64,000 bases of DNA from a virus: positions 29,402 to 93,401 of IMG/VR virus record IMGVR_UViG_3300033999_000083. One strand, written 5' to 3'. Under the pieces are notes generated by a model that did no database searches, had not been told where the DNA came from, and was given only the letters and a program-made list of their open reading frames with translations. The number at the start of each line of letters is the position of its first letter. Within the stretch, counting starts at the first letter, position 1. The position numbers and the translations under genes were made by a program. Below are positions 1 through 64,000 of the stretch, piece by piece.

Positions 1-738
1 ATGGAAAAAGTAAAAACATGTAAAATTTGTAATTTGAGTGAACCAGAGGTAGAATTTTATAAGAATTCTGGTTCAAAATGTAAAAAATGTAAAAATAGAG
101 AAGACAGCAGGAGAAGGGCTGAGAAAGCTGGTAGAGAGTATATTCCTAGAGAAAAAGTAGAAGTACCCGAAGAATATAAACTCTGTACTAAGTGTAAAAG
201 AGTATTACCTATAGATGATTTTTATGTATTAGGGGCAACTAATAAAGACGGTACTAATAGAATATATTCAAGATGTAAAGAATGTGAAAGACAAATTGTC
301 TTAGAGCATCCTAACAGAAAAGAATATATTGAGAAATCTAATAAAAATAAGTTAGAAAAATCTCAAGAAGACCCTGATTATAGAGATTATCTAAATGAAA
401 TAAACAAAAAATATTATCATAGTGAAAAAGGTATAATTGCACACATGCTTTATGAGGCTAAGAAAAGAGCTGCTAAGAAGAATTTAGAGTTTGATCTTAC
501 AGAAGAAGATATTATATTACCTACACACTGTCCTATTTTAGAAACAGAGTTTGTAAAAGGTGATAGTTCTGATTATTCTATGACATATTCTTTAGATAGA
601 ATAGATAACTCTAAGGGATATGTTAAAGGAAATGTAAGAGTAATTTCTATGTTAGCTAACTCAATGAAGAACTCAGCTACACCAGAACAACTAGAAGCAT
701 TCTCTAGAAACATTTTAAACTACATTAAAAAATCTTAA
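1..738 (+). CDS. HNH homing endonuclease with Cys-pair zinc ribbons
   Basis: 245 residues. The N-terminal half carries two treble-clef-like Cys sets (C7/C10...C27/C30 and C62/C65...C92/C95), followed by a charged linker and a C-terminal HNH-type core (about residues 175-222) containing HCPIL, SLDRIDNSKGY and NVRVIS, the pattern of phage HNH endonucleases. It stops with TAA directly in front of, and in the same frame as, the polymerase fragment at 739, so it sits inside a split DNA polymerase gene. I see no group I intron core (no AAGATATAGTCC-like element) between its stop and the polymerase exon. The start lies on the first base of the window, so an upstream extension cannot be excluded. Confidence 0.85.
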   Translation: MEKVKTCKICNLSEPEVEFYKNSGSKCKKCKNREDSRRRAEKAGREYIPREKVEVPEEYKLCTKCKRVLPIDDFYVLGATNKDGTNRIYSRCKECERQIVLEHPNRKEYIEKSNKNKLEKSQEDPDYRDYLNEINKKYYHSEKGIIAHMLYEAKKRAAKKNLEFDLTEEDIILPTHCPILETEFVKGDSSDYSMTYSLDRIDNSKGYVKGNVRVISMLANSMKNSATPEQLEAFSRNILNYIKKS

Positions 739-996
739 ATGATTCAAGGCTCTTCAGCAGATATAACTAAGTATGCAGGAATACTATTTATGAGAGAGAT
801 TCTTAAAAGAGATTGGTTTATGAAAGTAAAAATAGTAAATTTTGTTCATGATGAGATACTAGTTGAAGCTCCTAAAGAGATAGCTGAAGAAGTTAAAGAT
901 GTTTTAGTAAGTTGCATGGAAGAAGCTGGAAAGCCTTTCTGTAAGATATTACCTTTACATGCTGAAGCATTAATAGGAGATCACTGGGTTCATTAA
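739..996 (+). CDS. polA: DNA polymerase family A, C-terminal fragment
   Basis: 85 residues matching the end of a family A DNA polymerase: IQGSSADITKYAG at the start (the helix before motif C) and NFVHDEILVEAP, which holds the catalytic motif C His-Asp-Glu. Everything upstream of this (exonuclease, motifs A and B) lies left of the window. The HNH gene stops immediately before its ATG. Either the ATG is a true start of a split polymerase subunit, or it is the first codon region of a 3' exon (an intron ending in G741 would leave ATT CAA GGC as the first exon codons). I cannot decide between these from the sequence. Confidence 0.85.
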   Translation: MIQGSSADITKYAGILFMREILKRDWFMKVKIVNFVHDEILVEAPKEIAEEVKDVLVSCMEEAGKPFCKILPLHAEALIGDHWVH

Positions 997-1046
997 GATT
1001 GTTAGTTCAAAAATATCAATATTTTCATTTTTTAGGTAGATATTTT

Positions 1047-1068
1047 TTGTAACTTTACAGTCCAATTA
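1047..1068 (+). promoter_or_regulatory. Candidate phage promoter, TTGTAACTTT-N6-CAATTA
   Basis: The block TTGTAACTTT (1047-1056), six bases, then CAATTA (1063-1068) occurs just upstream of the helicase start at 1084. The same two blocks with the same 6-base gap recur at 12998-13019 upstream of the isolated gene at 13073. TAACTTT resembles the Bacteroidetes -7 element (TAnnTTTG). I see no clear -33 element. Promoter function is inferred from recurrence and position. Confidence 0.45.
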
Positions 1069-1083
1069 AAATTAGAATATGTA

Positions 1084-2307
1084 ATGAATAGAACTGAGAG
1101 ACAGAATTTATCAGTTTCAAAATGGATTAAGGCTGGTGGTAGAGGTGTAGTAGTTGCTGCTACAGGGGTGGGTAAAACTATGATAGCATTAATTGCTATT
1201 AAATCTTTTCTGTCCAAAAATCCAAATAAAGTTGTTAAGATAATAGTTCCTACAGAACCATTAAAACTACAATGGATATCAGAACTTAATAAATACAATT
1301 TAAATGCTTCAGTAGAAATAATAAATTCAGCTATTAGGAAAGAAGAATATGTAGATTTGTTAATATTAGATGAAATACATAGATATTTCTCTGATACATT
1401 TGTAAATATTTTTAAAATAAAACATCCAAAACTTATCTTAGGATTGTCTGCAACATTTCATAGGCTAGATGGAAAACAAAAAATAATACAAAAGTATTGT
1501 CCTATTGTGGACACAATATCAATTCAAGAGGCTTTAGAAAATGGGTGGTTATCTAATTATAGGGAATATAAAGTTCTTATAGAAGTAGATGACTATCCTG
1601 TATATCAACAAGCTTCTTCTGATTTTCAAGAAACTTTTAGTATATTTAATTATGATTTTAAACTAGCTATGAAATGTCTTACTAATATATTATATAGAAG
1701 ACAATATGGCAAATCTTTAGGAATGTCACCAAAAGATATGGATGCTATAGTATTTACTTGGAATAGGGCTCTTAAGAAAAGAAAAGATTTTGTAATGAAT
1801 CATCCATCTAAAATTGCTATAACAAGAAAAATTCTTGCTTCAAGACCTTTTTCTAAAGCAATAACTTTTTCTGGAACTATATCTCAGTCAGAAAAAATAG
1901 GTTCTGGTTATATAGTAAATTCCAAAAAGACTAAAAAAGAAAATAGAGCAATTATAGAGAAATTCTCTAAATTGTCTTGTGGTATAATAAATACTAGTAA
2001 AGTCTTAAATGAGGGAATAGATATTCCAGGATTAAATTTAGCTGTTATTCTTACTAATTCTTCTTCTCCTACAGAAAAAACTCAAAGAATAGGTAGAGTT
2101 ATAAGAAAGGAAGAGGACAAAATAGCTGAAGTATTTACTTTAGTAATTAAAGATACTATTGAAGAAAGATGGTTTGAAAACAGTAGTCAGTTTTCTGATT
2201 ATATAGAAATAACTGAGGAAGAACTTGATTTAGTATTAAATAATTCTGATTTTAGATCAGATAAAATAGAAACTGGAAAAGAGGTAGATGAACTTTTTAG
2301 GAACTAA
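1084..2307 (+). CDS. Superfamily 2 DNA/RNA helicase
   Basis: 407 residues. Walker A ATGVGKT (residues 26-32), DEIH box (96-99), motif III SAT (122-124), and near the C-terminus motif VI QRIGRVIRKEE, preceded by NTSKVLNEGIDIPG (motif V). This is an SF2 helicase of the UvsW/RecG/DEAH type, expected to remodel forks or recombination intermediates using ATP. It is the first complete gene after the polymerase, follows an 84-base gap holding a candidate promoter, and belongs to the replication block. No TGA lies within the frame. Confidence 0.9.
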   Translation: MNRTERQNLSVSKWIKAGGRGVVVAATGVGKTMIALIAIKSFLSKNPNKVVKIIVPTEPLKLQWISELNKYNLNASVEIINSAIRKEEYVDLLILDEIHRYFSDTFVNIFKIKHPKLILGLSATFHRLDGKQKIIQKYCPIVDTISIQEALENGWLSNYREYKVLIEVDDYPVYQQASSDFQETFSIFNYDFKLAMKCLTNILYRRQYGKSLGMSPKDMDAIVFTWNRALKKRKDFVMNHPSKIAITRKILASRPFSKAITFSGTISQSEKIGSGYIVNSKKTKKENRAIIEKFSKLSCGIINTSKVLNEGIDIPGLNLAVILTNSSSPTEKTQRIGRVIRKEEDKIAEVFTLVIKDTIEERWFENSSQFSDYIEITEEELDLVLNNSDFRSDKIETGKEVDELFRN

Positions 2308-2328
2308 AATAGATAGACATACTAAACC

Positions 2329-2478
2329 ATGACAGTAGAGCGAATGTTAGAATACTTAATGTGTAGAAATATATTATTAAGTAGAGTGGAAATGACTCCA
2401 GAGGAAACAGCTTCTCTGGAAAATAGACTAAGGTTGCTGGAAGATGAATTTGTAGTAGAATACAGATTACCAGCGTAA
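2329..2478 (+). CDS. Small ORF, 49 aa, unknown
   Basis: An ATG at 2329 opens a 49-codon frame to TAA at 2476, filling most of the 206-base gap between the helicase and the next gene. The peptide is acidic and probably helical (MTPEETASLENRLRLLEDEF). I recognise no family. The gap is otherwise unexplained and neighbouring genes are tightly packed, which favours a real gene, but the support is only an open frame. Confidence 0.4.
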   Translation: MTVERMLEYLMCRNILLSRVEMTPEETASLENRLRLLEDEFVVEYRLPA

Positions 2479-2513
2479 TTCTTAAACAAAGGTAATCTGA
2501 ATAAATATTTAAT

Positions 2514-3125
2514 ATGAATTCAGACTTATCCTTTAGAGAGGAAATTCAAATTTATATAGATAGTGGACTTACTCCATCTGAACTATTTATATTAAGATTG
2601 CTATTTTTAGCACAAGATGGAGAATTACAGTTAATAAATAACTATTTGAGTAATACAGTTAATGGAAAAGAAGTTTTCAGAACTGTATTAAGGACATTAC
2701 AAGAAAAGGGTATTATATTAGCTTCTTTTAAACTTCCTAAAGAAGGAGAAGTACTAAAATACACAGACATACCAATTAATAAAAACTTTGTAAAAAAGTA
2801 TATAAAAGAATCTCATCAAGCAGGTAAAGAATTCTTTGGTACTTATCCACCATTTATATATATAAATGGAAAAATGGCCTCTATTAAGAATATAACTAAA
2901 GCAGGTTTATTTAGTATAGATGATTTTTGTTTATATTATAATAAACACATAAAAACGTCATCCATAACTCATGAAAGAATTATGGAAGATTTAAAATATG
3001 CTATAGAAAACGGTTTAATCCATTATTCTATTATTGAATTTCTAGCTAGTCAAAAATATTTAGAGATAGAATATATTAGAGATTCTGGAGAAGTAGCTGG
3101 ATACAAAAATAGTGAGTTATTATAG
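2514..3125 (+). CDS. Unknown replication-block protein
   Basis: 203 residues, not recognised. The N-terminal 80 residues (GLTPSELFILRLLFLAQDGE ... VFRTVLRTLQEKGII) look like a winged-helix fold, the arrangement seen in primosomal and replication initiation factors. The C-terminal part is rich in aromatic residues and predicted helical. It ends with TAG at 3123, one base before the DnaB-type helicase ATG at 3127, so the two are probably translationally coupled. A helicase-loader or initiation role is a guess from position. Confidence 0.7.
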   Translation: MNSDLSFREEIQIYIDSGLTPSELFILRLLFLAQDGELQLINNYLSNTVNGKEVFRTVLRTLQEKGIILASFKLPKEGEVLKYTDIPINKNFVKKYIKESHQAGKEFFGTYPPFIYINGKMASIKNITKAGLFSIDDFCLYYNKHIKTSSITHERIMEDLKYAIENGLIHYSIIEFLASQKYLEIEYIRDSGEVAGYKNSELL

Positions 3126-3126
3126 T

Positions 3127-4188
3127 ATGGTAGTAGAAAGCTTACTAAAACAAATAGAAGATGGTAGGTCTGGAAAGAATATAGGTATTTCTATGGGATT
3201 ACCTGCTATAGATAAAGTTCTTTATGGTATTCAGAGAAGATATATATATACAATAGGAGCCGATACTTCTGGAGGAAAGACAAGTTTTGGATTAGATATA
3301 TTTGTATATAATCTTATTAAAAATGCTGGAAGTAGAAAAGTTAATATTTTATATTACTCTTTTGAAATGGCTTCTGAAGTATTATATGCAAAATTATTAT
3401 CTAGATATATATATGATGAGTATCATGTAGTTATCACTTTTGAAGAAATATTATCATTAACTAAACCTATTAGTGATGATAAACTCAAAATAGTAAATAA
3501 ATGTGTTCCATTTTTAAATAAACTGGAAAATACCCTTACTATATATGATAGACCCTTATCTCCTAATTATATATATGGCACATTAAAAGATTGGCTAAAA
3601 AGATTTGGTACTTTTATTCCTATCAATGAACATAAAGAAGATTATGTAGAAAATGATATAGAAGAATATAAAGTAGCTATAATCGATCATATGGGGTTGA
3701 TTTCAGGGCCAGGAACTAAAAAAGAAAGAATAGATACTGTCGTAGATTATTTTATATATTTTAGAAATAAATGTGGATTAACTGGTGTATTTATTCAGCA
3801 GTTAAATAGAGGACAAAAGTCTATGGACAGGAAGCTTAATGGATACGAGCTTACTCAACTCGATGATTTTAAAGATACTTCAGGAACTACTGATGGCTCT
3901 GAAGTTGTATTAGCTTTATATTATCCATATAGAGAGAAAATACCAAGAGTTGAAGGATATCCTATACAAAATGTCCTTAAAGATAGGTTTAGGCTGGTTA
4001 TGGTACTTAAAAACAGGTTTGGGAAGTCTGATGTTAATAAAGGAGTAGTATTTCATGGTGAAATAGGAATGTTTAGAGAATTACCAAAGCCTGAAGAAAT
4101 TACTGATTATTCAGAATATTTATTATTAACTGGAGCAGATAAATCAACTACAATAGATAACGATGATAGGAATGTTTTTAAATTATAG
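3127..4188 (+). CDS. dnaB: Replicative DNA helicase, DnaB/SF4 type
   Basis: 353 residues from the chosen ATG. Walker A GADTSGGKTS (about 44-53), then ILYYSFEMASEVL, characteristic of DnaB-like RecA folds, Walker B VAIIDHMGLIS, and the Q/H3-like strand GVFIQQLNRG. The family forms hexameric 5'-3' helicases that drive the fork. The N-terminal domain of bacterial DnaB is absent, as in many phage versions. An in-frame ATG at 3112 would overlap the previous gene by 14 bases. I prefer 3127 because TAG-T-ATG matches the junction style used throughout the window. The gene stops at TAG, showing TAG is not reassigned. Confidence 0.88.
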   Translation: MVVESLLKQIEDGRSGKNIGISMGLPAIDKVLYGIQRRYIYTIGADTSGGKTSFGLDIFVYNLIKNAGSRKVNILYYSFEMASEVLYAKLLSRYIYDEYHVVITFEEILSLTKPISDDKLKIVNKCVPFLNKLENTLTIYDRPLSPNYIYGTLKDWLKRFGTFIPINEHKEDYVENDIEEYKVAIIDHMGLISGPGTKKERIDTVVDYFIYFRNKCGLTGVFIQQLNRGQKSMDRKLNGYELTQLDDFKDTSGTTDGSEVVLALYYPYREKIPRVEGYPIQNVLKDRFRLVMVLKNRFGKSDVNKGVVFHGEIGMFRELPKPEEITDYSEYLLLTGADKSTTIDNDDRNVFKL

Positions 4189-4191
4189 ATA

Positions 4192-4896
4192 ATGGCTGAA
4201 TCAATAGCTATTGTAGGTGCTTCGGGATCTGGAAAGAGCACTTCATTAAGAAATCTAGATCCAAAATCAACTTTTATTATTAATGTTACTGGAAAAAGCT
4301 TGCCTTTTCCAGGTTTTAAGAAAAATTATACTCTTTTTAAGCAAGACCCAGAAACAAAAAAGTTTGTGGGTAATTTATATAATACTTCTGATGTAAAGAA
4401 AATTGCACAAGCTTTAAAAATTATAGATAAAACTAGACCAGATATAAAGGTTGTAGTTTTAGAAGATGCACAATATCTTATGGGATTTGAAATGATGGAT
4501 AGAGCCAATGAAAAAGGGTATGATAAGTTCTCTCAAATTTCAGCTAATTTTTATTCAGTTTTAAAAGAAATTATGAATATGAGAGACGATTTAAAAGTCT
4601 GTGTAATTACTCATAGTGAAAATATAGGCGATTCTACCAATCCTAGTTATAAAATTAAGACTGTTGGAAAAATGTTGGACACTTTTATAACTATAGAAGG
4701 GTTATTCACATATGTACTATTCACAGAAGTAATAAGAACTGAAGATGCTAATGGTAAGAAAATAGAATATAAATTTATCACTAAGTCTGATGGCACAACC
4801 ACAGCAAAAACTCCTATGGGATGTTTTGAAGATTTATATATAGATAACGATCTAAAATATGTTTTAGAAAAAATAGACGAATATAACAATGGTTAA
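4192..4896 (+). CDS. Sak4-like RecA-fold ATPase
   Basis: 234 residues. Walker A GASGSGKS at residues 9-16, Walker B VVVLEDAQYL near 85-95, and CVITHSEN further on, the pattern of phage Sak4/AAA_24 ATPases. Proteins of this family promote single-strand annealing recombination and usually work with a phage SSB. Here a putative SSB follows one gene later. It starts 3 bases after the helicase stop and overlaps the next gene by 8 bases, so it sits in the replication operon. The N-terminus is short, with no DNA-binding extension visible. Confidence 0.8.
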   Translation: MAESIAIVGASGSGKSTSLRNLDPKSTFIINVTGKSLPFPGFKKNYTLFKQDPETKKFVGNLYNTSDVKKIAQALKIIDKTRPDIKVVVLEDAQYLMGFEMMDRANEKGYDKFSQISANFYSVLKEIMNMRDDLKVCVITHSENIGDSTNPSYKIKTVGKMLDTFITIEGLFTYVLFTEVIRTEDANGKKIEYKFITKSDGTTTAKTPMGCFEDLYIDNDLKYVLEKIDEYNNG

Positions 4897-5437
4897 GGCA
4901 ATAACTATAAGTTTTGATGTAGACACTGATACCGGAGAAGTTACTAACGTAAAAGCTCATGTAGAAGGTGAAGTAAAGAAAAAAACTACTACTAAAAAGA
5001 AGAAAGAAGTAATAGAAGAATTGGAAAATACTCCTCTTATTATAAGAGAGGATGGAAAATTAATATTTAACAATAAAGCTATAGATGAAATGGGATTAAC
5101 TTCTGAATCTAGAGTAGTTGTTGAATATGAGAAAGATAAAGGTAAATTATTTCCTGTAATAGGAACTGATGTGTCTTTTGATACAATAGGAGCTGGTAAT
5201 AAACTTACCAAATCTAAAACTGTTTCCTTTAGAGGAAACCAAAATACAGTATTAGGTGAATTTGGAGATGAATTTACTATACAAAAATATAGAGATGGAG
5301 TGTGGAAACTAGTATCTAATTCTAAAGTGGCTGAAACAGTAGAAGAGGCTATGGAATTATCAGATGAGGTTGATACACAATTACTTGTAGATGATGATGA
5401 AACTTATGAGATAGATGAATTAGAATTTAAGTTATAA
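4889..5437 (+). CDS. Unknown protein between Sak4-like ATPase and SSB
   Basis: 182 residues, function unknown. The N-terminus is a beta strand-rich segment (ITISFDVDTDTGEV), followed by a Lys-rich tract of 12 residues or so (KKKTTTKKKKE) and a compact beta domain with an acidic C-terminus (VDDDETYEIDELEF). The middle part (REDGKLIFNNKAIDEMGL) loosely resembles small DNA-binding beta domains. The 8-base overlap with the ATPase and the SSB-like gene after it suggest a recombination or replication accessory role, which is inference only. Confidence 0.65.
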   Translation: MVKAITISFDVDTDTGEVTNVKAHVEGEVKKKTTTKKKKEVIEELENTPLIIREDGKLIFNNKAIDEMGLTSESRVVVEYEKDKGKLFPVIGTDVSFDTIGAGNKLTKSKTVSFRGNQNTVLGEFGDEFTIQKYRDGVWKLVSNSKVAETVEEAMELSDEVDTQLLVDDDETYEIDELEFKL

Positions 5438-5444
5438 TAAGAAA

Positions 5445-6143
5445 ATGACAATGGACGGATTTAATTTTAACATTACTGCAAATGCATCACAATCTACATT
5501 TAAACCTCAATTACCAGGAAACGAAATACATGAAGTAAGATTCGATGGAATAGTTTCTGAAGACATGCAAGGTAGAAAAGAACCTGATAAAACTTTTAGA
5601 GTACTAAGAATAAAATTCTCAAATGACAAAGGTCAGTTTGAGCATACTATATTTGAACCTAGACCAGAGGACTCCAAAAGAAGGGAGAATACTGTAGTAA
5701 GAGACGGTAAAGAGCAAAAAATACCTTCTGCTTCAAATAAAGAAAATATGATGCTATTACTTAAGCATTTAATTGATGCAGTTCTCCCAGAAGTGGGAAA
5801 GAAAATAGATAAAGGGGAGGTAACTCTAGGTGGTAAAGACTGGGAACAATTTAGAAATAATGTAGTCGCCATTCTTAATAAAGGTATAGGTGCTACAGTT
5901 AAAATAAAATTAGTAAAAGATCAAGAAGGTAAAGTAATATTTCCTAAATATTTTACTGGAATAAATCAAGAAGGAAGAGCATACGTTAGAAATAATTTTA
6001 TAGGAAGTAACTTAGCATTTACTGCTTATGAAAAATCAAATATGAACAATGAAGCTAAAGCTACTCCTACTAAAGTAGATGACGAAATGGATTTTCCAGA
6101 AGTAGGTAACTTAGATTTAGATTTTGATGTTTCTGGACTATAA
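5445..6143 (+). CDS. Putative single-stranded DNA-binding protein
   Basis: 232 residues. Beta-rich body (HEVRFDGIVSEDMQ ... TFRVLRIKFSN) followed by a low-complexity linker and a strongly acidic, hydrophobic tail (DDEMDFPEVG ... DFDVSGL), the typical layout of phage SSBs whose acidic tail recruits partners. It lies between the Sak4-like ATPase and the primase, where an SSB is expected. The OB fold itself cannot be confirmed by eye. A second ATG two codons into the ORF (5451) is an alternative start. Confidence 0.55.
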   Translation: MTMDGFNFNITANASQSTFKPQLPGNEIHEVRFDGIVSEDMQGRKEPDKTFRVLRIKFSNDKGQFEHTIFEPRPEDSKRRENTVVRDGKEQKIPSASNKENMMLLLKHLIDAVLPEVGKKIDKGEVTLGGKDWEQFRNNVVAILNKGIGATVKIKLVKDQEGKVIFPKYFTGINQEGRAYVRNNFIGSNLAFTAYEKSNMNNEAKATPTKVDDEMDFPEVGNLDLDFDVSGL

Positions 6144-6154
6144 TTGAATAATTA

Positions 6155-7204
6155 ATGGAGTTTAAGTATGAAGGAGCTCCAAAGATTACTAAAGAATTCC
6201 TATATAATACGATAGGACAAGAAAGATTGATGGAGCATTATTTAGGAGTCCCTGTAAAAAAGGGACTCTTTATATGCCCATCTTTTTTAAGAAAAGACAC
6301 TAGGCCAACCTGTGCTTTCTATAAAAATAAAAATGGGATTCTTATATTTAAGGATTTTGCAGGAATTTCTGGAGATGCTGCAACTGTAGTTATGAATATA
6401 TTCCATTGTAGTTATTATCAATCTTTAAGAATAATAGCTAATGATTTTGGATTAATACCATATACTAAACTAGATACTAATCCACCTAAGATACAATACT
6501 CTGGTAATGTTTTAGAAGAAACTAAACATGCTAATATACAAATAGAAGCAAAAGATTTTTCTGAAAAGGAGTTAAATTGGTGGAAAGAATTTGGTATATC
6601 TTATGATATATTAAAAAAATTTAGAGTTTATTCCGTAAAGTCTGTATTTTTAAATGGAAATTATTTTACAGGCTCATCAGAAAAAACTTCTATATATGGA
6701 TATTATGGAGGTAAAAGTAAAAATGGAGACGAGTTCTGGAGATTATATTTTCCAACAAAAACTAAATATAGATTTTTAAGTAATTGGAGCTCTTCCATGT
6801 TACAAGGAATAAGACAACTTCCAGTTTCTGGAGAAAATCTTATAATAACTAAATCATTAAAAGATGTCATGACATTATACAGTATAGGGATAAATTCAGT
6901 TGCCCCTATATCTGAAACTATTGTAATAAATAAAGCTAGATTTGAAAAATTACAAAATAGTTTTAATAATATAATATGTTTATATGATAATGATTTAGCT
7001 GGAGTAAAAGGTGCTCAAAAATATAAAAAACTCTATAATACGAGATGTATATTTATAAAAAGAAAATATGCCAAAGATATTAGTGATTTATGGAAAAAAT
7101 CAAACTATGTTCAAAGGTATGAAATAATCAAAGATATGGAATTAATACTACAAGATAAAACTATTCATAATACAAAATATTTTTATATATTCAATGGAAA
7201 ATAA
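6155..7204 (+). CDS. dnaG: DnaG-like primase
   Basis: 349 residues. The N-terminal segment (GLFICPSFLRKDTRPTCAFY ... FKDFAG) corresponds to the CHC2 zinc-domain fold of DnaG, although only two of the usual zinc ligands are evident. The C-terminal half is a TOPRIM domain: LIITKSLKDVMTLYSIG, then IICLYDNDLAG (the DxD pair) and AKDISDLW. It should synthesise RNA primers for the DnaB-type helicase encoded upstream. An 8-bp hairpin lies inside the gene at 6246-6268. The last 11 bases overlap the next gene. Confidence 0.82.
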   Translation: MEFKYEGAPKITKEFLYNTIGQERLMEHYLGVPVKKGLFICPSFLRKDTRPTCAFYKNKNGILIFKDFAGISGDAATVVMNIFHCSYYQSLRIIANDFGLIPYTKLDTNPPKIQYSGNVLEETKHANIQIEAKDFSEKELNWWKEFGISYDILKKFRVYSVKSVFLNGNYFTGSSEKTSIYGYYGGKSKNGDEFWRLYFPTKTKYRFLSNWSSSMLQGIRQLPVSGENLIITKSLKDVMTLYSIGINSVAPISETIVINKARFEKLQNSFNNIICLYDNDLAGVKGAQKYKKLYNTRCIFIKRKYAKDISDLWKKSNYVQRYEIIKDMELILQDKTIHNTKYFYIFNGK

Positions 7205-7595
7205 CGAATTAGAGGAAAAACCCAAGAAAAAAGTAAATGGCAGCAAAAATAAGAGAAAAGGAAGTTCTTATGAAAGAAAGATTGTAAATGAATTAAAGGA
7301 AATAACCAGAGATTCTGAACTATGTACATCTAGATCTGAAAGTAAGAGGTTAGATGATGCTAAAATAGATATAGCAGATCCCAATAATGTGTTAGATTTC
7401 TATGTACAATGTAAAAATACTCAATCTAATCCTAGTGTTAAAAAACTTAATGCTGAAGTAGGAAAAAAAGATAAACCACTGGCTATATTCTGAAATGCAC
7501 AAGAAAAAAGAGAAGTAAACAGTGTTAGTGTAGGAGAATATGTTATAATACCAAAAGAGTTATTCTATAAACTATTAAAACTTAAATATGACTAA
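7194..7595 (+). CDS. Holliday-junction resolvase-like nuclease, TGA read as Trp
   Basis: 133 residues when TGA at 7491-7493 is read as Trp. Under the standard code it would stop at 99. The body has the Hjc/PD-(D/E)XK pattern: GSSYERKIVNEL, then DDAKIDIA and FYVQCKN (the D...QxK triad). The readthrough part gives LAIFWNAQEK ... VGEYVIIPKELFYKLL, the usual last strand and helix of this fold, and runs to TAA at 7593, overlapping the next start at 7588. The continuation is family-like, which strongly supports TGA=Trp in this early gene. It would cleave recombination intermediates. Confidence 0.82.
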
Positions 7596-8070
7596 ACAAA
7601 TTATTATTATACTGTCTTTACTCTTATTTATATCTTGTAGTGGATATAATGTAGAATATTTTAAAAACAACAAAAATAATAAAGTAAAAATTCCTATTAT
7701 AGAGAAAGATATAGGAAATAAAAAAGTTTTATTTATAGTAGATTCTGGAGCTAATTTATCTGTTATAGATAGTACTTGGTATTTCAATAACTCTGATTTA
7801 TTTCGTAAAGAAGGTGAAGAAACTAGTACTATTATAACAGGTATATCAGGTACCTCAAATTTAAAAACTATTTTGGTATCTACAATCATAGATGGCAGAC
7901 GTATCCTTTTTTCTACTTCAGATTTAAGTCCTATTATTAAAGACTTAGAGACACAAGGTTTTAATATAGTAGGAATATTAGGTTCAGATTATTTAAGGGA
8001 TAATTATTCAATAATAGATTATAAAAAACAAGCTGTTTATTCAGCTAAAAGATGAAATAAAATATGATAA
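7588..8070 (+). CDS. Retropepsin-like aspartyl protease, putative lipoprotein
   Basis: 160 residues to TAA 8068, or 155 if TGA at 8053 stops it (the extension is only WNKIW with a second TGA). The N-terminus is a signal peptide with hydrophobic core IIIILSLLLFIS and Cys17, a plausible lipobox. The mature part has the retropepsin signature FIVDSGANLSVID (Asp52) and the C-terminal GILGSDYLRDNYSIIDY of single-domain bacterial aspartyl proteases that work as dimers. It is probably exported to the periplasm and membrane-anchored, which is unusual inside a replication block. The substrate is unknown. Confidence 0.75.
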
Positions 8071-8321
8071 GTTTAGATAATTTTGCTAAATTAGCGCATT
8101 ATATAAGAGAGAGTATTAATACTAAGGACTTTCTATCAGAAAGATATGATATTGATATCTATCCTTTAACTAAGAATTTAGAAAATGCTTTAGATATAAC
8201 TTTAAGAGAGGTTCTTCCAGATAAATTAGATATATTAGATTATTTCATGGATATGATAATATATACTGATTTAACTGACGATGATATAAAAGAAACATAT
8301 GATTATATATTTAATGAATAA
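8064..8321 (+). CDS. Tandem paralog 1 of 4, unknown
   Basis: 85 residues, first of four consecutive genes of one family. Shared pattern: MISL-x-NF near the start, YxIDIYPL in the middle (residues 29-37), NLENALDITL, then IDYxxDM and a closing ETYDYIFNE. All four are acidic and helical. No known family comes to mind. The start overlaps the end of the protease gene by the sequence ATGATAA. The function is unknown. Confidence 0.65.
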   Translation: MISLDNFAKLAHYIRESINTKDFLSERYDIDIYPLTKNLENALDITLREVLPDKLDILDYFMDMIIYTDLTDDDIKETYDYIFNE

Positions 8322-8327
8322 CAGAAT

Positions 8328-8579
8328 ATGATGAATTTAGATGATTTTAATCGTTTAGTGCGTGCTATAGCAAGTAATGATGATACTAAACAATTTCTGT
8401 ATGATAAATATGGTATAGATATTTATCCATTAACAGAAAATTTGGAAATTGCTTTGGATATAGTTCTTAATGAACTTATTCCAAAAGAAAAAATAGACTA
8501 TCTCATCGATATGGTAGCATATGATGATTTGACTGATAGTGAAATAGAGGAAGCATATAATTACATATTTAATGAATAA
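8328..8579 (+). CDS. Tandem paralog 2 of 4, unknown
   Basis: 83 residues, closest to copy 1: KYGIDIYPLTENLEIALDIVL in the middle (shortened by two residues relative to copy 1 near the DYLIDM segment) and the identical ending YNYIFNE. It starts 6 bases after the copy 1 stop. The high similarity of copies 1 and 2 compared with 3 and 4 suggests two rounds of duplication. The function is unknown. Confidence 0.65.
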   Translation: MMNLDDFNRLVRAIASNDDTKQFLYDKYGIDIYPLTENLEIALDIVLNELIPKEKIDYLIDMVAYDDLTDSEIEEAYNYIFNE

Positions 8580-8585
8580 TGAGTT

Positions 8586-8837
8586 ATGATAAGCTTAGAA
8601 AATTTTAACATACTAGTATCTGGTATATTAAGGAGTAACAAACTCTCAAAGAAATTATCTAAAAAATATGGTATAGATTTATATCCTGTGGTTAAAGATT
8701 TAGATATGGCTCTTTCAGCAGCTATAGATGAAATTATTCCTAAAGATAAGTCTGACTACTTTTATGATATAGTGTATTCTGGTTATTTGAAAGAAGATAA
8801 TATAGAAGACTTATATCATGATATATTTGAAATATAA
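8586..8837 (+). CDS. Tandem paralog 3 of 4, unknown
   Basis: 83 residues. Same layout: MISLENFNILV, KKYGIDLYPVVKDLDMAL, DEIIPKDKSDYFYDIVYS and an ending LYHDIFEI. It groups with copy 4 (YFY-x-x-VYS and LY-x-x-IF shared). It is more Lys-rich than copies 1 and 2. The function is unknown. Confidence 0.62.
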   Translation: MISLENFNILVSGILRSNKLSKKLSKKYGIDLYPVVKDLDMALSAAIDEIIPKDKSDYFYDIVYSGYLKEDNIEDLYHDIFEI

Positions 8838-8839
8838 CT

Positions 8840-9091
8840 ATGATTAGTTTAGATAATTTTTCCATTATAGTAAATAATATATTGGAGAATAATAGGCTCC
8901 TAAAAGAGGTTCCAATAGAACATGATGTTGATTTATATTCTGTGTTTAATAATTTTGATGAAGCACTGTCAACTGCTTTAGAAGAAATTATACCAGAAGA
9001 TAAGATAGATTATTTTTACAAAACAGTATATTCAAAATCTATGTCAGAAAATAAAATAGAAGAGTTATATAATAATATATTCAATAAATAA
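8840..9091 (+). CDS. Tandem paralog 4 of 4, unknown
   Basis: 83 residues. Starts two bases after the stop of copy 3. Pattern retained: MISLDNFSIIV, HDVDLYSVFNNFDEAL, EEIIPEDKIDYFYKTVYS, LYNNIFNK. The YGIDIYPL core is degraded to HDVDLYSV, making this the most divergent copy. It is followed two bases later by the deoxyribonucleotidase gene. The function is unknown. Confidence 0.62.
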   Translation: MISLDNFSIIVNNILENNRLLKEVPIEHDVDLYSVFNNFDEALSTALEEIIPEDKIDYFYKTVYSKSMSENKIEELYNNIFNK

Positions 9092-9093
9092 AT

Positions 9094-9585
9094 ATGTTAA
9101 GGATAGCATGTGATATTGACGACTGCATTGCGGATTTTTTGAATCCATATTATAGATTATATGGAAAACCTAAAAAGGGAGATTATGAAATCACCAGAAA
9201 TGTATATAAACTCAGAAATAATAAAAATTTCTGGGAAAGTTTACCAGTATTAGAAACTATGGATTTTGAACCTCATATATATTGTACTAAAAGGGTAAAT
9301 AGTAAAAGATATACTAAGAATTGGTTATTAAAAAATAACTTTCCTGTAAAACCTATATATCAATTATACAATCAAAAAGGAAATAAAGCTACTTTAATTA
9401 AGGGAAGGTGTGATGTGCTGGTAGACGACTCTTATAGTAATGTAATAAAAGCTATAGAATCTGGACTACCAGCATTATTATTAACTAGACCTCATAATAT
9501 CAATATATTAACTCCTTATAGAATAAATTCTTTAAGATATAAAGAAATTGAGGAGAAGTATAATAGATTTTTTAATAATAAATAA
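9094..9585 (+). CDS. HAD-family 5'(3')-deoxyribonucleotidase
   Basis: 163 residues. HAD motif I CDIDDCIADF (Asp7 nucleophile, Asp9 acid) is at the N-terminus, a conserved Lys/Arg region follows (CTKRVNSKRYTKNW), and motif IV VLVDDSYSNV closes the active site. Length and layout fit the NT5C-like single-domain nucleotidases common in phages, which dephosphorylate deoxyribonucleoside monophosphates. It ends in TAA, followed after one T by the next ATG. It fits with the dUTPase, ThyX and reductase genes downstream as part of nucleotide pool control. Confidence 0.78.
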   Translation: MLRIACDIDDCIADFLNPYYRLYGKPKKGDYEITRNVYKLRNNKNFWESLPVLETMDFEPHIYCTKRVNSKRYTKNWLLKNNFPVKPIYQLYNQKGNKATLIKGRCDVLVDDSYSNVIKAIESGLPALLLTRPHNINILTPYRINSLRYKEIEEKYNRFFNNK

Positions 9586-9586
9586 T

Positions 9587-10567
9587 ATGACATTTAAAGA
9601 ATTAGAGGCCAGATATGGAAAACAAAATAGATCTGAGTGGAGTCAACATCCTAATGGTGGAGGTTGGGTATACAAAAAGGCTGAGGTAGCTGATAGTGCC
9701 TTTGTAGGAGAAAATGCAGTAGTACTTTCAGGTTATGTAGCTATATATGCCAGAATAGAAGATTATGCTGTAATACGTGATAGTGCAAGAATACTTGATA
9801 ACGCTGTTATAAAAGGCAATGCACAAATATTTGATAATGCTACTGTATGTAAAAATGCAGTGGTAAAAGATAATGTTATTATACTTGATCAAGCAATAGT
9901 AACCGATAATGCAGAAGTATCTGGAAATGTTATAATAAAAGATCATAGTGAAATACGTGATTCAGCTAAAGTAATGGATAATGTTGTCATATCAGAAGAA
10001 GCTAACATATATGATAGTGCCAAAGTATTTGGAAATGCAAAAATATCAGGAAGTGCTAAAATATTCGGAAATGCAAAAGTATATGACAATGCTATAGTAA
10101 AAGATAGAGTAAGTATATATGATAATGCAGAAATATATGGCAGTGCTAAAATATATGGCAAAGCTAAAATACTAGATAATTGTAAAGTATATGATGATGC
10201 ACAGATATTTGATCATGCTAGATTAAAAAACTTTTCTCAAGTATTTGAAAATGCTAGAGTATTTGGTTTTGCAGTAATATATGATAATGCTAAAATATCA
10301 GGCAATGCTATAGTATATGGTGGTGCTAAGGTATTTAATAAAGCTATTATAACAGGAAGTCCAGAAGTATATGGAGATGCAATGGTTTTTGAAGAAGCAG
10401 TTATAGAAGGTTATGCTAAAATATTTGACCTAGCAAAAATATATGGTAAAGCTAAAGTATCTGATGATGTATTTATATATGAATGTTCTAGAATTTTTGG
10501 TAATACTGTATTATCAGGAGAGTTAAGTATATTTGGAAACACTGAAATACCTAATAAAAAGATATAA
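9587..10567 (+). CDS. Hexapeptide-repeat left-handed beta-helix protein
   Basis: 326 residues. After a short N-terminal region (RYGKQNRSEW ... GGGWVY) nearly the whole protein is a continuous hexapeptide repeat of the type A-x-(V/I)-x-(D/G)-(N/S), for example KISGSAKIFGNAKVYDNA and IYGSAKIYGKAKILDN, with about 40 or more repeats. This predicts a long left-handed parallel beta-helix prism. No transferase active site is apparent, so it is more likely structural or a surface or sequestering protein than an acyltransferase. I chose the ATG at 9587 (TAA-T-ATG junction) over 9548, which would overlap the nucleotidase gene by 38 bases. Confidence 0.75.
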   Translation: MTFKELEARYGKQNRSEWSQHPNGGGWVYKKAEVADSAFVGENAVVLSGYVAIYARIEDYAVIRDSARILDNAVIKGNAQIFDNATVCKNAVVKDNVIILDQAIVTDNAEVSGNVIIKDHSEIRDSAKVMDNVVISEEANIYDSAKVFGNAKISGSAKIFGNAKVYDNAIVKDRVSIYDNAEIYGSAKIYGKAKILDNCKVYDDAQIFDHARLKNFSQVFENARVFGFAVIYDNAKISGNAIVYGGAKVFNKAIITGSPEVYGDAMVFEEAVIEGYAKIFDLAKIYGKAKVSDDVFIYECSRIFGNTVLSGELSIFGNTEIPNKKI

Positions 10568-10598
10568 ATGAATAAAATATGTTTAGTAGTATGTAATA

Positions 10599-11609
10599 GT
10601 GAAAATAGATAATGAAATATCTTTAAAAGTAGTTCCGGGTAGTTTACAACTCCTACGAATGAGTGACGAAGAATATTTTTCTGATAAATATTCTGATTAT
10701 ATAAGTAATAGTAGGTTAAGCCTTATTAATCCTGAAGAAGATGGTTCTATAGATAAGTTTAAAAAAGGATTAGAGTCAAAATATTCTAGTTCATTAGAAT
10801 TAGGTTCTAGTATCCATTGTATGCTCTTACAACCAGATGAATATGAAATATCTGATATTAGAAAACCATCTGGAAAATTAGGAGTATTTGCAGAGAATGT
10901 TTATCTGTATAGAAAAGAAGGATATAGTATAGAAGACTCAATAAAATTAGCTTCTGAAAAATCTGACTATTATAAGGATAAATTAACAAGTAAAAGATTA
11001 AAAACTGCAATAAAAGAATCTATTGAATTCTATTTAAATAGACTTAGAGTAAAAGAAAGTTTAGATAAATCTACTATATTCTTATCTAAGTCTATGGCTA
11101 GTATATTTGATATTTGTATTTCTAATATAATAAGTAATAATGAATTTATGAGCACATTGTACCCAAAAGGAATTATAAATGATCCTGAAGTATATAATGA
11201 ATATGCTATATTAGGAGAAATACAGGCTGGAGACAAAATAGTAAAGGTAAAAGGTAAATTAGATAATTTTACTATTGACCATGAACAAAAAATCATAACT
11301 CTTAATGATGTAAAATCTACTGGCAAGCCTTTATCTTTTTTTATGGGTAATGAATTTAATGGGATTTATATTCCTGGATCATTTGAGAAATACAGATATT
11401 ATAGACAGTTGGCAATGTATTTATATTTACTAAATAACTGTTTAAATTTAGAAGGATATAAATATAAAGCTAATATTCTAGCTATAGAAACTATTCCAGA
11501 ATATAATTCTGGAGTATTTAAAATATCAGATAAATGGATTAAAAAAGGCTTAGAAGAGTTTAAAAATTTATTAATACTTGTTGCCTATGAATGTTGATGA
11601 GATAACTAA
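10599..11609 (+). CDS. PD-(D/E)XK nuclease, RecB/exonuclease-like
   Basis: Starts at GTG (no in-frame ATG upstream before a stop). 332 residues to the first TGA (11595), or 336 if both tandem TGAs (11595, 11598) are Trp, ending at TAA 11607. Contains EYAILGEIQAG and KVKGKLDNFTIDHEQKIITLNDVKSTG, i.e. the G-x-x-D...(D/N)xK active site of PD-(D/E)XK nucleases, followed by YYRQLAMYLYLL (the QxxxY motif of RecB-type nucleases). Similar genes occur in crAss-like replication blocks and are thought to process DNA ends. The end overlaps the next gene. Confidence 0.72.
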
Positions 11610-11961
11610 TGAGATTAATAAGTTATCATATGAGGATAGATTTAAGTTATATGTAAGATGTTTTGGATTTGGGAATTTATTATCTGATGAGTTTGATGAT
11701 AAACTAATTCTTATATCATTAGTAGCCTTAACAGCTAATAAATTAAAAGAGAAAAATCCTAAACTTACTACACTAGATGTATTATTACAAATAACTAAAG
11801 AAAAAGAAGGAACTTCTTTCTATAATGCTTTAGAAAATTTATCTATGTTAGTAGATGATTTATCATATGGTGTTAGTAAATTTAATTCATATGGATTAAC
11901 TGATTCAAAACAAATTATAAATAAAATAAAGGAGTTATTAAATACATGGACTCCATTTTAA
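11587..11961 (+). CDS. Unknown 124-aa protein
   Basis: Helical, Leu-rich small protein (MNVDEITNEINKL ... DVLLQITKEKEG) with no recognised motif. I chose the ATG at 11587. An in-frame ATG at 11578 is possible. The start lies inside the end of the nuclease gene, so the two are probably co-translated. The stop is TAA. The neighbouring AAA+ ATPase begins 9 bases later. Function unknown. Confidence 0.6.
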   Translation: MNVDEITNEINKLSYEDRFKLYVRCFGFGNLLSDEFDDKLILISLVALTANKLKEKNPKLTTLDVLLQITKEKEGTSFYNALENLSMLVDDLSYGVSKFNSYGLTDSKQIINKIKELLNTWTPF

Positions 11962-11970
11962 TTTTTAGTT

Positions 11971-12879
11971 ATGGAGAGTATAACAGAATTTAGTGAGGAA
12001 TATTATATGGATGAGGATATAGTTAGTAAAGCGTCCATATGGGTTAGAGACAAGGATGTCTTTATGCCATCTACAGATATTACTATATATAAGGAACTGC
12101 CTCCTGGAATGTATAAAATAGATTATAGTAATGACAAAGGATTTACTTGTAAACCTATAAATGTTGATACAGATGAATTATTTGTTTTTAGTGATTCTAT
12201 AACTAAAAATTTATTAGATGAAATTCAAACATTTTGGGATAAAAAAGATGTATATGAAAAAAAGAAACTAATACATAAAAGAGGAATTTTATTGGCAGGT
12301 TTCGCAGGTACTGGTAAAAGTACTATCATAAACATTATAAGTAAAGAGTTAATTAAAAATGGAGGTGTAGTGTTTAAAGTATATGGTATAAATAATTTAT
12401 CTAATTACATAGACTTTATTCAGTACGGATTTAGAAAAATTCAAAAAGACACTCCTATAATAACTATATTAGAAGACATAGATCAATATAGAGAAGTAGA
12501 AGCAGGTTTATTGGATTTTTTAGACGGTCAGTTTCATTTAAATCATCATTTAGTTATAGGAACTAGCAACAATACTGAGGACATTCCTGAAACTTTTTTA
12601 AGACCAAGTAGATTAGATTTAAAAATAGAAATAGGATACCCATCTGAAAAAACTAGAGAAGAATATTTTAGATATAAAAATGTTCCAGAAGAAGATATAA
12701 GTACCTTAGTTGAAGCAACTAAGGATTGCTCGTTAGCTGATTTAAAGGAAATATTTATATGTGTGTATGTTTTAGATTATAGTATTGATAAAGCAGTAAA
12801 TCAAGTATTAAATCCAACAGATAAGAAAAATTATACCAATGCAAAGTATAATAAATCTAGAATAGGATTTGGAATATAA
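11971..12879 (+). CDS. AAA+ ATPase, BCS1-like
   Basis: 302 residues. Walker A GFAGTGKST (110-118), Walker B IITILEDIDQY (163-173), sensor 1 LVIGTSNN, and the FLRPSRLD box with Arg residues typical of AAA+ proteins of the BCS1/FtsH class. The N-terminal 100 residues form an unrelated beta-rich domain. Such ATPases occur in crAss-like phages between the replication genes and unknowns. The substrate (protein unfolding or DNA clamp loading) cannot be told. It is the last gene of this run before a 193-base gap with a promoter. Confidence 0.78.
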   Translation: MESITEFSEEYYMDEDIVSKASIWVRDKDVFMPSTDITIYKELPPGMYKIDYSNDKGFTCKPINVDTDELFVFSDSITKNLLDEIQTFWDKKDVYEKKKLIHKRGILLAGFAGTGKSTIINIISKELIKNGGVVFKVYGINNLSNYIDFIQYGFRKIQKDTPIITILEDIDQYREVEAGLLDFLDGQFHLNHHLVIGTSNNTEDIPETFLRPSRLDLKIEIGYPSEKTREEYFRYKNVPEEDISTLVEATKDCSLADLKEIFICVYVLDYSIDKAVNQVLNPTDKKNYTNAKYNKSRIGFGI

Positions 12880-12997
12880 TATGAGTTTATTATAATAATT
12901 ATTTTTAGATTTATTATATACATATACTATGTTTAGACACTAACCAAGTAAACAGATAAAAATTATCAAAGTTGAGGCAATTTTAGAATTTTAATTG

Positions 12998-13019
12998 TTG
13001 TAACTTTGTAATACAATTA
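12998..13019 (+). promoter_or_regulatory. Candidate phage promoter, second copy
   Basis: TTGTAACTTT (12998-13007), six bases, CAATTA (13014-13019): identical blocks and spacing to 1047-1068. TAACTTTG fits the Bacteroidetes -7 consensus TAnnTTTG exactly. It lies in the only sizeable gap of the region (12880-13072, otherwise AT-rich without a supported gene), about 55 bases before the start of the gene at 13073. Confidence 0.55.
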
Positions 13020-13072
13020 GATGGAAATACTAGTAGATGGTAAATTAACAATTTTTAATGTAATATGTAAAT

Positions 13073-13654
13073 ATGAAAATTGCAGAATCGCAGGGATACA
13101 GCAAGAAAAAAGCTTATGAAGAAACAGGATTTGTAATTCCTTTTGAGAAATTAAAAAATGCCACACTCTCCTGGAAAAAGGCAGGTGAGCCACAAGGTGG
13201 TAAAAAATTAGCGGAATTCCTTGAAAACTATTTAAAAGAAAATAGAAATTCAGGGGCTTATATTGTTCTGGAGTCCGCTTCAGAAGATACTCGAGAACGA
13301 CCGTATAAAATTATTAATGAGGCTACTAAAGGTAAGAGAAAAACAACTACTACTTACCAAATAAAAGAAGCTGAATTTAAGGTAAAATACCGCACGGTAA
13401 AAGATGAAAATGGAGAAGATGTAGATGTTCCTGAAGTAACTGTTATATCTACTGGTAAAGTAGAGGGAAAGGCTACTAAGAAAGACCAAGCTTTAGATCT
13501 TATGAAGGAACTTATTAAGGAAAATCGGAAACCTTACGTAATTGAAATCGTTAAAGAGGTGACCGAAGGGCAGAAGTACGCAGCTTATGGAGAATATACT
13601 CCGTCTGCTTCCGCTAAAATGGGTAAATTTGTTTTTGCCGTAGAAGAGTACTAA
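13073..13654 (+). CDS. Unknown 193-aa protein in a single-gene unit
   Basis: 193 residues, no recognised family. Lys/Glu-rich. The N-terminus AESQGYSKKKAYEETGFVIP is helical; the C-terminal half is beta-rich (FKVKYRTVKDENGEDVDVPE). A promoter-like element lies upstream and a strong hairpin terminator directly downstream, so it seems to be transcribed on its own. Its codon choice differs from neighbours, with more GC-ending and CGN codons (cgc acg, cga gaa cga ccg, gtg acc gaa ggg), suggesting high expression or recent acquisition. A host-takeover or abundant early protein is possible, but this is inference. Confidence 0.7.
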   Translation: MKIAESQGYSKKKAYEETGFVIPFEKLKNATLSWKKAGEPQGGKKLAEFLENYLKENRNSGAYIVLESASEDTRERPYKIINEATKGKRKTTTTYQIKEAEFKVKYRTVKDENGEDVDVPEVTVISTGKVEGKATKKDQALDLMKELIKENRKPYVIEIVKEVTEGQKYAAYGEYTPSASAKMGKFVFAVEEY

Positions 13655-13665
13655 AAACAATTACA

Positions 13666-13694
13666 AAGGTGGGGAAACATTCCTCACCTTTTTT
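13666..13694 (+). terminator. Rho-independent terminator
   Basis: An 11-bp stem (AAGGTGGGGAA with TTCCTCACCTT, one G-T pair) with an ACA loop, followed by TTTTTT. It lies 11 bases after the stop of the 13073 gene and before the phosphoesterase at 13730. Confidence 0.85.
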
Positions 13695-13729
13695 AGTCTA
13701 ATTTAAGATTTAAACTTATAGATTACATA

Positions 13730-15073
13730 ATGAAAAAAAAGAAAGATTTACGAGAAGTTGAATATAATGCCTCACAGGATGAAGCATTTGACCAAAGGTC
13801 TGTAGGAGAACCAGTTAGAGACGAAGACGGAAAGATAAATGGCTATAGATTTAAGATATATGTTAGAGATTCTAGACCGTTAGAAGGATTTCTTACTAAC
13901 GAAGAAATGGAACTAATATATAGAGAGTACTCTTCTGATGGAGCTAATCTTACTCAGAGGAATATATCTAGACATTTTCCATATACAGTATCTGAATTTA
14001 AAAAGATACTACGTGCTTTTAATGTCACTAAGTCTGTAGTACCATTTCCTCCTCATGTTCTAGAATCTAGAACAACCGAAGAGTTACTAGAATTACATAT
14101 AAAGCAGAAAGAGGTAGATTTTCTTAAGAAGTATGAACAAGATAAAGGAGATTTATATAAGAAAAAATATAATGAACTTTTATTAGAACATCAAAAACTT
14201 AAAGAAGATTTTGAATCTGCAAAATATATTTCCGAAGACATAAATAAAGATAAGTTTAATACTATCAAATTAGATAGCTCTAATGAAACTATTATAGTGT
14301 ATTTAAGTGATATGCATATTGGAGCTTATGTGTCTGAAGAAGGAGTATATGATAATAAGTATGATGAGGAAGAAGTTCATAGAAGGTTAAATATAATCCT
14401 AAACAAAATAAATAGTTATAATGGTACATTTAAAAATATAATTATTTTAAATTTAGGAGATGCAATTGATGGATATAATGCACAAACCTCAAGACCTGAT
14501 TCAACTCACATTCTTCCACAAAATATGTCTAATAAAGAACAAGGACAAGTTTTATTAAGACAAATGAGTGGTTTCTTTACAAATTTAAAAGATAATAATC
14601 CAAATTCTGATATATTCTTTGTATCTGTTGGTCATTCAAATCATGGTGGAGATTTTGAACATAGTATTATTACAGCATTAGCTATAATGCTAGAGCATGA
14701 AGGTATTAGTACATATGTAGCGGTTAGGCCTATAGATCACTTTATTATTGGTGATAAAACTGTTATATTCTTACATGGTAAAGATAATATGGACCAATTT
14801 AAGAATTTTCCCCTTGTACTTAATGACAGAACAGAGTTATACTTTGATGAATATATAAGATATCATAGTTTAGGAGGCGATATTACTGTAGTAAAAGGTG
14901 ATTTACATCATAGTGCTACAACGTATGGAAGAGCTTTTAAATACAAATCTGTAAGTAGCTTATTTGGTTCTAGTAATTGGATACATGCTAATTTCGGATT
15001 TGCTAAATGGGGATGTGACTTTACCCTCATAGATAAAAACGGAGATACATTAGACGGCATAATAAAAGAATGA
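13730..15073 (+). CDS. Calcineurin-like metallophosphoesterase
   Basis: 447 residues to a TGA. An N-terminal 110-residue region with a helix-turn-helix-like part (GANLTQRNISRHFPYTVSEF) is followed by a coiled coil and then a metallophosphoesterase domain: IVYLSDMHIGAY (DxH), ILNLGDAIDG (GD), SVGHSNHGG (GNH variant), HGKDNMDQF and KGDLHHSATT. The family hydrolyses phosphodiesters or phosphomonoesters with two metals, and an SbcD-like or phosphatase role is possible. The only stop is TGA at 15071-15073. If TGA is Trp here too, the frame continues without break into the next gene (15077-15844), making a 704-residue fusion. Confidence 0.78.
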   Translation: MKKKKDLREVEYNASQDEAFDQRSVGEPVRDEDGKINGYRFKIYVRDSRPLEGFLTNEEMELIYREYSSDGANLTQRNISRHFPYTVSEFKKILRAFNVTKSVVPFPPHVLESRTTEELLELHIKQKEVDFLKKYEQDKGDLYKKKYNELLLEHQKLKEDFESAKYISEDINKDKFNTIKLDSSNETIIVYLSDMHIGAYVSEEGVYDNKYDEEEVHRRLNIILNKINSYNGTFKNIIILNLGDAIDGYNAQTSRPDSTHILPQNMSNKEQGQVLLRQMSGFFTNLKDNNPNSDIFFVSVGHSNHGGDFEHSIITALAIMLEHEGISTYVAVRPIDHFIIGDKTVIFLHGKDNMDQFKNFPLVLNDRTELYFDEYIRYHSLGGDITVVKGDLHHSATTYGRAFKYKSVSSLFGSSNWIHANFGFAKWGCDFTLIDKNGDTLDGIIKE

Positions 15074-15076
15074 ATT

Positions 15077-15844
15077 ATGGAAATTAGTGCAGATGCATTG
15101 CTTAAAGGCAAAAGCACAATAATTAAAAATAGAGAATACTTACCTACTAGAGAATATGCAGAACCATTTTTTGAGAAACTTAGTAAAGTAACTGATAACT
15201 TTATTATACAGGTTAAGGAAGCAGATCAAATGAGTCTTACAAAAGATTCTAAAGATGTGGTATATAATAGAGTATGGATACAAGCTGTATTACCAGATAA
15301 ATATACTGTAGATAATCATGCAGAAACATATGGTTTAATATATGGCTTAGATGTTAGGAAACCTGTTGCAAAAATTTATAGAGGTGTATTAAATAAAGCG
15401 TGTTTAAACTTATGTGTATTTGATCCATCTTGGTTAAATATTCAAGAATTAAAACCAGATGAACCTATAAATTATAGTTCTTTAAAAGAGCTTGTTGAAA
15501 AGGAAAATAATATGCATAAAGTATTAGAGGGAATGAAAAATGAATATTTTGTCCGTGAGGATAAAAAGATTCAACTAGGAGAATGGGTAGATTTTACAAT
15601 AAGTCATTATGATGATAAGGGCTTTGATAAAATAAGAATACCTTCGTCTGTTCCTATTGAAGTATATAAAGATTTATATTTAGATTCGGATAGTAAGTAT
15701 TTTGTGCCTGGAGGAATTAATCCTAGTAAATTTCAAGTATATAATGCTTTTACCGACATTATCAGCCACGATAAAAAAGATATAGTTAACATAGCAGATA
15801 AAACAATACTGTTATCAAAACTATTGAATGTATCAGTTAATTAA
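15077..15844 (+). CDS. Unknown protein, possibly fused to the phosphoesterase
   Basis: 255 residues, same frame as the phosphoesterase and separated from it only by TGA-ATT. Mixed alpha/beta. Notable stretches are DNHAETYGLIYGLDVRKPVA and YRGVLNKACLNLCVF, loosely reminiscent of DUF932-type phage/plasmid proteins, though I am not sure. The ATG at 15077 is a plausible independent start. Since TGA is demonstrably Trp elsewhere, this may be the C-terminal domain of a longer protein. The end overlaps the next gene by 17 bases. Confidence 0.6.
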   Translation: MEISADALLKGKSTIIKNREYLPTREYAEPFFEKLSKVTDNFIIQVKEADQMSLTKDSKDVVYNRVWIQAVLPDKYTVDNHAETYGLIYGLDVRKPVAKIYRGVLNKACLNLCVFDPSWLNIQELKPDEPINYSSLKELVEKENNMHKVLEGMKNEYFVREDKKIQLGEWVDFTISHYDDKGFDKIRIPSSVPIEVYKDLYLDSDSKYFVPGGINPSKFQVYNAFTDIISHDKKDIVNIADKTILLSKLLNVSVN

Positions 15845-16091
15845 AATTGTGTATGACGACGACTGTAAATTTATTCTAGACATTGTTAAAGACTATAATG
15901 TAAAGAAGGAAATTTACAGTCTAAGTCATTACAAAGAAAAGAAAAAAGGAATTCCTATTCTTACAAAGAATGGAACTAAAAAAGTTCCACTAGTAGAATT
16001 AGTGGGAGAAGATTCAGAAAAGGTTATCTGGAGTGAAAGTAACCCTGATTGGAAGAAAGAACTAGATTCATTACTAAAAGATGATAAATAA
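15828..16091 (+). CDS. Glutaredoxin/thioredoxin-fold-like small protein
   Basis: 87 residues. The layout IKIVYDDDCKFILDIV ... IPILTKNGTKKVPLVELVGED, ending SNPDWKKELDSLL, resembles phage glutaredoxin-like proteins, with VPLV at the cis-Pro position. The CxxC redox pair is missing (only C14, inside DDDCKF, remains), so it may not be an active reductant. It lies two genes before the ribonucleotide reductase, which fits the fold assignment. Moderate to low certainty. Confidence 0.5.
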   Translation: MYQLIKIVYDDDCKFILDIVKDYNVKKEIYSLSHYKEKKKGIPILTKNGTKKVPLVELVGEDSEKVIWSESNPDWKKELDSLLKDDK

Positions 16092-16111
16092 TTAATTATA
16101 AAATTTTAAAA

Positions 16112-16399
16112 ATGGTAACACTATTTGATGAAAGAGATTTAGTATCATTTGGAGCTTATATGATTTCAGATACAAGAAGAAAATCTATAGAAGAAAATCC
16201 AGATATAAAAAGTCAAGAAGAGATGGATAAAGTATTAAAAATGGTTACTCAATTTGACTTTAATAACTGGCTGACTTTGAAATTAAGATCTGAACAAGAG
16301 GAAAAAGACACAACTTTAGATAATGAAATATCTGATGAAGATATTATAGATGAAGAAGATCATCCTAAAATTGTAAAACTTAATCCTAATAATAATTAA
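16112..16399 (+). CDS. Small acidic protein, unknown
   Basis: 95 residues, strongly acidic C-terminal half (DNEISDEDIIDEEDHPK). The N-terminus VTLFDERDLVSFGAYMISD is helical. It stops with TAA overlapping the ATG of the reductase by one base (TAATG), so it is translationally coupled to nrdJ. Similar small acidic proteins precede reductase or ligase genes in related phages, but I know no function. Confidence 0.55.
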   Translation: MVTLFDERDLVSFGAYMISDTRRKSIEENPDIKSQEEMDKVLKMVTQFDFNNWLTLKLRSEQEEKDTTLDNEISDEDIIDEEDHPKIVKLNPNNN

Positions 16400-16899
16400 T
16401 GGAAGATTATTTTAAACATGATGAACTAGCCTATGATGTTTGGAAAGACAAGTATAGACAAGAAGGAGAAAGTTTAGAACAATTTTTTGAAAGACTGGAA
16501 AAAGGGTTTGATAGATCTTTTAGTTATGATAGAAATCTATCAGAGTATGGAAAAAAGAGGCTAAACAATCCATATAGAGAAACCTTACATACTTTATTTA
16601 AAGATTTTAAATATATAATTCCTGGAGGCTCTGTACTATATGGAATAGGTACTGATAAGCCTGTAAGCCTTAGTAATTGCTATGTTCTTAGCACTGAAGA
16701 TTCTATATCAGAAATCTTTGATACAGCTAAATATATGGCTAATATCTATAAAAGAAGAGGAGGAGTTGGAGTAGACATTTCAGTTTTAAGACCTAAAGGC
16801 GCTTCTGTTAATAATGCTGCTAAAACTACTACTGGGATTATACCATTTATGGATTTATTTAGTAATGTAACCAATACAATTGGGCAGAGTGGAAGACGT
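16399..16899 (+). CDS. nrdJ: Class II ribonucleotide reductase, exon 1
   Basis: 167 codons. Contains SLSNCYVLSTED (first redox Cys region), RRGGVGVDISVLRPKGA and NTIGQSGRR, standard for the N-terminal half of ribonucleoside reductase catalytic subunits. The exon is taken to end at T16899, because joining CGT to GGC at 17888 restores GQSGRRGALMITLDIRHPD. Unspliced, the frame enters the intron and stops at TAG 16996. Spliced total is 822 residues (501 + 399 + 1569 bases, all introns in phase 0). It supplies dNTPs, using adenosylcobalamin if class II (see exon 3). Confidence 0.88.
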
Positions 16900-17887
16900 A
16901 AAACAGATGAAACATTTTTTAATATTGAAAATATACAGAGTAAATATTATGGACGAACAATTTTTAATGGAATGCTTAGAGAAAGGACTAAGTACTAGAC
17001 AAATAGAAGCTCTTCCTGGAGTTAATATAAAGAGAAGTGCTATAAGTTATTGAATTCATAAATATGGTTTAGAAAATGATATGAAATATAAAAAACCTAT
17101 TTACAATGAAAATTACTTTAGTACTATTGACACTAAGGAAAAAGCTTATATTTTAGGATACACTTTAGCAGATGGGTATATTAGTAATTCTGATTTAGTT
17201 TATGGATGTGCTATTGCAGATAAAGAAATACTAGACTTTATAGCCTCAGAAATAGGAGGACAAGTAAGAACTTATACCAAGTTAAATAGAGAATCTAGAA
17301 CATTTCCTAATGCAAAATTGAGTATAGGTAATAGAAAAATAGTAGAAGATATAAATAGGTTATGTAATTCTAAAGAGAATAAAACATTTCCTAGAATAAG
17401 AAAAGATTTACAACCATATATGCTATTAGGTTTTTTTGATGGAGATGGATGTTTAACATTCGGACATAGAAAAGATCGTAATAGATTATGGTATAAAATA
17501 TGTTTTACAGGTTCTTATAAACTATTATATGCTATACAAAAATTACTTGAAAAGAATAAAGTTGTATCAAGCCTTCACCCTAAAGGTGATGAAAATTGTT
17601 ATGTCCTAGAAATGTCATCGAAAGATTCAGTATTAAGAATTTTAAAAGCCATGTATGGTAAAGAAGATTTAATTGTACTGAAAAGAAAATATAATAAATA
17701 CAATGCGCTGCGTCTTGAATTGGGAGAATTCGGTGAAACTACTATAAATAGTACAATACCGAGCCGAGCTTCAGACCATTCTGAAGAAGGTGTAGAGACT
17801 ACTGGAGGGAAAGAGGATTCCCTTAATAACCAGCTAGAGAACCCAAGTCTTACTATTAAGTAAGATAAGATATAGTCCAAATAAAGG
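16900..17887 (+). mobile_element. Group I intron 1 in nrdJ
   Basis: 988 bases. Core elements visible near its 3' end: P-like AATTCGGTGAAACT, Q-like ATACCGAGCCGAGC, R-like GTGTAGAGACTAC (around 17790) and S element AAGATATAGTCC (17867-17878). The 5' exon ends in T and the intron ends in G (17887), as in group I splicing. It carries a LAGLIDADG endonuclease gene whose 3' end overlaps the catalytic core. Confidence 0.85.
16949..17863 (+). CDS. LAGLIDADG homing endonuclease, intron 1, with internal TGA=Trp
   Basis: 304 residues if TGA at 17051-17053 is Trp. The N-terminal 44 residues form a helix-turn-helix (GLSTRQIEALPGV ... SAISYWIHKYGLEND) whose Trp is the TGA. The YW-x-x-KYGL pattern is very common in phage homing endonucleases, so the readthrough is convincing. 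Then come two LAGLIDADG motifs, ILGYTLADGYI and MLLGFFDGDGCL. The last 45 or so residues are translated from the intron core and are probably not functional. If TGA were a stop, translation would have to restart at 17081 and lose the DNA-binding domain. Confidence 0.85.
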
Positions 17888-18286
17888 GGCGCATTAATGA
17901 TAACCCTAGATATCAGACATCCTGATTCTCCAGATTTTGCTATTTGTAAAAGGGATTTAACTAAAATAACTGGTGCTAATATATCTTTAAAAGTATCTAA
18001 AGATTTTATATATGCTGTAGAAGGTAATAAAGATTACCTATTAAGATGGCCTGTAGATATAAATATAGATGATATAGATTTAAGTAAATTAGAATATGAT
18101 AAACTATATGAAGTATCTACTAAGAGATATATCAAGAAAATAAAAGCTAAAGAATTATGGGATACTATAATAGAATCTAATTGGCAGTCGGCTGAACCAG
18201 GAATACTTTTCTGGGATAACATTGTAGATTATGATTTAGCTAGTGTATATCCAGAGTATAAACCTATATCAACAAATCCTTGCGGT
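17888..18286 (+). CDS. nrdJ: Class II ribonucleotide reductase, exon 2
   Basis: 133 codons. GALMITLDIRHPDSPDFAI through AEPGILFWDNIVDYD to YKPISTNPCG. It ends exactly inside the catalytic N-P-C-G-E motif: Cys and Gly are in this exon and Glu is the first codon of exon 3. The frame would otherwise run into the second intron and stop at 18304. Confidence 0.88.
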
Positions 18287-19442
18287 AGATTTTGCTGCAA
18301 GTAAAAAAATTCGAGAATTGCTGGAAACTTGGGATAGTTATACAACTACAACAAAACTAGAAATGGTATTTGTGAATGTTTGAAAATAGTATAACGTTAA
18401 GTAATCAGCAGCCGAGCTCCTAAGTTATTTATAATATGGAGAAGGTTCACAGACTATGTACGAATCAAAATTAATTTATGAAAACATTTAAAGAAAGGGC
18501 AGAAGAATTAGCCCTATCATGTACAAGAGTTAAAAATAATAATGTTTATGAAACTCTTGCAAAAGAATTTGGAATATGTAAAAGGACAGCTGGAGATAGG
18601 TTTAAGAGCCTATTTGGAATGCCTGTTAGTGAGTTTATTTCTAATAATCTTATTCCTTCAGAAGAAAAGGTAATTGATTGTTTAGTTCAATCAGAAACTT
18701 ATAAAGAGTTTTATGATTTAACTGGAATAAATGATAGTGTAAGATTAGCTAATACATTAAAAAAATATTTTGGTACATCAGATTACTATAAATTAAAAGT
18801 ATTAGCTTTATCTAAAATACCAAGTAAGAAATATAATCCAACTCCTGAAGATAATGAAGCTATTTTAGTTTCTCAAATGTTAGGAGATGGTTCTATAGAA
18901 AGAGAAAATTCTTTTAAAATAGAACATGGTTATAAACAGTATGAATACTTAAAATTTAAGGTCTCATTATTTAATAAAGCTTACCCTCAAACAAATGGTT
19001 TAGAGAAAATAAGAAAGAGAATATCTAAAGATAATTATGAATCTTATGTTTATAGAACTGGAGAGGTTTTACATAAACAATTATCAAGATTACTACATTT
19101 ATCTAAAAAAGATTTAGTAAGTAAATTAACACCTTTTGGAGTTATGCTTTATTTTCTGGATGATGGATATTTTTCTATAAGTAAGGGTAAATATATTACT
19201 TGGGAATTAGGTTTTAGCACTATAAATACAGAGTTACAAGAAGCTTTGTTTGAGTACTTTAAAACGTATGGATATACTTTTAACATCACTCCTAAAGCTA
19301 TAATCTTACAAAGTAAACCCACTATAATTAAGTTCATAAAAGATTTCTTAGAACCTTTTAAAGATATTATTCCAAAAAGTATGTATTATAAATTTAATTT
19401 AGAAGATATAGTCGAAATGATTTAATTAAATTTAAATCATAG
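18287..19442 (+). mobile_element. Group I intron 2 in nrdJ
   Basis: 1156 bases. Before the ORF: P-like AATTGCTGGAAACT, Q AATCAGCAGCC and R GTTCACAGACTA, a near-perfect match to the group I R element. The S element AAGATATAGTC (19403-19413) lies within the last codons of the endonuclease gene. It is bounded by T18286 and G19442. Splicing restores NPCG-EIPLSALDSCRL. Confidence 0.88.
18478..19425 (+). CDS. LAGLIDADG homing endonuclease, intron 2
   Basis: 315 residues. The N-terminal part contains HTH-like segments (LAKEFGICKRTAGDRFKSLF; a second around YKEFYDLTGI), and the nuclease part has the LAGLIDADG-type motifs VSQMLGDGSIE and GVMLYFLDDGYFS. It lies between the R and S parts of the intron core, with the last codons (EDIVEMI) encoded over the S element. 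It promotes spread of the intron into intronless nrdJ alleles. No TGA in the frame. Confidence 0.85.
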   Translation: MKTFKERAEELALSCTRVKNNNVYETLAKEFGICKRTAGDRFKSLFGMPVSEFISNNLIPSEEKVIDCLVQSETYKEFYDLTGINDSVRLANTLKKYFGTSDYYKLKVLALSKIPSKKYNPTPEDNEAILVSQMLGDGSIERENSFKIEHGYKQYEYLKFKVSLFNKAYPQTNGLEKIRKRISKDNYESYVYRTGEVLHKQLSRLLHLSKKDLVSKLTPFGVMLYFLDDGYFSISKGKYITWELGFSTINTELQEALFEYFKTYGYTFNITPKAIILQSKPTIIKFIKDFLEPFKDIIPKSMYYKFNLEDIVEMI

Positions 19443-21011
19443 GAAATTCCACTTAGTGCTTTAGATTCTTGTCGCTTAATTGCAGTTAACTTATATAGTC
19501 TTGTTAAGTATCCTTTTACAAAAGAAGCTTATATAAATGAAGATCTAGCATATACCGTATTTTATGAAGCTCAGGTTATTGCAGATACTCTTGTTGATGT
19601 TGAATTAAAGCATATAAAAAGAATTATAGATCTTAATGATGAGCCTGAACTTTGGAAAAAAGTATATGCTGTAGGAAAAAATGGAAGACGAACAGGTACA
19701 GGAATAACTGCATTAGGTGACATGTGTGCTGCACTAGGAGTTCCATATGGAGATCCTTCAGTAGTAGAAAGAATAATGCATATAAAATTGCAAGCAGAAT
19801 TAGATGCTTCTATTGATTTAGCAATTACTGATGGGCCTTTTCCAGTTTATAATGGGGCTCTAGAGTATTATTCAGGAGAATATGGACTAGAAGGCGGTAA
19901 CAAGTTGTATGAATTTCTTCTAAAAGAATATCCAGAACAAGTAAGTAAAATGGTGCTGTACGGTCGGAGGAACATTTCAATTAGTACTGTGGCTCCTACG
20001 GGGTCTCTAAGTATATTAACAGGTACTACTTCTGGTTGTGAACCTGTATTTTCATTATACTACCAAAGAAGGAAGAAATGTAATCCTGGAGAAACTCCTG
20101 ATTTTGTAGATCAAAATGGAGTAGGTTTTAAGACTTATATGGTTATTCATCCTAAGTTTAGAGAATGGTATAAAGTAAAATATGGTGAAGAATTAAAAGA
20201 TGAGTCAGTAGAAAATTTGGACAGATTATATAAAGAATCTCCATATTATCTACAAACTGCTAATGATTTAACACCAGAACAAAGAATAGATACGCAAGCT
20301 ATTTTACAGAAATATACAACTCATAGTATCAGTTCTACAGTTAATTTACCTGAGAATATAGATAAAGAAACTGTTAATAAGTTGTATATATTAGGTTATG
20401 AAAAAAACTTAAAAGGTTTAACAACTTATAGAGCTGGAAGTAGATCTGGTATTTTAATTAACATAGAAAGTAAAGATTCTACAAGACCTCCTGAATTACC
20501 TTGTAAAGTATTAAGATTTAAAAATGAAAAAAAGGATTGGATAGCTTTTATAGGTATAAAAGATGGTAAACCATATGAAATATTCACAGGTATTAATGAC
20601 CTAGATGAATTTCCAATACCATCTTATATAGAAGAAGGTACTATTATAAAAATACCTTCTGAAGGAAAATCTAGATATGATTTTAGGTATGTTGACAATT
20701 ATGGATACTCTAATACATTAGGTGGATTAAATAGAATATTTAATAAAGAGTATTGGAATTATGCCAGGTTTGTATCTGCTTTACTAAGAGAAGGAGTAGC
20801 TTTAGAAAATATTATTCATATTATAGAGAAATTAGAATTTAATAATAAATCTCTAAATTCTTGGCAATATGGAGTTATTAGAGCTATAAAGTCTTTTATT
20901 GAAGATGGAACAAAGACTGATGAGGTTTGTTCAGAATGCGGAGAAAAAGCTATAGTATATGAAAATGGATGTAAAATCTGCAAGAACTGTGGAAACAGTA
21001 AATGTGGTTAA
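19443..21011 (+). CDS. nrdJ: Class II (B12-dependent) ribonucleotide reductase, exon 3
   Basis: 522 residues starting at GAA (not an ATG): EIPLSALDSCRLIAVNLYS. Contains DMCAALGVPYGDPS, TVAPTGSLSILTGTTSGCEP, SSTVNLPEN and GLTTYRAGSRSGIL. The C-terminus is a CxxC...CxxC...C cluster (CSECG, CKICKNCGNSKCG). This Cys-rich end plus the sequence style is typical of NrdJ, and no small subunit (NrdB) gene is present in the window. Overlaps the next gene at its end. Confidence 0.88.
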   Translation, partial: EIPLSALDSCRLIAVNLYSLVKYPFTKEAYINEDLAYTVFYEAQVIADTLVDVELKHIKRIIDLNDEPELWKKVYAVGKNGRRTGTGITALGDMCAALGVPYGDPSVVERIMHIKLQAELDASIDLAITDGPFPVYNGALEYYSGEYGLEGGNKLYEFLLKEYPEQVSKMVLYGRRNISISTVAPTGSLSILTGTTSGCEPVFSLYYQRRKKCNPGETPDFVDQNGVGFKTYMVIHPKFREWYKVKYGEELKDESVENLDRLYKESPYYLQTANDLTPEQRIDTQAILQKYTTHSISSTVNLPENIDKETVNKLYILGYEKNLKGLTTYRAGSRSGILINIESKDSTRPPELPCKVLRFKNEKKDWIAFIGIKDGKPYEIFTGINDLDEFPIPSYIEEGTIIKIPSEGKSRYDFRYVDNYGYSNTLGGLNRIFNKEYWNYARFVSALLREGVALENIIHIIEKLEFNNKSLNSWQYGVIRAIKSFIEDGTKTDEVCSECGEKAIVYENGCKICKNCGNSKCG

Positions 21012-21348
21012 CAAAATAAAACAAAATTTAAGAGATTTTTACTTAATCTATTTTTCTAAAAAGATGTCTAAAGATGATGCTGTTAGATTAATAATAAATA
21101 AAGAATTAAAGAGATACAAAGTTGATATAGATTATGTTAAAGATAATCCTACAATAGAAGGAGAAAGATGGTACGAATATTATACTTTTAACTCTGAAGA
21201 AGAATATGAAAAATGGGAGAAATTTTCTAAAAGAATACTTAGAAAAGTATTTCCTTATTCAGACAAAAAGTTCATAGATAATGAATTTAGCTATCTTAAT
21301 TTAGCCTATGGTTTAAGATGTAAATATGGTAATAAAAATAATAAATAA
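21004..21348 (+). CDS. Unknown 114-aa protein
   Basis: Follows nrdJ with an 8-base overlap if GTG at 21004 is the start. ATG at 21064 would give a shorter 94-residue product. Basic and aromatic (RWYEYYTFNSEEEYEKWEKF). No family recognised. Its 3' end overlaps the dUTPase start by 23 bases. Confidence 0.55.
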   Translation: MVNKIKQNLRDFYLIYFSKKMSKDDAVRLIINKELKRYKVDIDYVKDNPTIEGERWYEYYTFNSEEEYEKWEKFSKRILRKVFPYSDKKFIDNEFSYLNLAYGLRCKYGNKNNK

Positions 21349-21757
21349 ATCAAAAAATCCACTACCTAAATATGCACATGATGAAGATTCTGGATTGGAT
21401 CTATATGCTTCTTTAGATTTCGAAATTGTTATAAAACCTGGAGAAAGAGCCCTTATACCTACTGATATTTATGTAGCACTTCCTAAAGGTTTTGAGTTTC
21501 AGGTAAGAAGTAGATCAGGTTTAGCTTTAAAACATGGTATATTTGTATTAAATTCTCCAGGAACTATAGACTCTGGATACAGAAATTCTATAGGAGTTAT
21601 TTTATATAACTCTGGAAAGGAAGATTATATTGTTAGAAATGGAGATCGCATAGCACAGTTAGTACTACAAGAAGTACCCAAAGTAGTATGGAAAGAAGTT
21701 GATACTTTGGATAACACAGAAAGAGGTACAAAAGGTTATGGATCTAGTGGATATTAA
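21326..21757 (+). CDS. dut: dUTP pyrophosphatase
   Basis: 143 residues with all five trimeric dUTPase motifs: DEDSGLDLYA (I), RSRSGLAL (II), GTIDSGYRNSIGVILYN (III), NGDRIAQLVL (IV) and RGTKGYGSSGY (V). It hydrolyses dUTP to dUMP, supplying ThyX and keeping uracil out of phage DNA. Length is normal for the family. Confidence 0.95.
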   Translation: MVIKIINKSKNPLPKYAHDEDSGLDLYASLDFEIVIKPGERALIPTDIYVALPKGFEFQVRSRSGLALKHGIFVLNSPGTIDSGYRNSIGVILYNSGKEDYIVRNGDRIAQLVLQEVPKVVWKEVDTLDNTERGTKGYGSSGY

Positions 21758-21765
21758 TTATTAAA

Positions 21766-22932
21766 ATGGTAATATTAAAGGATATATATTTAGTTAGCAG
21801 AAATGCTAGAGACAAAGTTCAACAGGTAGAGGTTCAATTAATTCAAGATACTAAGTCTTTTATTATAAAGAGATTTACTGGGCAATATTTAGGTAAACAG
21901 ACAGAGCAGCCAGACCTAATTATAACTAGTGGTAAAGTTAAAAGATCTTCTATAGAACAGGCTGAATTACAGTTTAACAGCATAATTAACAAGTATCTTG
22001 ATAAAGGATATAAGAAAGTATCTGACCTTACTAAGACACCTTTTAATGAGATTAATGAATCTGAAATGAATAGACTTGTTCCATCAGTTAGTACAGATTC
22101 AGATGGATTCTTAAAACCGATGTTAGCTAAAGACTCTAATAAGTGTCAAACGTCTGTATTAAATAAGAGGATGTTATGTAGCAAAAAGTTAAATGGCACC
22201 AGAGCTATGATTCAGAAGAGAGGTGATGAAATCTATGCAATCTCTAGAGGTGGTAAGGATTATAATATACCTACTACATTAATTAGAAATCAATTAAAAG
22301 ATTTCTTTGATAAACATCCTACTGTAATATTGGATGGAGAATTATATAGACACGGACACCATTTACAAGAATTGAGTGGCATAGCTAGATTAAAAGAATG
22401 GGATGATAGGTGTAACCTACTAGAATATTGGGTTTATGATATAGCTGATTCAGAAAAAACTTTTGAAGAAAGATTAGAACTTTTAAAAGAATATGAAAAA
22501 GAATTGATAGATGCTGATAAGATAAAGTTTCTTGAACATGTAGAAACTAACAGTTTTAGTGAAATTAAAAAACTTCATGATCAATGGGTTAAAGAAGGGT
22601 TTGAAGGATTAGTTGCTAGAAAACCTACTAGTACTTATCAATTCGGTAAAAGAGGTTCTGATATGATTAAAGTTAAAGAATATATGGAACAAGAATTTGA
22701 GATTGTAGATTATAAAGATGGTCTTAGAGATGAAGATTTTTGTTTCATATTACAAACTGAAGATGGTAAGTTATTTTCTGCTAAACCTATAGGAGATAGA
22801 GAACTTAAAAAACAATATCTTGAAAATATTGATAATATTATTGGTAAAAAAGGAACGGTAAAATTCTTTGAATGGTCTAAAGATGGAGTTCCTTTGCAAC
22901 CCATATTTCAAGTTGTAAGAGATTATGAATAA
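21766..22932 (+). CDS. ATP-dependent DNA ligase
   Basis: 388 residues. The N-terminal 85 residues resemble a WGR-like domain (VEVQLIQDTKSFIIKRFTGQ). The nucleotidyltransferase core has the KxxG motif KLNGTR (Lys141), VILDGELYRHG, the EGLVARKP motif and DMIKVKEY, then an OB-fold C-terminus ending FQVVRDYE. It seals nicks during replication and recombination. A hairpin terminator follows the stop. Confidence 0.9.
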   Translation: MVILKDIYLVSRNARDKVQQVEVQLIQDTKSFIIKRFTGQYLGKQTEQPDLIITSGKVKRSSIEQAELQFNSIINKYLDKGYKKVSDLTKTPFNEINESEMNRLVPSVSTDSDGFLKPMLAKDSNKCQTSVLNKRMLCSKKLNGTRAMIQKRGDEIYAISRGGKDYNIPTTLIRNQLKDFFDKHPTVILDGELYRHGHHLQELSGIARLKEWDDRCNLLEYWVYDIADSEKTFEERLELLKEYEKELIDADKIKFLEHVETNSFSEIKKLHDQWVKEGFEGLVARKPTSTYQFGKRGSDMIKVKEYMEQEFEIVDYKDGLRDEDFCFILQTEDGKLFSAKPIGDRELKKQYLENIDNIIGKKGTVKFFEWSKDGVPLQPIFQVVRDYE

Positions 22933-22941
22933 TAAATATAT

Positions 22942-22982
22942 GGTATAGAGGAGGTTATTATAGCTACTCTATACCTATATTT
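22942..22982 (+). terminator. Probable terminator after DNA ligase
   Basis: Perfect 9-bp inverted repeat GGTATAGAG (22942-22950) and CTCTATACC (22967-22975) followed by TATATTTT. It lies in the 72-base gap after the ligase stop. Confidence 0.6.
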
Positions 22983-23004
22983 TAAAAGTAAACTATTAAT
23001 ATTT

Positions 23005-23196
23005 ATGCAAGAAAATAAAAATTCTATTTATACTGGGTATAGCACCCTAAGTAATAAACTAAGAATAGAACCTTTTTATTCTGGAGAAAGTACAGCTGTA
23101 ACTCAATATAAAGTTGTTGATGAATTTGGAAATATATGGTTTATAGGTGAAAGAAATGAATGTGAACAATTATTAAATACCAAGTGATGAAAATAA
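23005..23196 (+). CDS. Unknown small protein
   Basis: 60 residues to TGA 23185, or 63 (adding WWK) to TAA 23194 if two tandem TGAs are Trp. Beta-rich (YKVVDEFGNIWFIGE). No family recognised. The tandem TGA-TGA overlaps the ATG of the next gene at 23187. Confidence 0.5.
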
Positions 23197-23918
23197 ATAA
23201 GTTAAATATTATATTACTTATTGTTTTGGGTATAGTTATATTTATAACTATAATAAGAATAAATACTTATAAAAATAAATATGATAATCAGATAGAATTA
23301 TATAATGCAATAACTGATTCTTTAAAAGTATATAAAAACAAAGATTCTTTAAATGTAGCTAAAATTAGAGTAATGCAAACAGATAAAGAATCAGATTTTT
23401 TAAAAATTAAGAATCTTACAGGCACTAATTTAGAGCTGCAAAATCTTATTAAGAATAAAGATAAGAAAATTAAAGATTTAAATACTGCATTGATATTAAA
23501 AGATGAAACTGTTTTTATTGATACATTAAGGCAATTCTATCCTATAGGAGGAGATACAATTGTGTTTTCTCAATCTACTATATTAGATACTATATCTGAT
23601 AAATGGATAAATACAGTATTTGGATTTAGAAAGGGTTTTTCTTATTTGGATTTAAAAGTATATAATGAATATCAACTTACTATAGGGTATGAAGGAGGTA
23701 ATATATTTAGACAGGGAACTCCTTATGGTATAGTAACTAACTTAAATCCTTATACTGTTACTAAAGATATGAAAGTATATCAAGTTAATATACCACAAAA
23801 GAAATTTGGGGTATCTCTACAATTAGGGGTTGGTAGTTTATATGATTTAAATACTAAGTTACTTGGGTATGGCCCATATGCAGGTATAGGATTTAATTAT
23901 AATTTTATGTTATGGTAA
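23187..23918 (+). CDS. Putative spanin-like membrane protein
   Basis: 243 residues. One N-terminal transmembrane helix (IILLIVLGIVIFITIIRI), a long coiled coil (about 40-115) and a C-terminal beta domain ending GVSLQLGVGSLYDLN ... GPYAGIGFNYNFMLW, an outer-membrane-like beta signature with terminal aromatic residue. Proteins with this layout are common in Bacteroidetes phages and are proposed spanins or envelope-spanning lysis proteins. No holin or endolysin is adjacent, so the role is tentative. I chose ATG 23187 over GTG 23184. Confidence 0.55.
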   Translation: MKINKLNIILLIVLGIVIFITIIRINTYKNKYDNQIELYNAITDSLKVYKNKDSLNVAKIRVMQTDKESDFLKIKNLTGTNLELQNLIKNKDKKIKDLNTALILKDETVFIDTLRQFYPIGGDTIVFSQSTILDTISDKWINTVFGFRKGFSYLDLKVYNEYQLTIGYEGGNIFRQGTPYGIVTNLNPYTVTKDMKVYQVNIPQKKFGVSLQLGVGSLYDLNTKLLGYGPYAGIGFNYNFMLW

Positions 23919-24145
23919 ATATAGAATGGAATTCATATTTAGCTTGTGCTTATGCAGAAGGTTTCTGTGAGGGTGAAGATGCTACAATAGAAGAACAAAT
24001 GGAAGCTTGGGCTTATATAATTAAGAATAAGCTTTATAGAAATTTACAGGGATTCTATGGTAGAATTTCAAGTGAATTGATAAATAATGGATATATATCT
24101 ATAGATGGAAAAATAAATTGGGATAAAGTATATAATAGTGAATAA
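23912..24145 (+). CDS. Small acidic phage protein, paralog A
   Basis: 77 residues. Pattern WNSYLACAYAEG ... EEQMEAWAYIIKNKLYRNLQGFYGR, ending ELINNGYIS-x-DGKI. The same layout recurs at 24376. Proteins of this type (E-x-x-x-AW-x-Y-(L/I)-I...LQGWFGR) are widespread in unrelated phages, but the function is unknown. Confidence 0.65.
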   Translation: MVNIEWNSYLACAYAEGFCEGEDATIEEQMEAWAYIIKNKLYRNLQGFYGRISSELINNGYISIDGKINWDKVYNSE

Positions 24146-24147
24146 AT

Positions 24148-24372
24148 ATGATGATGAAAAAAATAGAAATAAGTAAAGAGCTAGAGAATTTACTTGATAA
24201 AGCCAATCTATTAACTAATAGCTGTAGAAACGACATAACTATATTAGAACACATGGATAAAAGCTCAGGAGACTTTGAAAAAAGAATTAGTAGTTTAGAA
24301 AAGAAACTTAATGACTTAAATGCATTAGCTAATTTAATTAATGATATGGTTTATAAAGTTAAAAAACAATAG
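24148..24372 (+). CDS. Unknown coiled-coil protein
   Basis: 74 residues, almost entirely coiled coil (EKRISSLEKKLNDLNALANLI). It starts with three consecutive ATGs (24148-24156) and stops with TAG, again showing TAG is a stop. It lies between the two paralogs of the AWAYII family. Confidence 0.55.
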   Translation: MMMKKIEISKELENLLDKANLLTNSCRNDITILEHMDKSSGDFEKRISSLEKKLNDLNALANLINDMVYKVKKQ

Positions 24373-24375
24373 TCT

Positions 24376-24612
24376 ATGGGATTTTATTTGGTATGGACTC
24401 CATATCTAGCTTGCACTTGTGTGGAAAGTGGTACCAAAGATGTAATGATACAATTGGATGCTTGGGCTTATATTATTAGAAACAAATTATATAACAAAAA
24501 CCGTGAAAAATGGTATAATGATATGGCAGAAGCATTTATTAGAACTGGTCTTATATCTGAAGATGGAGTTATAGACTTATATAAAATTAATGAAGCTTTA
24601 AATAATGAGTAA
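24376..24612 (+). CDS. Small phage protein, paralog B
   Basis: 78 residues. WTPYLACTCVESGT ... QLDAWAYIIRNKLYNKN ... FIRTGLISEDGVID. Clearly related to the gene at 23912, from which it is separated only by the coiled-coil gene. The glycine-rich LQGFYGR part is replaced by KWYNDM. Unknown function. Confidence 0.62.
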   Translation: MGFYLVWTPYLACTCVESGTKDVMIQLDAWAYIIRNKLYNKNREKWYNDMAEAFIRTGLISEDGVIDLYKINEALNNE

Positions 24613-24895
24613 AATAAAGATTAAGGTTATTGAACCAGAGACTATAGAAGTATTCGGGCCAGATGGGTCTTCATATGGTAAATTGAATGAGTTAGAATTC
24701 TTAGATTTAAGATGCCAAATAAAGAAAAATAAACAATCTGGGTTTTATATATATTACAACGGAGAAAAAGTTAAGATAAGAAGAGATGGGTTAATGGAAA
24801 AATATGTTCCAATTTTTGTAGATAGTATATATAAATACAATTATCTATTAGATATACCTAATGAAAGTTTTAAAAATGATACTTTAAATGGATAA
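24605..24895 (+). CDS. Unknown 96-aa protein
   Basis: 96 residues, basic in the middle. Begins KIKVIEPETIEVFGPDGSS. The repeated strand pattern suggests a small beta domain. Overlaps neighbours on both sides by 8 bases, indicating coupled translation. No family recognised. Confidence 0.55.
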   Translation: MSKIKIKVIEPETIEVFGPDGSSYGKLNELEFLDLRCQIKKNKQSGFYIYYNGEKVKIRRDGLMEKYVPIFVDSIYKYNYLLDIPNESFKNDTLNG

Positions 24896-25154
24896 TATAG
24901 AAAGGTTTAAGAATATAACTGATTATATGATTAAATTGTACGAAGAGAAGAATAAGAACTATGGAAATAGTTTTGATAAAACTCTTGATGATGATGGATT
25001 GATAGTAGCTAAAATAAGGTTATCAGATAAACTAAATAGATTCTCAAATATAATTAAAAATGGTATTGGAGAAACTGATGAGTCTATAACTGATACATTA
25101 ATTGATTTAGCTAATTATGCTATTATGACTGTTATGTGGATAAATAAAAAATAA
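24888..25154 (+). CDS. DUF1599-like nucleotide-modification-associated protein
   Basis: 88 residues. YEEKNKNYGNSFDKTLDDDGL, then KIRLSDKLNRFSNI and ESITDTLIDLANYAIM: the K-x-YGxSFD...RLxDKLNR...DTLxDLANYA pattern of the DUF1599 (Nmad1) family found in many phages and linked to nucleotide metabolism or DNA modification. Probably an all-helical MazG-like fold, hydrolysing a dNTP. The biochemical role is not established. Confidence 0.72.
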   Translation: MDNIERFKNITDYMIKLYEEKNKNYGNSFDKTLDDDGLIVAKIRLSDKLNRFSNIIKNGIGETDESITDTLIDLANYAIMTVMWINKK

Positions 25155-25160
25155 TAAACT

Positions 25161-25595
25161 ATGAGTTTAGATGTAACACTAAGAGATAATAAAAAATCTA
25201 CTAGACTAAGAACTGGTATATTTGTAAGAGAAGATGGAAAGAATAAGGAACTAACTTTAGAGGAAGCCAAACAAAGATATCCTGACAAAGATATAAATCT
25301 TTATGAAGTTGAAGATGATGTATTATATTCCGATAATATAACACATAATCTAACACATATGGCTAGAGAAGCTGGTTTATATGAAGCTTTATGGAATCCT
25401 AAAGTACACAGAGCTGGAGATTTAATAGAGCCTTTAAAAGAAGGATTACACTTATTAAAATTAGATCCAGAAAAGTATAAAAAATTTAATCCAGAAAATG
25501 GATGGGGTAACTATGAAACTTTAGTAAATTTTGTACAAAGTTATCTAGATGCTTGTTATAAATATCCAGATTCTATTGTTGAAATTGATAAATAA
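25161..25595 (+). CDS. Conserved phage protein, unknown
   Basis: 144 residues. The central stretch NITHNLTHMAREAGLYEALW and the later HRAGDLIEPLKEGLHLLKLD are a pattern I associate with a small family found in many phages and bacteria, of unknown function. Ends NYETLVNFVQSYLDAC. Its stop overlaps the ThyX ATG. Confidence 0.65.
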   Translation: MSLDVTLRDNKKSTRLRTGIFVREDGKNKELTLEEAKQRYPDKDINLYEVEDDVLYSDNITHNLTHMAREAGLYEALWNPKVHRAGDLIEPLKEGLHLLKLDPEKYKKFNPENGWGNYETLVNFVQSYLDACYKYPDSIVEIDK

Positions 25596-26608
25596 TGAAT
25601 AAAATAAGTGCTAATATTGTAGCTGACTCAATATCTATACATGGGGATAGAGTTACTACATTTTTACTTACCTTTCCTAGATTTATACTACCTGAATTAA
25701 ATACTCACAGAATGTTTTCACGTAATAGTGCTAGTAGTAGGGCTATACCTTTTGAAAAAATGGTTAAAATGGTAGAAGAAGATCCATTTATACCTATAGC
25801 CTGGCAAAAAGATCACAAAGGTATGCAGGGTACTGAGTATTTTAATGAAGAGGAATCTAAATCTAAAATTAAAGAGTGGTTAATTGCTAGAGATAATGCT
25901 GTTACTCAAGCTAAAAAACTACATTCTGAAGGTGTAACAAAACAACTATGTAATAGATTATTAGAACCTTTTTTATGGCATACAGTATTACTTACTGCAA
26001 CTGAGTTTGAAAACTTTTTTAAACTCAGATGTCCGCAATATGTAATTAATTGGTATCCAAAAGATAGACCAGAAGCTTTAGAACCAACTCAAGCTACATT
26101 TAAAAGTAAAGAGCAAGCAATCCTATATACAGGAGAATGTTCTAATTGGACAGAAAATGATTGGAGAATGAGTAACATAGCTCAAGCAGAAATACATATG
26201 CAAGCATTAGCAGAAGCTATGTGGGATGCTTATAATAAATCTACCCCTGTATTTCTTAGAGAGAATCAGTGGCATATTCCTTATAGAGAGAATATAGATA
26301 AAGATAATATTGATGATGTTATTAAAATAGCAACTGCAAGATGTGCTAGACTGTCTTATATGACATTTGATAATGAGATTGATTATGAAAAAGATATAAA
26401 ACTTCATGACAAACTCATAGAAAATTGTCATTTAAGCCCTTTAGAGCACATTTGTCAATGTTTAACTGAAGAAGAATATCAAGCTAGTACAAAAACAATA
26501 GGTTTTTATAATGGAAGAATAATTCTGGAAGAGGGTTGGTGTGGTAATCTTAGAGGATTTAAATCTTATAGATATATAATAGAGAATGGAATATATAGAT
26601 CTTATTAA
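25595..26608 (+). CDS. thyX: Flavin-dependent thymidylate synthase
   Basis: 337 residues. The ThyX motif is present as THRMFSRNSASSRAIP (residues 37-52, variant of RHRxxSxxxxSxR), with NRLLEPFLWHT, AQAEIHMQALAEAMW, ARCARLSY and LSPLEH. It converts dUMP to dTMP using FAD, NADPH and methylene-tetrahydrofolate. It is longer than the typical 220-250 residues, with insertions around residues 60-110 and 150-200. Together with dut and nrdJ it covers de novo dTTP supply. Confidence 0.92.
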   Translation: MNKISANIVADSISIHGDRVTTFLLTFPRFILPELNTHRMFSRNSASSRAIPFEKMVKMVEEDPFIPIAWQKDHKGMQGTEYFNEEESKSKIKEWLIARDNAVTQAKKLHSEGVTKQLCNRLLEPFLWHTVLLTATEFENFFKLRCPQYVINWYPKDRPEALEPTQATFKSKEQAILYTGECSNWTENDWRMSNIAQAEIHMQALAEAMWDAYNKSTPVFLRENQWHIPYRENIDKDNIDDVIKIATARCARLSYMTFDNEIDYEKDIKLHDKLIENCHLSPLEHICQCLTEEEYQASTKTIGFYNGRIILEEGWCGNLRGFKSYRYIIENGIYRSY

Positions 26609-26798
26609 TAATGCATATTTACACAAAGTAAAAAATTACACTATTAATATAATAAGTAAATATCCTAATATTAAGAATTTAATAGAAGATGAATATTACA
26701 AACTTCTTATAAAAATAGCTAACAGAGAATTAAAAAATAATGATTTTTCAAATTATTATAGACAAACTGAAATTTTGATTATGAAAAATTTAGGATAA
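26586..26798 (+). CDS. Unknown small protein after thyX
   Basis: 70 residues, starting 23 bases inside thyX. Helical, Lys/Asn/Tyr-rich (YKLLIKIANRELKNND). No family recognised. Last protein-coding gene of the + strand block. Confidence 0.5.
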   Translation: MEYIDLINNAYLHKVKNYTINIISKYPNIKNLIEDEYYKLLIKIANRELKNNDFSNYYRQTEILIMKNLG

Positions 26799-26918
26799 TA
26801 ATATATTGTAAAATCAATGTAAAGGCTATACAAATACATTAGGATCAATTCAAAAGTTGGTTATGAAGAAGATGTTAACTGAAATTTTTTAAAGTCTTAG
26901 AAAGGATATTTAAAAATA

Positions 26919-27138
26919 GGAGAGATGGCGGAATTGGTTAGACGCATAGAGATGGTAAGATTGGTAGAGACCGTGTTTTGCGACATGGAATAATACATAA
27001 ACCCATGTGAGTTAGTGAATTGAAGGCTTTTGTCAAAAACACATAACAAGCATGACTGTTCAATTCAGTCCTAGAAACTGGAAGCTGACCTCCATTTCAA
27101 AATCCAATCATGCAGGTTCAAATCCTGCTCTCTCCCCA
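26919..27138 (+). tRNA. tRNA-like locus with large internal insertion (type II, Leu/Ser-like)
   Basis: The 5' part has a 7-base acceptor strand GGAGAGA (26919-26925) and a D arm GCGGAATTGGTTAGACGC. The 3' part has a T arm GCAGG-TTCAAAT-CCTGC (27112-27128), the matching acceptor TCTCTCC (27129-27135) and an encoded CCA (27136-27138), with no discriminator base before it. Between D arm and T arm lie about 165 bases instead of 40-55. Inside is a second D-arm-like copy (26948-26972, AGATGG-x4-ATTGGTAGAGACC) and a second T-arm-like hairpin GACTG-TTCAATT-CAGTC (27054-27070). No group I core is seen. The anticodon could not be assigned. It may be two interleaved tRNAs, an intron-bearing one, or a degenerate gene. 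The 120 bases before it (26799-26918) hold nothing I can identify. Confidence 0.55.
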
Positions 27139-27194
27139 ATTAAAATAGTTAAAAACTATTTTGTTTCCATTTTATTTTTGTTTGTTTGTTAGAA

Positions 27195-27234
27195 AAAGGG
27201 AATAGTCTGTATAGATTATTCCCTTTATTTTTTT
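27195..27234 (+). terminator. Rho-independent terminator of the + strand block
   Basis: Stem AAAGGGAATA (27195-27204) with TATTCCCTTT (27217-27226), extended by an inner TCT/AGA, then ATTTTTTTT. Ends transcription of the thyX/tRNA-like end of the rightward unit. Confidence 0.85.
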
Positions 27235-27241
27235 AATAAAA

Positions 27242-27273
27242 AAGCCGAGTACAGAAATTACTGTATTCGGCTT
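27242..27273. terminator. Bidirectional terminator at the convergent junction
   Basis: A 13-bp stem AAGCCGAGTACAG / CTGTATTCGGCTT (one G-T pair) with loop AAATTA. T-rich tracts lie on both sides (ATTTTTTTT on +, TTTTTTATT on -). It sits 8 bases beyond the stop of the - strand gene ending at 27281. Confidence 0.88.
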
Positions 27274-27280
27274 ATTTTTT

Positions 27281-30200
27281 TTATCTTAACATTTCAAACA
27301 TACCTATAGATTGTGCAGCTGCTTTACCCAAAGTCTTGTCACCTTGAATAACATCTCCTACATTTTGCGTGGCTCCTAAACTCCAACTTAATCATGCTGG
27401 TTCGGAACTTAATGCTCCAAAAGTATTATTTCATAAATTATACTCATTAAGTACTTTTGTATTAACAGCATCCATAAAGGCTACAGTTTCACCACTAAAA
27501 GTACCTCTTTCAGTAGAATCTTTCATTGAGTCGTATATAGCTCTCATAATACCTAATATCATAAAGATCAAAACAGAATCTCCTATAGCATAAAGAGTTC
27601 TATTCACTCTTCATTTATTCTTTTTAAGATCATCCCAGTTTAATCTAACCAAATCATTTATTGTATAAAAGACAGAATAAAATATACCTTCTTGTGGAGT
27701 ACCATTTCAAGCCATAAGTTTTTCATCTGTTTCATATTCTACAATTTCTCTTTTTGGAACACCATACTCATCTAATACTGGATCACCATTTTCATCTACA
27801 ACATCTTTAAGATATAAATGTATTGGTTTACCTTTATCATCGAGTATTAGATTGCCATCAGCATCTTTTTTGACTGCATGTTCAAACTTACCTACAGGAG
27901 ATGCATCAGCTGATATTGGTTTACCAAATCAAAATTGCATCTTAGATGGCCAATACTGCATAAATTGAAAGAATGCAATTCCTGCTAACTTATTATTAAT
28001 TTGAGCTTGTGCATCTTTATCATATGCTCCATATACTCTATCAGCCATAGCTTTTATTGAGTTTCTTTCTTTAAGAGTATAAGCTTTAGGAATTAAATCT
28101 TTTTCTGTAAGATGACCTTCTCCTACAATAGCATATTCAGAATTAAATTGTTCTATCATTAAAAGATATAGATTTCTTTGCTCATTGTATAAAGAGTCTC
28201 CAGATTTTTTAGTATAATTGCCATCAGCATCCTTATACTTTTCCCTTTCTGCTAAGTAATAGGAAAATCTTTTATCTTTTCTTGGATCATATACTAAAGT
28301 ATTTCCTTTCATAGAATGCGCTTCATAAGAACCATCTTTAATCATTCTAGCTAATAATATGGCTAACCTATTAAAGTAATCTCCACCAGTTGATGTAGCA
28401 AACATTCATCTACCTAATCCCCTTGCCAATCCTAATTTATCATGTTGAACTTTTTCTGGCATGGTTGCTATATCCATATTAGCTATTCTATACTCATTAT
28501 TTAATGCCTCTATTAAATTATGTTCTACAGCTTGTTTTAACCCTACAGTTAATAACTTTTCATAAGCCTTTATCATTTCTTTTTCTCCAAAGTCAGCATG
28601 TATTCCTGTACCAGCAGTAAGTAGATTTCTTATAGTTCCAACAGTTATTTCTTTTACTAACATAGTTGGTCTAAAAGCTAGCATTGCTATAGTAGAAAAT
28701 TTCTTTTGAAAAGCTAATCCTTGAGCTATATTTTTCTCTTCATCATCCACTAATGGTTTACTAAATACTGCTAGGTTTACCTGGTTAACTATATAGTTTA
28801 GTTGCTTCCTAACCTTTTCATCCATCTTTCCTCCCATTAACTTCATTCACCATACATATGATTCAATAGTTGGGAGTATTATATCAAATATTCTTTTTCT
28901 AGTTTTATAAAAAGCTACCTTATGAGCTATAGTATCAAGATTTAGTTCAAAATAATCTATTTGCTCCCTATCCATCATTCTTGCTCTTGTCTCATCATCT
29001 TGACTTCCAAACACATCATACATTTGAAAAAACCCAAGTCTTTGATGTTCTATATTTTCTACATCAAGTGAGGAGAATTCTCTAGGATCTATGGTGTCTC
29101 TTAGATTATCTTTTACCATATTATATCACTCACCAAACCCAGTTACAAGTCTTTTATATTTAGAGATTTCTTCTCTCCTCATAAGTGGCATTTTAAAATA
29201 ATCTCCAGATTCTATTCTAGCTTTTAGTCATTTATTATTAGTAATGTTCTCTAAGTTAGTTGGATCTATAGAATAAATTTCATTTTCTGGTAATCCAGCC
29301 ATGAAACCATTTATATAAAGCAATGTTTGTTTTAAATATTTTCTCTGGTCTTCAGTTAAAGCATTTTCTTCATCAATTATATATGGATTTTTAGCTCTAA
29401 AAGATTTATCAATTTTTCCAGTTTCTTTATCCTTTACAAAAAAGTCAGCATGTATAGATTGAGTTTCCCCTCAAGTCATTTGTTTAAACTTACCATATCC
29501 TAGTTTTCTATAAAGTTCATCAGTTAAAGGTCATTGGTGTTCACTAAATTTATTAAGTTTCTGTCCATTTATAGAGTTGCCATTAGCAACCATCTCATTT
29601 ATATTCCTTAAGTCTTTGGATTGAACAAATTCTGGATTAATCCAGGATAACCCACCTATTATACCAAGTATTCTATTACCTTTTTTATCATATTTTCTTT
29701 GATTCTTGTTAAGAATACCTAATCACAGAGACTGAAAATCTCCAGCCTCGATACTATATTCTGTTAAACCTTGAAAATCAACTTCAGGTTTTATACCAGA
29801 TTTAGATAATATAGCTGTTTGTAATAAAGCATATAATACTTCTGTTGGATTTTGAAAATCTAGTTCTTTAGTTGGTTCTACATCTCTATATTCAGGAAAA
29901 GCTATTAGAAATTGATCCCTTGCTTCAATTAATCTTTCTCTTGATATTTCGTCAAACCTATTATTTTGCAGTATAGAAAATATATTTTCAACTTCTTTTT
30001 GTCCTTTACCTGCATAGTTTTTTACATAAGTATTTAGAGTCATTAATGCAAGATCTTCTGTTCCTACTAAATCATTGTCATTAATTTTTATTTTATCTCC
30101 CATACCTACTTCATTCATTCTTCTTCTAAACCAAGTAAGAACAGTTGCAGAAGACCTATATCTACTTTTTCCATTCCTACTATTAAAAACTATTATTTCT

Positions 30201-31921
30201 CCTAACTTATAAGCTCCTTTGGCTAAAAGAACATCTTTATATTCATTTAAGAAATACATAGCTTTTAACATTTCTACCTGGTCATAAGTCATTCCTTTAA
30301 TTCCAGATTCTGCTCATAAGTTATGAACTGTAATATCAAATAAATTTATTATTCCAGTTTTAGTATTTCTCATGACAATTATTCCTAAGGCATCAGCTTC
30401 GTTAATACCTTCTAAAACTTGCCAATCATCATTTAAATATTCTGTTAATACGTGGTCTAAAGCTATATCTTTTTTACTTGGATTTTTTCCTAATTTTATA
30501 CTAGAACCTGTAGCAATAGATGATATTACAGCATTTTTTACTACACTAACACCTCTACCTTCTAATGATTTTACATGATTTACATATAAAGCCATCTTTT
30601 CTCTAAACTTTGCTTCTGCTTCCTCAGCAGTTTGATGTTCAGTAGTTTCTATTATCATCCCTTCTGGTAATCCATCTATATCTTTAAAACCATTATATTT
30701 TTTAAATACTCCAGTTTTTTCAAATCTTTCTCTAGAGTTTTTCATTAATAACTCTAAATCATTATCTTCCCACTCTGTTTTAACTCTGTAATCTGGAAAC
30801 AATAATTTATTCAAAGAATCTTTAAGTGCTGCTATTTTATTTGGATCATACTCAGGTTTAATTTTTCTAGGAAGTAATATCTCAGCAATAGAAGATATTT
30901 GTCTATACTTTTCTAAACCAGAGACTCCTTGAGTAGTTCTGTTTATTGGAGTTCCAAATTTTAAAGTAGTTACATCACCTAACTTACTAAATTCTATAGG
31001 TATTATATAAAGCCTAGTGTTTTCTACATCTATATGTTGTCCTAATAATTGTCTTTCTAGAGCTAGCTCCCAATCATAAGTAAGAGTTTTAGATTCATCC
31101 CAATCACTAAAAGGATGTTTAGATATTTTCACATCATATATACTAGCCACTCCAGAAGTATTAACAGTTACTATACCTAGTTTAGCTTTTAATTGAACAT
31201 TATTTGCTTTATTAGGTAAAGATACTAAATGAATAGAGCGTAAGGGTTCTCCTTCTAAAGAACGTATTATATTACCAATAATAGACTTTATTCTTTCTTC
31301 TCATATAGATATATCTACATCATTACCAAATATCTCTGGATTCTCTGAATAAAATTTTCTAAAATCTTCTTCAAATTTTCCATTATTTGATAAAATCATA
31401 TCTACTCATTCATGAAACTTAATACTAAAATTTTTAGTCATTTCTTCTATTCTAATCCTACTTTCTACTTCAGCAAGTGCAGGTATTAAGTCTTTATCAT
31501 CGTATTGTTTTAATACAGGATCTCTCTTTAACATCTCTAAATATTCTGGAGTATAGACTGCACCAGTGTTGTTAGTATACTCTTCTAAATGTGCCTTAAC
31601 AAATTCTAGAATTCTATTTTCTTGTATAAATTCTGGAGCTAACCTACTCTGTCCTTTTAGTGCTGCTATATTTCCAAATATTTCAGCATGAGGTTTAGTA
31701 ATAAATTCATACACAGTTTCTACATCTGTAGCTTCATAATAAGATTTAGGAGAATTAGCTTTAAGTATTTCTCTTTTAATACTATCTACCACATCTTCAG
31801 AACTAAATATAGAATTTGAAGCTAAAATACTAGTTTCTTTTAGAAAATCTTCATATACAGAACTTTCTAAATCATATCTTATTAATTCACCATTTTCTTT
31901 TTTATAATAAAAGCATCCCAT
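27281..31921 (-). CDS. Giant virion-block protein, 1546 aa, nuclease-like region (TGA=Trp)
   Basis: Reconstructed by reading TGA as Trp at, among others, 31406, 30314, 29723, 28847, 28406 and 27929, all in one frame, closed by TAA at 27281. Around residues 245-290, GIVTVNTSG ... IYDVKISKHPFSDW ... WELALERQLL resembles a PD-(D/E)XK core (D263-x-K265, then Q). Near residue 1441 a hydrophobic helix (LYAIGDSVLIFMILGIM) suggests membrane contact. The start at 31921 (TAA-T-ATG) is preferred to 31930. Position at the end of the giant-gene series suggests a packaged or ejected protein. No family can be named. Confidence 0.8.
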
Positions 31922-31922
31922 A

Positions 31923-34900
31923 TTAATCACATTTTAGTATTATTTTATTTTTAGCCCATTCTCTAAATGAAGCTTCTGAATCTATTAATCTAACATTATA
32001 GTAAGGAGAAGATATATCACTTTTATAATTAAATATATCTTTTAAAGATGACTTAAACAATTCTTCAGGATTATTTATTGCTCTTTCTATATTTAAACTA
32101 AAATCAGGATTTATTTTTTTAATTACATTATATAACTGTTGAGCTACTATCTCTGCTTTATCTAAAAAATCAGTAATATAATCACCTTGTAAAGCATTAA
32201 CTATAGCTTTAACAAACTGTTCCTCTCTTTCTGAAATATCTTCCTCATTTTCATTTTTTCCTAGTACAGATTCAATTGTTCTTTCGTATGTACTGTAATC
32301 ACTGTATCTGAGTAATGTTAAAAATATATGTAAATTTTCATGAACTAGATCTGACTTAGTACCTTTATTTCCATTTAATAATATAGAAGTTTTTAGTTTA
32401 TCATCTACTACTTCAGTTTTTATTTTAGCAAATTGATTATTTTTAAACTCTTTACTATCATTACTTATATCTACATCTATACTATAATTTCCAAAGTATG
32501 CTTTCATTTTATCTAATAAATCCTGCATACCAGCAATATTAAGAATTTCATCATGAGATAAGATACCTCCCGTAGCTTTTAACAAAACATTGGTTTTACT
32601 GTTACCACTTTGTAAGTATAGATTATATATTGCACCATCTGGAGTTGTGTCTTTACCATCTATCTTTATTGGGGTTTGATATAATTGTTTTTTACTAAAT
32701 ATTCTTTCTACAGTTATAATATCACCTTTATCATTAGTTCTGTTTGTATGAGCTATAATTTCATTTCCAACATCTTCCATAACTCTGTACATAGTGTCAG
32801 ATAAACTTCCATGTTCAGCTATAGTAAAATATACACCTTTCTTTAAAGGATTTATTCTTTCTTTTTCTTCTATCGGTATTTTATTAAAATCAGTAATCTT
32901 TCTAAGATCAGATAAATTTCTTTGATACTTTCTAGAACCATTTAAGTCAGTAACATAAAGTTTAGTATTTTTATCTATAATTTTAAAGAATGTAGCTTTT
33001 ACATAATTAGTAATATCTTTATATCCTCTTGGAATATCGGTATATTTATCTATATATCTACCTATATTAGCATAACCAGTTGGAAAAAATACTAAACTAT
33101 TTTCATCTACATCGTTAGGAATAATATATTTCACTTCTACAAGATTAGTTTCTTGTTCTGCAATCCCAATTGGTTTAGGGGTTACTTTTCAATTATTGAC
33201 TCTTAAAATATGCACAGTGTATGGAGATGAGATATCTCTTGGAGTATAAAATTGTATATTAGATATATTGGATATATCTACTGTTTCATATACTTTAGAG
33301 GTGTCTGTAAATATTATACCTTTATTTTTATCTACTATTTTACCATATACTGTAGTTCCATTTAGTTTGCCATAAAAATAATCCCCTTTAGTAGCTTTAT
33401 TAATATCAAAAAATGAAGATAGTGTTCTAGCTGATATACTCGAAGTATTAACGTTATCTATTATTTCTTTTCTTTCATTACTAGTAAACACAGCATTCGA
33501 GTGCATCCATGCTTTACTATCTCTTAATTCTATTCTTGAAATTGGTTTTATGTACCTTTTATTGTCATTACCTACTATTATAAATACATAATCTGGATTA
33601 GAATATACCACAACTGCTTTATTTTTAATAGTAGATGTGGGATCTACTATAATATCATCTTTTGATATAAGATTTACATCACGTATTTCTGTATAAGCAT
33701 TATAATTAAAGTTCTTAAGTACATTAGAATATACTTTATACAATTCTCCTAATTTGGCTGAATTAAAATTCTTTACATCAGAATATGCTTGTTTAATAAA
33801 TTCATCACCAGATTTTACATATAGATATGCAGGATATACACCTACTACAGTACCTATATCTGTTTTATCGCCAATCATTGCATTGTCTTTTATAAACTCT
33901 TGCAAATCGTTTCTAGACAAATACTTAAAATTTCTTCTTAATTCTACAAGATTATCATTAGTTAAAATCTCAGCATCTGGATCATATGGTATTTTAGGAT
34001 TTTCTCTTTTTCTTATAAACAACTCATCTCCTGGTAAATATGCTTTCTTAAAATATTTGTAATTACCTTCCTGATCTTTGTATAAACTAACTATATAGAC
34101 ACCATTATTTTTTGGAAATATGTTCTGAATAATATATGGATTAAAATGTTTTTTACCAGTTTCATCTACTCTAGGAACCATTAACAAGTCTTTTCCTATG
34201 GAAACATTTTGAACTATATATTTATAATCTACGTTGTCTAATTTAATCATTTCAGAAAATAAATCATCCTTAGCTTTTGTATAATCAAATAAATTTATAG
34301 CTTCAGCATAAGACTTTATCTTATCAACATTATATTCACTACTAAATGCTTTTTCCATTTCTAGAAATTGCTGTTGATTTATAATCTCCCTAATTACATT
34401 GTATCCGTAACTATTTGGGTTTAAATTTTGAAACACACTTTTAGTAGTACTATATAAAGAATTTGTAGAGTCTAGTCTATTAGTGACTAACTTTATTATT
34501 TCAGAAATTACATTATTATTCTCTTTACTTTCTAATAATTTTTCAAACTTAGAAGGATTAACTGCTTCTTCTGCTATATTATCAAAAAATTCTTTAGAAG
34601 TTTTTACAGTATCTATTTTATATTTTGTAAGAATATCGTTTAATAAATTAACATCAATACTATTCCCAACTCTTTTAAAAAGACTTAAAAATAGAGAACT
34701 TGGATTATCTTCTTTAAAAAATGAGTACTCATCTACATTTATTGATTTTAGTCCATATTCTGTTGAAAAAGATATTAATACATTCTTATCTTTATTTAAC
34801 ACTCTAGATGTATGCAGTGCTTCTAAGAATTTTTTAATATTATCCAGAAAAGTATAATCAAATCCTTGAGTTCTATTTTCATTTATTAATAAATCTAATT

Positions 34901-35354
34901 TAGATATCTCATTATTAAGTGAAGTTACTCCTAATACTTTATTAGTATCTAAATTTTTAAAATCAGAAGGCAATAGCCTTCTGTTAATTCTCTCATTAAT
35001 TTCATTATACTTTTCTGGATTCTTATATAAATAATTTTTTAAAGCTTTAGAAAAATCTTTATATGTTGTAGAATACTCTAATTGTTGATTTATTTCTTTT
35101 ATAATGTCAGAAATTTTATCTTTATTTAAAGCATCTTCTATCACATATTTATTTATCTTAGTTACTTTAGTATTCTCTTTAATATAAGATACAAGTTCAT
35201 TTAAAGCATCATTTCTTTCAGATGGTTTAGCACTCTTATAATTGTTTATAAGTTCTATGGCTTTATCATCATCTAATTCTAAACTTCCAAAATCAGCAGG
35301 AATTATTATCTTTTCTCCTCCTGGAGTTCTTAATATATATACACACTTTGCCAT
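31923..35354 (-). CDS. Large virion-block protein, 1143 aa, with HExxH motif (TGA=Trp)
   Basis: Two open stretches joined by TGA at 33189 (W722), closed by TAA at 31923. The N-terminal 700 residues are alpha/beta without known motifs (CVYILRTPGGEKIIIPADFG at the start). At residues 1005-1009 HENLH, in the context DLVHENLHIFLTLLRY, matches the zinc metallopeptidase HExxH helix, so self- or virion-processing is possible. It starts one base after the RNA polymerase gene (TAA-T-ATG) and is probably cotranslated with it. Function otherwise unknown. Confidence 0.8.
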
Positions 35355-35355
35355 A

Positions 35356-38300
35356 TTAACAATTAAATTCTACTATAAAACCACCTAAATTTATCTTTCT
35401 AAGTAAAGAGTTCATCTTATAATATGATGTATCATATTTGCCAGTTATATTTCAAGTTAAAACAAAATCTGGATTAGCTATCTGTGCTTTTACTTCAGGG
35501 CTGTCTTTTAATTCTGATAATACGCCTCTTTCATTAAATGAATAAAACAATAAATCTTCTTTAATAGTTTTATCATATTTTTCTTTTAAAGACTTTCTAG
35601 TATCTTCATCAGCATTTATATACTCTGGACTATTATATAAATCATCATACAAAACGTCTATATCACCTTTATCTATTTTTGAAAAGAACTTCATATAGTC
35701 TAAAGATAGAGAATCAAAACTTTTTGTATAGTCTCTAAAAAGAGGTGTAAGTCTTTTATTCCCATACCTTTCATTATTTACAACTAGATTATAAATATAG
35801 AACAGATCCCTTCACTGTAAAGGTTCCCCATAAGCATTTTGTATCTTATTAGCAGTTAATACATTACGATCTATGTTATTAAATGCATCAATAAGCTGAT
35901 TAAATTGCTCTATAGCTATTGAGGAATTTAATCTTTTAAGTTCATAAGCTGATACTATAGCATTAGTTTTTAATCCATATTGATTTGTAATAGTCTCAAC
36001 TCTAAGATTTTTTATAACATTAGAATTGTCTAACTGTTGTAGTAATGGCAGAACTGCCTCCTCCATTAATTTCTTAAAATTAGCAATACCATAATCTGTA
36101 GTTAAATCTACAATATAATTATCTTCTGGAGTTACTGTTATAGTTTCTAAGTTATATCTTGAACTGCTATCTTTATATAATGTAATGCTATCCATTCCAG
36201 CTTGCTTAAGTATATTTCCAACATCAAAAATATATTTACTCATTTTATCTGTTTTTAGTCATAATAACGCAGCTTTAGTATCAAAATAGTTAGATCCTTT
36301 AGTTAAATTACTTATAGCAACACGTCTTGGAACATCATTTTCACTTAATTCATGAGATTCATCATTTAATACATTTTTTAATGTATTTAGTGTAAAATTA
36401 TACTTCTCAGCAGTATCTTTTAATACGTTATCTGACATATCCAAACTTTCTATAAGTTTTTTGAAATGGGGAACTTCATCAACTACTTCAAAAATATTAA
36501 AGGTTCTTTTAATAAGATTATAGTATTCTTTAACATATTGCCTATATCTAGGACTATTAAAATAATAATTACTATTAAAGTTATGTAATATTTTTACAGT
36601 TTTACCGTTTTCTAAAGTAAGAGAATTTACTGCATCATATATTTGTCCTATATAACCAATATCTTCTGGAGTTAATAAGTTATTATATTTTAGAATAGCA
36701 TCTATAAATTTAGGTTTATCTAAATTTTTAAAATCGCTAATTACTAAATTTTCAGCTGATCTTAATATATTATCAAATCTACTTAAAAAATTATACATTT
36801 CCCAAGTTCTGGCTTTTAGTTTTTGATTTACTCCTAATATACTTGTAAGATTAGCAAATTCTTGAGAATCTAGATATAACTGTTCAAAAGCTGATAATTG
36901 ACTTTGATCTACAGTAGAATCACTTTTTAACTCTCTTATAACTTTAGTAACAGAGTTACTAAGTTCGTTATCATATATGTTATCTGTAGATCTCAAAACA
37001 ATTTTTGAAGCTGTTTTAGAAGTCATAAATTCAGTAATTTGATCTGGAGTAAATCCTAGTGCTATCATATAAGCGTGCATCCCTGCTAATTTTGGTGAAG
37101 CATTAACCTTTGCCATAATAAGCTCTTTTGCATTGTCTGTTGCAGCTGATACAAATGCACTCATATATACAGCACTATTTGGAAATAATCTACTATAATT
37201 ATCTCCTAAAACTCTTTTTAAAGATTCTTCTTGTTTTCTATTTATAAGTACATCAGGCAAGCTTCCTATAAATATCCTTACATCATTTCCAAAATCATCC
37301 TTGAATTTAATATCCTTCTTAAATAGTTTACTACTACGTCTAAGTTCTGTATCAGTAAGATCTCTATTTCCCCAAGTATTTAAAAAGAAGTTATTATAAT
37401 AAGCAGTTAAAGCAAACAATCCTTTTACTCCATTAGCAGCTATACCAGTGTTATCTTTACCTACAGAAGCATCATACTGTTGTTGATAATAAGATAACAT
37501 ATCATGAGAATTTAAATTATCTTCATCTGATATATTTTCTACTTCTTCTGTGTTAAATTCTTCCACTTGATTGTCTTCATAAACCGATTCTTGCTTTGAT
37601 ATAATATTCCTCATACTATCCAACCCAACAGAATTTAGTCTTTCTTGAAGATTTTCAATTGCTTCTTTTTGTGTATTTCCATGACTTGTAATTCTACCTG
37701 TTCTTTTTTCATATGTAGTTCATGGGCCTCCATCTCAATCTTGTGATATATAGAAATTAAGTTCTTCAAATCCTTTAATTTTAACAGGTTTACCATAAGC
37801 TAAACTATATGCAGTTTGGCCTTCATCAGCTTTATATATTCTGAATTGTTCATATCCTTTTTTACCTTTTCCTAAATCACTATCATAATCTGAATTATGT
37901 AAAATAGTTTGAACTTTTTTGTTATTTATAGTAGGTATTTGTTTATTTCTTTTATTCTTAACTCTGTCTATAGCATCATGTAGTGGTTGTACATCAACAG
38001 GTGTATTGGCATTAATTTGGTTACTAGCAGAAGAAATAACTTTATTTATTTTTTGAACAATAGAATTCTTAACACTATATGGACTTGTACTATAATTAGT
38101 ATATGTAGTATGCTTATTTAATAACCTCTCAAATTCACTAAAAGGTAAATTAGGATTTTCTTGACTTATATTTATAGGTAACACATCTAGATTAGTAGTT
38201 GGTAAAGCTCTTATAAATTTATTAAATAATAGAATAGTTTCAGTTGGTAATTCATATTCATATGATACATTAGCTAAACTATTTGCTATTTGATTATATA

Positions 38301-41300
38301 GAATCTCTAAATTTGGATCTCCATTACCTTCAATAATATTTATAATCTTTCCACTAGGCATAGGAAGTTGCATTAATGCATTTAACTGATCTACTGTAGA
38401 GTATGAACTAAGATTAGTCCATAAATCAGTTCTACCATTATTCAAGAATCCATGTCCTAATATATAAGCCTTATCCACATCAAAGTCAGAACCTTGTAGA
38501 AATATCTGGTGTACACTCACATATACATCATTTGTATTACCTTTTATATATCCAACATTACGCATAGGCATAAATGATTGCATAGATTGAGAAGGAATAC
38601 GAGAAGCTACTACATCATGAGATTTTTCCCAAGAAGCATATATAGAATTAGCTAATCTATTTAAAATTAATTCTTTATTACTAGAAAATCAATTTTTATC
38701 TGTAACATCTATTCCAGCTAAGCTAATACCATTATATTTAGAAAATATGTTAGATATGTTAAAGTATATATTTACAAGATCTAAAGAATCATCATTTTTT
38801 ATATTTTTTATTTCCTGCTCTGACATATCTGCCATCTCTAATTTACTAACCCTATTATTATAATAGGCTGATGTAATATTACCATTGTTTAGTGGAACAA
38901 TAGCTTTTATATCTGTAAAAGATTTTATAAGTTTTTCTACAGCATTAAAAGCATTTCTTCTAAGAATATTTTTACCTTTCTTATCAGTATATCCTACTTT
39001 ATATTCTATTATTTCTTTTCCATTCTCTAGTATTACTCTTGTATTCTTATAATCTACTAAGTCGTATAGTCTATCCCCAACCTCGTTATATCTAGAATAC
39101 AGTTCATAGTCAACATCTGAGTTTTTCTTTATATTTACACTATTAAAACCAGATAATTCTGTAACAAATCTTATGTATATAGGATTACTAACATCACTAG
39201 TTACAATTTTTATATCGGCTTCAGTGTCATCAATATCATATAATATATCAAATTTATTTTTAAAGTATTTAGGCCCCTCTTTTTTTATCCTATACAAACT
39301 ATCATTATCATCTCTATTAAAAGTAGATTTATAGATGTCTGGCATCATTATTTCAGCAGGTCTAAATTTTAGATCAACTATTTTATTAGCATTATTTTGA
39401 TAATAAGGTAATACATCTTGTAATATATCATCTAATACATTATCATTCTTAAAATATTCTGATACATTATCTGTTTCTTTAAGTTCTTTCATTATTAAAC
39501 CGTGATCTAATAGCTGAAGATCTCTCTGGTACCAAGCTCTTAAAAACTTAACTATATCCTCATTGCCAATATAATTTTTTATATTATTGATAATAATTTT
39601 ATCCTTATCATTTAATATATTTTCTGTATATTTATATAATAAAGCTAAAGGTTGAATATCAAAAGTATTTTTAGGTACATTAATAAAAGTTTCAGAATTA
39701 CTTACTAAATCAAAAAATGGTTGAACTTCTTTAAAAGTATGCAAAGTTGGTTTTAAGTCTCTAGGTTTAGATAAAACTCTATATACAGTAGATGGCCCAT
39801 TTTCTTTAAAAGAATAATATTTAGCTGGAGTATCTAATGTAATTACTTCTCCATCTATTCTTATAGTATCACCTAATTCTATATATCTAGAATCTAACAA
39901 AACATCTTGTAAATTTTTATTGATAAAATCATTTACAATAGCTTCATTAGATTGTCTAGGTACTTTTTCTACAATCCTATCACCATAAGTATTTTTTAAC
40001 CAATTCAATCTTTGTTCTGTATCAACTGAAAGTTCTATACCTCCTATTACTACTGTATCATATAAGTTAATACTATTTGCAGGTACTTTTTCATTATCTG
40101 TCGGAATTGATAAGGCTTCTTTAATAATATCTTCTTGAGTAATAGTTGTCCATTTGTTTCCATCAAATACATCATAAAGTTGTATCATACCATGAGATGG
40201 TATCAATACTCCACCTATTCCAGGATAATTTCTAGATATAAAGTCATTATTTAGAGTTGTTATTATCTCTCTTACATATAAATTATAAAAATTTTGGTTA
40301 CTAAATGGTACAGGCACTCCATTATCTAGTAAAGCATTTATAAGATCTTTAGTTACTTCATCTCTATCAGATTTTTGTATGCTTCTAATGAATTTTGCAC
40401 TTAACATATTATATAATGCTTCTTTATCAACATTATCTACTTTCATATGTTTTAAGTACTTATCCATAGACTTAGCTATGACATTAGCTATGTCTCTATA
40501 GGCTTCATCAGCTATATCAGCTGTAAAGCCTCCTTGTGATAAAGCTGAAATAACTTGAGATACTTCTCTAATTTCAGATTGATCAGCTTCATGAGAAGCA
40601 TCCAACTGAGGCCCCATAAATCTACTATTATAAGTAGAATATAGTAACGAATCCCAACTCTTTCATCTAGAAGCACTATTAACTCCAGTAGCTCCAGCTT
40701 TTAATGCAGACACATTAGAAAGTATATGAATCATTTTAGTTTTTAAAATACCATTATTAGTATTTATAACTATATCATATAACCTTTCATTAGATTCTTC
40801 ATTAAAATTTCCATTTACATCTATTGAGTATTGTGCACCTATATGATTTCATATATCATATAAAGTATCTATATATTCTTTAGTGTCTATAGAGCCAGTA
40901 TATATAATTTGTCCATCCTTTTCTATTCCTTTAGAATAATTTATACTTATATAATTACCATCAGCATCATTATTTATTTTTATAGAATTTACTCTAAGTC
41001 TAACACCATTTCTTATTATATAATAATTAGCTAAACTCCCAGAATTGTATGTTAATCTTATATCACCTATAGGAATATTTAACATTTTATATTTCATTTG
41101 TAAAAGATTGATGTCAGAATTTCCAGATGCTAGTATTTTAGCATTAGTTATTACTGATTCTGCATCTTTTTTAATTGTAACACCATAGGGAGTTACAAAG
41201 GTAGCAAACTGTTTTTTAGTTCCAGAATAACCTTTTCCAGGAAAAGACTCATCAACCATCTTACTATATACATAATCTAAAAAAGAAGAACCATCATGTG

Positions 41301-44300
41301 AATCTGCTCCAATTTTTTTATACCCAGAAGTTGTATATATATTAGATTTATAATCCTCTATTGCAGCAACATTAATCTTATCTGGAACACCTCTTTTAGA
41401 GTTTCTAATAGGGGATTCTATAGATGCGGTATAAGTAACATTTCTTTTACCTAGTGGGATCATCCTTTTAGACATTTCTAAAAAATAGTTATCCCAATAG
41501 TTTTTATCATTACTTCCAAATCTAAAGAATATATTGCTTTTGTGAGGATGCATATACTCTCCTTTTACTCCTATATATAAGTATTCATTTCTAAATAAAG
41601 AATTTAACCAAAGCCATTTCTTTACAAATGGGTTTAATTTATTATTTATAAGTAAAGAGTTATATTCATAAGTAGATTTATTGTTATTCTCTACTTTAAA
41701 ATCCTCTCTATTTATATTTAATAATCTTAAATAATCGTCAACTTCTCCATTATTTATATGTAAAGAGTTTGGGTTAGAAAACTTAGAAAATTTAGTTATG
41801 AAAGAACTTTCAGTTCTAGGAACAAACATATTATAAAACAACCCATCTTTAGAACTATCTGAAAATATTAGATAATTATCTAAGATAAGATTATTTAAAA
41901 AAGTTCCATTAGAATATTTAGAATAGTGAAGTTCTTGCATTAACAAATTTGGTCTCTTATCTGGAGATATGTCAGTTAGTCTATCATTTATACTTGATAT
42001 ACTGTTAACTTTAAGAATATCATTTATGTTTTTTACATTATCTTCTAATTTATTATTAGTTTTTCAGTTGAGATCTATATTGTTTTTAATACCTAATATA
42101 TCAAATATATTTTTATAATCCGAAAATATACTATCTAATAAATCAGAATAGTAAGAAAATGATTGTACTCTTACAGTTTCTAATATAGTGTCAATAGACT
42201 CAGATATTACAGGCTTACCATTATCAGTCAGTTTAAAATTACCATTTATTATCTTAGCTAGTATAGTAGTTTTATCTGAATAATTTCCTAATATTACAGA
42301 AAATTTTCCAGAGTTGTTTAGACTTTTTAAAAAATCATAATTAAAATCAGATATAAACTGTTCTTCTGGAGTAAGCTTAGAATAGTCTTTTGCTCTACCC
42401 TTTCTAACTACTTCTAGTTTAGTTAAGGTTCCAAGAATAGCTGGACTGTCTTTCAATAACAAACTTTTAAAAAATACATTTGGATTTTCTCTTTCATATT
42501 GTCTTCTTAAGTCAAATAACTGTGTGTCCTTGTATGTAAGATTTCCTATTTTAAAAGAAGGTATTGTATCACCATTTGCTGTATTAGCATTCATTACTAC
42601 TTTTACAGTAAATTTGTCTATGAAAGAGTTTTTTAAAGCTATAAATAATGGATTTTTTACTGTATTAGATAAGTATTCTCCTACAGTTGAATCTAGTCTT
42701 ACAGATCTATCATTGGATAATGCTACAGCTTCTCTAAATGTATCAGAATTAAAATCAGCTTTAAGGTTTAACATTAGTTCCTTAAACATACTTTTGAATT
42801 CTACTCCATTTACAGGATCCCCATTTTTGTTATGTATAGAAATATCTTTAACAGTATTAATTAAAGATTGTTTAGACATTGCTATACCTGTCTTGGAAGT
42901 TATATATTTATTTAATTTATTGTAGTCTATTTCACCAGATTCTATAGAATGTAGTACGTTATCTATTGCATCTAGATTTTTTGGAAACAGAGCTTCAAAG
43001 TCATCAGATATATTATAAAAATCTTTATCTGCATAATGCATCTTTAATGTAGAGAATACAGTACTCTGAACTCTAGTTGAGTTAAAATCTTGATTATACA
43101 TTTCTTGTATACTATACTTTCCCCTAGCATCATAAGATGAATAAGCAGCTCCATAATTATTATTAATAGCTTGTGCTATATAACCTAATATAGAGTTTCC
43201 AGAGTTAGCTTCTTTCTTAGCTATATTATACTCTGAATTATTTATAAATTTATCAATAGACAGTATTTTATCATATATAGAATCAAAATGTCTGACCAGT
43301 TCTTGTATTGAACCAGACTCTCTATTTATAGCCCTGCCGATATTTTCTAAATATCATTTTAACTTTTCTACTGGATTAGTATTAAAATAATCAAAATTAG
43401 TATTATGGTTTTTTAATTTATTACCTTCTAGTAATTCAAATTCAGATACTTTAGCAGCTATTAAATATAAGTCATTTACTTCAAGATATTCCTTAGTTTT
43501 AACACCTTGTTTATTATATAAAGGTATAATACTTACAACATTTCTAGTAAATTCATCTGTTCTATCTTCAGAACTTTCTGCTTGATGATTATCATTCCTT
43601 CAATATGGTGTAGTTATTGGATCAAATTTTAAATAATATTTCAAATTTTCTCCAAACCCAGAATCTAATAGATTAAACTTATTTAAATTTACTTTAAAGA
43701 AATTCTTAAATTTTGTACTTATAACAGTATCAAAATTAGAAAGTAAAATCATGTTATAGTATGCTTCTAGTATAGGCTTATTAGCATCACTTACTGATAG
43801 ATTCGGTATTTTCTTATTAGTATATGATTTTATAATAGGTATTTCTGGATTATTGAAAAAATAATCATTAATAATAGTCATTATATTTACATAACTATCA
43901 TAATTTGCTATTCCTTCTTCATTATATAAAGGAAGAACATCTCCATGATATAAATTTTTACTAATTAAAAACTTTTGAATTTTATTAAATAAGTCACTTT
44001 TTATTCTAGTAAAATTATTATTTAACTGTTCATCATTTACTGCATAGGTATCATCATTGTTTTTACCTAATACACCATCTCCTATTACAACTCTCTTAAC
44101 ATAGCCATCAAATTCTACTTTCGCAGCTGGAATGCCATGAAATAAATCGTCTATAGAATACGATCTAACATCTCTTAATATATTAGAATAATGAAGTATA
44201 GACCTGTCAGATGACAAGTCTATATCTTCACCAAATATATCTTTTAGTTTTGTAATTATTGGAACATTATCAGATACTTCTTTAAAGCTAAAAGTCTTTC

Positions 44301-44421
44301 TTCCAAGTTCTTCTGCTATATACTCTTCTAAATCTAAAAATGTAGGATTATCAGCGTCAAGGAGGTAGTTGTCCATAGCCTCGATGATACGTTTCTGAAT
44401 TTTATTACTACAGGTATGCAT
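35356..44421 (-). CDS. Giant protein, 3021 aa, with single-chain RNA polymerase active site (TGA=Trp)
   Basis: Assembled from eight or more in-frame stretches joined by TGA (43600, 42064, 40849, 38689, 37735, 36259, 35812, 35452 and several within gaps) and ended by TAA 35356. At residues 1979-1984 VHQIFLQGSDFDVDKAYIL carries the DxDxD catalytic motif of double-psi beta-barrel RNA polymerases. The preceding RIPSQSMQSFMPMRNVGYI also fits the crAss-like/phi14:2-type virion RNA polymerase. Such enzymes are packaged and transcribe early genes after injection. The other domains (residues 1-1900 and 2100-3021) are not recognised. The start at 44421 overlaps the upstream TAA (TAATG). Confidence 0.85.
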
Positions 44422-47400
44422 TATTTACATTGATTAATATCGTTTATTAATTTATTTAAAGAATTTCTAAAATTAGAATTCTTTATTTTCTCTCTAACTT
44501 CTTTAGGTAATTTAGAAATTTCTCCATAAAAAGCTTTAATAATATCTATTGAAGTTGGTAAATCACCATCTTCTACATAACCACCACCAAACTCTGCTAA
44601 TGATATTAAAAAGTCTCTGATAGCTTCATATCCAGTTTTAGGAACTCCAAGTATATTTGAACCTGTTGATATGGTATTAACTAAAGTAATTATAGCATCA
44701 TTTATTCTATCAAAAGCCTCATCTTTTCTATTAAATATACTAGCTCCATCCAAAAGTCCAGGCACTATATCTATGTTAAAATTAGTAAAAGGTTTTATAA
44801 TATTACCATTTACATCTTTAATTTCTATATCTGATATATTTATGATATTATGTTGATCTAATACAGATTCTTCTGGTTTAATTTCTTCTACTATATCTAG
44901 AACTGGTTCAGATCTGTTTTCATCTATAATAGTAGGATTACTATTTATTACAGAATTAAAATCTAATAAAAGTCTTGGCCCTTCTGGAGTAGTTGTTATA
45001 AAGAATTTATCAGAAAAATATTTAGAACTAAATCCATGTTCTCCACTTATATATTCATTAGCTATAACATTAGAATTCTCATCCAGACTTATAGGAATAT
45101 TATAATAGAAACCCCAAGTCTTTATAGGATAAAATAATCTTTCAATATTGTTCTTAAGTTCTTTTAACCCTTCAGACTCAAAATCCATATCTCTATCTAT
45201 AATATAACCAGATTTTATTAATTCAAAGATTCTCTTTTTAAAAGATTGATCTATTATGTCAGCATATGCAAATAAATTATAAAAGTTCCAATGTCACCCA
45301 GTATAACCTTTTCTAATCTGTTTGATAACAGAATCCTTTATTTCTTTAGATTCAGCTTTTGGATTATTACTTATGGTATCTTTTACTATTTTTATAACAT
45401 CTTTTAGTTTTTCTCCAGTAACAGTAGATTCTTTGAAATTATTTATAAGATCTAATATAGATTTATTACCTTGATAAATATCATTAGTATTCTCAAAATT
45501 AATCTCTCTAGATAATAAGTCTATTAATTTAATATTATCCCCATTTATATCAATATCAGTTTGCACTCACTTTATTAACATATCTAGTATTTGAGAAGGA
45601 TTTAAAACTGTCTCAAATCTAGCATTTAATTCCTTACTTGGAGTATAAACACCATGAGGATTATTTTTATAAAATTGAGTTAACTCTGTGTTAGCATCTT
45701 TCTTTAGATTAAGTATTTCATCAATAAGCTCATTTAGACTTCTTGATTTAGATCCTATCGGCATTAACTTAGCCTGACTATTTTCATTAGAACCATTTAA
45801 ATCAGAATCAAAGGATATTATTATATGTGGCTTGTTTTTTAATATATTAAATAGTTTTCCTAATTCTTCATCAGATCTTTTTTCTCCAAAGGTGTACTTA
45901 TTTACATAATTTTTGAAATCATCTATATTTCCAGGAAATATTTTTATAGTACTATATTTTAATCCTGGTATTTTATCAGATAAAGTATCTAATGTGTAGA
46001 TAGATTTATTATCTAAATCTTTGGTTACTAATCTAGTACTAGTAATTGGTTGAAAACTGCTAATATCTATATTATTAAGTTTTTTAAATCCTTTAAAATC
46101 TAATGGTATGTCATGTTCTAGCTTATCATAAAAATCATTTATTTTAGATTCTAATGTAGAAACATCCCCATCGACTTGTTTTAAACCTTCTGAAAGTAAA
46201 GTATCTTTAGTAGGAAAATTTGCCAAAGTTATAAAATGGCTCTTATCACCTATAGATATTTTTGCTACTAAATTTATGAATAAATCAGTGTTCTTTAAAT
46301 ATAAACTAGAATCTCCTTCATATTTAGCATAAGGGTCATGATATTCTTCATTATATCTTTGGACTACAGTCATATATTCTACATTTATATTAGTAGGGTT
46401 ATTAAAGTTTCCCGCAAATATATGACTTAAGTAATCCTTATAGTCGGTAGATTTTATTGGTCTTTTATTTAATATATTATACTTAAGAGATACTCATTGA
46501 TTTACTATATTTTTTGCTTTATCTTTAGAAGTTACATTCTTTAATCCATTTAAGTCAAAATTAGGCATTTCTTTATCTACAGTTATTTTTGAGGGTTTCC
46601 CATCTTCTATAGATAATTTAGCTCCAGGACTATTATAAAATGAATGAAGCATTATTTTAAAGTCATTAGCTTTAATTTTCCCACTCATTATTTTAAGACT
46701 TTTGTTATCCTCTGGAGTATCTAAATATAAATTTGGATTAGCAACTGCACCAAAATCAATATCTGTACTAGGGGTTGTTGTAGTAATTCCTGATATCCAT
46801 TTAAAATCTTCTAACTGACTATCAATATTTTTTAACAACTCATCTAAATCCTGCAATCTTTTCTTTTTAAGATCTTCTATTAAAGTAGGGGTTAATGGAT
46901 CATAATCTATATAATATAAAGATTTATCTGCATTCGTAATACTTAATACATCATTTAATTTATTATCTGGATCTATTATAATACTAGCAGACCTACTTCT
47001 AGATGCAAAAGTATATAATGCTCTTAGATTTTCTTTAAGCTTATCATATTTCAATATATCTTCTGTACCAAAAATCATGTAGTCAACTTCACTACCTTGA
47101 ACATTATTAGCACTAAATATTGTAATGTCATCCTTAGAAAGCCCGACTTTATCCAAACTACTTAATAACTCTTCATCGATATCTCCAGTAGAAGTTATAA
47201 CTCCAATTGTAACAGTTTTATTATTCTTTTTGCCATTCTTATACTCTCTTGCAATAACAGAAAGTGGATTTAAATCTCTATAAGAATGAGCTATATAAGT
47301 ACCTTTAAAAGAATTATTATCTAAATAGTATTTAAGTCCAGTTACTACATTTACATCACTAAGCATAGACCTAACCATAGCATTAGCAGTTGCTACATCT

Positions 47401-50400
47401 GCAATATCAGAAGTTATATTGTCTGCTTTAGATGCCAAATTAAGAAGTAAATCATTATTTACTCTTTGTTGATCGTTACTAGCTCTTACAGATGTTAATA
47501 GTACAGGAGTAAATATTGCATTTATTCCTTCTATATTGAAATTTATATATTGATTTAAATGTTTAACTTTATAACCTAGCTGATTTTGATCTCCAAGACC
47601 AACAACTTTCATAAAATTGCTATTACTCTTTTTAGAAACTTGAGATATAGCATGTAACAGTTGTAATTCTGGATTAGAAAAGTGAGTTACCTCATCTATT
47701 ATTAATAAATTTGGAGCTTTACTTAAGTCTATTTTATCATATATATCTTCTGGAAGATTAAAAAATAGAGCATCATTTACTATACTAAATAGTTCAGATC
47801 TATCTTCACCTTTTTGATGTTGTTCCCAAGTATAGGTTTTAACACTGTCAAGATTTCTTATACTATCTTGAATTCTATCATATAACTTTTCTACCTCACT
47901 TCCAAACTGTGAAAATAATTGTTTCTTATTAAAACTAGCATAATATAATCCTTCGTTGCCTGTTACATCAATTATTGCTTTAGTAAGATTATCAGTTTGT
48001 AGTTGACTGGGAGCACTTAACCATATTGTTGATTTTGGATTAGAATCTTTTATATCATTTATAACAGAACCCATAATAGCTGTAGTTTTTCCAGAACCAG
48101 CAGACCCTAATACTATAGTAATTGAACTAGTATCATCTTTTAAAGCATTTTTCTTTACATTAAAGGTTTCTGCAAATAGATCTGGATTAACTATAGAAGC
48201 ATAAGTTTCTTTTGCAACTAACTCCTGCATATAAAACGGTGCTTTACCCTCTCTTTCAAGATTCTTCCTTCTTCTTGTTCAGTAGCTAGAAGATTTAGCT
48301 GCTAAAGTAGTAGCTAAATAGTTTATTAAATCCATTTGAACTACATCTGCTGAAGTCATATCTTTGGTTATATTAGACCTTTCTCCAACTACAGCTCCTT
48401 CAAAATTTCTTATTAAAACTCTAAAAGCATCTATTTTTCTATTTTTATTATGCTCATATACAGCATCTTCTATATCTAATAACTTAGCACTTGATTTCTT
48501 ATTTGAACTTAAGGCATTTTGTATAGCTTCTAAAGGTATGAATTCATTACCTATCTCACTTTTTATAATAGTATCCCAAGTACTTAGTAGAACATTATCC
48601 ATTTTTCTACCTATTTCTTCCTGTTCTACAGCAGTTCTCTTCCTATTAAAAGTGGCTAATCCAGATATAAAATCTAATCTTATTATAAGACGATCTATAT
48701 CATTAATCATAGACTGTCCTTCATCAGATGATATAGTTCTTAAATCAAGAACATCATCTTTTATTCCAGATTTTTCGGCATATTTTTTTCTTAAAGTTAT
48801 AAATCCTAGCAACTCTCCATTAACATCTGATTGGCTAGCAGCCATTATATTTACTTTTAATAACTCAAGCATCTGTATAGCTTGTCTAACATCTTGTTCT
48901 CTTATATCATCAGATATAAAATTAGAAGCACCAGAAGCTGCATTATAAGAAGTTTCTTCTCTTTGAAGTATATCTAAAATAGTTAATGGTTTTTTACCAG
49001 AATCCAAAGATATAAAATATTTTCTTAAAAAATCATATAAAGGATTAGAAATAAAATTATTAGTATTCTTTTCGTATTTGGACAGTATTTCATAGTTATT
49101 TATAGCATTACCTACAGAATTCTTATTTAAACCTGAACTAATGTTTAAAATAACAGAAGAAGCATACGCATCTGGGTCATCAAAATTCTCTAATACTTTT
49201 CTTAATAATGGCCAATCTTCTCCGAATTCATTTTTAAACTTTTCAGAATAGTAGTTAAAATCTTCCTCATCCATATATCTACCTTCTTCTTTGAAGAAAT
49301 CAGGAATAGATGAGAAATCTCCAGAATAAAATGCATCGTATGTCTGTAACAAATCAGCTAAAGTCATAAGATACAAACCCTCATAAGGTTCATAATCACC
49401 CAAAGATTCATCACTAAAGAATACATCTGGAGATAAAGAACTTATTCTATCTACTATAGTGTCAATGTTGTTAATAATATTTATAAAATCATCATTACCT
49501 AAATTATCACCATTTTTAAAGAGTTTGTTTTTAGCTACAAGTAAATCATTATTAACTATATTCTTAGCCTCATTAAACAACTCTCTATCTAAAATTCCAG
49601 AATCTAGTGCTCTTATTATAGTACTAAAAGCTACATTCTGTAATTTCATAATATCTGGAGTATATAAATTAAGATTTTTTGATAATTCTTCATTTATATT
49701 TGATAACTTATTAAGTAAATCCTCATATTTAGGATTACCTAAAATAGCTTTAGATTCCAAAATATGTTCATTAGTAATACTTAAAATATTTTTTAAAGTA
49801 TCTTTATCATACTCACCAGATTCTATTTTTTCTAGTTCTTCATTTATATCACTATATTTGAGACTTATTTGGTCTAGAATACCAATATTTTTTAATCTGT
49901 TAAAGATATTTATTAAATCACTTCTACTATAATCATCAAAATTTTCTTTTACTTCTCCAACTTCATCTTTTATTATATCATCTACAGTTTTTTCATATAA
50001 AGCACTGTTTTGTTTTAATACAGTATAATTTTCTAATATAGAATCTACTTTAGATAATTTAGATTCATTAGGTTCATTTTCTGTAAATAATTCTGGAAAT
50101 CTGGATTCTACTTCTGTTATGATTTTATTTTTAGCTTTTTCTTTTTCCTCTTCGTAAGCAGCAGGATTTTCAGCATAAGTTAAACCTACACTAAATATAG
50201 ATTTTTTTAATGAATCTATAACTTGATAATCTTCTTCAGTTTTATTTTCTTTGCTTTCTAATCTATTAATAGTATTTATAATATCAGCATTCCTATTATC
50301 AATTATGCTATTATAAGTATCTATTAAAAATCTAGTATCTAGAGCTTGAGATGGTTGTCTAGCAACAATTTCATTTATTATATTTTCAGCATTTTCTCTG

Positions 50401-53400
50401 TTAGATACTCCATTTTCATCTACTTCTGACAGATATTTATCATCTATATCAGAAGTATTTTTAACTATATTACCCTCATTATCTATACCATAATCAACTC
50501 TTTTTATCATTGAGTTATTAAGAAATTCATCAAATATATTAGTTTTATAGACATCCCATGCTCCTACTTTAGTAGTTCCTCTTGATTCTAGATTATTCAT
50601 CACATCTATAAAATGAGTAAACCATTTTTGCTTTTCTTGAGGATTAGAGTTATGAAATAGATAAGCTGTTTTAGCTAAATCGATTACATCTTTATATACT
50701 TTACTCCTTTCTACAGAATATCCAGTATCATGATATTGAGCTATTATTGGATTTATTAGTTTTTCATTATTTAAGAAAGCATTTGTAGCAGTTTTTAACT
50801 TACTCTTAATATCAGTTGAGTCTATATAATCTTGTCATTCTTTATTAACTGATTCTTTAGTTACTATGCCAGTTTCTGGTAATTCATCATAACTTTTCTT
50901 ATAAACTGCTTTTGTATATGTGTCTCTATCGAAAGATCCATATTTAGATATTATAGGTTTATCAAGTAACATAAGCAATTGGTTAAAATACTCCATGCCT
51001 AGCTTACCTTCCAATATGTCATTAACTCTACTAGAATATCCTTTAAGTTCTTCTCTCTTAAGTTTTATTTGCTCTTTATTATTTTCTGGATCTTTCTCAA
51101 GATTCATTATTTCTGCTTTTAGTGGAGCTATTTTAACAGCTGTATTCTTTAGGTCATCAAGAACTAAAGCTTCTATACCAAATGGTTTATCATCTGATTT
51201 AAGCTCTTCAAATCTGTCTAATATAACTTTAGTACGTATAGCTTTATCAATTATTTGTTCATCGGTAAGATTTAATCCTTCAGAATTTAAAACAGTATCT
51301 AACTGATCAACCATACCTATAACTAGGTTAGCTACGGCATCAGCTTGAGATACACTCTCTTTTGGTTTAAATTCACCATCCTCTGTAACGTATGATAAGA
51401 AATCATTAGTAAGTTTTTTACTTTCTTTTCTAATCATATCTTTAAGTTCTTCCTTATGACCTCCAGCTATAAGTTCAATTAATTCTTTTTTAGTTTCATT
51501 ACTTACAGATTTATTATCATTGGATAATCAAGGATTAATTTTAAATCTCTCCAATTCAAACAATCCTCCACCTAAAACACCTCCAATGAAGTTAGCTAGG
51601 TATTCTTGTAAGAATTCTCCACTAGTATATTTTTCAGCTATCCTTAAATTTCCTCTTTCTTTAGTCAATCCTAGATAACCCATAACATCTATTATACCTT
51701 GAGTAGCATCCTGAACCATTTGCTCAGTAACCTCTTCTGCACCTTCAATCATAGCATTTCTAAACATTGCTTCTCCTAGTACTGAAGGGCCAGTAAACAT
51801 ATTGTCTAAATTCCTTTTGAATTTAGTAGATAGCTCTGCAAGTTTAGTTCTCTTTGCTGCTATACTTAATCCTGAATTTTTAAGTATATCATCTGTCTGT
51901 TCAAGATATGGTTTTATAGCTTTATTCATTAAAGCATTATTTACTCCAATAGAATAGCCTGTAGTCTTATCCAAGAACCAATCACCCATTCTATTATTCA
52001 TCATAATACCATATTGACCAGCAGCTGTTAATAAAGATGCAAATCCAGCAGTTCTTCTATCATATCCAGAATCTATAGCTTGCCCATACACATTACCTGT
52101 TGAGGTTAATGCCATATATCCAAGACTTAAAGCCTTTGCAAACTGGGACTGCTTTCTATATATTTCCTGTAATTCAGGTAAATCTTGTACTGCATTTCTT
52201 ATAGCTTCCTTAGCATCAATACCATATTTTGTAGATGCTTCATAAGCTTTTCTAGACATAAGATTCTGTAATTCAGCAGTTCTTTTATCTAAAAGTTTAT
52301 CAGGCTTCATTAATAACCTAGATAAACTAGCCATAGCTCTCTGTTCATAAATCTGAGAGAATACACTAGTTACCATATCAGACATTTGCTCTAGATTTCA
52401 GAAACTTCTAGAAGCTTCTTCAGATTTACTACTTTGATTAAATTTAGCCAACCATCCTTCAGCTTTGGTAACTGGATCTGTAAATATGCTTTCTTCATCA
52501 CCGATTAATAATCCTTCTAAAGATTTATAAAAGGTAGGAAGTACAGAAGCTAGACTAACAGCTGCTCTTGTCCCAGCATACCAAGTATTTAGTCCTGGTA
52601 TGAGTAAAGGAGCTACTTCTGCAACAGCTTTAGCAGCTACTTTTCCTACAGATTTAGTTCTTCCATCTGAATCCAGAAAATCAAATTTATTAAACACACT
52701 TCCATCAGTTGTTAAAATATCAGTAGGACTAACAACTTGTTTTCCATACACCTCTCTATCTCCAAGAGTTTCTAAGTATAGATTTCCATCTGGATCAAAT
52801 TTTCAATCACCTTTTTTATGATTTACAGTATTTCCAGTTATAGGATCAGTATGTACACCATCTTCATCCCATTGGGCATATACTAAAGTTTCACCAAAAA
52901 ATTTATCAAATATATTTTTCTTATTAGCAGAATCTAGCCATTCACCAGTTCTGGTATCTAATATCTTTCCAGATTGAGCTATTTCTGTTGGACTTAAAGG
53001 ATTGTCTGTAACTGAGTTTACCCAATCTCTACTATATAACTGTTTAAATGGATTTATGTCTTCAGAAAATTCAATTTTTACATCCCAAACTTTAGCTTCT
53101 TTTGGCCTAGTTACACTAAATGGATTATATTTAACATCGTCCAGATTCTTTATAGCTTCTTCATTAGATATCTGATTATAATTAAATAAAGCTTTATTAT
53201 AAGCTGCATTAAAAGCTGCTTCATCAAATTTACCATCTGGTCTAGTAAACTGTGCTTTTATTACAGATTTATCCCTATATGCGTCTCTATCTAATAACCT
53301 TGTATTTAGAGGATTTACATTATTATTTAAAAAATCATATGTAGTAGCATTAGGATTTTTAATAGTAGCTAAAAACATATCATTTACTATTCCAGACTTA

Positions 53401-53429
53401 GTCTCTATTTTAGGCAAATTATCATTCAT
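44421..53429 (-). CDS. Giant protein, 3002 aa, with embedded SF1 helicase domain (TGA=Trp)
   Basis: One frame from 53429 to TAA 44421, read through TGA at 52803, 52398, 51528, 50835, 48279, 46494, 45567 and 45294. Residues 262-300 hold a hydrophobic stretch (APLLIPGLNTWYAGTRAAVSL region). Residues 1775-1783 GSAGSGKTT (Walker A), about 1912 LLIIDEVTHF (Walker B), VVGLGDQNQLGY (motif III) and, near the end of the domain, NNVQGSEVDYMIFG and FASRSRSASIII (motifs V/VI) define an SF1 helicase of the RecD/Dda kind. The flanking 1,700 and 900 residues are unknown. It is probably packaged with the RNA polymerase, which follows directly. Confidence 0.85.
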
Positions 53430-55317
53430 ACGAATCCTCCATATCTTCTATTGTTGATGGAACAAAATTTGTTCCTGATTTATTTTGAACATGATACATA
53501 ACATCTTCTTCTGTATAAGCTGGTTTAAGTGGCCCATGCCCAGCATAACTTGAGGCTATTGCATCGGCACTCTGTACAAGTGGCATAAATATTATTCCTT
53601 TATATACATGGTCTTGTTTCATAAAACTTTTTGGATCTTTAACTTTAACTTTATTACCTTCTTTTACAGTCCAGGCTTGTTTTAATATAGGCCAAATACC
53701 ATCTTTTTCAGAACTTTCAATTTTTCTAAGACCTCCATTATTATAGTTTAAATTGTTGGTTACTAAGTCATCAACTGCGGCAGTCGTATATCCTCATGTT
53801 ATCAAGAATGGTTTCACATTTCCTCCAATCATTCTGGCTTTTACATTTTTATTTGTATCCACAGTTACATCAAATCTATGTTGATTAAATAGTTTTTGTA
53901 TCTCTACTGGTGACATAGTATCTTTATTTTTGTTGTAGATATCCATAACATTTCTAAACGATTCTAGTGATTCTTGGGTTGGTTTACCACTATTATCTAC
54001 TGGTAACAAAACATTAGCTACTTCGGAACCACCGTCTAAAGCTATTTCTTTGGTATTTCATATGTTTACTTTATTATTACCAAAGTATATATTATTTCTA
54101 TCTACATACTTTTCATATTCTCCATTTTTAAGAACATTTTCTAAAATAGTTGGGCCAATAGGATCACCTTTAGGTGTTACTAAAGGCATTTGTCCAAATA
54201 GCAGTCCTTCATATTTAGCTGCAAATTCTGGATCGTTAAATTTCATAGTAGCTCCAGAACTTAAAGTACCTCTTATAAACATTTCAAATGGTGATAAACG
54301 AGTAGCATGAGTTAAACTTTCACCAGAACCAGACCCTGAACCAGCACCTCCTTTTATAGGAACAATATCAGTATCCTTAGAAACATCACTTCCAAATACT
54401 ATTAAATCAACTAATAAGTTAGTTGGATCAGTATTGTTTAAAGCTGCTTGAACAGATAATTTCTTTTGAGCACTATTATTTAATGTAGATCATATATATT
54501 TTGCTGCTTTTAAAACATGATTTCTTTCTGTACTAGATTCGGTAATAACTTTATTATAATTAGAGGGACTATCTTTCATAGACTCTAGTATAGCTAATCC
54601 CTGTAATTCTTCATTTGTAGCTTTTCTTCCTGTTAATTGAATATCTTTTCCAGACTGATCTAAAGCAGATGCTAAACTGTCTCTATCATATATTTTTGCA
54701 GCTTTTATTGTTTCTTTACCTAAAGCAGCTACTATGCTATTGGCATATTTAGATATTTCTTCCATACCAATAGAATTATTAGCTATATTAAATATTTCAT
54801 TTTTTCCAGTAAGATTTGGGTTAGAATTTCTTTCTTCAAGCAATTCTGCTACTGACATAGCTCTATATCTATCTGTATTCTTTTTATATTCTTCTGGAGT
54901 AATTGCTTTTATATTTCCTTCACTATCCTTTACATACATTTCTCCAAGATCTCCAACAGCAACTTCATTTAAGCCCTTAGATTCTTTAGCCGTATTATAA
55001 GATTTTTCTCACATAAACTTATTTTGTTTAAGCTCATTAATTCTTCCTATAATAGCCAATGCTTTTGTTCTATTTTGCCTACTTAAGAAAGGATTTGAAG
55101 ATGATTCTAGTTGTGCTAATTGGGAGATTAAGGCATTAGTATCATTAGTCAATCCTTCTACTCCAGATAATTGTTTTACTATATCATCATCTAATATACT
55201 ACTCTTATTACCAGTAGAGCCAACAGCTCCACTTTGAGCTGCTGGCATACTATATGATGGGACAATTGTGGGTTGGTACACAAGTAATCCCCCTTGTTGT
55301 AATTTCTTATACTTCAT
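53419..55317 (-). CDS. Cargo-like virion protein, 632 aa (TGA=Trp)
   Basis: Joined through TGA at 55009, 54490, 54058 and 53794, with a last TGA at 53422 directly before TAA 53419, so it ends in Trp. The N-terminus MKYKKLQQGG shares the KLQQGG motif with the small protein at 59623. The first 120 residues are rich in Ser, Gln and Ala; a Gly/Ser linker (KGGAGSGSGSGES) marks a domain boundary near residue 325. It overlaps the 3002-residue gene by 11 bases and the upstream gene by one. By position it is a virion (cargo or tail) protein; no family can be named. Confidence 0.78.
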
Positions 55318-58300
55318 TATTTAAACACTTTTATTAAAGCTGCTTGTACTAACTTATTATTATTTAAAAGTTGTCTATAAAACATTTCTTCATGTTTTAG
55401 AGCTTTTCTATTAGAAGTTTTAACATTCTCTAATACAATTCTTTCACCAAGATTTAAAGTTCCACCTCTTGCATAATATGGAGTTGTTGCCATACCATAT
55501 GGAGATACTGCTGCTACTCCTCTTTGTAAAGTAAGTAAATTAGTATTTAAAGAATTTATTAAGTTTTGATGAGCATCTTTTACTTCTTTATATCTTCTAC
55601 CCATAGGAGAGTCTTCAAACTTAGGTCTATTAAGATATTCTGGAGATGTTTTATCTAATTTACCATAATACTCATCATACTCCTTTTTAAATTTATCTAA
55701 TATCTCTCCATTCAACTTCTGCTCATAGTTATAAGCATTCATAATATTAGGATTAAGAGTTTCTTGCATATAATTCCATGAAGCCTCTTTATAAGGTCTT
55801 TCAGCTGAACTATATGTTAAATATCTTAATAAATTTTGAATATTAGCATTTTTTACAGCAGCATTATTAGCATATAGTTTATATACATTACTTCTAGCCT
55901 GAGAACCAAGCGCAGATATTTTATTCATAATACCTGTATTATAAGTATTTACCCTACTATTTAAATCAGCTTGCTGACTAGTTATTTTAGTATTCATATC
56001 TATATCTCTATACTTGCCTTGAAGTTCGGTATCTGATGCTTGTTTATTAGCTTGTAACCTATAAGCATTTGCTTTATCTATATCAGCTATAGAAGTTCCT
56101 AACCTGTTACCATATCCCCTCATTTCTGCTGCTTGCTTAGAAGCATAATTACTATATGGAGTACTTGTTTTTAAATAAGTATAATCCATAGTACTTAACT
56201 TAGGAATTTCAGTAGCTGCTCTTACTTGTAAATTTGTTGACTTATCATTATATAAATTGGTAAGCCCATATTGTAAAGTGTTAAAGAACAATCCTAAATC
56301 TTTATATGGTTTTTTAGTATATGGAACTGGGGTAAATTGTTCAAATGTATTATTACTTGTATTATTCCTAGTATCTGATAAAGTTTTTGGTAAATTTATT
56401 CTAGAATACATATTCTCAAATGTATTTGTATTACTATTTAACCCTTTATACCAAGATTTATTAGATAATGGATTATCATAAGATAATTTATATTGTTTTT
56501 TACTGTCTCCTAAAATACTCAATAAACCGCCTATATCTTTCTTAGGAACTTTTTTATTAAGCAGCCTTCCAATAGTACCGTATTGAGTATATCCTTTTTC
56601 CAATTGGTCTTTAGCTAATTTATAAGATTTAACATCCTTATATTTAAGAGATGCAGGAGCATCATTTAGTACAACAGTGCCTCCTGTACTTGGAGAAAAT
56701 TCAAATTCTATCTTACCTATAGATTCTTTATTGAGTATTTTTTCTAAAGCTTCCTTATCTTTATCGGATAAATTTTTCTTTACCTTTTCTAGAAATTCTT
56801 TTTTAGCTTCTTGTGATTTACCAGCAAAAACAGTTTTCTTGCCTAAAACATTTATTCCTTTATTTAGTCCTTTTTGTCTTACATCACCTTCTACTTTAAA
56901 TGATTTACCATCTACTTTTATAGTAGTTTCAGGAGTAGTTCCTCCCTCTACATGAGTGTTTAAGTTTCTAGAAGTAGAATATTGTCTATTTTTATAGCCT
57001 ATTCTTGATAAGCCTCCTAACTGTATCATACTTCTAATATCATCTACTGAAGTATTTCCTATACCAGCTAGACCATCTTCTCTTACATTAGAAACTAAGT
57101 TTCCAGCACCTGTAATTCCAGCATATCCTGTGTATAATGGAAGAATTGTTTTTGCTACACCAGAACTTTTATCTATAACAAAATTTCCTGCCTTTTTAAC
57201 ACCTTCTATAGCATCCCTAGTTTCATTAACAATTGTACTTTGTTTTAACTTTGCTAGATCAGCTACATTATCTAAATCTTTACCCAATACTTGCCATAAT
57301 TCCTCTGAATTTCTAGCTTCAGAGTATCCAGCAGATTTAAGAGCATCATTTAGTTTTTCTACTTTCTTTGTATCTTTAAATGCTTTATTACTGTTTATAA
57401 ACTTACTTAGTTTAACATCTTCTCCTAGATTTTTTCCAACCTTTGTAAGATTTTCAGCTGACTTAACAACTTCATCTGCACCTCCTAGATTTTTAGCCAT
57501 TTTTACTAAGTCTTCTGCTTGGTCTAAACTTTTTGCTCCTTTATAAACAGTTTTAGCTTGCTTAGCTACTTTTCCAGCTTTTGCTGCACCAAAGCCTAAT
57601 CCAGCTAATAAAGTAAATCCTAGATTTCCAAATAAATTCATAGTATCTTGTCTATCCCATCCTTCTTTATATCCCTTTATAGCATCAGCACCAGTTGAAA
57701 CTAATCCACCTATTACTCCAAGTCCAGGAATAAATGATGCTGTAGATCCAGCTAAAGATACAATATCTAAGGCATCGGCATTCTTTATTGCTCTTGAAGT
57801 ATCTTTTACTCCTTTAATAACAAGTGGCTGTGTTGCAGCTTTATTAGTAGTAGGCTGTGTATTTATAGCATACTGTCTATTAGTTTTTACTATATTTTCT
57901 AGAGTATCTCCATTTTGTGCTTTTAGTATTCCACCTTTCTTGTATAAAGAAAATAATTTTTTGCCTTCTGGATTTGTAATTGCAGCTATTTTACTAAGTT
58001 TTGCAGAATTTTGATCAGCAATTCTCTTTTGTTCAGGATTGCCATATACTCCATAATACTTTAAAGCTTGAGCAATTTCTTTTAATTTCTTTTGATTTAT
58101 ATCTGCATCATTTTCTTTATTAATGCTATTATCTAAAGCTTGCTCTATTTCAGATAAGTCCTTTAATACTTTTTCAAGATATCCTGGTTTGTTATATTTT
58201 GGTAGCACACGTAACGGTATATTTTTAAGTGGTAATGTAGGATTATTCCATAATACATCTTCAGATCTTGGTTCAAATCTTATTGTTGAACCAAATCGTT

Positions 58301-59564
58301 CAATTTCTGGTATTTTAATAACTCCAGTTGGAGTTTTATAAGTACCATCATCTTGTCTAATAGCCCTAATCAGTTGTTTTTTATCTTTATTGATAAAAAT
58401 TATATTTTTTAGAAAATCTCTTCTACCAAATTCATCTCTAGCAGTTTCACCTTTTAGTGAACTACCTGAATCTCCATAAGCTATCCATCCTTCTTGTGAA
58501 CTAAACTCAGGTATATCTTGTTTAAATATTAGCTGTTTAGATACATCTCCTTCATCAGGAAATTCTGGTAATTTAAAATTCTCTGGTCTTACACCTTTTT
58601 CGTGTATTATTAGGTCACCATTTACTATAGAAAAAGTTTTTCCATAGTCTGGAGATAAAACATCAGTTGTAAGTAATCCAGATTCATTAGTTACTAAATT
58701 ATTATTACCTATTATCTTATATCCTTGTCCATTTGTTAATGCAGTATAATTTTTACTTTTAAGATAATTACTTAGGTAAGGATTTAGATTATCAGCTGGT
58801 TTAGTATATCCAGATTGATACAAGTAATTTTGTACATTTTCATCTGTAATACCTATATCTTTTAAAGTATTAGATACATTTTTTACTTTTTCAGCTTCTT
58901 CTTTAGCTTTAGTTTCTTCCTCTCTTCTAGCTAATTCTGTATCTGGTATAAGAAATCTACCTGTTTGCCAGTTTAACTGATTGGTTCATGCTTTTAATTT
59001 ATCCCAATCATCGTCTGTTAGATTATTATAATCAATATTAGCTATATTAGAATATATATTTTTAACTTTGTCTAAGTCTCTTCAATTATCAGATGGATTT
59101 TGTGCAGCTTTATTTATATAATCACTAAGCAAGTCTTTAGCATGTTTTGCAACATACCTTTTAACTTGATTGTTATCTTTCATTTTTGCTATTTCTTGAG
59201 CTGCATATTCTGTATTTCCACCAAAGTCTTTATTAGCTACATATGTAGCTAAATCACCTATAGATCTTTCTACTGGCCCTCATCCTTCTTTAGGAGTTAT
59301 TGGGGATACGTTAGAGGTAGTTTTTTTGTAATCTTGATATAAATTCGCAAGAAAAGCATCAGCTTCTTCTGGAGTATTAGCAACTATTTGACCTGCCCAA
59401 TTCTTTTTAACATTACCAGAAACAGTGCTTCCATCAAAGCTTTGTAGTCTCTGATTAATTATCGGATAAGATTTATTAGTTAAAGGTAAGTCCCCTTTAG
59501 CAAGCCTTTCTTTAACATAATCTGCAAAACTACCTCCATTATCATATTTTTTTACTAATCCCAT
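55317..59564 (-). CDS. Large virion protein, 1415 aa, with glycine-rich hydrophobic segments (TGA=Trp)
   Basis: The 1168-codon open stretch plus its N-terminal extension through TGA at 59280 and further TGAs (around 59092 and 58987), closed by TAA 55317. The N-terminus is MGLVKKYDNGGSF. Near residue 540 is SLYKKGGILKAQNGD, then glycine-rich hydrophobic stretches (SFIPGLGVIGGLVSTGADA and FTLLAGLGFGAAKAGK, about 600-660) that could insert into membranes, a long helical region, and a C-terminus with YYARGGTLNLGERIVLENV. The layout suggests an ejected or tail-channel protein. A hairpin terminator lies just upstream of the gene. Confidence 0.78.
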
Positions 59565-59581
59565 TTTATTAATAAATTAAA

Positions 59582-59616
59582 AATAAAGAGAAGACTAATA
59601 TAGCCTTCTCTTTATT
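59582..59616 (-). terminator. Intergenic hairpin, probable terminator or attenuator
   Basis: Perfect 12-bp inverted repeat AATAAAGAGAAG / CTTCTCTTTATT with an 11-base loop, followed on the - strand by TTTAATTTATT. Lies between the 79-residue gene (stop at 59623) and the 1415-residue gene, in the direction of transcription, so it may tune expression between the two. Confidence 0.6.
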
Positions 59617-59622
59617 AGTTAG

Positions 59623-59862
59623 CTACCCAATTCTTACTAATTTTCCACCCTTCCTTGCATAAGCAGGAGCTTGCTGTGGTGCCTGTTGTAAAATAGACAT
59701 AATAGCTTGAGCTAACAATGCAGCACCATCAGGGCCTAATTGTCTTACTATTTCCTGAGCCATCATAGCTATCTGTTCTTCTGGAGAAGCTTGTTGTTCT
59801 TGTGGAGCACCCTGAGGAGCATCCTGTGGCATTTGACCACCCTGTTGTAATTTTACTCTCAT
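59623..59862 (-). CDS. Small Gln/Ala-rich virion-block protein
   Basis: 79 residues. N-terminus MRVKLQQGGQMP, a Gln/Pro/Ala-rich middle with the helix EEQIAMMAQEIVRQLGPDG, and C-terminus YARKGGKLVRIG, so the (K/Q)xGG motif occurs at both ends. It stops at TAG, proving TAG is a stop in the late block too. The GC content is higher than that of its neighbours. Probably a minor virion or scaffold-like protein; not recognised. Confidence 0.68.
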   Translation of the reverse strand: MRVKLQQGGQMPQDAPQGAPQEQQASPEEQIAMMAQEIVRQLGPDGAALLAQAIMSILQQAPQQAPAYARKGGKLVRIG

Positions 59863-59883
59863 TTTTAATTTTAATTAATTAAT

Positions 59884-61053
59884 TTACACATACTCTGCTG
59901 GAGTGTTATCTTGTATTTCTATAAACTTAAATACTCTTTTTCCAAGAGATTTATAATCATTATCATTATTTGAAGAAGTTGCTTTTTTAGCAAACTTTAT
60001 CAATACTTTAGTATTATCTATACTCATTATTCTCTCTCCACCATCTAATATCATTTGTGGTTTACCTTCTGGATCTAAAACTATCATTTTTTTATTTACT
60101 TCTAAATCAGAAATAAATTCTAAATCATCCCCTATTTTAGCTCCAGATCCACTATTTACTTCTAATACATAGTCTCCCTTTCCATATATTGGTTTAGGTG
60201 ACATAGGTTTTCCTTTGGAAACTTGAGTTACTCTAAAATCATTATCCAAAAAGATAATATCTAGCGGTATCTTAGTGTCTTCCATAGTAAACAATACTCT
60301 TCCATTACTATCTTTTTCATCATCATTTATTACAAATAGCATTCCTTCGTCTTCTGGTAAAGAATCTCTATTTGATAATCCAATAACTTTATCTTCCTCA
60401 TCTTCTACTATTTCTACATAGTATTCTTTTCCTGCTAATTCAATAAGCTCAATATCTCTAAACTGACCTCCTTTTTTAGCCATTCTTATGTATTTACCTA
60501 CAGAAGATCCTCCTTTTCCACCATAATACTTAGAATCAGAACTGTCTATACCCTTATAGAGATATTTCTTTAATCCTCCATAACCACCAAGCCACATAGC
60601 AAAATCTGCTCCTTCTGGAGTATAACCAAATTCAGATAGCTTTTCTAAATCTTCTTTAGTTAGAGATTTTCTATTGTTTTGTAATAAATTTACTGCTAAA
60701 TCTATTTGTTTTACTGGATTAGCTAGAACTTCTTGTGGTTTTAATCCACCAAGATTAGTCTCTCATAACTGAAAATACCCATATGCAGGAGCACCAGCAG
60801 TATTCTGTATATTTCTAAAACTACTTTCTTTTTTAGCTATCCTAGTAAGAATGTCTTTATACTGAGACGCTTCTGGATTAATCTTTAAATACTCTTGTCA
60901 AGCTTTCTCATATTCTTCTGGCCCAGATATATTACTACGTAATATTGTATTTTCTTCTTTAGGACTCTCTTCAGGATTTTCTTTAAAAATCTTTTTTCTA
61001 TAATTATCTAATAAGTCGAATAAGGATGCTTTAACAGTATTAGTTTGTTCCAT
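59884..61053 (-). CDS. Lytic transglycosylase-DUF192 fusion protein (TGA=Trp)
   Basis: 389 residues, two TGA codons read as Trp (W52 at 60898-60900; W97 at 60763-60765). Residues 60-160 look like an SLT/lysozyme-type domain: ILTRIAKKESSFRN with candidate catalytic Glu76, then AYGYFQLWETN, where the Trp in QLW comes from TGA. After a KKGG at 193-196 comes a DUF192 domain: DKVIGLSNRDSLPEDEGMLF, TKIPLDIIFLDND. The transglycosylase part would open peptidoglycan during infection or lysis. DUF192 function is unclear. TAA stop at 59884. Confidence 0.8.
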
Positions 61054-61062
61054 TATTTTTTA

Positions 61063-61281
61063 TTATTTATGATTCCATTTTCTAGCATTTTGAGCAAAAG
61101 TGGCTCTTTTTCTAATCTTAGGATCAGGACTTCTTTTGCCTCTAGCTATACATTCAGCAGTAACCTTCCCACCACAATAATCAGTAAACTTACCTTTATT
61201 TTCTGGCTTTATGTGAATTTTACCACCTTTTTTATATTTTCTTTTATATTCTTCTGCTTTATAACTTGCTAAATAATCCAT
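61063..61281 (-). CDS. Small basic virion-block protein
   Basis: 72 residues, very basic: MDYLASYKAEEYKRKYKKGGKI, then GKFTDYCGGKVTAECIARGK and RKRATFAQNARKWNHK. I chose ATG 61281 (TAA-T-ATG after the upstream gene) over 61299. The KKGGK motif matches its neighbours. The layout resembles small basic proteins encoded among structural genes of large gut phages, perhaps DNA-binding or capsid-associated. Function unknown. Confidence 0.7.
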   Translation of the reverse strand: MDYLASYKAEEYKRKYKKGGKIHIKPENKGKFTDYCGGKVTAECIARGKRSPDPKIRKRATFAQNARKWNHK

Positions 61282-61282
61282 A

Positions 61283-62551
61283 TTATTTAATGTTATCAAT
61301 TAAACCAGTATTATCTTTAGTATTTAACAATATTTCATGTGCTATATACTTACCACATTCAGTAGCTATTCTATCTTTCTCTTTTTGGTCTTCTGCTTTA
61401 TTATATAAAGATAGAAAATGTTCTATTTTATCAGTAGCTCCTTTATGAAATATAATCTCATTCCTTTCTATTTCAGCATGTTGCTTTATTTTACCACCAT
61501 CTTCTTCTGTTATTACAGGGATACCTTTAGAAGTTACTTGTTCAGATATTTCTTCTGGCAAATTATTTTTTCTAGAGTGAAAAGCTCCGTCTGGTATAAC
61601 ATTATGAGGAGATGCTTTATCAATTATTCTTCTAAGATGTAACTTTGTGCCTTTTCTAGCAGCTAACATATTAGTAGAAACTCCTCCATAAAGTTGCTGT
61701 AAATTCCTTTGACTTATATGAGATACTGAGTTATTAGCAGCTCTCATATTTTGTAAATAATCATATCCAGGAATTGATTTTAATATATTAGAAGCATCAT
61801 AATACTTAGTTAAATCATTAGTTTTTTCTCTTTTGCTTTTACCAAACCATCCTTTAATAGTATCAGATAAAGTATATTTAGTATTTGCATTTTGATTTAC
61901 ATCAGCCTGACCATATCCTAATATACTTCCCATATCAGCAGTACCTTGTTTCTTAGAAGTTTTTCCAGCATACTGATTAACCAAATTTCAGGCTTGTAAG
62001 CCAGCATTAGCTGCTCATCCTACTCCTGGAATAAAACCAGCTATATTTGCAGCTACATTTAATCCTTTATCAAAAGTGGATAAATTTCTTGAATTAGCTT
62101 TATTTACTCCTAATGCTTCCAAACCAATTCCAGCTAAACTACCTCCTACACTAATTAACCCATTTGGACTAAATGTTGAGAAATTGGTTAAGTTTTTTAC
62201 AACATCAGTTCCTCCTTGTCCAAGCAACTCACTAAAGTTACCTCCTAGAAATTTACCTAAATCTGATAATATACTAGGATTTTTAGTAACTTGGCTAGTA
62301 GCTTGTCCAGCTAAGTAAGAAGTTAATCCAGAAGTAAGATTATTATTATTAACTGGAATAGTTGATACACTTTGTCCAAATAAATTATTAGATACTGTAT
62401 TGCCAAATAAATCTTTTGGCATTTTTAGTATATTAGACATTCATTTTTTATTGTTATCCTCTATTAAAGCAGACGGATTATCAAATCTAGTAGGAGGTAA
62501 ATAATATTGATAGTACGGATTTATATATCCGTTATTTATAATATTAGGCAT
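61283..62551 (-). CDS. Virion-block protein, 422 aa (TGA=Trp)
   Basis: Starts MPNIINNGYINPYYQYY, continues through TGA at about 62441, at 62015 and at about 61991 into the open stretch ending at TAA 61283. The N-terminal half is Gly/Leu/Ala-rich with hydrophobic stretches (LISVGGSLAGIGLEALGV; NIAGFIPGVGWAANAG). The C-terminal half has HSRKNNLPEEISEQV, GIPVITEEDGGKIKQHAEIERNEIIF, a pattern I associate with crAss-like virion proteins. Probably structural or ejected. It overlaps the upstream gene by 8 bases. Confidence 0.78.
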
Positions 62552-63023
62552 ATGATACAGTATAATATGTTTTTATTGCATTCACTATAACGTACTTAGT
62601 TCCATCATATCTTACTCTTACTTTAAGATACTTATCACGTATCTTTGCTTGCTTAGCTTCGGATAGTGTAAGTTCATTGTTTTTCAAATAAGCATATTTA
62701 ATAACTATAGGTTGTATTTGTATATCTCAAGCATCTTCCAAATATTCCATATTACCTCTTAACCTTCCGAATTTTTTAATTGGTAATGCTCTTTGATACA
62801 TTTGTACTACTATTTCTTTTGTTTTACTAAGCATCTTAACATTAATATCCCTTAGTAGTTCTCAAGTAGGAGTAACATTTGATAATAATACGTTAGAGCT
62901 AGAGGTAGTGTCATAAGTTACTGGAATTTTCTCAGTTAACTCTTTAACACATTCTATATATGGAATTTTTAGAGGAGCATTAGCAGTTTGTAAATATGCT
63001 AAGTAATTTTCTTGTATTGTCAT
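62544..63023 (-). CDS. Virion-block protein, 159 aa (TGA=Trp)
   Basis: ATG at 63023 to TAA at 62544, visible only if TGA is Trp: two TGAs (in TPT-W-ELLRDI and LEDA-W-DIQIQP) break it into fragments under the standard code. Sequence highlights: MTIQENYLAYLQTANAPL, MYQRALPIKKFGRLRG, KIRDKYLKVRVRYDG. Alpha-helical then beta. Lies in the structural block with one base to its upstream neighbour. Not recognised; a connector or ring protein is possible by position. Confidence 0.7.
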
Positions 63024-63024
63024 T

Positions 63025-63342
63025 TTATAAATATCTAACGAAAGAAAACCTCTTTCTAGTTTTTAAATAATTCAAATCTCTATCATTATCATAAGCTTCT
63101 CTTTCAAAACTTATATTTCTATATGCTTTGCTTGAATATTTAAATAACTTAATTATTCATTCTATAACATACCAAATATAAAAGAATATATAAAGTAATT
63201 CTTTCATTTGGTATGTATGAATTTCTTCATGATTAAGAGTATATTTATCTATATAAGCATTCTTTCTGACAAACAATATACCAAAAAGATTTATTGCTTT
63301 AAATCCTTGAAATGGGATGATGTTGTTTCTAATTATTTTCAT
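63025..63342 (-). CDS. Small HExxH membrane-associated peptidase-like protein (TGA=Trp)
   Basis: 105 residues, TGA at 63157 read as Trp (residue 62). HEEIHTYQ (HExxH) is followed by a hydrophobic helix LLYIFFYIWYVIEWIIKLF that spans the TGA, then AYRNISFEREAYDND. I associate this layout with small Bacteroidetes and phage proteins (NHE-x-IH-x-x-Q-x-ELL...YxFYxWYxIE...AYRNISFEREAY). Continuation after TGA gives the expected ISFEREAY region, so it is good evidence for the code. The second HxxE-type ligand would be the Glu of FERE. Enzyme activity unproven. Confidence 0.78.
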
Positions 63343-63594
63343 TGCTCAATAATTTGTTAACCGCAATTTGTATAAATGCTTTAAAATATTGGCCGACATA
63401 TTTTTCAATAATAGCCTTGTTTTCGTCTGTCAACTCAACAATCAGATTCTTGTATAGGCCTAAACAAAACGAATGTTCTGCCAAACTTTGCATCGTTTAA
63501 ATATGACTTCCACCAATTCTTTTGACAAGTTATATTACATAATCGACCCATCAATCATCTCAATCTGTAATTTTGATAAATCTGCTGTTTTCAT
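63329..63594 (-). pseudogene. Interrupted small gene (stop plus frameshift)
   Basis: ATG at 63594 begins MKTADLSKLQIEMIDGSIM and hits TAA (about 63535-63537). Beyond the TAA the frame continues as YNLSKELVEVIFKRC. A -1 shift there leads into QSLAEHSFCLGLYKNLIVEL ... FIQIAVNKLL, ending TAG 63329. The three pieces read as one protein of about 88 residues carrying one nonsense codon and one frameshift. The last piece can also start alone at ATG 63493 (54 residues). A sequencing or assembly error is an alternative to a real lesion. Confidence 0.55.
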
Positions 63595-63605
63595 ATTTTT
63601 TATGT

Positions 63606-64000
63606 TTAAATTTTTACACATAGTGTACTTCCGTTTCTATATATCTGCCCATAATATAATCCACTTGAAGATGAAGGTAAATTGCCAACATCAATTATCC
63701 ATTGCAATTGTCCATCTAAAAATGCAATATCAAAAAATGATGAAACGCCGCTAAGAATTAATCTGCCCCCAAACATTTGAGTTTGACCAATTTTATTTCC
63801 ATTTATATCATAATTATATAATAAAAAATTAGCAGATGAACCATCATCAGGGTCATTATAAAATGCCATATCGACAACAACTCTATTATTTGAGTTAATC
63901 ATCTTAAATTTTTTTTCACTAGGAGAAATAATTATTCTATCTCCATTTGCCGTACTTTCAAATAACCCCCTAATAGCTACATCTCCACTTGTACCCCATG
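63606..64000 (-). CDS. C-terminal part of a putative tail fibre/adhesin protein, partial
   Basis: The frame is open to the right edge, so at least 131 residues, with the N-terminus outside. Contains SGDVAIRGLFESTANGDRII, a beta-rich region (RVVVDMAFYNDPDDGSSANF) and the C-terminus DVGNLPSSSSGLYYGQIYRNGSTLCVKI, the L-P-(T/S)SSxGL...G...NxGxLxxV ending common to phage tail and adhesin proteins. It stops with TAA, 11 bases before the next ATG. Uses more GC-rich codons than the rest of the block. Confidence 0.7.
   Translation of the reverse strand, partial: WGTSGDVAIRGLFESTANGDRIIISPSEKKFKMINSNNRVVVDMAFYNDPDDGSSANFLLYNYDINGNKIGQTQMFGGRLILSGVSSFFDIAFLDGQLQWIIDVGNLPSSSSGLYYGQIYRNGSTLCVKI

Follow-up and report, generated by a model that had tools for sequence, protein, structure and literature searches.

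A crAss-like phage that probably reads UGA two ways, with an intron-split tRNA-Trp(UCA) as its likely late decoder

Introduction

How can a phage end some of its genes at TGA and read through the same codon in others, and which tRNA decodes it? We asked this of a stretch of 64,000 bases, hereafter the window, which comprises bases 29,402-93,401 of a 93,401-base virus record. The plus strand of the window, from 1 to 26.6 kb, encodes helicase, DnaB-like, Toprim, ribonucleotide reductase, and Thy1-like genes, and a DNA polymerase A gene lies directly to the left of these early genes. On the minus strand, from 27.3 to 63.4 kb, lie ten long late genes, each of which forms one frame only when TGA is read through. 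TGA-to-tryptophan recoding in crAss-like phages has been described by Yutin et al. 2021 (PMC7886860) and in phage Lera (PMC12386605); its presence in late genes is already published, and the recoding reported here adds another case. A suppressor tRNA was found in 11 of 73 code-4 phages (PMC11210395), and the puzzle of the missing suppressor is also stated in PMC7886860.

The window is best explained as the greater part of the genome of a crAss-like phage that reads UGA two ways. We give a probability of about 85% to the full reading, in which early genes follow the standard code and UGA in late genes stands for tryptophan, read by a phage tRNA-Trp(UCA) whose gene is split by an intron. This reading draws directly on tryptophan at aligned TGA columns, the block-wise split of the code, orthologous tRNA(UCA) genes, the position of the intron, and covariation in P7 and P9. 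From these observations we infer the splicing, charging, and timing of the split tRNA.

Results

The window is part of a crAss-like phage genome

Two further records extend the window. G001 is 99% similar to the window's record, and G002, which matches the end of the window at 99.5% identity over a 211-base overlap and G001 at 97% over 33 kb, is placed by these identities as a same-species record abutting the window. Together they carry the late block at least 55 kb past the window end, up to divergent early genes; a previous annotation made without database searches (the sequence-only reading) had bounded the block at 27281-64000 and so underestimated it. A Crassvirus major capsid gene in the sister record's part of the late block matches PF23898 (Crass_capsid, E = 2.3e-12), and by this match the phage belongs to the Crassvirales. 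Our search for near DNA matches to the window in phage records returned none. Only two phage records, both public, match its capsid protein at 45% identity: MT835470, which uses the standard code, and MT835492, in which TAG is a sense codon. Next to the DNA polymerase A gene, outside the window on its left, are a LAGLIDADG open reading frame and two group I introns recognized by Rfam (L004:13286-14821).

Searches with the capsid and neighboring genes yielded 139 loci. The window's clade uses code 4, with one short locus falling just below the calling threshold, and its sister groups are TAG-recoded or use the standard code. A single-gene tree requires five code changes, compared with 24 in shuffles, and the code, as judged from these sequences, is stable within the window's clade.

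TGA is the only break in the late frames

Ten minus-strand open reading frames under translation table 4 fill 27281-63441 and comprise 11,870 codons. The last gene of the block, 27281-31930 (1549 aa), contains 15 in-frame TGA codons, and its orthologs contain TGA in 14 other records. Next to it lie 31923-35354 (1143 aa, one TGA at 33189-33191, an HENLH motif), 35356-44421 (3021 aa, 11 TGA, a weak match to a virion structural PHROG), 44421-53429 (3002 aa, eight TGA, weak helicase-like AAA/UvrD_C_2 matches), 53419-55317 (632 aa, five TGA), and 55317-59564 (1415 aa, three TGA). The remaining frames are 59884-61053 (389 aa, two TGA, a transglycosylase-like N-terminal half and DUF192 [PF02643]), 61283-62551 (422 aa, three TGA), 62544-63023 (159 aa, two TGA), and 63025-63441 (138 aa, three TGA), the last of which matches the PHROG 15610 protease.

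Within these ten frames we counted 53 TGA and 53 TGG codons; TAA, TAG, and frameshifts were absent. TGA makes up 22% of the stops in the other two frames of the same strand, and a run of 53 out of 53 would arise by chance with a probability of about 2e-35. The claim of the sequence-only reading that every in-frame late break is TGA therefore holds throughout, as does its description of 35356-44421 and 44421-53429 as single frames for proteins of about 3,000 residues. The three codons it named (60763, 63157, and 33189) are all TCA on the plus strand and in frame, and the motifs it cited are present: QLW in the transglycosylase-like protein, where the tryptophan is residue 97 and is encoded by TGA, and VIEW beside the HEEIH motif of the HExxH protein at 63025-63441. 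Other statements need amendment. TAA terminates all ten genes, as well as all 28 late genes of the window and sister records combined (148 TGA and 118 TGG codons), and TAG was never a terminator among the late genes examined; thus, the assertion that both TAG and TAA still terminate was half right. Tight TAA-T-ATG junctions are real, but TAATG overlaps are equally common. The reading also overstated its case in making production of much of the virion set depend on recoding, since the major capsid gene and four of its neighbors have no TGA.

TGA columns behave as tryptophan columns

To score the identity of the recoded residue, we masked TGA and aligned the proteins to relatives with the standard or TAG-recoded code. 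Over 84 masked columns, the log-likelihood was +65.1 nats for Trp, +17.9 for Phe, and +16.8 for Tyr, a lead of 47 nats over the next residue. At TGA, Trp accounted for 28-30% of the weight of the columns, and at TGG in the same proteins for 36-39%; the similarity of these weights indicates that both codons behave alike. The sequence-only reading had held that residues other than Trp at most TGA columns would speak against it; Trp has only about 30% of the weight there, but TGG-encoded Trp is conserved similarly. Three exchanges between TGA and TGG were observed between near-identical strains. The masked alignments bear out the proposed identity of TGA in the late block and support UGA as a second tryptophan codon of the late genes.

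The major capsid gene (L008:1816-3234 and relatives) is nearly free of the recoded codon under the TGA and TAG codes alike. In code-4 relatives it contains 6 TGA versus 82 TGG codons, compared with 313 versus 209 in other genes, and in TAG-recoded relatives 1 TAG versus 173 CAA/CAG codons, compared with 673 versus 1,725; these counts share ancestry, and p-values derived from them are therefore too small. The near absence of recoded codons from the capsid gene in both codes suggests that decoding them is costly.

Early genes keep TGA as a stop

The early block (1-26608, plus strand) follows the standard code. Among its 86 genes, counted together with the 29.4 kb to the left, 59 end in TAA, 16 in TGA, and 11 in TAG. 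Many of the TGA ends overlap the next start codon as ATGA. Behind most of them a TAA or TAG lies only a few codons away (for example at G000:12840, 17238, 22778, and 24541, where the backing stop comes immediately or a few codons on), as though guarding against readthrough in late infection. The early gene at 13730-15073 (plus strand) ends at a TGA stop, and code 4 would fuse it with 15077-15844. We rejected a single gene at 13730-15844 with TGA 15071-15073 as Trp, given that the two halves are separate genes in MT835492, 1.4 kb apart. Because early genes end at TGA and the TGA at 15073 separates two genes, no single code fits the entire genome. The recoding is not genome-wide, early genes use the standard code, and a whole-genome code-4 annotation wrongly fuses early genes. 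In G002, four DUF805b RNA motif matches, three of them above the cut-off, lie ahead of successive early genes (L209:16981-18035, plus strand).

A tRNA-Trp(UCA) gene is split within its anticodon

Neither ARAGORN in its plain form nor the Rfam tRNA model detected a UCA tRNA in the window's species (G000, G001, and G002). In relatives we found tRNA-Trp(UCA) with the loop CUUCAAA and G73, and in five of them (G004, G006, G008, G011, and G022) an unsplit tRNA(UCA) gene lies on the late strand 0.2-3.7 kb upstream of phoH. An intron-tolerant search located a 692-base tRNA-Trp(UCA) gene at the corresponding position in G002, at the head of the late block and upstream of phoH (53483-54174, minus strand), its U34 and C35 separated by a 620-base intron. 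When joined, its exons form a complete tRNA-Trp(UCA) with a perfect 7-pair acceptor stem, a 5-pair anticodon stem, and G73, and the anticodon arm matches that of G008 base for base. The split gene is thus seen in a same-species record, the window's own record not reaching into this region; the stretch left unsequenced could hold a further suppressor. RF1/RF2 or TrpRS genes were sought in 18 records and none were found.

The same base is split in further records. In G021, which belongs to the other code-4 clade of the tree, a 227-base intron interrupts the UCA tRNA. A strict scan of both strands of all collected loci for split UCA or CUA tRNAs found no distant pair besides that of G002, and it missed the G021 gene because the T arm of that tRNA is unusual. 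A pattern scan added splits at the same base in L259 (236 bases), L264 (583 bases), and L267 (620 bases). G021 and these three contigs have a full 5' exon, and L260 has the 3' exon only. L264 and L267 are contigs of a rumen MAG labeled Bacillota. ARAGORN returned no match for the spliced forms of G021 and L259. Of the ten contigs from the intron-junction scans, we discarded L263, L265, and L266, which look like chance matches, and L262, which looks like tRNA-Leu. A long variable arm with a GUCCAAA motif, unusual for tRNA-Trp, occurs in the UCA tRNAs at L238:1242-1337, L196:7327-7420, and L199:14870-14962 and in those of L264 and L202.

Several other tRNA-like elements were noted. Two were rejected as suppressors for having loops other than UCA: L004:886-959 (CAU) and L004:2122-2198 (plus strand, GAU). 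The latter is a tRNA-like gene with the loop CTGATAA, a long variable region, and seemingly no D arm. At the convergent early/late junction of the window (26919-27137, plus strand), about 120 nt of structured, fast-diverging RNA separate the D and T arms of a tRNA-like element. G001 has the same acceptor, D, and T arms; the RNA between the arms varies widely, with helices kept by paired changes, and GAGATGG/CCATTTC together with GATTGG/CCAATC could form a pseudoknot. This element contains TTTCAAA, but no splice product tried gives a full anticodon stem, and we rejected it as the suppressor. In G021, a tRNA-Pro gene is located within the anticodon loop of another tRNA gene (L202:3546-3703; outer stem CAGCG/CGCTG).

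The intron is of a group I type

The open reading frame within the G002 intron matches PF11645 (PDDEXK_5, E = 8e-11), the family of the homing endonuclease I-Ssp6803I, and PDDEXK_5 is also found in the L264 and L267 introns. The 3' core of the G002 intron has counterparts among the tRNA introns of relatives, one of them in G021 (76% identity). In five of five complete cases, the splice boundaries read CTT^...G^CAAA, such that the 5' exon ends in U and the intron in G. The P7 pairing (R and S elements) shows a GC-to-CG double change in three of seven introns, and P9 shows an AU-to-GC change among the same seven; when the partners were slid as a control, covariation fell to near zero. The Rfam group I model (RF00028) gave no match to the G002 tRNA intron at E up to 10 over an 861-base stretch, and because this model does not recognize the intron we call it "group I-type". 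Taken together, these features point to a group I-type intron with a PDDEXK_5 homing endonuclease and predicted splicing. The endonuclease open reading frame of L267:957-1576 (plus strand) has an in-frame TGA near its start, and its synthesis might depend on the tRNA that it interrupts.

Discussion

We propose that early genes would be translated by the host's standard code, with UGA allowed as an end. Transcription of the late unit would begin near the tRNA gene, which would form the 5' head of that unit directly upstream of phoH. The intron between U34 and C35 would have to be removed before UGA becomes readable, and the spliced tRNA-Trp(UCA) would then be charged by the host tryptophanyl-tRNA synthetase. 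Once charged, it would compete with host release factor 2, so that UGA in the downstream genes yields Trp. We infer this order of splicing, charging, and late UGA reading from the arrangement of the genes. A bolder version, which we regard as rather doubtful, makes group I splicing the gate on the phage code: UGA would remain a stop until the anticodon intron is gone, and the endonuclease would carry this gate from one recoded phage to another by way of the suppressor site they share, which host tRNA-Trp(CCA) does not offer as a target. Splicing of the tRNA might set the time of the code switch, or the intron may be no more than a passenger.

UGA might instead be decoded by the host or by a near-cognate tRNA-Trp(CCA), in which case the intron would have inactivated the split tRNA(UCA) gene and left it to decay. 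A lack of suppressor tRNA is reported for many code-4 phages (PMC11210395), tRNA-Trp(CCA) is present in some relatives, and one study reports that a tRNA-Trp(CCA) whose anticodon stem is short reads UGA elsewhere (PMC13092985). A decaying gene, however, fits poorly with a spliced tRNA that retains all stems, G73, and the exact anticodon arm of G008, and whose D and T loops differ in what looks like compensation within one pair (G19-C56 to A19-U56). The split form also recurs in several records, and the genome itself makes heavy use of TGA; we consider this account improbable. Even less credible is a host that itself uses code 4, Mycoplasma-like or similar, with no switch needed. Some bacteria do use code 4, and many code-4 phages share the code of their host (PMC11210395), but the 16 TGA-terminated early genes, their frequent ATGA overlaps, and the two genes parted at 15073 run counter to it, as do sister phages on the standard or TAG code. 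We give similarly little credence to decayed or misassembled late genes, or to leaky TGA readthrough into truncated and long forms, for which there is no direct support (readthrough efficiency is invisible in sequence, and the capsid gene avoids TGA as if its decoding were costly), and against which stand 11,870 codons free of TAA, TAG, and frameshifts, the like use of TGA in relatives, and TGA columns that act as Trp columns.

Under the preferred reading, in which an intron-split tRNA-Trp(UCA) decodes late UGA, anticodon introns may be a reason why recoded phages often seem to have no suppressor. The missing tRNA was found by allowing an anticodon intron, and no fewer than four additional records show this split; the split tRNA therefore offers a simple explanation, open to test, for some of the missing suppressors. 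A search of the open PMC literature for intron-split suppressor tRNAs in phages found none, and as far as that literature shows, ours is an unreported variant.

This phage resembles the recoded crAss-like phages described previously (PMC7886860, PMC12386605), in which TGA means Trp mostly in late genes, relatives use TAG recoding or the standard code, and some genomes carry a suppressor tRNA-UCA. Unlike in those phages, the suppressor here is hidden by an anticodon intron and stands at the head of the late block. Bacterial group I introns interrupt the anticodon loops of tRNA-Leu(UAA), between U34 and A35, and of Synechocystis tRNA-fMet, which carries I-Ssp6803I. The phage intron shares with such introns the split after U34, the terminal G, the P7 R and S elements, and a PDDEXK_5 endonuclease, but it sits in a stop-codon suppressor tRNA and is not matched by Rfam RF00028. 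HDV-like theta ribozymes adjoin phage suppressor tRNAs and, like the intron described here, are thought to aid the maturation of recoding tRNAs (PMC10879173). Those ribozymes lie beside the tRNA and cleave its end, whereas the RNA in this phage splits the anticodon itself and needs splicing.
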